Virus record (IMG/VR): IMGVR_UViG_3300031977_001036
Location: 1 to 30,132 of that record
DNA length: 30,132 bases
From: a virus
Reading direction: 5' to 3' (one strand)
The notes beneath the pieces were generated by a model. That model saw only the letters and a program-made list of their open reading frames with translations, ran no database searches and was not told where the DNA came from. Position numbers and translations under genes: made by a program. Shown piece after piece: positions 1-30,132 of this stretch; position 1 is the first letter of the stretch; each line of letters begins with the position of its first letter.

Positions 1-1
1 A

Positions 2-1972
2 GGCTCTACCTACACAGGCAACTATTACTACAACGATTTTGTTTACCTTGATACTGGTAGACACGAAAGAAAAACAAATGATTTAGGAACGCAGTTTATT
101 CCTTTTGGTAATAGACTTCTAATCATCAACGGCTACGACAAGCCAATCTGGTTTAGTGGTAATGAAGATTACAGGCAGTTTGGCTTTTCAATTGCTACAC
201 CTTCTCCACAGGTAGATACTATCCAGCCTGATTATTGGTCGGGACAAGACCTTGAAGAAGGAACAGCCGCTCCTATTTTTAGTGAGACTGCTACACTTGG
301 TATTGGATCTTTGAATGATGAGACATCCCAGTTCCAATACTTTATGACTACAATTACAGAAGACGGAGCAGAAAGCCCACATTCCGCTATTGAACCAGTT
401 AGTTGGAAGGTAAGTGCTGCTTCCGCAGAGCAATACAGATTTGGTCTTTCAGTTTATCTACCACAGGGTCCAGAAGGAACTGCTGCTCGTAGATTATACA
501 GAACTAAAAATATAAAAAGAACTGGTGCGTCGGGTGAGAATGATGCTGTTTTTTACTTTGTAAAAGAATTTGAAGATAATTCTACCACACACTTTATTGA
601 TGTTATACCTGATAATGGACTTGTAATTCAGGCACCAACCACGTTTGCTTCTTCTCGTATCAACACAACCTACAAGGTTGGTGCTGCTTGGGACAACCGC
701 ATATGGCTTGCTGGTGGAGACAGCACACCTACAAGAATTATTTACAGCGACAAAGGTATACCAGAACAATTTGGTTCTTTTGCTTTCTTTGATGTAGGTA
801 ATAGTCAGGGAGGACACATCACCCAGTTGTATCCTTACTACAATAACTTACTTGTATTTAGACGTAATGCTATTGAGATTGTAAGACGTGATGGATCTGG
901 TAATCCTACTATATCTACATTAGCCTCTAACCTTGGAACAGAAGCAGGCAACGCTATTTGTAATGTTCCTAATATGGGCGTAATGTTCTTGAACGAAGAA
1001 GGCATCTGGCTAATATCAGGTGGTCTTGATGGTGGTTCACAAGTTACAATTACCAAAGTTAGTGAGACACTTGATAAAGAAATAAATAAAATAAACAAAG
1101 CAGCAATACAAAGATCTTGGGCTTGCTATTCAAAGAAGGAACGTGAGGCTTGGTTCCACTTCCCAACTGATAGTAATTCAATCCCAACAAGAGGTCTTGT
1201 ATTCCACGTAGACAACAACCAATTTTCATCCAGAGGTTCCGTAGAAAATGTAAATGAAAATTTATTCAGGTTTACATCAGCAGCCCCAGATCCAGAAGGT
1301 CACTTCGTATTTGGCTGCGCCCCATCGTGGACTGGTCTTGGTGGTGGAGCAGGAGGTCCAGTTATTATTGGTTCTAATGGTGTATCTGTTACACCGATGG
1401 CTGTATGGACTGGCTCACCATTTATGGGTCAAACATTCGGCGTTACATCCTTCACGGGTGATGTAGCCAATTTTAGTGTAAACAACGTAAACAAACCACA
1501 AAGTCTATGGGAAAGTAACTGGATGGACTTTGGAGACAACAGCGTAAAACACAGGGTATATTCTGTTGAGGTTGAACTTCTATCATATGGAGACAACCCA
1601 CTACAATTACAATACGCTACTGATTATGATGCTGTGTATATAACAGCAGGAGACGCAAAGCAGGCTCTCAACGAGCGTGTATTTACTTCAAAAGAAGATC
1701 CTGTGTTTGGAGCAGAGGATCCAACTATATCTAAAAATTATTTCAAGGTTGGTAGTAGCACACTACAAGATGGTCGCATCATTAGACTACGCTACGATGT
1801 AAATACCCAGTTAGTAAATCAGTTCAAGTTCCGTATAAAGACACAGCCAGCAGCGGCAGGCTTACCTGCTAATTCAACATTCCATCTGCTTTCGTTCCAC
1901 GTCAACTACGATACAAGAGATCAAATGCCGCTAAACCAGAATACAAGATTACAAAGGGGGCAAAGTAGATAA
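2..1972 (+). CDS. Nozzle-like tail protein, C-terminal part (cut by left edge)
   Basis: The frame is open from base 2, so the gene begins outside the window; 656 residues are visible. The protein is beta-rich, with repeated Gly/Asp/Asn turns. It contains PFGNRLLIINGYDKPIW near its visible start, a segment typical of long podovirus tail-tube (T7 gp12-type nozzle) proteins. An Ig-like stretch follows (QYFMTTITEDGAESPHS, then ARRLYRTKN). Its stop overlaps the next ATG as TAATG, so translation is probably coupled. T7 gp12 is 794 aa; adding the 105 residues of the gene cut at the right edge gives about 761 plus whatever is missing. The nozzle role rests on family resemblance, length and position before the gp14/15/16-like genes, not on a search. 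Confidence 0.7.
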   Translation, partial: GSTYTGNYYYNDFVYLDTGRHERKTNDLGTQFIPFGNRLLIINGYDKPIWFSGNEDYRQFGFSIATPSPQVDTIQPDYWSGQDLEEGTAAPIFSETATLGIGSLNDETSQFQYFMTTITEDGAESPHSAIEPVSWKVSAASAEQYRFGLSVYLPQGPEGTAARRLYRTKNIKRTGASGENDAVFYFVKEFEDNSTTHFIDVIPDNGLVIQAPTTFASSRINTTYKVGAAWDNRIWLAGGDSTPTRIIYSDKGIPEQFGSFAFFDVGNSQGGHITQLYPYYNNLLVFRRNAIEIVRRDGSGNPTISTLASNLGTEAGNAICNVPNMGVMFLNEEGIWLISGGLDGGSQVTITKVSETLDKEINKINKAAIQRSWACYSKKEREAWFHFPTDSNSIPTRGLVFHVDNNQFSSRGSVENVNENLFRFTSAAPDPEGHFVFGCAPSWTGLGGGAGGPVIIGSNGVSVTPMAVWTGSPFMGQTFGVTSFTGDVANFSVNNVNKPQSLWESNWMDFGDNSVKHRVYSVEVELLSYGDNPLQLQYATDYDAVYITAGDAKQALNERVFTSKEDPVFGAEDPTISKNYFKVGSSTLQDGRIIRLRYDVNTQLVNQFKFRIKTQPAAAGLPANSTFHLLSFHVNYDTRDQMPLNQNTRLQRGQSR

Positions 1973-2703
1973 TGTCTAAACACTATACAGAAAAACCAAG
2001 CGTTCGTCATCAGCAAGTAAAAAGCGAAAGCCTAAACGACAACCTTACAAAAACATTAGGCGAAGTAAACGGAAACCTAAATTCAAACAACTTACCTGTT
2101 GATAGTCTAACGTTTGCGAACTTTGCTGATCCAACCAGTAGTGAGGTTACTTCTAATGCTACAACTACACTAAAATTTGAAGGTGCTACACAGGATTACC
2201 ATAGGGTAAGACGTTGGAATACTTTTGAAGATAGTGCTGATATGTGGGAACCAGTAGAAACAATCAACCTACCCACAGCAAACTGGTCTACGGGCTGGAA
2301 TAAATTAGTAGATTTTGGAACGATGGATTATACCTTTTTAGATTTTGATGCGAAGGAAGGTATGCTTACGGGCTGTGCTGTTATTGATTTCCACCACGGG
2401 GTAGATAGAATTGTTTATCAAAGTGATGAGACAACCTTTCGTATCTTCTTCGGTAGTGATTGGTGGACTGGTTGGGGTGTGTTTGTAAACGATACACTTG
2501 TAGCAGAAACATCTAATATCTACGCTCGTAGAATTACTTGTAATATTCCATTCAAAGTTCCTGTTGGATCACAGAAAGTAAAAATAGATTTACGTTGGAG
2601 AGCAAAAACAAGTGACGCAGTTGGAACTAACTATCAAGGGAACCCATCCAGACCACTTGATATATTTGGAGCAGAGATCTGGGTAAGGAATACAAAGAGG
2701 TAA
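1972..2703 (+). CDS. Fibre-like virion protein 1 (243 aa)
   Basis: I do not recognise a named family. The product is beta-rich with many Trp and aromatic residues (for example SDWWTGWGVF) after a polar N-terminal 45 residues that could be an attachment segment. It ends in FGAEIWVRNTKR, resembling the last beta-strand of the two genes that follow. The start ATG overlaps the upstream stop (TAATG), so it belongs to the tail operon. Position directly behind the nozzle-like gene suggests a receptor-binding, fibre or appendage protein. Function is inferred from context and composition only. Confidence 0.6.
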   Translation: MSKHYTEKPSVRHQQVKSESLNDNLTKTLGEVNGNLNSNNLPVDSLTFANFADPTSSEVTSNATTTLKFEGATQDYHRVRRWNTFEDSADMWEPVETINLPTANWSTGWNKLVDFGTMDYTFLDFDAKEGMLTGCAVIDFHHGVDRIVYQSDETTFRIFFGSDWWTGWGVFVNDTLVAETSNIYARRITCNIPFKVPVGSQKVKIDLRWRAKTSDAVGTNYQGNPSRPLDIFGAEIWVRNTKR

Positions 2704-2707
2704 ATAT

Positions 2708-3379
2708 ATGAGCCAAATAACATTTACAAAATTTAGAGAAGGACAGACAGCATCAGCAGCAGATTTGAATAAACCTTATGATGATCTTGCTACTTTGGAT
2801 GTTGAAAAGGATAATACAAAACCTAACTGGGCTACAAGGGTTCACTTTGATAATACAGGTGAGAAAGCAAATGAAGTATTCTTTTATGAAGATGATACTA
2901 TTTCTGGTTGGAATACACAACAAACTACATACCAGAACATAGGTCTAACACAAGTAGCCAATATCAATTTTAGTAATGCCGCAGTTCAAGCAGGTGACCT
3001 ACTACGTGCGGGAGCATCAGGTATTATTGGTAATGTAACTTGTAATAATGATGGAGATGGTGACGGAACACAAGATAGTTATAATTATTTTTCTTTCCGT
3101 TTACTTGTAACTTATAACACAGGTGGAGCAAATCAAACTGCTACACTTGCCGAAGCAGGATATTCTTTTACAAGAAGAAGTAGACTAACCAACGACAGCA
3201 CAGGTTTGGATAGTGCTTTGTGGTGGAGGAACTTTTCTTTCTCTGGGATATTCCGTATGCCTGCTAATGGAACACTTATCGGTCTTGCCCTACAAGGTAA
3301 GGTTGGACCTAATGGTGGTTCTGGTAATCAACTTGATGTTACACGCCATAACATCAACGCAGTAATCGTGAGGAACTAA
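2708..3379 (+). CDS. Fibre-like virion protein 2 (223 aa)
   Basis: Unrecognised by name. The N-terminus (FTKFREGQTASAADLNKPYDDL, quoted here as FTKFREGQ and ADLNKPYDDL) is the kind of short attachment motif, a Gly-rich turn followed by A-x-x-L/D-N, found at the start of phage fibre proteins. The remainder is beta-rich and Gly/Asn/Thr-rich, and it ends in a strand HNINAVIVRN. It lies 4 bases after the preceding gene and 2 bases before the next, so the three are one translational unit. It is probably a trimeric fibre or tail-surface protein paralogous to its neighbours. Confidence 0.6.
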   Translation: MSQITFTKFREGQTASAADLNKPYDDLATLDVEKDNTKPNWATRVHFDNTGEKANEVFFYEDDTISGWNTQQTTYQNIGLTQVANINFSNAAVQAGDLLRAGASGIIGNVTCNNDGDGDGTQDSYNYFSFRLLVTYNTGGANQTATLAEAGYSFTRRSRLTNDSTGLDSALWWRNFSFSGIFRMPANGTLIGLALQGKVGPNGGSGNQLDVTRHNINAVIVRN

Positions 3380-3381
3380 AT

Positions 3382-4092
3382 ATGGCTTTTGTAAAACCCT
3401 TTACATATGTGGACGGCAACGTTCTAAACGCAGACGATCAAAGATCAAACGAAGAAGCAGCCAAGGTATATGTAAACCAAGAAATTGTTGCTGCTGATAT
3501 TGGAACTAATTTAGATTATACAGAGATAGAAGCAGGTGAATTTTTACCTGTAACTGACGATCATAAGTTTGCTTCTTCTTTTATCGCAGGACAAAACCTA
3601 ATCGTAAACAGAAGAACAAGAGCATACTTTACCTCTACATCAAAGCACAATACACAGACAGCAGCCTCGTCTATTGTTTATCGTGATTTATATGGAGCAG
3701 GAAAGAAAATAAAATTAGATGCTTCTGCGGAAGTTATTATAACATTTCAAGCAGCGTTTATTGCTTTTGATAATTCAACTACTTCTGGTGGTGACGGACA
3801 AGGTAAATGGGAAAATAAAATTCTTCTCAAACATATTGATTACACCACAAATAATCCAACACCAACTTATATCGCAGGAACAAGAGGCTATGTTTTTGAA
3901 GGCGTAGGTGCGGCTGCTGGAACATTAGATCCTAATGCTGGCGGTAATGCCGCATCAAGAAGACAAGTTCAGTTCCAAACAAGACTAACCCTTACCAGAG
4001 GCGAACACGATTTACAGATGGCTGTAAACCCAAAAATAGAAGCAGGTTACGGATCAGCCAGAAACTTTTTAGTTGAGGTCTTCTATCTGTAA
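3382..4092 (+). CDS. Fibre-like virion protein 3 (236 aa)
   Basis: The N-terminus FVKPFTYVDGNVLNADDQRSN has the same plan as the upstream gene: F-x-x-F/P, a Gly turn, then L-N-A-D. A beta-rich body with Gly/Ala-rich turns follows and ends in a strand NFLVEVFYL. It is the third gene of near-equal length in a row, suggesting tandem duplication with divergence in a receptor-binding cassette. The promoter-like motif at 4098 begins 5 bases after its stop. No enzyme motif is visible. Confidence 0.6.
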   Translation: MAFVKPFTYVDGNVLNADDQRSNEEAAKVYVNQEIVAADIGTNLDYTEIEAGEFLPVTDDHKFASSFIAGQNLIVNRRTRAYFTSTSKHNTQTAASSIVYRDLYGAGKKIKLDASAEVIITFQAAFIAFDNSTTSGGDGQGKWENKILLKHIDYTTNNPTPTYIAGTRGYVFEGVGAAAGTLDPNAGGNAASRRQVQFQTRLTLTRGEHDLQMAVNPKIEAGYGSARNFLVEVFYL

Positions 4093-4097
4093 GGCAC

Positions 4098-4118
4098 TTG
4101 ACTTATTCACTATAATGA
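4098..4118 (+). promoter_or_regulatory. Late promoter-like motif, copy 1
   Basis: TTGACTTATTCAC is followed directly by TATAATGA. It is one of five intergenic copies of a shared element (others at 12470, 19738, 26386, 28244). It ends within the Shine-Dalgarno sequence of the 4131 gene (GAGG at 4117-4120), only 12 bases before the ATG. If TTGAC were a sigma-70 -35 box, transcription would start at about the ATG and lose the ribosome site. A start inside the motif's right end, as in T7-type promoters, fits better. Confidence 0.55.
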
Positions 4119-4130
4119 GGAAATAAAATT

Positions 4131-4802
4131 ATGGACCCGATTACATTAGCAATTATAGGATCAGTAGCAGGGGCAGGTATATCCGCTCTACCATCTATTA
4201 TCCCAAGCAAGTTTGAAAGAGAACAAAAGAAAAGACTTGAAGCCTTACAGCGTAAAGAAGAGATGGGAACACTTGGTCTTACAGACAAAGAACGTGGTGT
4301 TCTTGAAGGCAGACTTGAAACAAAAGCAGATGCCGCAGAAGACTTCGCACAGCAAGAAAGAGAAAGATTGCTTGCTACACAATCAGGTGGGGCTACATCT
4401 GGGGCAAGGCTCCTTGGAGCGCAAGTAGCAAGCGAACAGGCAAGAGAGCAGAACAGAGCAATAGACCAATCAATTGCCGAGCAAGACCTTGCTAAACAGC
4501 AGAGACAGATTGATGAGATCCGTGCTTTGGAAGCAGCACAAGGTCAGTATGCTGCTAATAGATCGCAAGCCATCGCTGGTGTTGTTGGTTCTGGTGTTGA
4601 GGCTGGCTTTGGAGCAGCAGCACAGCAGAAGATAATTCAGGGGAATATGACCCCAAGTGCTAATTCTGTAAATGCTATTAGCGAATTATATGGTATTAGT
4701 GAAGATCAGGCAAGAGGACTTCTTGAAGTTTCAGCAAAGAACCCAGAAGCCTTGCGTTTATATCAAACACTAAATACCCCAACAGGAACAGGCGGGCAGT
4801 AA
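4131..4802 (+). CDS. Internal virion / ejection protein, T7 gp14-like by position (223 aa)
   Basis: A hydrophobic N-terminal stretch (residues about 4-25, ITLAIIGSVAGAGISALPSI) could insert in membrane. It is followed by a long charged, Gln/Glu/Ala-rich coiled-coil region (about 28-130). A second small-residue-rich hydrophobic segment (IAGVVGSGVEAGFGAAA, about 145-165) precedes a Thr/Gly-rich tail. T7 gp14 is 196 aa, precedes gp15 and gp16, and forms an outer-membrane channel during ejection. The same order, membrane-prone N-terminus and length occur here. It is the first gene behind promoter-like motif copy 1. Confidence 0.55.
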   Translation: MDPITLAIIGSVAGAGISALPSIIPSKFEREQKKRLEALQRKEEMGTLGLTDKERGVLEGRLETKADAAEDFAQQERERLLATQSGGATSGARLLGAQVASEQAREQNRAIDQSIAEQDLAKQQRQIDEIRALEAAQGQYAANRSQAIAGVVGSGVEAGFGAAAQQKIIQGNMTPSANSVNAISELYGISEDQARGLLEVSAKNPEALRLYQTLNTPTGTGGQ

Positions 4803-4805
4803 ACT

Positions 4806-7001
4806 ATGGGTATAAAAAATGTAAACGGACAGAATGCTTATGTAATTGAAGCACCTGCCTTTGAAAGTAGAACTTCAAGAGGCGAGGGTTACGCTCAATA
4901 CATTACCAATCTTCGTTGGAAGATGTGGGAAGAAGCACAGAAATCTATTCAAGTTGAGATGGAATTTGAGAAGATGGCGTATCAAGAACAGATGCGTTTT
5001 CTTCGCACACAGCAATCACAGATCCAAAAAGATATTGCTGCTACAAATAGACGACTTGCTGACTTGGATAGGATAGAGGCTGATAAGAAGGCTGCTCTTT
5101 CGCAGCGTAACGCATCAGCACAAAACACACAGAACGCACAGACACGTTCATTACAATTACAGGCACAAGGCACTTCATCTACTACGACTGGTAGAACAGC
5201 AAGCACACCTTCATCTGCTACGAGAACAAGAAGCGATGTTCTTGGTGACCTTTCTGGTGATACACAAGATAGTTTCCAGAGGGTTCAAGAAGCCGCAAAC
5301 ATAGCAGGTGGTAGTGAAACTGACGCATCAGCAAGAATTACTACCCAAGCAAACAAAGCGATGGAACGTGGTAATTTTCAGTTAGGTGCTGGCGGTGGTG
5401 TTACTGCTGGTGACGAACAAGCATTCAAAGCCAGTATTGTAGCAGCCGAAGTTGAACGTGCTGGTGATGCTGCCGAAGCAGCAGGAGGAAGTAGAGATGC
5501 CGCAGAGACAGAAGCGTATAGTGCTTTTAGTGCTGATTACCGCAGCGATTATGATAATGTATTACAGACAGCACCCCCCATATCAGGAACAGGTGGAGGT
5601 CGTGTTGCCGTCCCACCAACCACTACTACGAGAAGCGGTAGAAGGGTTCCAAAAGCAGAAGACTTGGCGGAAGGTTCCGCTCCTGATTATAAAACAGCCA
5701 GAGAAGCCCTGATTGCCGAGAGAGAAAGATTACAAACACAACTTACTGGACTTCAACAGCCCGATGTTCCGCAGTTTGATATGTTGGAAAGAACCCGTGG
5801 TAAGTTCCAGCAGTCTTATGGTGAAGGTGGATTTGGTTTAGCACCAAGACCTACCAGAGCCATTCCTCGTTTTGATGAACCTGCCGCACTACGTTTAGCA
5901 CAAGACCTTGCGGAACAGGGAGCAAGTGAGGAAGTAGCACGTTTTCAAGCAGCCAATCCTGATGTAACAATTACACCAGAACAGATGGCTTCCCTTCGTA
6001 GACAGGGTGCCTTGTCTATGCTAAATCAAATGGGTGGTCGTGAAGTAGCAGCAAAAGACTTTTTAGATTTTAGAGAAACCGAACCTGCTGTAACAGATGA
6101 AGGTGTTGCTCCTACAAGGGCTATGCCTGATCTACCAGCAGACGAACCAGTAGAACCACCACCCGAAGTGGATGGTCTTTTCCCATCACAAGAAGTTATA
6201 GAGCAGGCAAGAAAAGAAAGAACAATTCCAGTTAGACCAGCACCAGAACAGATGCCTCCACCAATAGACGCTTCACTTGAAGGTCGTGTTGGGACACCTT
6301 CCTTTATGGAAGGATCAAGAATGTCTCTTCCACCAGTTCAGCGTAGTCTTACTGACTTTGAATATCTGGAACAGATGAGAGCGATAGGTGCCGAGGAAGA
6401 AGCACTACGTAACTTACAGACAGAAAGTTTTAGAAGACAACTTGCTGATGATGACTTGCGTAGACAGGCTCTTGTAAGAGCCGTCCCTGTTGATGAGACT
6501 ACACCAGTTCAGCCCACTATACTACCAAGACCAATTGATAGAACAGGGCAGACAATAACTTCCCAGTTGCCTCCAAGTGAAGTGCCTACAAGAATTATGG
6601 GTCCAACGGGAGAAACTATAACAGAACTTCCATCACCAGCCGCAAGAGCAGAAGAGCAAGAGAAACGTATTGCTAATACTACGATGGAGCGTAGGCAGAA
6701 GTATAAACTAAATGTAATCAAGGGAGCCGAACGTCTTGCTTCCAGACCAAAGAAGTTTGAGCGTATAGCCAAACCAAACCTCGCACCAGAGGAAAGAAGA
6801 TCGCAGGTCGCTCCATATGTAATTGTTGTAGATAATCTTTACGATACAAATACAAGGGAGATGTCTGCTGCTGATGCGATTAGATCATCATATATGGAAC
6901 TAAATAGGGTTTACGCAGATGAACCAAAGGTAAGAGAGCAGGCACAAGAATATCTCTTGGCGAAGGATCTTCTACAAGCACAAATAGACAACCCAGAATA
7001 G
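4806..7001 (+). CDS. Internal virion protein, T7 gp15-like by position (731 aa)
   Basis: Residues about 30-105 are a strong Gln/Glu/Lys coiled coil (EEAQKSIQVEMEFEKMAYQ region). A low-complexity Ser/Thr/Gln/Ala linker follows (about 105-150), then Ala/Glu-rich helical and Pro-rich segments with repeated PxPxD/E runs (about 440-610). No catalytic motif is visible. The length is close to T7 gp15 (747 aa), and the gene sits between gp14-like and gp16-like genes, 3 bases after the first and 11 before the second. Likely role: part of the internal core that is ejected and forms the periplasmic DNA conduit. Assignment is by synteny and size; sequence similarity to gp15 is not evident by eye. Confidence 0.5.
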   Translation: MGIKNVNGQNAYVIEAPAFESRTSRGEGYAQYITNLRWKMWEEAQKSIQVEMEFEKMAYQEQMRFLRTQQSQIQKDIAATNRRLADLDRIEADKKAALSQRNASAQNTQNAQTRSLQLQAQGTSSTTTGRTASTPSSATRTRSDVLGDLSGDTQDSFQRVQEAANIAGGSETDASARITTQANKAMERGNFQLGAGGGVTAGDEQAFKASIVAAEVERAGDAAEAAGGSRDAAETEAYSAFSADYRSDYDNVLQTAPPISGTGGGRVAVPPTTTTRSGRRVPKAEDLAEGSAPDYKTAREALIAERERLQTQLTGLQQPDVPQFDMLERTRGKFQQSYGEGGFGLAPRPTRAIPRFDEPAALRLAQDLAEQGASEEVARFQAANPDVTITPEQMASLRRQGALSMLNQMGGREVAAKDFLDFRETEPAVTDEGVAPTRAMPDLPADEPVEPPPEVDGLFPSQEVIEQARKERTIPVRPAPEQMPPPIDASLEGRVGTPSFMEGSRMSLPPVQRSLTDFEYLEQMRAIGAEEEALRNLQTESFRRQLADDDLRRQALVRAVPVDETTPVQPTILPRPIDRTGQTITSQLPPSEVPTRIMGPTGETITELPSPAARAEEQEKRIANTTMERRQKYKLNVIKGAERLASRPKKFERIAKPNLAPEERRSQVAPYVIVVDNLYDTNTREMSAADAIRSSYMELNRVYADEPKVREQAQEYLLAKDLLQAQIDNPE

Positions 7002-7012
7002 GATAATAATTT

Positions 7013-10000
7013 ATGGCTCCACCACCTACCGATCAGGAAATCGCACGTATTATTGCTATACAAGATGAAGAAAAAAGAAATCTTGAATTGTATAGACTTA
7101 TGGATAAGCGTAAACGTGCGTATGTAAGAGAAAGAACTAACGAACTTTTGGAAACATCTGTGTTCGCAGGAACACCTATGGAAGCACAGGTTCAAGCAGC
7201 ACAAGAATTTGAAGAGGATTTTATGATGCCTCTTCAAAATATCTATGGTGAATTACCAGAAAAGGTTTTTCAATTACAGGTTCCTCTTCCCACAGAAATA
7301 GATGAACCAGCACCACCTATGGATGTTCCCTTGGTTGGTGGCGAGCCTAACTTTGTTATGGCTGCTCGTCCACAGACAAGAATGGAACCATCAATCGCAG
7401 AAAGAGAAAGTGCGAGGATAGGTGTAGAAAGTTCTATTGACTTTGCTAAATTAGAAGAAGCGTTTGTTGAACGTGAGGGTATGGAGGCAGACCAAGCAGC
7501 ACTTCAACGTAGAGCCATCCAGAGGGCGTATGAAGCCGAGAAAAGTGCGAACCCTACCCAAACCCCTGATGAAGTTTTTGAACGTGTTGTAGGGGAACTG
7601 GAAGCCCTCTCTGGCGTTTTTGAAGGTGAAGGTCCAACGCTGGAAGACCAACAGGGTCAAAGACGTGGACCAGCAGATCCACTATACCAAACTTTTGTTA
7701 GACAGAGACAGGCAGGTCAGCCTGTTCCAGATTTATCAAGATCGCAGTTGGCTTACTTTGATACAATTTATAAGCAACAGCAGCAAGATTTACGCACACA
7801 GATTACAGAAAGTAGAACTGGTGAGAAGCAAAGATACTATCGTCAGGCTGATGGTAGTGAAGTTCTTGCTGATGCCTATGATGCTATGGCTGCGAACAAT
7901 CCTGAATTCCCAACGTTGAAGGGAACAGACGCAGAATTTATACGTGAACTACCAGCAGGCGAAGCAGAAGTTATTGCTGGAACTATACAGGCAGGTTCTA
8001 TGCCTGACCTATGGTGGGCTGATCCTGAAAAGAAACCAAAGGTTCTTGCTAATCCAGAAGACTATACATCGTTAGGAATTTTTAGTTCTACTACACCATA
8101 CGGGGGACAAGTTGAAACACCCGTAGGTTGGTTGCTACGTTCTGCTCTAATTGTTCCAAACACTATTGCTGGTTCTGTTAGTGACGTTGCTATTCCTAAT
8201 ATTATGTTAGACGAAGCAGGAGAAGAAGAACGTGTTGAGCGTAGACCAGAACTTTACAAAGATAGTCCAGTTCTTCTAAACATCGCAGAGAACAGAGGCT
8301 TCACTATGGAAATGAATGAAGCCGCTGATATTATGGATTACGGCACAACTGGTAAGTTTGCTGCTACTGCTTTTGGTTTTGGTCTTGACCTTCTTGATCC
8401 ATCCTTCGGTATGGTTGGTGGAACTTTGAAGGGTGGTAAGACAGCCGTTCAAATGGCGAAGGCACGTAGAGCCATTTATGGTGGCGAAGCAATTTCATCT
8501 ACACTTTTTCAGTCAGGTAAGGCTGGTGCTGGTGAAGGACTTTCTTACTTCCTGCGTGATACAAACTTTATATCTACACCAATAGAAGCAGTTGCGGGTA
8601 GAACCCAAGGTGGTCGTTTCGCAAACAGACTTGGGGTTGGTGATGTTCGTATGGCTATGGGTGCTGACCTTGCTGGTTCACTTGAAGCAAGAGCATTAGC
8701 CCGTGAAGCAGATACAGCCGTAGATGCTACGAGAGCAATTGACGAAGCAGGACTAACCAACACAACTTATAATAAAGAATTACAAAGAAGACTTGTTGAT
8801 ACAGATACACAGGTCGTTGGTGAATTTGAGCGTGTGCTTGATGATACTGATAAAGTTATTACAGCAGGCACAGAAAGTTCAAGGGTCGCTGATAATATGG
8901 TAAACGTAGTTGATGACTTTGATGCTGTTACAAGATCTCTTGATGAGATTGGTTCAACTGGTAGAGCAAGGGTAAAGGGAGAGGCTGCTGCGTTAGATGG
9001 ACTTGCTGAAAATATTGGAGCATTAGCCAAGCGTGACGCTGCTGTTGAAACTTTACTTCGTCAGGTTGACGAGGCTTCTTTTGTAAACGTTGGTGCGAGA
9101 GGCGGACAAAAAAGATTATTTGAATATGTAAAGGTTCTAAAAGAAGCAGGTGCTTTGCCTCGTCTACGTAGACAATTTGCTTTTGATAAGGCTATGGGCT
9201 ACGTCGTTGAGAATACAAAAGGTATGACTGGTCTTGATAGATTTAGAATGGTTACACCAAATACTTTTGCTACACCAGAAAAAGCAGCAGAGATCCTAAC
9301 AGATGTAAAAAATAAATCTTTGATTGGTGCTGTTGGAGAACAGATCGCAAAGTTTCCTGATGAGGGACTACCAGTTGTAGAAAAGATTTCTACACAAGAG
9401 ACAAGGGTTAGTTCACAAGGAGCCAAGGGTATAACCCGTAAGGCTGAACCTGCTTTTGATTTCAATAGAATTACAGATGATATGCTTACCGAAGGCACAG
9501 CCGCAGAAGCAAGAGAAACTTTTGTTGATAGTCTTACTGACGTAGCACAAGAACTTCGTGCCTACAATAAAATATCTAACACAACTTACGATGAAATCCT
9601 TTCCAACTTGGCGGAAGGTTTTATTACCACACGTAATTACAGACAACTTGTTTCTGGAACAATTGATTTATATGCCGAAGGAACACAGGCAGCGTTGCGT
9701 GGTAAAGATATTTCTAAACTACCAGCAGTAGAAGCAAACAGATTACTTGATCCTTTGGAGATGCGTTCCTTTGCGAGAGGAACACTACGCAAGTTTTATG
9801 ATAAATATATTATGGGAGCAGGTCCAACTGAAAGCCGTGCGATTACACCAGCACAAAGACAATTGGTAAAGAACGCACAGCAGCAAGCAAGTAATATGGA
9901 TACAACTTTGCGTCAGGGTGTAAAGCGTTTGGAGACACCAGACGAAGCAGCCAAGTATGGAACTACACCTATTACTGATAAGCAACAGGCTATTGGTGCG

Positions 10001-12469
10001 ATGATTGTAGGTGAACGTATGCCTACGTCTGCTGGTGGTCGTGTTGATATGGGAACACTACGCCAAGAAGAAATCGTAGCAGATACTATGTCTTGGTATA
10101 TGAGAACTATGTTCTATACAGAGAAGACCACAGAAAGTCTGCTTGATAGTTTGCTTGGTTTCAAGAAAGTGTTTGAGAACCCAAATTCATTTTTATCTCC
10201 ACAAGGTAAAGCACTTCTACAACAATCAATTGAAGACGCAGCAAAAAGAGCAACAAGAGATCCCAGTAGATATTGGGATGAGATGATGGATGTTGTTGCT
10301 GACTTCAAACAAAATATAATTACTGATCCAGAAAACTTGATGCCCCGTGTTCGTAGAGGTTCTATCGTTGACGTTCAAACGGCAAACAAGGGTAAGGTTC
10401 CAGCAGAGATACAAGTTGGTTCATATTACTGGGCTGAAAGCACACGTATTATGGATAATACAATCAAGGAACTATTCTCAACAGATCCAGCCTTCAACGC
10501 ATTTACTTACATCACCAAGGGTGATGATGTAGGTGCCTCTGCTATGAGACGTTTAGGACGTGAAACTGGGGCAAATCCAGAGCAAATATACAGAGAATTT
10601 ATCAAGCAACGTGCTGTTAGGCAGGTAGTAGAGGGTAGAGGAACTGCTCTTGAAATCTTGCGTCTAAATGAAGATTTTTGGGATGCTGCTGTTAGAGCAG
10701 GAGCAGACCCAAGTTCACCAAAGATGTCTACTTGGAAACAAAAGATTGATGCTTATAGGGCAGACCCAAACAATCTTATGAATGAATTAGGCTTGGTTAC
10801 TGAAAATGTTTTTATGCGTGACCTATTCTTGAAGGGTGATGATGCGGCACACGCTTTTGTTCTTCGTAATAATATCAACACACAGGACTTTGGTTCTACA
10901 TATTCATCAGTCAATCGTATTGTTGAGGATCTTGCTGGTCCAGAAAATAGTAAATTCCTTGAAGCAGTATTGGGACGTGATGCTGTTGATGAACTACAAG
11001 AAGCAATCAAGGCTGGTAAGTCTAATGGTTTCTCTCGTTATGTTGATACAGCATTACGCAAAGCCACAGGCAAAAAAGATTTCAAACGTGTTATTGATAG
11101 TTTGCTTTATGGTATGCGTTTGATAAACAACTTACGTTATACAATTCTTCTATCAGCAAGAACACGCTTCCACGGAGCAAACATTCTTACAGCCCCGTTC
11201 ATAACCTATTCAACTATCGGGCAGATCCCTAATGGAGCAAGGGGACTATCTGTATTTACACAAGGTTACTTCCGTGGAAACAAGGGAAGAATGAAAATTA
11301 TTGAAGCACCAGACGGACGTATCTATACTTATGGTGAGATCGCTGATGGTCTTATCAACGCAGGTATTCGTAGTGAATTTGGTTTCATTACTGATGTTGC
11401 TACACAGCAAAGAATTATTGCTTACGCAAATGCGAAGGGTGTAAAGACACCTTTGAAAACAGCAAGCGTAAAAGCAGGGCAGGCAGCACAAGACGTAATC
11501 CTCGCAGAAGATATGGCTTGGAGAGCAGGTGTAGCAGTAAAGGCTTTGGAAGAGGGCAGATCGTTTGATGAGGCTATGAACTTGGCTCGTCGTTCTATGT
11601 TTGACTATAACGATATGACTGCTTTTGAGAAGGGACTATCAGGCTACGCATTTATTTTCTATGCTTTCGCAAGACAAAACTTTGCTACTATGCTTCGTAA
11701 TATGATTGATCCAAGAGGATGGAAGCGTATTACTAATGTTCTAAAAACTGAACGTGGACTTGAAGCACTTGCTAATACAGCATACGGAACAGAGATGGTC
11801 CCAGAACAATTCTATCCTGATTATATGAACGCTCGTATAACTTACAGAAAGATTGCTTCTAAACCAAGTAGAGATGTTTACACTAACGGACCACCTATCC
11901 CACCGATAGATGCTATGGTTATGTTAGGAACCTTGATGAAGAAGGGCGGGTATAGCGAATTGCTACAACGTCAATTACACCCAACCTTCGCCCAGTTGCT
12001 AAACGTAGAAACATTCAGGACTGGTAATAAAGAATTACGACCAGAACACGCAGCACTTATAAGTTTGTATGCTGGTAAGGATCCAGTTGATATTGCTAAT
12101 TTCTTTGCTCTAATTGTGGGTGGTGATGTTATACCTGTGCCTTCAACAGACGATACTGCTATTGATGGTTTCAAGTATCCACTATCACCAGAGCAGCAAA
12201 AGAATTATAAGTTCTATGAACGTTGGGCTTTACAATTCACAGGCTTGGGTTCTATGACTACTGACTACGCAAGATTGTTTAGTCCAGAGGGAACACCCAC
12301 AGAAGATCTATCTACGTTTGAACGCTTCCTTGGCTTCGGCACAGCAGCGTCTACACCTATCCGTGCTGCTCGTCCAGCACAGGTTAGTCAGTATGATATA
12401 CAATCAAGGATAGGAGCAATCAACAAAAGATTGCGTGAGATGAAAGAAGAAGAGAAAAAAGAAAGATAA
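7013..12469 (+). CDS. Giant internal virion protein, T7 gp16-like by position (1818 aa)
   Basis: This is the largest gene, covering 18% of the window. Acidic, helix-rich repeats fill residues about 1-350. Hydrophobic stretches occur near 363-385 (LLRSALIVPNTIAGSV), 448-475 and 1370-1395, and there is a long Ala/Asp/Glu helical middle. Near 1530-1570 a motif FDYNDMTAFEKGLSGYAFIF is followed by ARQN. It resembles the FDYsDLTpFEr...PFy.w.RkN motif I associate with very large ejected phage proteins. T7 gp16 is 1318 aa and carries an N-terminal lytic transglycosylase; I cannot see that catalytic domain here. It closes the gp14/15/16-like block, and the next promoter-like motif starts one base after its stop. 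Confidence 0.55.
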   Translation: MAPPPTDQEIARIIAIQDEEKRNLELYRLMDKRKRAYVRERTNELLETSVFAGTPMEAQVQAAQEFEEDFMMPLQNIYGELPEKVFQLQVPLPTEIDEPAPPMDVPLVGGEPNFVMAARPQTRMEPSIAERESARIGVESSIDFAKLEEAFVEREGMEADQAALQRRAIQRAYEAEKSANPTQTPDEVFERVVGELEALSGVFEGEGPTLEDQQGQRRGPADPLYQTFVRQRQAGQPVPDLSRSQLAYFDTIYKQQQQDLRTQITESRTGEKQRYYRQADGSEVLADAYDAMAANNPEFPTLKGTDAEFIRELPAGEAEVIAGTIQAGSMPDLWWADPEKKPKVLANPEDYTSLGIFSSTTPYGGQVETPVGWLLRSALIVPNTIAGSVSDVAIPNIMLDEAGEEERVERRPELYKDSPVLLNIAENRGFTMEMNEAADIMDYGTTGKFAATAFGFGLDLLDPSFGMVGGTLKGGKTAVQMAKARRAIYGGEAISSTLFQSGKAGAGEGLSYFLRDTNFISTPIEAVAGRTQGGRFANRLGVGDVRMAMGADLAGSLEARALAREADTAVDATRAIDEAGLTNTTYNKELQRRLVDTDTQVVGEFERVLDDTDKVITAGTESSRVADNMVNVVDDFDAVTRSLDEIGSTGRARVKGEAAALDGLAENIGALAKRDAAVETLLRQVDEASFVNVGARGGQKRLFEYVKVLKEAGALPRLRRQFAFDKAMGYVVENTKGMTGLDRFRMVTPNTFATPEKAAEILTDVKNKSLIGAVGEQIAKFPDEGLPVVEKISTQETRVSSQGAKGITRKAEPAFDFNRITDDMLTEGTAAEARETFVDSLTDVAQELRAYNKISNTTYDEILSNLAEGFITTRNYRQLVSGTIDLYAEGTQAALRGKDISKLPAVEANRLLDPLEMRSFARGTLRKFYDKYIMGAGPTESRAITPAQRQLVKNAQQQASNMDTTLRQGVKRLETPDEAAKYGTTPITDKQQAIGAMIVGERMPTSAGGRVDMGTLRQEEIVADTMSWYMRTMFYTEKTTESLLDSLLGFKKVFENPNSFLSPQGKALLQQSIEDAAKRATRDPSRYWDEMMDVVADFKQNIITDPENLMPRVRRGSIVDVQTANKGKVPAEIQVGSYYWAESTRIMDNTIKELFSTDPAFNAFTYITKGDDVGASAMRRLGRETGANPEQIYREFIKQRAVRQVVEGRGTALEILRLNEDFWDAAVRAGADPSSPKMSTWKQKIDAYRADPNNLMNELGLVTENVFMRDLFLKGDDAAHAFVLRNNINTQDFGSTYSSVNRIVEDLAGPENSKFLEAVLGRDAVDELQEAIKAGKSNGFSRYVDTALRKATGKKDFKRVIDSLLYGMRLINNLRYTILLSARTRFHGANILTAPFITYSTIGQIPNGARGLSVFTQGYFRGNKGRMKIIEAPDGRIYTYGEIADGLINAGIRSEFGFITDVATQQRIIAYANAKGVKTPLKTASVKAGQAAQDVILAEDMAWRAGVAVKALEEGRSFDEAMNLARRSMFDYNDMTAFEKGLSGYAFIFYAFARQNFATMLRNMIDPRGWKRITNVLKTERGLEALANTAYGTEMVPEQFYPDYMNARITYRKIASKPSRDVYTNGPPIPPIDAMVMLGTLMKKGGYSELLQRQLHPTFAQLLNVETFRTGNKELRPEHAALISLYAGKDPVDIANFFALIVGGDVIPVPSTDDTAIDGFKYPLSPEQQKNYKFYERWALQFTGLGSMTTDYARLFSPEGTPTEDLSTFERFLGFGTAASTPIRAARPAQVSQYDIQSRIGAINKRLREMKEEEKKER

Positions 12470-12491
12470 TTGACGTTTACTACATTTATGA
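12470..12491 (+). promoter_or_regulatory. Late promoter-like motif, copy 2
   Basis: TTGACGTTTACTACA followed by TTTATGA, immediately downstream of the 1818-aa gene. The ribosome site of the next gene (AGAGGAAA, from 12493) starts just after the motif, so the implied leader is very short. The left half is identical to copies at 19738 and 28244 except for the sixth base. Confidence 0.55.
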
Positions 12492-12507
12492 AAGAGGAAA
12501 AATAATT

Positions 12508-13278
12508 ATGTCTTATGGAGATCCATACGCAGAAAAAGCAGCAGCAGCCGCAGGCACGGAAGACTTGCCTTGGGTAAATGCTGATATATCAACTTGGACT
12601 TTGAATAACCCATCAGGGACAGGCACACCTAACGCTACGCAAGATGGTGCTGGTAATATTACATTCACTTGGGCTGGCTTGACTAATTCAATTCAGGATA
12701 ATGTTATTACTGCTGGTAGTGTAATCAACAGCCCAAGAATTTACATACCACTTGTTAGACCTGACGGCACACCATATCGTTTTGATGATGCCGAACAGAA
12801 CATTACAATTCGTATGAAGATATTTGATTTTGATAGACCAGCAGACGTAGTAGCAGATACTAACAGCAGAATGAATGCTGTTATTGGTTTGGCTGCTGAA
12901 CCTACACAAACATCAACAAACGATTTGAAGTTTGCTGGATTGGGTGCTGGGTATACAGGCACAAACGCAAACAGAAGTTTTATTTGTTATGCTGGTGCCG
13001 CCAACACACTTACAAACCTAAACCACAGATCAGCCATCGGCACACTTACTTATGCTGGTAATGGTGGTGGTGCTGTGGATGTTTTGACTTTTACTGATGC
13101 TGGATCAAACCAAGTCCGTTCATCACGTAATACTAACTTGGTTCCACTTGGAACGAGAACTGGACCTATTTATTTGATGCTTGCTTGGGGTCCATCTGGG
13201 ACAGGTATAGACCTGACTGGTGAAAGCATAAAGATGAAGATTGCTTATCAGGTGGTTTCATTTGATAAGATTACATAA
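12508..13278 (+). CDS. Virion-associated beta-rich protein (256 aa)
   Basis: Family not recognised. An Ala-rich N-terminus (EKAAAAAGTEDLPW) precedes a Gly/Thr/Asn-rich beta body with lectin- or jelly-roll-like composition, including IYIPLVRPDG and IYLMLAWGPSG. There is no signal peptide or catalytic motif. It is first behind promoter-like motif copy 2 and occupies the slot of the tail fibre gene (gp17) in T7, after gp16 and before the lysis genes. A tail fibre, spike or capsid-surface protein is the best inference. Confidence 0.5.
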   Translation: MSYGDPYAEKAAAAAGTEDLPWVNADISTWTLNNPSGTGTPNATQDGAGNITFTWAGLTNSIQDNVITAGSVINSPRIYIPLVRPDGTPYRFDDAEQNITIRMKIFDFDRPADVVADTNSRMNAVIGLAAEPTQTSTNDLKFAGLGAGYTGTNANRSFICYAGAANTLTNLNHRSAIGTLTYAGNGGGAVDVLTFTDAGSNQVRSSRNTNLVPLGTRTGPIYLMLAWGPSGTGIDLTGESIKMKIAYQVVSFDKIT

Positions 13279-13308
13279 TAAAACCATATAGAAGAAGGAG
13301 AAGATATT

Positions 13309-13734
13309 ATGGCTAAATTTGGAAAGTTTATACACACGGCAGAATTCACAGGAGCAACTGCGATTACTACTGCCTACCTCGCATCAGGAGCGGGGGTCGC
13401 TATGCCTACTGGTATATCAGTTGGTCCGTATGGTGAGGGTCTTGTAGGGACACTATCTCACCTGCTAATCAATTTTACTGGTGGTGCGGGTAATACGAAG
13501 TTGACTGCGTTTTTCTCAACTGACGTAGCGGGAGACGACATCCTTGTCCCAGAGACAGAGATGCCTATTGTCTATGGTAGAGCAACAGCAGGAACAGGTG
13601 GCTGTGCCGCAAGGTTAGATGTATCTGTTGCCTTGAAGAAGACTGATCTTCCTACTGGGAATGTTTATCTTTGGGTAAAGACTGACGCAGCAGGAGCCAC
13701 CCTTACAAGAGCAAGGCTCTTCTGGGAGGAATAG
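13309..13734 (+). CDS. Small virion-like protein (141 aa)
   Basis: Gly/Ala/Thr-rich and beta-prone throughout, with a tail LTRARLFWEE. It has a clear ribosome site (GAAGGAGAAG about 10 bases before the ATG). It lies 4 bases upstream of the holin candidate. Composition is like phage fibre tips or decoration proteins; no named family is recognised. It may work with the preceding 256-aa protein. Confidence 0.5.
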   Translation: MAKFGKFIHTAEFTGATAITTAYLASGAGVAMPTGISVGPYGEGLVGTLSHLLINFTGGAGNTKLTAFFSTDVAGDDILVPETEMPIVYGRATAGTGGCAARLDVSVALKKTDLPTGNVYLWVKTDAAGATLTRARLFWEE

Positions 13735-13738
13735 TGTT

Positions 13739-13960
13739 ATGGAAATGGAAATCCTCGGCATATTAGCAACACCCGCAGGAACAGCAGCCGTAGCCATTTA
13801 CTTCGTTCATAAGTTTATGGCGTTTCACAAAGAGGCTGTTGATAAATGCTTGACCGACGCAGAAGAAGACAGAAAATTATTCAGGGAAGCGATCAACAAA
13901 ATTGATGTTCGCCTCTCATATTTAGAAAAACTTGTAGAGAAAATAATGGAGAAAGACTAA
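13739..13960 (+). CDS. Holin candidate (73 aa)
   Basis: There is a single hydrophobic segment near the N-terminus (residues about 7-26, including ILATPAGTAAVAIYFVHKFM). A charged amphipathic helix or coiled coil follows (about 28-73, many Glu/Lys, ending KIMEKD). Short proteins with one N-terminal membrane span and a charged coiled-coil tail are common phage holin types. Its position after the tail genes, and its overlap with a second small membrane peptide (TAATG junction at 13960), support a lysis role. No endolysin is recognisable next to it, so the call is moderate. Confidence 0.5.
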   Translation: MEMEILGILATPAGTAAVAIYFVHKFMAFHKEAVDKCLTDAEEDRKLFREAINKIDVRLSYLEKLVEKIMEKD

Positions 13961-14130
13961 TGCTACAATCAATCAAAGACTTTTTGGAAACCCACAAAGT
14001 ATCAGCCGCAATTGTAGGAACTGCTATTGTTCTATCAACTGCTTATGGTTCTTGTTCGTATGACTACGTAGACAAGGACGTAACCCTATCAGGACCAGAA
14101 CAGGAGGAGACTACGGATGCCGAAGAATAA
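13960..14130 (+). CDS. Small membrane/lipoprotein-like peptide (56 aa)
   Basis: The start is coupled to the holin-candidate stop (TAATG). A hydrophobic stretch at residues about 14-30 (VSAAIVGTAIVLSTAYGSC) ends in a Cys, followed by an acidic tail ending EQEETTDAEE. The GSC end is compatible with a lipobox, although Tyr at -3 is atypical. A small lipoprotein beside a holin suggests a spanin-like or other lysis accessory. A plain single-span membrane protein is equally possible. The 3' end overlaps the next gene by 14 bases. Confidence 0.5.
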   Translation: MLQSIKDFLETHKVSAAIVGTAIVLSTAYGSCSYDYVDKDVTLSGPEQEETTDAEE

Positions 14131-14281
14131 ACCATATCCACGTCCATTCCCAGCAAGTAAACCTGCTCGTAAGAAGACCACTAAAAAGAAAACCACCACC
14201 AAGAAAAAGGGTGGTATGATGGTTCCTCCACGTAAGAAAGGTTTGACTGCTGGTAAGAAGCGTAAGCCATACGGCAAGTGA
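14117..14281 (+). CDS. Short Lys/Arg-rich protein (54 aa)
   Basis: An ATG at 14117, behind AGGAGGAG at 14102-14109, opens a frame ending TGA at 14281. The product is strongly basic and low-complexity (KKTTKKKTTTKKKGG, then GKKRKPYGK) with several prolines near its start. It begins inside the upstream gene in another frame, a compact phage arrangement. The function is unknown. The charge suggests nucleic-acid binding, for example with packaged DNA. It is one of four such small basic proteins in the window. Confidence 0.55.
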   Translation: MPKNKPYPRPFPASKPARKKTTKKKTTTKKKGGMMVPPRKKGLTAGKKRKPYGK

Positions 14282-14302
14282 AACCACAGGAGGTCATAGG
14301 CT

Positions 14303-14662
14303 ATGGCTACAAAGAAAGATGCCTGCTATAAAAAAGTAAAAAGATCTTACAAGAAGTTTCCTTCTGCCCGTGCGTCACAAGCAATTGCTAAATGTCGTAA
14401 GGGTAAAGGCAAAGTTCGTAAGACCAAGAAAGGTGCTTCCCTAAAAAGATGGTCCAAAGAGAAGTGGGTGAATACCAAGACTGGTAAACCCTGCGGACAC
14501 AAGGGTGCCTCAAAGGCTCAATACTGCCGCCCCAGCAAGCGTGTTTCTTCCAAGACACCCAAGACTACCAAACAAGTTTCAGCAGCCACCAAGCGTAAGC
14601 AGCAGGCTCGTAAGGCATCAGGTCGTAGAGCCACGCCATTACGTAAACGAAAGAAGAAATAG
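14303..14662 (+). CDS. Basic Cys-containing phage protein (119 aa)
   Basis: The ribosome site CAGGAGGT lies 10 bases before the ATG. The product is Lys/Arg-rich at both ends around a distinct core, WSKEKWVNTKTGKPCG followed by AQYCRPSKRVS (residues about 50-82). I recall this core from a small conserved family of phage and algal-virus proteins (DUF5872-like), but could not check. An N-terminal part with AxCYKKVK and AIAKCRKGKG adds two more Cys. It ends convergently, overlapping by 2 bases the 3' end of the minus-strand tRNA. Role unknown; DNA binding is an inference from charge. Confidence 0.6.
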   Translation: MATKKDACYKKVKRSYKKFPSARASQAIAKCRKGKGKVRKTKKGASLKRWSKEKWVNTKTGKPCGHKGASKAQYCRPSKRVSSKTPKTTKQVSAATKRKQQARKASGRRATPLRKRKKK

Positions 14663-14731
14663 AACTACTGGGATTTGAACCCAGACCATCACCTTCGTAG
14701 GGCTGTATGCTCTCCATTACACCATAGTTCC
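14661..14731 (-). tRNA. tRNA-Arg-like (anticodon ACG), imperfect anticodon stem
   Basis: Read on the minus strand, the 71-base sequence gives acceptor GGAACTA/TAGTTCT (7 pairs, one G-T). The D stem is GTGT/GCAT with loop AATGGAGA, and the T arm is a perfect CTGGG-TTCAAAT-CCCAG. The anticodon loop CTACGAA is that of tRNA-Arg(ACG). The anticodon stem CAGCC/GGTGA pairs at only three of five positions; the outer two are mismatched. CCA is not encoded. It may be a functional phage tRNA with an odd stem, a decaying tRNA, or a tRNA-derived attachment site. No integrase is visible to support the last. Confidence 0.7.
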
Positions 14732-14782
14732 ACTACATATAAAATAATTATTATTTATATTCTCTGTGTAACCCAAATGAAA

Positions 14783-14817
14783 AACCCCCTCTTCCAATCA
14801 ATTACGAAGAGGGGGTT
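14783..14817. terminator. Strong bidirectional terminator
   Basis: A perfect 12-bp inverted repeat, AACCCCCTCTTC and GAAGAGGGGGTT, surrounds an 11-base loop. T-rich sequence follows on the plus strand (TTAGTTTGTTTT), and the minus-strand reading ends in TTTTTCATTT. It lies between the convergent plus-strand late genes and the minus-strand block, so it can stop transcription from both sides. Confidence 0.9.
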
Positions 14818-14849
14818 AGTTTGTTTTGGCGGTTTTAGAATAACAACAA

Positions 14850-15212
14850 TTAGGAGGATTGTATGTCGGTAGAAGGTTTGTCTGGTCCCTTCATAATAGA
14901 GATTTCGTCAAGTAGTTCATCACATTTCTTTTGTAGAAATATCTGTCTCTTGCTTGGCTCTCTGTATATATCATAACACGAAACGTTCTCCAAGTCCACA
15001 GATAAAAACCATTTAGGTGGTGCTTGTATTCTGCTCGCCAGATAGTCAGTCTTCTCCTCCGTCAAGTATGATAGGGGGAGGACACGATCCCGCCAAGGCT
15101 GTCCTGACTTCATACGCCACAGCCTCACCGATAGGATTGCGTGTCTCCTTTGTAGCAGATCCACTACGATGTAGTCGTTCCTTGTTGTTCTTTGTATGTT
15201 TAGACATTTCAC
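14850..15212 (-). CDS. Unknown protein (120 aa), GTG start
   Basis: I chose GTG at 15212 because it overlaps the stop of the upstream gene as GTGA, with AAAGGAG 5 bases upstream; a longer start at 15239 would overlap much more. The product has a charged, aromatic-rich body (LWRMKSGQPWRDRVLPLSYL, then APPKWFLSVDLEN) and a helical C-terminus (FLQKKCDELLDEISIM). No family is recognised. An ATG 5 bases downstream in another frame opens a second frame of 53 codons (15207 to 15046). The third gene of the minus-strand block, it ends 33 bases from the terminator. Confidence 0.6.
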   Translation of the reverse strand: MKCLNIQRTTRNDYIVVDLLQRRHAILSVRLWRMKSGQPWRDRVLPLSYLTEEKTDYLASRIQAPPKWFLSVDLENVSCYDIYREPSKRQIFLQKKCDELLDEISIMKGPDKPSTDIQSS

Positions 15213-15772
15213 TTTTGCTCCTTTGTTTTTACAATCCATTTATTATCTTCCATCCAAAAAGTCAAAGACCAGCCCGCTTCCTCACATTCCCAACCAATAC
15301 GAACTATCTGTCCTTTGTTATGAATGTTTCCGTCACGGCAACTGGTCTTACGTAAATTGTTTTTTTCTATATAATCTTTTAGTATCTGTGTCTTGAACCA
15401 ATATAATTTATCTGTATGTTCGTTCACAAATATAAGATAGTCAAGGTGTCCTGCTTCTGTGGCTCTCCACCACCCAGCCCTTACTGATCCATAATTATCT
15501 TTCCATTCTTCAATAACCATAGTGTCGTAGGCATAGCCCTTGGCTGACGCACCAGATAAAGTTTTTACTTCTACCCCTGTGGTGGATCTGTTTTTATTCC
15601 AGAGGATATAATCATTCTCACCATCTAAACCTAAATGTTCGTAGATGTAGTGTGGTGTCTTCGCATAGTCCTGAATAGTTCCCCGTGCTTTACACCAGTC
15701 AAACAATCCCTCTGCCTTCTTCTCACCTCTATCACCCTGCTTCAAGGATGTGTTGAAATTCTTATTCGCCAT
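15209..15772 (-). CDS. PD-(D/E)XK-like nuclease candidate (187 aa)
   Basis: The N-terminal part has a nuclease-like pattern: Glu17 in GDRGEKKAEGL, Asp54 in GENDYILWNK, and Glu68-Val-Lys70 in TGVEVKTLSG. This is the spacing and E-x-K ending of PD-(D/E)XK enzymes, which include phage Holliday-junction resolvases and endonucleases. A second conserved-looking patch is AGHLDYLIFV (about 108-117). It overlaps the upstream gene by 11 bases and the downstream gene by 4. Possible roles are recombination or resolution of replication intermediates, or host DNA attack. The fold assignment is by motif reading only. Confidence 0.5.
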   Translation of the reverse strand: MANKNFNTSLKQGDRGEKKAEGLFDWCKARGTIQDYAKTPHYIYEHLGLDGENDYILWNKNRSTTGVEVKTLSGASAKGYAYDTMVIEEWKDNYGSVRAGWWRATEAGHLDYLIFVNEHTDKLYWFKTQILKDYIEKNNLRKTSCRDGNIHNKGQIVRIGWECEEAGWSLTFWMEDNKWIVKTKEQK

Positions 15773-16382
15773 CTTCTATTTCCCCCTTCAATTTATTTAG
15801 AAAATCTTTTCTGTGAAGATAAAAAGTTTTCTTTGTTACTGACCCTTCTGGGTAGTTGATAAGTCTGCCGTTGTCCCATTCCAATTGGATGAGATCCAGA
15901 GAATAAAGATAAATAAATTTCTCTCTCTCCGTAGCATAGTTGTCTACGTAATTTTTCATCACGTCAATAATATCATTTGTTTCAAACATAAGTTCTCCTA
16001 ATGGTGTTGTTGCTACAAGTAATTCATATTCAGGTAGGTATGTAAAACACAAAGTCTTCTTGGCTTCCTGTTGTCCTACCACAAATTCTCTATAATATAT
16101 TCTTCCTACAAAGGCTTTGACTTCTACCTTTACCCAAGCACGGAATTGCTTTTGTAATCCAATATCATTCCAATCCCAATAGTCAGTAAGCCACTTCTCC
16201 CTGAACCTATTGGTGCTGCTTCTGTTGTGTGTCTTGATGTGGAGCCATAGTTCCATAGCAAAGTCATCAAGATCCCAAGACTTATAGTGAAGTATCGTTC
16301 CTAACTTATTGGCTGGTGATAGGAACCTGTAAGTAATTTCTTTACAGACTTCTAATAATTTTATATTTATATAATCATTCAT
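15762..16382 (-). CDS. Possible sigma-factor-like regulator (206 aa)
   Basis: The start chosen is ATG at 16382, because TTAGGAGAT sits just upstream; the frame extends 13 codons further without a better site. Residues 36-52 (WDLDDFAMELWLHIKTH) and 78-97 (KQFRAWVKVEVKAFVGRIYY) resemble the D-D-x-x-Q-E-x-x-x-x-[LF] and F-x-x-W-x-x-x-x-x-[KR] pattern of ECF sigma region 2. The C-terminal TEREKFIYLYSLDL and SVTKKTFYLHRKDFLNKL could form a region 4-like helix-turn-helix. The resemblance is loose and could be chance. It is first in the divergent block, behind a sigma-70-type promoter and a leader hairpin. Confidence 0.4.
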   Translation of the reverse strand: MNDYINIKLLEVCKEITYRFLSPANKLGTILHYKSWDLDDFAMELWLHIKTHNRSSTNRFREKWLTDYWDWNDIGLQKQFRAWVKVEVKAFVGRIYYREFVVGQQEAKKTLCFTYLPEYELLVATTPLGELMFETNDIIDVMKNYVDNYATEREKFIYLYSLDLIQLEWDNGRLINYPEGSVTKKTFYLHRKDFLNKLKGEIEDGE

Positions 16383-16409
16383 ACGTTTATCTCCTAACTG
16401 ATTGTATCC

Positions 16410-16427
16410 AAGTCCCGCCAAGGACTT
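16410..16427 (-). promoter_or_regulatory. 5'-leader hairpin with TTGGCG loop, copy A
   Basis: On the minus strand AAGTCC-TTGGCG-GGACTT forms a perfect 6-bp stem with a 6-base loop. It lies 12 bases upstream of the ribosome site of the 206-aa gene. The same loop on a stem of different sequence occurs in the leader of the 322-aa gene at 18625-18642. Confidence 0.6.
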
Positions 16428-16453
16428 ATAAAACTGAACTAACTAACTACTAC

Positions 16454-16482
16454 ATTATAACATATTATTAGTAGGTTCGCAA
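16454..16482 (-). promoter_or_regulatory. Sigma-70-type promoter for the minus-strand block
   Basis: Minus-strand reading: TTGCGA (16482-16477), a 17-bp spacer, and TATAAT (16459-16454), with a TG extension (ATGTTATAAT). Transcription would begin near 16447 and give a leader of about 65 bases containing the TTGGCG hairpin. The -10 region shares TGTTATAAT with the plus-strand promoters at 18257 and 18558. Confidence 0.65.
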
Positions 16483-16797
16483 CACATTCTTGAAAAAAAC
16501 TACAACTTTTTTCCCTGTGCTATTAGTAAGTAGTATACTAAAAAATTTTATACCATAAATTATTTTTATTTTTTTTACTACTGGACTACTACTACTTCAA
16601 ACTTCTTGCCCTTTGTATATAGTAGAGGCTGATAGTAGTAACGCATCTCGGGTATACCCAATAGGGTGAACTGATAAAATAACTAACTGAACTACTTACT
16701 AACTGATAAGTGAACTAACTAACAAACGATTGTTTGTTCCAAAAAACAAACAATCAAACTTTCAATAACTAATAACTAACCAAGGAGGTGATTGAAA
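16483..16797. other. AT-rich divergent control region
   Basis: No gene fits here. The stretch holds repeated AACTAACT/ACTAACTGA words (also at 16437-16450), clustered at 16669-16724. It also holds a perfect palindrome GGGTATACCC at 16650-16659 and an 11-bp inverted repeat GATTGTTTGTT/AACAAACAATC at 16728-16738 and 16745-16755. The inverted repeat's left arm can also pair with AACAAAC at 16721-16727. There are long A and T runs at 16490-16580. Repeated words, palindromes and AT-richness between divergent operons suit operators or a replication origin, but neither is proven. Confidence 0.5.
16728..16755. repeat. 11-bp perfect inverted repeat
   Basis: GATTGTTTGTT, six bases CCAAAA, then AACAAACAATC. 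No T-run follows, so it is not an intrinsic terminator. It sits 26 bases upstream of a full-length anti-16S ribosome site. It could be an operator or an RNA hairpin controlling the following TTG-start gene. Confidence 0.65.
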
Positions 16798-17031
16798 TTG
16801 AAACCAATTGAAACTTACAAACTAAATTCTAAATTAGAAACTGAAACTAATAAAGAATATAAAATAGAAGATGATAGTATGGATGCTTCGCTGACGCTCG
16901 CATCCAACCAACAAGAAGAATATTACAGACACCTAAATGATAAAATCAAATCTAATAAAATTAGAAATGAAACTTTACTAATTTGGTTTTCTGGATATGT
17001 GTTAGGTTTCTTGTTTGGAAGTATGATCTAA
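16798..17031 (+). CDS. Small C-terminally anchored membrane protein (77 aa), TTG start
   Basis: No ATG precedes the conserved frame. TTG at 16798 lies 9 bases after AAGGAGG (16782-16788), part of AAGGAGGTGAT, a full complement of the 16S rRNA 3' end; a second TTG at 16792 is too close. The product is polar and Lys/Glu/Asn-rich up to residue about 57, and ends in one hydrophobic segment (LLIWFSGYVLGFLFGSMI). First gene of the rightward early block. Function unknown: early membrane protein, superinfection exclusion and lysis control are all possible. Confidence 0.55.
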   Translation: MKPIETYKLNSKLETETNKEYKIEDDSMDASLTLASNQQEEYYRHLNDKIKSNKIRNETLLIWFSGYVLGFLFGSMI

Positions 17032-17116
17032 ACTTTCAGCCCTTACAGGCTAAACAAACTAACATACTTACTGGTGAGGTGGAGAACATAACAAATAAAT
17101 AAAGGAGATTGATATT

Positions 17117-17557
17117 ATGTTGAAAAGAAAAAAGAAAAGATCACAGCGAGACTGGGATTATGAGATAAAGAAATTAGATGAAGAGACACAACTGAAAGAT
17201 AGTTGGAGATATATTCCAATAGGTCTTGATACTTGGAAGTTAGATTACAGACACAACTATGATCCCACAGATGATTTGATTGAGAGCATAGATAGAAAGA
17301 ATAATCCAGAACAAAATAATATAATTGAAAAAGAATTACCTGCTGGTGTTGAGATGATTGAGAGACTAACACCTACCAAACAGAAAGTTGTTTTCTATTA
17401 TTTATGGGATGGTCTTTCGTTCAGTAAGATTGGAAAGATATTAGGTCTAACCAAACAAAGAATACACCAGATCTATTGGTCTGCTATTGAAGATCTCAAA
17501 GTAATTTATGGAGGTGATAATGTCTTCTATGATTTCTTTGGTGGAGAGGAGGAATAA
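17117..17557 (+). CDS. Sigma-70 region 4-like DNA-binding protein (146 aa)
   Basis: The C-terminal half (residues about 84-130) reads as sigma region 4: LTPTKQKVVFYYLWDGLSFS, then KIGKILGLTKQRIHQIYWSA. The helix-turn-helix is at about 99-118, with the typical L-T-x-x-Q/E...G.S..EIG..LG.T..RI.QI pattern. The N-terminal 83 residues are charged with no clear region 2. It may be a truncated sigma-like factor, a phage regulator that redirects host RNA polymerase, or an anti-sigma or co-activator binding -35 DNA. The ribosome site AAAGGAG is strong. It lies in the early block and is a candidate reader of the late motif family. Confidence 0.7.
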   Translation: MLKRKKKRSQRDWDYEIKKLDEETQLKDSWRYIPIGLDTWKLDYRHNYDPTDDLIESIDRKNNPEQNNIIEKELPAGVEMIERLTPTKQKVVFYYLWDGLSFSKIGKILGLTKQRIHQIYWSAIEDLKVIYGGDNVFYDFFGGEEE

Positions 17558-17565
17558 AAAATATT

Positions 17566-17871
17566 ATGAGATATAAAGAAGGAGAACTAATACTTCCCAG
17601 ACATAACATACACAGAGAAGATTATGGATTAGGAATTGTATTAGACCAACTAACATTAGAACATCCAGATAATTGGACTGATGAGAATGGATTACAAGAA
17701 GTAATAAGTGACCTATACCAGCACGGGTTCTATGATAATATAGATGATATAACCTCACAGGAACATTTACTAATTTACTTTACGAGAATGAATAATAAAA
17801 TAATATTACCAAAAGATTGGATAGATAAAAACTATACAAGACATAGCACAACAAACAAAGGAGAAGCATAA
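17566..17871 (+). CDS. Unknown early protein (101 aa)
   Basis: Family not recognised. Acidic and Asn/Asp/Ile-rich; it opens with MRYKEGELILPRHNI followed by GLGIVLDQL, which looks like a small beta-barrel (a G-x-G-x-V turn as in KOW/SH3-type barrels). A helical part follows (GLQEVISDLYQHGF). It starts 8 bases after the sigma-like gene and its stop overlaps the next ATG (TAATG), so it is in the same operon. Confidence 0.55.
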   Translation: MRYKEGELILPRHNIHREDYGLGIVLDQLTLEHPDNWTDENGLQEVISDLYQHGFYDNIDDITSQEHLLIYFTRMNNKIILPKDWIDKNYTRHSTTNKGEA

Positions 17872-18029
17872 TGTCCCAGCAAGAATTAGATATTGTAACT
17901 TTACTATCAGGTATTATCCACCTGCTTACATCACCACAGGAAGATGAAGAACTATCAACTTGGGTGTTAGAGGAAGCAACTAAAATGAGATCAAAACTTA
18001 CAGAGGTAAAGGAACCCGACCACGAATAA
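17871..18029 (+). CDS. Unknown small acidic protein (52 aa)
   Basis: The ATG overlaps the preceding stop (TAATG), with AAAGGAGAAG just upstream. A predicted amphipathic helix LDIVTLLSGIIHLLT is followed by an acidic stretch PQEDEELSTWVLEEATK. No family recognised. It is the last gene before a 200-base non-coding interval. Confidence 0.5.
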   Translation: MSQQELDIVTLLSGIIHLLTSPQEDEELSTWVLEEATKMRSKLTEVKEPDHE

Positions 18030-18233
18030 ATAAATAATTTATATACTACAAACTGCTGTATGTTTATAATAGTTATATGGGGACTTTCCAATAGATAATG
18101 TTTCTTGCGGTCAGTCCTCAATTCGTTGTAAACCCTTGATATACCTACGCTTTCAGCGATTAGTTAGACATAGCCTACTACCCTCTTTCACGCAAGCACA
18201 TCAAGATTATTACTAAAAAGTTGTAGTTTATAG
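18030..18233 (+). other. Non-coding interval with pairing potential
   Basis: No plus-strand gene fits. Several complementary pairs are visible. CTTGCG (18104-18109) matches CGCAAG (18191-18196), and CTTGAT (18135-18140) matches ATCAAG (18200-18205). Their order, a-b-a'-b', is pseudoknot-like. A small hairpin CGCT-TTC-AGCG lies at 18148-18158. GGGGACT and AGTCCTC near 18079 and 18113 can also pair with one G-T. A TATAAT at 18065 lacks a good -35. It may hold a structured RNA or leader. Confidence 0.35.
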
Positions 18234-18262
18234 TTGACGATGCCCCCCGAATATGTTATAAT
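18234..18262 (+). promoter_or_regulatory. Near-consensus sigma-70 promoter
   Basis: TTGACG (18234-18239), a 17-bp spacer, then TATAAT (18257-18262) with an extended TG (TGTTATAAT). The expected start near 18269 leaves a leader of about 16 bases before the ATG at 18285, just enough for the ACAGGAGAA ribosome site. Confidence 0.85.
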
Positions 18263-18284
18263 ATATATATACACAGGAGAATTT

Positions 18285-18515
18285 ATGAATTTATTTAGCG
18301 AGCCTACCCCATCCCCGTTCACCCACTTGATCCCATTTATCCAGCACACCTGCTCCCAAGTTGCTGATGAATTATATTTTATAAATCCCCCAGTTCTTTT
18401 TATGGGTCAGGTCGTTAGACAGATCCTCTTGAAAAATAAATGTTTATTTATTGACTATGGTAGTGACGGCAATATCCGCCTACCTGTGACTACTACGATG
18501 CTAAAACTTTATTGA
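18285..18515 (+). CDS. Unknown early protein (76 aa)
   Basis: ATG at 18285 follows CAGGAG by 7 bases. An in-frame upstream ATG-like start would lie inside the promoter and is rejected. The product opens with a Pro-rich segment (FSEPTPSPFTHLIPF), has two Cys, and ends in a beta-prone part FIDYGSDGNIRLPVT. No family recognised. It is transcribed alone from a strong promoter and followed by a second promoter, so it may be made early and abundantly. Confidence 0.6.
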   Translation: MNLFSEPTPSPFTHLIPFIQHTCSQVADELYFINPPVLFMGQVVRQILLKNKCLFIDYGSDGNIRLPVTTTMLKLY

Positions 18516-18534
18516 AAAAAAAGTAAAAAAGTAG

Positions 18535-18563
18535 TAGACAAACCCAATAAAATGTGTTATAAT
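18535..18563 (+). promoter_or_regulatory. Sigma-70-type promoter for the 322-aa gene
   Basis: TAGACA (18535-18540), a 17-bp spacer, TATAAT (18558-18563), with TG extension. It shares the 18-base word TGTTATAATATATATATA exactly with the promoter at 18234. A transcript from about 18570 would carry a leader of roughly 108 bases with two hairpins. Confidence 0.8.
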
Positions 18564-18608
18564 ATATATATAGATAGTTGAAGAAAAAGTAGTAATATTT
18601 TTTGTTAG

Positions 18609-18642
18609 ATACTATTTATAGTATAGGCACTTGGCGGTGCCT
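18609..18642 (+). promoter_or_regulatory. Two 5'-leader hairpins, one with TTGGCG loop (copy B)
   Basis: ATACTAT-TT-ATAGTAT (18609-18624) is directly followed by AGGCAC-TTGGCG-GTGCCT (18625-18642). The second has the same 6-base loop and 6-bp stem length as the hairpin in the 206-aa gene leader, on a different but fully paired stem. No T-run follows, so it is not a terminator. The ribosome site AAAGGAG is about 22 bases downstream. Confidence 0.6.
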
Positions 18643-18677
18643 TGTAAAAGACAATTCAAAATAAAGGAGAATATAAA

Positions 18678-19646
18678 ATGTCTAAAAATTATAATTGGAA
18701 CTGGGAACACCTAACCCAGATGAAACTAAAAGTAGGTGATCTTGTAATCGTTACACCCAACTACAACAAAACCACAGAGATGGCTATTGTTATTGACTTG
18801 GACTTGACGAACGGATACACACCACAGGAAATACAAAATAAATTTCCTAATTATAATCGCTATATGAATTACGATTTTGTGAAGAACCAGCATAATGGTA
18901 AGGCATATCGCTATGTTATGTTGGCTCATCCCAGTAAAGGAAATGAAATATATTTATTTCATCCCACGTATAGTCAGGATAGTTGGCGTGTAAATACGTT
19001 GGATCGTAAGTGGACTACCCCAACACAAGAAGCAGAAAAGAATAATAAAGTTATGCTGCGTAAGAAAGCAAACAACTATGTGTCTGCTGCGATAGATGAC
19101 TGGAAGATCAAGTATGGTGTAATGAAAGAATATAATAATTATATAAAAGAATTACATACCCAGTTTGGAGCAGGCAGCCGTCATCGTCATTCCAGTTCCC
19201 ATCAATACAATTGTGCTATGTGGTGCTTGGATAAAGAAAAGAAAATATTATATAAAAACTATTGTGATGTGCTGATAGATGTAATTGATAATCGTTGGGA
19301 CCATAACCCTAAATCTCTACGTGGATTGATCCAAGATGCTATACCATTAGCAGTAAAAGATAGAACAAATATAAATGTTCGTATTGGTAAAGAACAGATA
19401 GAATATAATATTAGTTTTATACACGATCAAGAATATCAGTATGACTGGATGAAGCAGATTGACTTTGATGAGAGAGATACAGAATATAATAATATTGTTT
19501 CTAATTGTCCTGCTGAACTAAAAGAATATTTACATATTCAAGCAAGAGATTTCTGGGGAACTACTGAATGGTATACTACAAGAATAAAAGATAGTTACAA
19601 TCATACACAGAGATATGAATACAACCTAACAGATAAGATTGAATAA
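18678..19646 (+). CDS. Unknown protein (322 aa)
   Basis: I do not recognise the family. Residues about 14-42 (LKVGDLVIVTPNYNKTTEMA region) look like a small SH3/KOW-type barrel start. The middle has a His-rich patch (GSRHRHSSSHQYNC, about 170-183) followed by two Cys, a possible metal site. The C-terminal part is charged and aromatic (YLHIQARDFWGTTEW). It is the largest early gene, preceded by its own promoter and structured leader and followed by an intrinsic terminator, so it forms a single-gene unit. With no replication gene visible elsewhere, a DNA-handling role is possible but unsupported by motifs. Confidence 0.6.
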   Translation: MSKNYNWNWEHLTQMKLKVGDLVIVTPNYNKTTEMAIVIDLDLTNGYTPQEIQNKFPNYNRYMNYDFVKNQHNGKAYRYVMLAHPSKGNEIYLFHPTYSQDSWRVNTLDRKWTTPTQEAEKNNKVMLRKKANNYVSAAIDDWKIKYGVMKEYNNYIKELHTQFGAGSRHRHSSSHQYNCAMWCLDKEKKILYKNYCDVLIDVIDNRWDHNPKSLRGLIQDAIPLAVKDRTNINVRIGKEQIEYNISFIHDQEYQYDWMKQIDFDERDTEYNNIVSNCPAELKEYLHIQARDFWGTTEWYTTRIKDSYNHTQRYEYNLTDKIE

Positions 19647-19669
19647 TATAAATTATAATATATCCTATG

Positions 19670-19702
19670 CCCCCTTCCAGAAATGGTTGGGGGTTTTCTT
19701 TT
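19670..19702 (+). terminator. Intrinsic terminator after the early region
   Basis: CCCCC (19670-19674) and GGGGG (19689-19693) enclose a TT/TT internal loop and an inner CCA-GAAA-TGG hairpin. TTTTCTTTT follows. It separates the early block from promoter-like motif copy 3, which starts 36 bases later. Confidence 0.85.
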
Positions 19703-19737
19703 ATGTGCGAGAATAAATAAAATAAATAAAGTAATGC

Positions 19738-19758
19738 TTGACCTTTACTACATTATGA
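19738..19758 (+). promoter_or_regulatory. Late promoter-like motif, copy 3
   Basis: TTGACCTTTACTACA followed by TTATGA, directly after a terminator and ahead of the packaging genes. This copy is closest to the consensus of the five. The leader to the 19796 start is about 38 bases and AT-rich, with GAAGGAG as ribosome site. Confidence 0.6.
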
Positions 19759-19795
19759 GAACATATAAAATATAATTATATGAAGGAGATACACT

Positions 19796-20062
19796 ATGCC
19801 TCGTAGAGCATTACCAAGAAACCTTATGCGTAAGGCAGTCCACGAAAAGAATATAGAAGATTTTATCTGGGCGTGTCTTGAACTATCCTGTGTTGAATTG
19901 AAGAAGGACGGCAAGTCACAGACCTTCAACGGCAGAGACATACAATCATTTTTAGATCACCTAATCAAAATAGATAAAGATAAAAAAGATAGAGGTGAGA
20001 CTACTGCCGAAGATCCTAATAAAGTAAAAGAAATAAATGATTGGCTAAAACAGGTAAAGTAA
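19796..20062 (+). CDS. Putative small terminase subunit (88 aa)
   Basis: A helix-rich, charged protein: an N-terminal basic part PRRALPRNLMRKAV, a central helix with two Cys (FIWACLELSCVEL), and a C-terminal Lys/Asp helix ending INDWLKQVK. It lies one base upstream of the large terminase gene, where TerS genes usually sit, and has a fitting size for podoviruses. No TerS motif is diagnostic by eye, so the assignment comes from position and helical character. Confidence 0.5.
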   Translation: MPRRALPRNLMRKAVHEKNIEDFIWACLELSCVELKKDGKSQTFNGRDIQSFLDHLIKIDKDKKDRGETTAEDPNKVKEINDWLKQVK

Positions 20063-20063
20063 T

Positions 20064-21584
20064 ATGGCGAAGAAGAATATAAAAGATATTCTTACAGACC
20101 CCCTAATGTTTATAAGCAGATTGAAGATTGTAAACAAGAAGGGTAAACTTGTATATCTAAAACCAACAGAAGAACAAATAAAAATTGTTGAAGCCCTACA
20201 CAAAGGTGACGATACAATTATATTGAAGCCAAGACAGATTGGTTCCTCTACAATTATTTGTGCTTATTTCTTTTGGTGTGCTTTCACGTCACAGGATCCA
20301 CAGACATATGCGATCCTATCTCACAAACTTGCGTCATCAAAACATATATTAGAAATACATAAAACATTTTATTATAATCTACCCACCCAATTACAAAAGA
20401 AACTATCAGTAGAAAATTCTACCGAACTACGCTTTGCTGATAGTGGTGCTGGTATTGTAGCAGCGTCATCAGCAGACCGAGGGGGTCTGCGTTCTTTCTC
20501 TGTATACAAACTACACATAAGTGAATATGCCTTTGCTGAAAACCCAGAAGAACTAAAAGCCACAGCAATCGCAGCACTAAACGACGGACAACTTGTAATG
20601 GAAAGCACAGCCAACTATTACAACGATGCCCTACATCAAGAGATCCTAAAAACACAAAGAGGTTTAGCCTCTTGGAATTATTTATTTTTTCCTTGGTTCG
20701 GTCATACAAAGTATAGGCAACCTGTTCCTAAACGTATTGACTGGGAGCCAACCGAAGATGATTTAGAACTAAAAGAAAAATATGATTTACATAACCAACA
20801 ACTATACTGGCGTTACTTACAAATACAAAAGATAGGCTGGGATAAATTTAGCCGAGAATATCCAGAGACATTAGAAGACGCATACAAACAAATTGGTAAT
20901 TCTTATTTCTCACAGAAGGATCTTGAAAAGATTGAAGTTATTGCCGTAGACAATAGCGAATGGGTTGTGTTTGATGATCCTACACCTGACGACAGATATG
21001 CTATTGGTGTTGATGTTGCGGCTGGTGTAAACAGGGACTATTCAGTTATTTTTGTTATTTCTAAAATGTCTTACCAGCCTGTCTGTGTTTATCGTTCCAA
21101 TACAATTACACCAGTAAATCTTGCGGAAGTAATTATAGAAATATCAGGTCAGTATAATGATGCTTTGGCTCTTGTAGAAAGTAACAACTATGGTAATGTT
21201 GTAATCAACGAACTACGACACCAAGGCTTCCGTAGGTTCTGGGTAGACGAACAAGGTAAGGATTGGAACACTACACTAAAATCAAAAACTTATATGTTTG
21301 AGAACCTCAAAGAACTTATCCGTGAAGGATACATTTATAATTTAGATAGTCTAACGTTTGCTGAAATTAGAGCGTTACAAGTAAACGAGAAAGGAAATAT
21401 TATTATTCCTGATAATCTACAATCACACGGAGACAACGCTGTTGCTCTCGCTCTTTGTTCTGTTTGTTTAGATAATGTCCGTCTACCAAAGACAACATAT
21501 CTACCAGACTGGATCAAGTCACAACGCTCAAATAAAAGAATGCTCCAAGGTGGAGCAAGAACAGGTTTACATAGGAGATACTAA
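20064..21584 (+). CDS. Terminase large subunit (506 aa)
   Basis: This is the ATP-driven DNA packaging motor and headful/site nuclease. ATPase: Walker A-like LKPRQIGSST (residues 54-63), Walker B HISE (151-154, with Glu154 catalytic), and the coupling motif STAN (181-184). RNase H-like nuclease: Asp317 in AIGVDVAAG, Glu372 in ALVESNNYG, Asp457 in SHGDNAVAL. Both halves and the usual length are intact. The Walker B has His in place of the first usual hydrophobic/Asp context, as seen in several TerL groups. It follows the putative small subunit by one base and precedes the portal region. Confidence 0.93.
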   Translation: MAKKNIKDILTDPLMFISRLKIVNKKGKLVYLKPTEEQIKIVEALHKGDDTIILKPRQIGSSTIICAYFFWCAFTSQDPQTYAILSHKLASSKHILEIHKTFYYNLPTQLQKKLSVENSTELRFADSGAGIVAASSADRGGLRSFSVYKLHISEYAFAENPEELKATAIAALNDGQLVMESTANYYNDALHQEILKTQRGLASWNYLFFPWFGHTKYRQPVPKRIDWEPTEDDLELKEKYDLHNQQLYWRYLQIQKIGWDKFSREYPETLEDAYKQIGNSYFSQKDLEKIEVIAVDNSEWVVFDDPTPDDRYAIGVDVAAGVNRDYSVIFVISKMSYQPVCVYRSNTITPVNLAEVIIEISGQYNDALALVESNNYGNVVINELRHQGFRRFWVDEQGKDWNTTLKSKTYMFENLKELIREGYIYNLDSLTFAEIRALQVNEKGNIIIPDNLQSHGDNAVALALCSVCLDNVRLPKTTYLPDWIKSQRSNKRMLQGGARTGLHRRY

Positions 21585-21586
21585 TA

Positions 21587-21835
21587 ATGGATGATAGAAC
21601 ACCTGCTACACAACGAGAACTAAAACCTCTGTATGCTTCAAGCCTGCGGTTGGTTACACCAGAAGGTTATATACGCTGTATCAAATGTCGTAAGGCATTT
21701 CCCCCAGCAGCATTTTATAAAAAAGATACAGATGGTATTGGGTTTGAAGACGAAGGGTTTTGTAAGGACTGCGTAAAGAAACATAGCAGAGAACATCTAC
21801 ACTTGACCTTTCCTAATAAAGTGAAGGGTAAATAA
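21587..21835 (+). CDS. Small zinc-finger protein (82 aa)
   Basis: Four Cys in two CxxC pairs, Cys31/Cys34 (RCIKCRKAF) and Cys59/Cys62 (FCKDCVKKH), are spaced as in a treble-clef or zinc-ribbon finger. The short His-rich C-terminal tail REHLHL lacks a complete HNH motif. It lies between TerL and portal with 2-base spacings, so it is likely a packaging accessory or DNA-binding factor. A shortened HNH-type finger is an alternative. Confidence 0.65.
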   Translation: MDDRTPATQRELKPLYASSLRLVTPEGYIRCIKCRKAFPPAAFYKKDTDGIGFEDEGFCKDCVKKHSREHLHLTFPNKVKGK

Positions 21836-21837
21836 TT

Positions 21838-23529
21838 ATGGCGAGAACAAATAAACAAATTATATCACTACTGCGTATTGTCCTAACGGAGCATAAAGAC
21901 TTCTGGGATACACAGATGGGTGAACTTCGTAGATACAAGAATGCCTATGAAAATAAATTCTGGGATGGCGAACTTGAATACGATGATAGTATGATCCGTG
22001 TTGAGACTGCGGATTGTTTTTCTTACGTTGAAGGTTTCATCGCTGCTCTGTTCTCAAAGGCTCCTGCTGTTGTTGTAGGTGCTGACGCAGCCAACGCTGC
22101 TGGTGATCCTGAATTAGCACAGGCAGCAGCAAATAGATTTTTATTTTCCCAGAGAGAACAATTAGAGATTGCTTCTCGTCTGGCTCTTATCTACCCTAAT
22201 GCTTATCTAAAACTTTCCCCCACCGACAGCGAGGAGATGCTTGAAAAGGTTTCCATTCGTGCTGTCCCTCCTTGGGAGGTCATAACGGATCGTGACGCTT
22301 CTGGCTGGAATACACAGCGTTTCTGCGGTCACACATACTACCTCACAATACCAGAAGCCCGTGATAGATTTGGTGCTAAACAATTCACGGCAGTTCCAAA
22401 GCAAGATTACTTTGGCTCTGGGGCAAGAGCGTATAGAGGTGGGGGTTCATCTTCTTTATATGGTGAGATAGGTGCTGAATACGCAGACCTACCTGATGAT
22501 TACCTTTACATAGAAGTTCTTGAATTCTATGATATGGCTTATGATAAATTATATTTTTGGTCGCCTAACTACAAGAACGGAGAGGAACTATTAGAGAAGT
22601 CTACCATTCCTGTTAGAACATACGACGATCAGCCACTATCTAACCTATCCCCACTATACTACGCACGTAAGCCTGAACGCCCTATGGAGGGCTTGTCTGC
22701 TGTTAGTAGGGTATACGATCAGTTCTATGAGAAAAACATTTTGAGAACCTACTGGGCTAATGCTATACGTAGAGACAGCCGCCAATACATTTATAAGGAA
22801 GGTGCCTTTGATGAAGAAGAATTAGCAAAGATTACCGCTGGTATTGATGGTGCTATGATTGCTACTGACGAGCAAACCCTTGCTGGTTTGATACAACCTG
22901 TTGGTGTAGAACCAATTAGCAGCAACTTTGATAGATACTTGAACTTTATTGAGGCAGACATCAACCGAGGATCTATCCTTGCTCCTTTCAGTAGAGGCGA
23001 AGCAACCAAGGCAACAGCCACAGAGATTACAGCCCTCGCTCAATATTCGGCAAGTGAGATTGGTAAGATGGCGAGAGAGCGTGATTATTCAATAGAAACA
23101 ATTGCTAAACTTTATTTACGCACACTATCCCTACTTGCTGACGAAGGAGACAAGGCTGTCCTTTCTTCTAATGGTATGGCGAAGGTTATTACCTCAAAAG
23201 ATTTACACGGCAAGTTCCGTATCTCTGCTTTGGATCAGGGCAACCAACCAATCGCAGATGCGATCAAGAAACAAAATCTTATTTCCCTACTACCAGTTCT
23301 TACTGGTTTAGGCGTTCCACAGGACAAATTGAAGGAAGAAATTATTAGGGCATACGAACTACCAGAAGACTTTTTGAAGCAGCCAGAACCCGTAGCAGAG
23401 GCTCCCAAAGTGGGTTCACGCAGCATACCAGCAGAGGGAGAACTTGAAGAAGGGACACCAACCCAACAAGAGACTGCCGCTGGAACATTAGCAGACGCAC
23501 TTACAGGTGCGGCTGATACAATACAATAA
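21838..23529 (+). CDS. Portal protein (563 aa)
   Basis: The dodecameric head-tail connector through which DNA is packaged. The position after TerL and before scaffold and capsid, the length, and the architecture fit podovirus portals. These show an N-terminal helical part, a WEVITDRDAS stem-entry region (about 146-155), long helices around ILAPFSRGEATKATATEITAL (quoted here as ILAPFSRG and ATEITAL), and an acidic Pro/Glu/Thr-rich tail after residue 520. No frameshift or truncation is seen. A sixth, degenerate copy of the late motif lies in the preceding coding end. Confidence 0.87.
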   Translation: MARTNKQIISLLRIVLTEHKDFWDTQMGELRRYKNAYENKFWDGELEYDDSMIRVETADCFSYVEGFIAALFSKAPAVVVGADAANAAGDPELAQAAANRFLFSQREQLEIASRLALIYPNAYLKLSPTDSEEMLEKVSIRAVPPWEVITDRDASGWNTQRFCGHTYYLTIPEARDRFGAKQFTAVPKQDYFGSGARAYRGGGSSSLYGEIGAEYADLPDDYLYIEVLEFYDMAYDKLYFWSPNYKNGEELLEKSTIPVRTYDDQPLSNLSPLYYARKPERPMEGLSAVSRVYDQFYEKNILRTYWANAIRRDSRQYIYKEGAFDEEELAKITAGIDGAMIATDEQTLAGLIQPVGVEPISSNFDRYLNFIEADINRGSILAPFSRGEATKATATEITALAQYSASEIGKMARERDYSIETIAKLYLRTLSLLADEGDKAVLSSNGMAKVITSKDLHGKFRISALDQGNQPIADAIKKQNLISLLPVLTGLGVPQDKLKEEIIRAYELPEDFLKQPEPVAEAPKVGSRSIPAEGELEEGTPTQQETAAGTLADALTGAADTIQ

Positions 23530-23542
23530 GGAGAAAATTTAT

Positions 23543-24088
23543 ATGCCGTTATATTCATTCAAGTGTGAAGATTGTGGAAGAGAGACAGAGGCGTTTATGA
23601 AAATAGACGAAGCCTGTGCCGATGGAGCCAGATGGGTCTGCGGTGAGGGAAACAACGAAGTCTTTATGGATCGTCACGCTGATACATTAGAAGGAGGATG
23701 CGGAGGTAAGGTATTCAAGGTGCTTACTGCCCCAGCCTTTACACCATCCTTGTGGGGAGATCAAACAGGTCGTTATGGTGTGAATGGTTACTTCTCTAAT
23801 GCTCTTGGTCGTCACGTCAAAGGTGGCGTAAGAGAAGAAAGAAAAATTATGGAAGCCCGTGGTTATGTTCCTGAAAGCGATATGCCTTCACATTACTGGG
23901 CGGAACAAACAGAGAAAAGACAAAACGTCGCTATGAAAAAGCAGAAAGATGTTGAAGAGATTGCTAATTTAGAAGCATCTGGTATGGATAAGGGAGAAGC
24001 AATAGCAAAAGTTTTTAGTGCTGAACGTGCCCTATCTGGTGACTTGGATGCTACTTGGAGCGATAGTAAGGGGCAAGCCGATGGCTAA
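23543..24088 (+). CDS. FmdB-like zinc-ribbon protein (181 aa), paralog 1
   Basis: The start at 23543 is chosen because AAGGAGAAA precedes it; upstream codons overlap the portal end. The N-terminus MPLYSFKCEDCGRETEAFM is the CxxC half of a FmdB-type zinc ribbon (Cys8, Cys11), with Cys33 and Cys53 as likely partners. KVFKVLTAPAF afterwards is the usual exit segment. Residues about 79-172 form a second domain (GYFSNALGRHV, then ERALSGDLDATW) that recurs in the next gene. FmdB-like finger proteins occur beside phage capsid modules; their role is unclear. Confidence 0.65.
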   Translation: MPLYSFKCEDCGRETEAFMKIDEACADGARWVCGEGNNEVFMDRHADTLEGGCGGKVFKVLTAPAFTPSLWGDQTGRYGVNGYFSNALGRHVKGGVREERKIMEARGYVPESDMPSHYWAEQTEKRQNVAMKKQKDVEEIANLEASGMDKGEAIAKVFSAERALSGDLDATWSDSKGQADG

Positions 24089-24560
24089 TGGACCAGACCA
24101 ACATAGACTTTGTAAAGATCACGGATCATTTATGGTAAGATGGGGACAGACTACATCGTGTCCTGTATGCGGTGAACTATGCCCCAGCGATCCAGCCCAC
24201 ACACCACGTAACAGAGGTTTCCATATTCTTGGTGCTGAAACTGGTGTAGGCTACTGGTCTAACGCTCTTGGTAGAGAAGTTGGATCAAAGGCAGAAGAAG
24301 AAAAGATTATGAATGCTAATGGTTATATTAGAGAAAGTGATTTACCACAACACTTCTGGGACGATGAAACCAATAGACGCAGAGAGATAATTAGAAAACA
24401 AGAAGATGAAGTCCAGCAACTTCAACTTCATATTGAGAATGGCTCTACTATGGAAGAAGCCATAACAAAAACTTTTACAGCAGAACGCTGTTTGTCTGGG
24501 GAACTGGACGACATCTACGAACACGTAGTTGACTTTTCAATACCAAAGGAGAATATATAA
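24081..24560 (+). CDS. Zinc-binding protein (159 aa), paralog 2
   Basis: ATG at 24081 overlaps the previous stop by 8 bases; AAGGGG lies just before it, and an earlier in-frame start has no site. Its own finger differs (Cys11, Cys27, Cys30, Cys34; TSCPVCGELC). The C-terminal domain copies that of the upstream gene: GYWSNALGREV, EEKIMNANGYIRESDLPQHFW, TAERCLSGELDDIY (each given as a short quote). So the domain was duplicated and joined to two kinds of metal finger. Function unknown; probably head assembly or packaging. Confidence 0.65.
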   Translation: MANGPDQHRLCKDHGSFMVRWGQTTSCPVCGELCPSDPAHTPRNRGFHILGAETGVGYWSNALGREVGSKAEEEKIMNANGYIRESDLPQHFWDDETNRRREIIRKQEDEVQQLQLHIENGSTMEEAITKTFTAERCLSGELDDIYEHVVDFSIPKENI

Positions 24561-25081
24561 TGGCTACTGAAATGATCGTAATTGGTGGACGCTCCCCCGA
24601 AGAGGGTATGATGGCGGAAGACCTGAACGCAGCGGAAAACGCTGACGAGATGGAATTTGAAGCACTATCCCCAGAGGGCAGTTTTTCTACCAAGTCACTA
24701 AACGCATTAGTGAAAGCAACAAACAAACTACTTCCAGCCTTCGGGCAGGAACCAACCTATCCAACGTTCAGCGAGGATATTTCTAAATTTCCTACTGACT
24801 TCACACGTATCCTTGCTATGTTTGCGGAGGCATCCAGCGATGCTGCCGAGGCAGATGCTATTGATGGTGAGATGGTAGTTGATCTTGGTAAGATTACCGA
24901 TGATCGTTCTATTATGATGGAGGCAGGACGTATTGATGCTCTATCCCGTAACAAGGACTTCAAGAGATTTTTGAAGGAGCCATCACCCGAAGATGAGGAA
25001 GAAGATGCTGACGACGAAATGGCGACAGCAGAAGATATGGACGATGCGGCTATGGATGCTCTGTTTATGGAGCGTATGTAA
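24560..25081 (+). CDS. Acidic protein of the head module (173 aa)
   Basis: TAATG coupling to the upstream gene. The composition is strongly acidic (EDEEEDADDEMATAEDMDD near the C-terminus) and Met/Ala-rich, with helical segments such as LNALVKATNKLLPAF. No family recognised. Acidic Met-rich proteins before the scaffold are often chaperone-like or scaffold-associated; that is an inference. A short basic gene starts in its stop codon, so an acidic and a basic product are made side by side. Confidence 0.55.
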   Translation: MATEMIVIGGRSPEEGMMAEDLNAAENADEMEFEALSPEGSFSTKSLNALVKATNKLLPAFGQEPTYPTFSEDISKFPTDFTRILAMFAEASSDAAEADAIDGEMVVDLGKITDDRSIMMEAGRIDALSRNKDFKRFLKEPSPEDEEEDADDEMATAEDMDDAAMDALFMERM

Positions 25082-25212
25082 TGCCGTATAAGAAATACAC
25101 AAAGAAACAAAAGAAACTTGCTGCTGTTGCTCCTCCTCGTAAGAAGATTACATCAGCAGACTTGAAGAAAGTTCGTAAAAAGAAAACAGGCATAAAGCCA
25201 AGGAGAAAATAA
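25081..25212 (+). CDS. Short Lys/Arg-rich protein (43 aa)
   Basis: ATG at 25081 overlaps the previous TAA (TAATG) and the frame ends at 25212, 3 bases before the scaffold gene. The product is highly basic (MPYKKYTKKQKK, VRKKKTGIKPRRK). Tight spacing and a ribosome site for the next gene inside its end (AAGGAGAAAA) indicate a real coupled gene. Possibly nucleic-acid binding, packaged with the DNA, or a counter-ion for the acidic neighbour. Confidence 0.55.
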   Translation: MPYKKYTKKQKKLAAVAPPRKKITSADLKKVRKKKTGIKPRRK

Positions 25213-25215
25213 ATT

Positions 25216-26052
25216 ATGAGCGACGAAACAATAGAGACTGGAAACAGCACCTCTGTTGAGAACAACGTAGACGAAAACGTAGTTGATACAACAGAGACAC
25301 CCGAAGCAGTTGAGGCATCTGCCCCAGTTGTGGAAGATCTTACCATAGACGACCTACTAAACCTTGGGGCTGACGCAGACCCGCTATTTACTGATGACGC
25401 AAACCATCGTGGTATGAAACCTCTTCACGAATGGGTAGGACACCTACCAGAAGACGTTAGAAAGCACGTTGCTAATCTTCGTAGTAGTTACACACGCAAG
25501 ACCCAAGAAATTGCTAATTTACGCAAAGAATTAGAGCAGGAACGCTTGGAATTACAGAACCAGCGTGAAGCCACCCTAAACAACCCAGCGTATAATAGAG
25601 CAGTAGAAGTTGCTGATAATCCAGAAGAATTTGACCTATATGATCCAGAGGGGATGAAGAAAGAAATTGAAAGACAGGCTGCTATTCAGTTGAAGCAGAT
25701 GCTTGCTCCCGCAAGAGAAGAACTGCTTATGAAGCAACGTAGAATGGAATTAGATAGTTTCAAGTCCCAGCACCCAGAGATCACCAACGATGAATACCGA
25801 CTACCCATAGCAAAGATGCTTACAGAACGCCCAGAATTGCGTTTAGAGGACGCTTATTATATTGTTAGGGCAAAGGTAGACGCAGAGAAATCAAGTGTCT
25901 TGAAGGCTGAATTAGAAGCCGAGAGGGCATCTCGCAGAAGTGCTTTGATGAGGACCGCATCTGGGACGGCAACCAAACCAAACGGAACACCAAAGTTCCG
26001 TAATGCTTGGGAAGCATACCAGTATCATAAGGCACAGAAGCAAGGCATCTAA
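25216..26052 (+). CDS. Capsid scaffolding protein (278 aa)
   Basis: An acidic, Val/Thr/Glu-rich N-terminal 60 residues precede a long coiled coil (about 90-245, including IANLRKELEQERLELQNQRE, quoted to 20). It ends in a basic C-terminal tail (PKFRNAWEAYQYHKAQKQ). Acidic N-terminus, coiled coil and basic helix-turn-helix-like tail that binds capsid subunits are hallmarks of phage scaffolds. Its place ahead of the capsid gene supports the call. Confidence 0.75.
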   Translation: MSDETIETGNSTSVENNVDENVVDTTETPEAVEASAPVVEDLTIDDLLNLGADADPLFTDDANHRGMKPLHEWVGHLPEDVRKHVANLRSSYTRKTQEIANLRKELEQERLELQNQREATLNNPAYNRAVEVADNPEEFDLYDPEGMKKEIERQAAIQLKQMLAPAREELLMKQRRMELDSFKSQHPEITNDEYRLPIAKMLTERPELRLEDAYYIVRAKVDAEKSSVLKAELEAERASRRSALMRTASGTATKPNGTPKFRNAWEAYQYHKAQKQGI

Positions 26053-26070
26053 TTATAAGGAGAACCAGTT

Positions 26071-26370
26071 ATGCCTAAACATACAAAAAAGAAATCAAGA
26101 AAGCCCGCAAAGGGTAAACGCTTTACCAAAGTTGTAAAAAACAAAAAGACAGGTAGAACTAAAAAGGTTTCCTACGGGCAGGCTGGTGCGAAGAATAAGC
26201 GTGGTAAACGTCGTATTCAACCTTCTACAAAGAAGGGCGATAGTTATTGTGCGAGATCCTACGGGATCAAAAAGAGATTACCTAAATCAAAACAAAATGA
26301 TCCCAACACACCCAATAATCTTTCCAGAAAGAAATGGAAGTGTGTGGGTAAAAAGAGCAGACGAAAATAA
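26071..26370 (+). CDS. Basic Cys-containing phage protein (99 aa)
   Basis: Ribosome site AAGGAGAA precedes the ATG. The N-terminal half is Lys/Arg-rich (KVVKNKKTGRTKKVSYGQAG). The C-terminal half has a distinct core, TKKGDSYCARSYGIKK then NTPNNLSRKKWKCVGKK, with two Cys. I recall closely similar sequences in phage and marine viral genomes without a known function. It lies between scaffold and capsid genes. DNA or RNA binding inside the head is possible from the charge. Confidence 0.6.
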   Translation: MPKHTKKKSRKPAKGKRFTKVVKNKKTGRTKKVSYGQAGAKNKRGKRRIQPSTKKGDSYCARSYGIKKRLPKSKQNDPNTPNNLSRKKWKCVGKKSRRK

Positions 26371-26385
26371 ATATAAACAATTTAT

Positions 26386-26407
26386 TTGACGTTTTCTCTA
26401 ATAATGA
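26386..26407 (+). promoter_or_regulatory. Late promoter-like motif, copy 4
   Basis: TTGACGTTTTCTCTA followed by ATAATGA. It lies 15 bases after the 99-aa gene and gives the major capsid gene its own promoter with an unusually long leader (about 160 bases). No intrinsic terminator precedes it, so read-through from copy 3 is expected as well. Confidence 0.5.
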
Positions 26408-26565
26408 ACGGGCAACCTTTCCCTCCGTCAATCAATAGAACCTACGGGTCACCTTGCGATTATCTAAATGGTGAAGGAACTAAAAAACTAAATCCCATCA
26501 GGGACACTTTGTAATTTTAGATAATTCACAAAACCATATACTAAACTAAAAAGGATGAAAATATT
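26408..26565 (+). promoter_or_regulatory. Structured leader of the major capsid gene
   Basis: A non-coding 158-base leader. A perfect 10-bp pairing, ATTATCTAAA (26459-26468) with TTTAGATAAT (26516-26525), encloses a small hairpin CCC-ATCA-GGG (26494-26503). A short ACC-TACG-GGT hairpin lies upstream. The ribosome site is weak (AAGGATG, 26551-26557). Such a long folded leader ahead of the most abundant product could act on mRNA stability or translation. Confidence 0.45.
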
Positions 26566-27579
26566 ATGGCTATTTCTAATGACTTACTATCATCCACCCT
26601 CTATTCTATTCGTGACGGAGAGGTAGACCAGTTATACCAGAAGGTCGCCTTCTTGGATCACGCAAGAAAGTCAGGTGGTATTGAATTTGAGGACGGGGGC
26701 ATCAAGATCCAACGTCCGCTCTCCATCGCAGAGCATTCAACTATTACTGAACTTCCAACAGGTTACGAGCCAGTCTCGCTTGCCGTAAAGGATGTTCTAC
26801 AACCTGCGATTTACGAATGGTGTGACTTCACCGCACCCATCGTAGTAACAAAGAAAGAAGAACTTGAAAACAGCGGTGAAAAAGCAATCGTCAAGATCGT
26901 AGAAGCACGTATGCGTTCTGTTATGTCTATGCTCCGTAGGGAACTAAACAAGCAGATCCTTCGTGGTAATTCTTCTATCCTAACCACTATGAATACCTTG
27001 AATGGTGACGTTGGTGGTTTCCTTGAAGCAGAAAGCAAAGTAAACCAGAACAACGTTGTTGGTGGTGTCTCCAAGGCAACATTCAACGTAAATGGTTGGA
27101 CCAACCAAATCTTTGATGCGGCTGGTTCTTTCAACACGAATGGTATTCGTGGCTTACAGCAACTTTACATCAACGCAAACAGCGTTTCCCCTATGGGCGA
27201 AGTTGATTGTGTGCTTTTGAGCGAGGCTGGTATGGCGAACTATCGTCGTGCTTTATTCAATCAGGAGCGTTACATCAGCGAGACTACCCTTGATGGTGGA
27301 CGTATGAGCCTTGCTTTTGCTGGTGCTGCTGTGGAACAGGATATTGAACTTGGCTTCACTTACAATAGTGCCGACTTCGGTGCTGCCCCTCTTACTGGCT
27401 ATATGCTAAACTTTGACGGCATCAAACTTGTGTTCCACAAGGATGCTGACTTCGCTATTAGTCCGTTTGAGAGCGTTATGGGAACTACTGCCCGTGCCGC
27501 ACATCTATACGTCAAGGTCCAGTTGATCGCAGATCACCTCGGTTCACAGGGCGTTCTGTTTGACGCAGACACATTCTAA
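26566..27579 (+). CDS. Major capsid protein (337 aa)
   Basis: Forms the icosahedral shell. The length, the position behind the scaffold, and the sequence fit a HK97-fold capsid protein: an N-terminal helix DQLYQKVAFLDHARKSGG, a long spine-helix-like stretch VKIVEARMRSVMSMLRREL (about 105-124), a loop PTGYEPVSLAVKDVLQPA, and a C-terminal A-domain with FAGAAVEQDIEL and ending LGSQGVLFDADTF. It is complete. GC is visibly higher and codons more C-ending than in the early genes, as usual for highly expressed capsid genes. It is expressed from its own promoter-like motif and long leader. Confidence 0.88.
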   Translation: MAISNDLLSSTLYSIRDGEVDQLYQKVAFLDHARKSGGIEFEDGGIKIQRPLSIAEHSTITELPTGYEPVSLAVKDVLQPAIYEWCDFTAPIVVTKKEELENSGEKAIVKIVEARMRSVMSMLRRELNKQILRGNSSILTTMNTLNGDVGGFLEAESKVNQNNVVGGVSKATFNVNGWTNQIFDAAGSFNTNGIRGLQQLYINANSVSPMGEVDCVLLSEAGMANYRRALFNQERYISETTLDGGRMSLAFAGAAVEQDIELGFTYNSADFGAAPLTGYMLNFDGIKLVFHKDADFAISPFESVMGTTARAAHLYVKVQLIADHLGSQGVLFDADTF

Positions 27580-27609
27580 TCATAGTTTCATATAAAGGAG
27601 ATAAAAATT

Positions 27610-28173
27610 ATGGCTACACAATCACTAATTCAATACCTTGAAACTTCACAGCAGGATGGGTTTGGGGCTGCTGTCCCAGTTGGACTTGCCGCTATGAACC
27701 GCCGCCAGACCGAGGTTTACCTCGCTGGCGAGGCTCTACTGGCTGGCGACTGGGTTGCTCTTGACCTTACTGCTGCGAGCGATCAGGTTAGTTCTGTTAC
27801 TATTGCGAAGGCTGATAGTAACAAAGGTGCTGGTGCTGGTGTGACTTCAACCGCTTCAATCGTGGTTGGTGTTGTGCTTGGACCCGCAAGCGAAAGAGAC
27901 GACGACGGCTCTGGTGGCGTAGTTTCTGGGGGTCAGGCTTCTGTCTGTATCCGTGGAATTTGCGAAGCCAAGGTTGACGGGTCTGGCGTTGCTGTTGCGA
28001 GGGGAGACACCCTTACAATTGACGCTACTGCTGGTAAGGCAGTCAAGGCTACTTACATCGGTAATGGTTCAGGTGCGGCTGCTGTCGCCCTTCCAAAAAT
28101 CTGTGGGTATTCACTTGATACTGCTGGTGCTGACGGAACTTTCACTTGCTATGTAACACCACACGTCACCTGA
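27610..28173 (+). CDS. Capsid decoration / stabilising protein candidate (187 aa)
   Basis: Ala/Gly/Val-rich and beta-prone, with repeated turns such as AGEALLAGDWVALDL, SIVVGVVLGPA and SGVAVARGDTLTID. This is a DUF2190-like pattern seen in phage proteins directly after the capsid gene. Base composition is clearly GC-richer than the genome average. A strong ribosome site (AAAGGAGAT) precedes it and an intrinsic terminator follows, so it ends the head operon. Confidence 0.65.
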   Translation: MATQSLIQYLETSQQDGFGAAVPVGLAAMNRRQTEVYLAGEALLAGDWVALDLTAASDQVSSVTIAKADSNKGAGAGVTSTASIVVGVVLGPASERDDDGSGGVVSGGQASVCIRGICEAKVDGSGVAVARGDTLTIDATAGKAVKATYIGNGSGAAAVALPKICGYSLDTAGADGTFTCYVTPHVT

Positions 28174-28202
28174 TAAGTTTTCAAGAACGTAAAGGAGATA
28201 TT

Positions 28203-28234
28203 GCCCCTTCCCCTCGCTGGGGTTGGGGCTTTTT
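28203..28234 (+). terminator. Intrinsic terminator after the head genes
   Basis: GCCCC-TT-CCCC, loop TCGCT, GGGG-TT-GGGGC, then TTTTTCTTT. The stem has the same TT/TT internal loop as the terminator at 19670. Promoter-like motif copy 5 starts 10 bases later. Confidence 0.9.
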
Positions 28235-28243
28235 CTTTATGAC

Positions 28244-28265
28244 TTGACCTTTACTATATTATTGA
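28244..28265 (+). promoter_or_regulatory. Late promoter-like motif, copy 5
   Basis: TTGACCTTTACTATA followed by TTATTGA, just after a terminator and ahead of the tail genes. The ribosome site ACGAGGAAA of the adaptor gene lies 6-14 bases downstream of the motif end. It would drive the adaptor, nozzle and, around the circular junction, the fibre genes. Confidence 0.6.
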
Positions 28266-28283
28266 GAGAACGAGGAAACCTTT

Positions 28284-29912
28284 ATGAACCTAACAGCAAT
28301 TAGAGAAAAAATAAAAAACATCACAGACTATTCACCAGATCTACAAGCATTCAACGAGCAACTTGATGAGATCGTGAACGATGCCTACTATTCTATATGG
28401 ACCCAGAAGCGTTGGGTGTTTGCTACTGAAAGTATCCCATATAGATTTTTTGTAGATATTCTACCAGACAGAGATATTGAAAACGTTGTTGCTCCTGCTA
28501 CTTCTGTCGCAGCAACTTGGACGCAGGGAGAACGTAGGGTTACGTTTTCTTTTCCTATTGATAGACTTACTAACGTTGGTGTTTTGGAAGCAAGAGACGT
28601 ATGGGAAGGTCAGCCAATTACAATTGAGGACAGAGAATATATTATTGTAAAAGTTCAAACTGGATCATCTATTATTGTAGACGAACCAATTGTAGCACCT
28701 ACACCACCAGCAGCAGGCTCAACAAAATGGCTAATCAAAAAGCGTTGGTATGATCTACCAGAAGATACAATTGAATTACTATTCTTGGGACACCGAGATT
28801 ACCCCTACAACACGTCCGCAGGTTCTTTCCCACCCTACGGCAAGGCTTCTGCTATAATGCCTCGTAGAGAGGAACAGATAGACCTACGAGCCGATTACAA
28901 AGCATCCTACGCAGAAGCATACATATGGTCCCCTGCTGTTGATATAAAGCCAGCAGAGAAGTGTGGACTAACAGAACAGCAAGATACTGGAACAGGATTT
29001 ACACTAAACCATCAGTATGAGATCTGCTGGGCTTTTGTAAAAGATGGTAAGGTTGGTGCGTTGAGCGAACCTTCAATTATAAAATTGACTTCTGGAAACA
29101 ACAGCATTATTGTTTCTTTTGATAGTTGGGATGACCTACCTATCGTAGCAGATGTTTATAACGCAGCAGATATATTCCCTACACCTTGGCGTGGATACAG
29201 AAAGAAAGTTTATTGGAATAAAAACTTTGATAAAGTTACAGGCGAACGTAAGGGACTACCTTGTTGGATTGAAGTTATACAGGGTGGAGCAAACAGATCA
29301 AGCGAGACTTATAACAAACCTGTAATTGGTGAAGATGAAACTGCGAACGTTATTATTACAAATGTAAATCAGTTTGAGAACGGAGCAAGACGTTATATTG
29401 AGATTGAGGGACAGCACATACAGATACGTCCGTATCCCCGTGTTGATGGTTTTGATGAAGAGATCGCACAGGTAAAGAACCAGCAGACTATTGAAACATT
29501 CCACGACTTCCGTAGAGATGGTATTATCCGTTATTACAGAAAGCCAAAGGATATGTTGCTTGGAACTGATGTTCCTGAAATGCCTTATGAATTCCACCAA
29601 CTAATTGTCTACAAAGCACTTGAAGATATTTACTTGAAGTTGGGACAGGATACTTTGTCTGCTACATACGCAAGACGTATTGAGAGCGAGATGAAGACAT
29701 TACGTAAAAGATATGTAGACCATATTGATACTAATGTTCGTAGAGGACAATTCGGTCAAACACGTAGAGGTTTCTTATACGATTACCAGTCTCTCAAACA
29801 TTTAGGATCAATTACTTATGGCTTTGAAAACAAAAACAATTCAGTTCGTTCAAGCATCTGGTTTGGACCAGAGATGGAAAGGTGCTATTGGTTACGCAGA
29901 TCAAGTAACTAA
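28284..29912 (+). CDS. Head-to-tail adaptor with inserted Ig-like domain (542 aa)
   Basis: The N-terminus (IKNITDYSPDLQAFNEQLDE, then AYYSIWTQKRWVF) and C-terminus (MPYEFHQLIVYKALEDIYLK, ESEMKTLRKRYVDHI) are helical, like podovirus adaptor (T7 gp11-type) proteins that contact the portal and nozzle. T7 gp11 is only 196 aa. The extra length includes residues about 235-335, a beta-rich stretch (YEICWAFVKDGKVGALSEPS, then YRKKVYWNKN) resembling the Ig-like segment of the adjacent nozzle protein. The 3' end overlaps the next gene by 95 bases in another frame. It sits directly after the head operon, as adaptors do. Confidence 0.6.
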   Translation: MNLTAIREKIKNITDYSPDLQAFNEQLDEIVNDAYYSIWTQKRWVFATESIPYRFFVDILPDRDIENVVAPATSVAATWTQGERRVTFSFPIDRLTNVGVLEARDVWEGQPITIEDREYIIVKVQTGSSIIVDEPIVAPTPPAAGSTKWLIKKRWYDLPEDTIELLFLGHRDYPYNTSAGSFPPYGKASAIMPRREEQIDLRADYKASYAEAYIWSPAVDIKPAEKCGLTEQQDTGTGFTLNHQYEICWAFVKDGKVGALSEPSIIKLTSGNNSIIVSFDSWDDLPIVADVYNAADIFPTPWRGYRKKVYWNKNFDKVTGERKGLPCWIEVIQGGANRSSETYNKPVIGEDETANVIITNVNQFENGARRYIEIEGQHIQIRPYPRVDGFDEEIAQVKNQQTIETFHDFRRDGIIRYYRKPKDMLLGTDVPEMPYEFHQLIVYKALEDIYLKLGQDTLSATYARRIESEMKTLRKRYVDHIDTNVRRGQFGQTRRGFLYDYQSLKHLGSITYGFENKNNSVRSSIWFGPEMERCYWLRRSSN

Positions 29913-30132
29913 TATGCGTGTTGACCCTAATGGACTTGGCTGGGTTGCTGATCGTGGTATTGAAAGTTGGTGGAAGTTCCCCAACCCTTTTTCTATTGTA
30001 GGCAACGCAACAACTATTACAGAAAATCTTTTATATCCTACGGAGGCTTTATTCATTTGGGAAAAGTCTTCAACAGGACAGATATATTATTTTTATGAGA
30101 GAGCAGGTAAACTAATTTATTCTTGGGGAAAC
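29818..30132 (+). CDS. Nozzle-like tail protein, N-terminal part (cut by right edge)
   Basis: ATG at 29818 with AGGA 10 bases upstream; 105 residues are visible and the frame stays open. The start IQFVQASGLDQRWKGAIGYA, then DQVTNMRVDPNGLGWVADRG, is the typical opening of podovirus tail-tube proteins (a G-D-x... N-x-R-V-D...G-x-x-x-R-G pattern). A later ATG at 29914 would cut this conserved part. It probably continues as the gene truncated at the left edge. Confidence 0.7.
   Translation, partial: MALKTKTIQFVQASGLDQRWKGAIGYADQVTNMRVDPNGLGWVADRGIESWWKFPNPFSIVGNATTITENLLYPTEALFIWEKSSTGQIYYFYERAGKLIYSWGN

Follow-up and report, generated by a model that had tools for sequence, protein, structure and literature searches.

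A compact late promoter family in an uncultured bacterial virus and candidate sigma-type proteins that may read it

We analyzed a 30,132-base IMG/VR record of an uncultured bacterial virus (the window, meaning this whole stretch of DNA) and found that a short motif recurs ahead of its virion genes. That the copies constitute one phage-specific late promoter family is well supported by sequence comparison. Transcription would start at or next to a GA dinucleotide, ~20 bases into the motif as counted from its left edge. On balance, we think that a split phage sigma probably retargets the host core RNA polymerase to these compact late promoters. A literature search turned up no earlier description of such a compact phage promoter.

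The tail-gene ORF that leaves the right end of the window (30132) resumes at its left end (1), and a near-identical twin contig (L084) bridges the junction, with eight extra bases; the genome, of ~30.14 kb, is therefore nearly complete and circularly permuted. It encodes a large terminase. The capsid protein was assigned to phrog_9953, and the portal protein weakly resembles that of SU10. Searches of a phage collection returned no match to the window at the DNA level and none to the portal protein. A protein of 1818 amino acids (7013-12469, plus strand), which we considered as a virion polymerase and dropped for want of any family match, is probably a virion or injection protein. The window also carries a tRNA-Arg (acg) gene (14659-14732, minus strand) and a gene for a basic DUF5872 protein (14303-14662, plus strand; 6e-14).

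Five motif copies had been reported in the initial annotation, and all five were present, in gaps between plus-strand genes as it had said. Copy 1 (4098..4118) precedes gene 4131-4802 and has orthologous copies in G001, G002, G003, G018, G019, and G040; copy 2 (12470..12491) precedes gene 12508-13278, with copies in G001 and G003. Copy 3 (19738..19758), which is also found in relatives, lies before a putative small terminase gene (19796-20062), copy 4 (26386..26407) precedes the major capsid gene, separated from it by a leader of ~160 bases, and copy 5 (28244..28265) lies before a tail gene (28284-29912). Copies 3 and 5 directly follow terminator-like hairpins, again as reported. Copy 1 reads TTGACTTATTCACTATAATGA and copy 4 reads TTGACGTTTTCTCTAATAATGA. 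The consensus originally written for the family is matched exactly by copy 3 but is too strict for every other copy.

A two-block matrix trained only on these five copies ranked them first in the window at 22.2 to 26.9 bits, while the next matches scored 16.4 bits or less. Shuffled windows gave 0.025 matches per window at the threshold of the five copies. The motif is real and set well apart by the matrix, but five was too low a count, as two copies had been overlooked. The sixth (21803..21824, plus strand), which overlaps the end of the preceding ORF, lies ahead of the portal gene (21838-23529) and has orthologues in G001, G002, G015, L005, L008, and L010. A probable seventh (14891..14911, minus strand) lies inside a 129-amino-acid ORF, at the end of a minus-strand ORF, and occupies the same position in G001, G003 (L005/L076), and G015. 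A GAAGG/CCTTC hairpin comes next, and 75 bases further along lies a terminator hairpin at 14785-14815 that has A and T runs on both sides. This copy and its terminator may produce a short late transcript on the strand opposite a late operon's end.

The core of the motif consists of a left box, TTGACnTTTnCT, then 7 to 9 A/T-rich bases free of G, and then GA followed by purines. We built a logo from 45 de-duplicated copies, which were chosen for having TTGAC; that box is invariant among them. Position 6 of the logo is variable, positions 7 to 9 are TTT, C11 and T12 occur in 98% and 87% of copies, positions 13 to 17 are A or T with almost no G, and the first GA falls at positions 19 to 22, with purines after it. 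The left part of the motif, upstream of the hairpins that follow several copies, is the best conserved.

The initial annotation had proposed scanning both strands and related genomes with a matrix. When we applied the window-trained matrix to six relatives, 19 of 24 matches were intergenic, although noncoding sequence makes up only 2 to 16% of these genomes; shuffled relatives gave 0.1 to 0.4 matches per genome. The matches precede the same genes as in the window, and the recurrence at the same virion genes across diverged phages supports the dedicated late promoter family that had been suspected. A strict 22-base pattern, TTGACNTTTNCTAYATTATGAG, was found in four IMG/VR contigs, all from this virus clade. 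Motifs of the form TTGACCG...TACATTGA in distant relatives were read as coding for a conserved peptide of the portal and were dropped. Compact motifs precede late genes and host-type promoters precede early genes, with the exception of the minus-strand copy, which lies inside the end of an early operon.

The position of the RNA start is best judged from copies packed tightly behind terminators. In L067, the terminator stem CCCC is followed immediately by TTTACTTTTTATTATATATAGGAGGATCCTGCTATG, and the tail-gene copies in L128, L125, L010, and L058 sit similarly close behind a terminator. In all five, the ribosome site (GAGG, GAGGG, or GGAGG) begins at motif position 20 or 21. Were the start 26 to 28 or 36 bases from the left edge, the RNA would lack this site; the placement of these sites after such tight gaps therefore argues for a start at the right end of the motif. 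Copy 4 is followed directly by a leader hairpin, ACGG-gcaacctttccct-CCGT (26408..26428, plus strand), in which 95% of cells pair and three pairs are changed on both sides, all in L093. A short hairpin stands at this edge in the capsid copies as a group, and hairpins of other sequences follow the minus-strand copies. Because the shuffle tests on these hairpins were individually weak (P values of 0.02 to 0.27), we use them as support only. Taken together, the ribosome sites behind terminators, the purine start, and the leader hairpins support the earlier suggestion that transcription begins where the motif ends.

We examined the genome for proteins that could read such a promoter. A gene adjoining the terminase genes (17117..17557, plus strand) encodes a 146-amino-acid sigma-70 region-4 protein (PF04545, 2e-7; PHROG sigma factor, 3.5e-11; TIGR02937, 3.9e-10) that keeps the canonical DNA-reading helix. 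On the minus strand, 15762..16421 encodes a divergent 219-amino-acid protein that we tentatively call sigma-like for its region-2-like part and C-terminal helix-turn-helix (HTH). This protein itself gave no significant match to any sigma family; a profile comparison reached an E value of 0.0078 at 5% probability, a sequence search against solved structures returned nothing, and its predicted fold was poor (pLDDT of 61) with no Foldseek match. Its positional counterparts (G015 and L021; L078-L080) show weak region-2 matches and a C-terminal HTH, with E values of 0.003 and 0.037 against Sigma70_r2. From these matches, the phage appears to encode a sigma-type region-4 protein, while the assignment of the 219-amino-acid protein as a region-2 carrier is weakly supported. 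The sigma-like gene is immediately followed, in the window as in L021, by a possible PD-(D/E)XK nuclease gene (15209-15772, minus strand; PF11645, E value of 0.056).

Three host-type early promoters, each with a 17-base spacer and a TG extension, were found in this region. TTGCGA-17-TATAAT (16454..16482, minus strand) precedes the sigma-like gene, and G001, G002, and G003 retain an extended -10 promoter at the same position. TTGACG-17-TATAAT lies at 18234..18262 (plus strand), and TAGACA-17-TATAAT (18535..18563, plus strand) precedes gene 18678-19646.

Comparison between lineages ties the region-4 protein to the compact motif. Relatives of this protein were found in 16 of 50 records checked, several of them fragmentary, and phages that carry the gene have promoters of the compact kind, among them versions diverged to TTTAC and TAGAC. 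Ahead of the capsid gene, phages of the window type have the compact motif, whereas another clade (16 loci) has TTGACA-17-TAnnnT at ~123 to 137 bases before that gene; the region-4 profile had no match in the records checked from this clade, eight of which are 30 to 35 kb long. The best ordinary-promoter match before the capsid gene scored 7 to 10 of 12 in motif-bearing phages versus 10 to 11 in the ordinary-promoter clade. In G011 and its relatives, TTTACnTTTT... precedes the portal, capsid, and tail genes, and the TTTAC box accompanies an altered recognition helix in the region-4 protein (RQNIKYHY instead of KQRIHQI). L078-L083 have TAGACAAAAyCAAC...AATAGGA before the portal gene; L078, L082, and L083 also have a TTGACGTTC element, which in L082 lies before the capsid gene. 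In the capsid tree, the ordinary-promoter phages form one block, so the link between region-4 presence and promoter type is confounded by descent, and a Fisher test on the records overstates the independence of this evidence. In another lineage, a further repeated element, ACCATAGTTACTGCTTTTT, precedes the large terminase and portal genes of L066 (1113 and 2740) and L068 (781 and 2433). The early region of G011 includes a 423-amino-acid protein (L126, 8899-10167, minus strand) that has no clear family match.

The initial annotation had likened the motif to T7-type promoters, which would be read by a single-subunit phage RNA polymerase. The geometry of ~20 bases, the A/T-rich stretch right before a purine start, and the lineage-specific sequences would all suit this reading, yet the polymerase is what we could not detect. 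PF00940 had no match at E values up to 10 in the near-complete window genome or in seven relatives, and no single-subunit polymerase was found in 19 relatives at 0.001, despite working controls (T7, 1e-110; N4 RNAPII, 1e-14). A hidden split polymerase as in N4 is also excluded as far as PF00940 can detect. Moreover, with the start placed at GA, its distance from the left edge ranges from 19 to 22, a variation of 3 bases where a fixed distance would be expected of a T7-like promoter. The 8-mer TCACTATA shared with the T7 promoter is indeed in copy 1, but only there, and it is absent from its orthologues in G002 and G019. We consequently regard the T7-type reading as improbable, and the region-4 and sigma-like proteins are better candidates for the reader.

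The same landmarks bear on the remaining explanations. Ordinary host sigma-70 promoters with TTGAC as the -35 element would account for that box being invariant in the aligned copies, which were however selected for it. No -10 element is present at 16 to 18 bases, several copies would start at or past the ATG, and the ordinary promoters that occur elsewhere in the genome, and before the capsid gene in relatives, look different. The motif is too compact for a -35/-10 pair, as had been argued at the outset, and we give this explanation very little credence. An RNA-level element kept in late mRNAs, such as a processing site or a translation leader, rather than a promoter, seems equally remote; although hairpins and ribosome sites follow several copies, several also lie right behind terminators, at points that call for a new start, the capsid copy is ~160 bases from its gene, and the best-conserved left part is upstream of the hairpins. 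We take more seriously, while still thinking it rather unlikely, a promoter in which TTGAC is a true -35 and WATAAT a true -10, held 7 to 9 bases apart instead of 16 to 18 and read by host polymerase altered by the region-4 protein, with a start ~26 to 28 bases from TTGAC. The A/T columns anchored on GA do spell WATAAT, the spacing varies by ~1 base either way like that of -35/-10 promoters, TTGAC is the classical -35, and a region-4 protein is encoded. Such a start, however, would be downstream of the terminator-adjoining ribosome sites in L128, L125, L010, L058, and L067 and inside the conserved stem of the capsid leader. The second A of a -10 element is usually its strongest base, but here it is A in just 56% of copies.

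We return to a split phage sigma as the explanation we prefer. Host-type promoters would drive the early genes, including that of the sigma-like protein (15762-16421, minus strand), which together with the region-4 protein (17117-17557) would steer host core polymerase toward the compact promoters. Reading of the TTGAC box would fall to the region-4 protein, and the sigma-like protein may help to open the A/T-rich part. In favor of this model are the presence of region 4 with compact promoters, the box and recognition helix that differ together, and the host-type promoter kept before the sigma-like gene; against it are the weak sigma identity of the 219-amino-acid protein and the confounding by descent. 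Sigma region 4, seated on the beta flap, normally has its DNA site ~35 bases ahead of the start rather than ~20, and this reach counts against the shorter geometry, for which we know of no precedent. The full version of the model is more tentative, and we regard it only as a possibility: a split sigma whose DNA-reading region 4 sits on a -35-like box ~20 bases from the start, at least about one helical turn closer than in known holoenzymes, with box and helix co-changing between lineages. If the start truly lies ~20 bases from TTGAC, the notion that sigma region 4 keeps a fixed position on RNA polymerase is challenged. The model gives a testable late-transcription switch in a group of uncultured phages that lack close relatives in culture, and nature supplies variants of the region-4 protein and its box (TTGAC, TTTAC, and TAGAC; compact versus ordinary).

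In outline, this arrangement resembles those of T4, phiEco32/SU10, and SPO1, none of which matches it in motif or geometry. In T4 late transcription, gp55 and gp33 make up a split sigma, in which gp33 has no DNA-reading role and transcription requires the sliding clamp gp45 (PMC2988020). Both systems would act on late virion genes through host core polymerase and two small phage proteins (sigma-2-like and sigma-4-like), and both lack a host-type -35; unlike T4, the phage studied here has a region-4 protein with a DNA-reading helix and a TTGAC that is invariant in copies selected for it. No clamp gene was matched among the subset of proteins scanned. The T4 late -10 element has the consensus TATAAATA, and the aligned copies have no box like it. 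The ECF-type sigma of phiEco32/SU10 (gp36/gp32) serves middle and late promoters through the motif tAATGTATAtA, 6 to 8 bases upstream of the start (PMC4281155). Shared features are a podovirus with a phage sigma, one short motif near the start without a -35/-10 pair, and early genes on host sigma-70 promoters; here, however, the motif is longer and two proteins are candidates, where in phiEco32/SU10 one protein carries sigma. The tAATGTATAtA motif of the phiEco32 gp36 promoter did not appear in the 45-copy logo. T7-like promoters are likewise compact, end at the start site, and have lineage-specific sequences, but here no single-subunit polymerase gene was found, the sequence is unrelated, and the spacing is variable. 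SPO1 expresses its middle and late genes with the sigma factors gp28 and gp34 (PMC4496689, PMC9429907), and as proposed here, phage sigma proteins take over from the host sigma for later genes. Bacillus subtilis SigO/RsoA is a two-part sigma, and it is like our model in that the parts of sigma can be divided between two proteins; promoters of the SPO1 and SigO/RsoA types have normal -35/-10 spacing.
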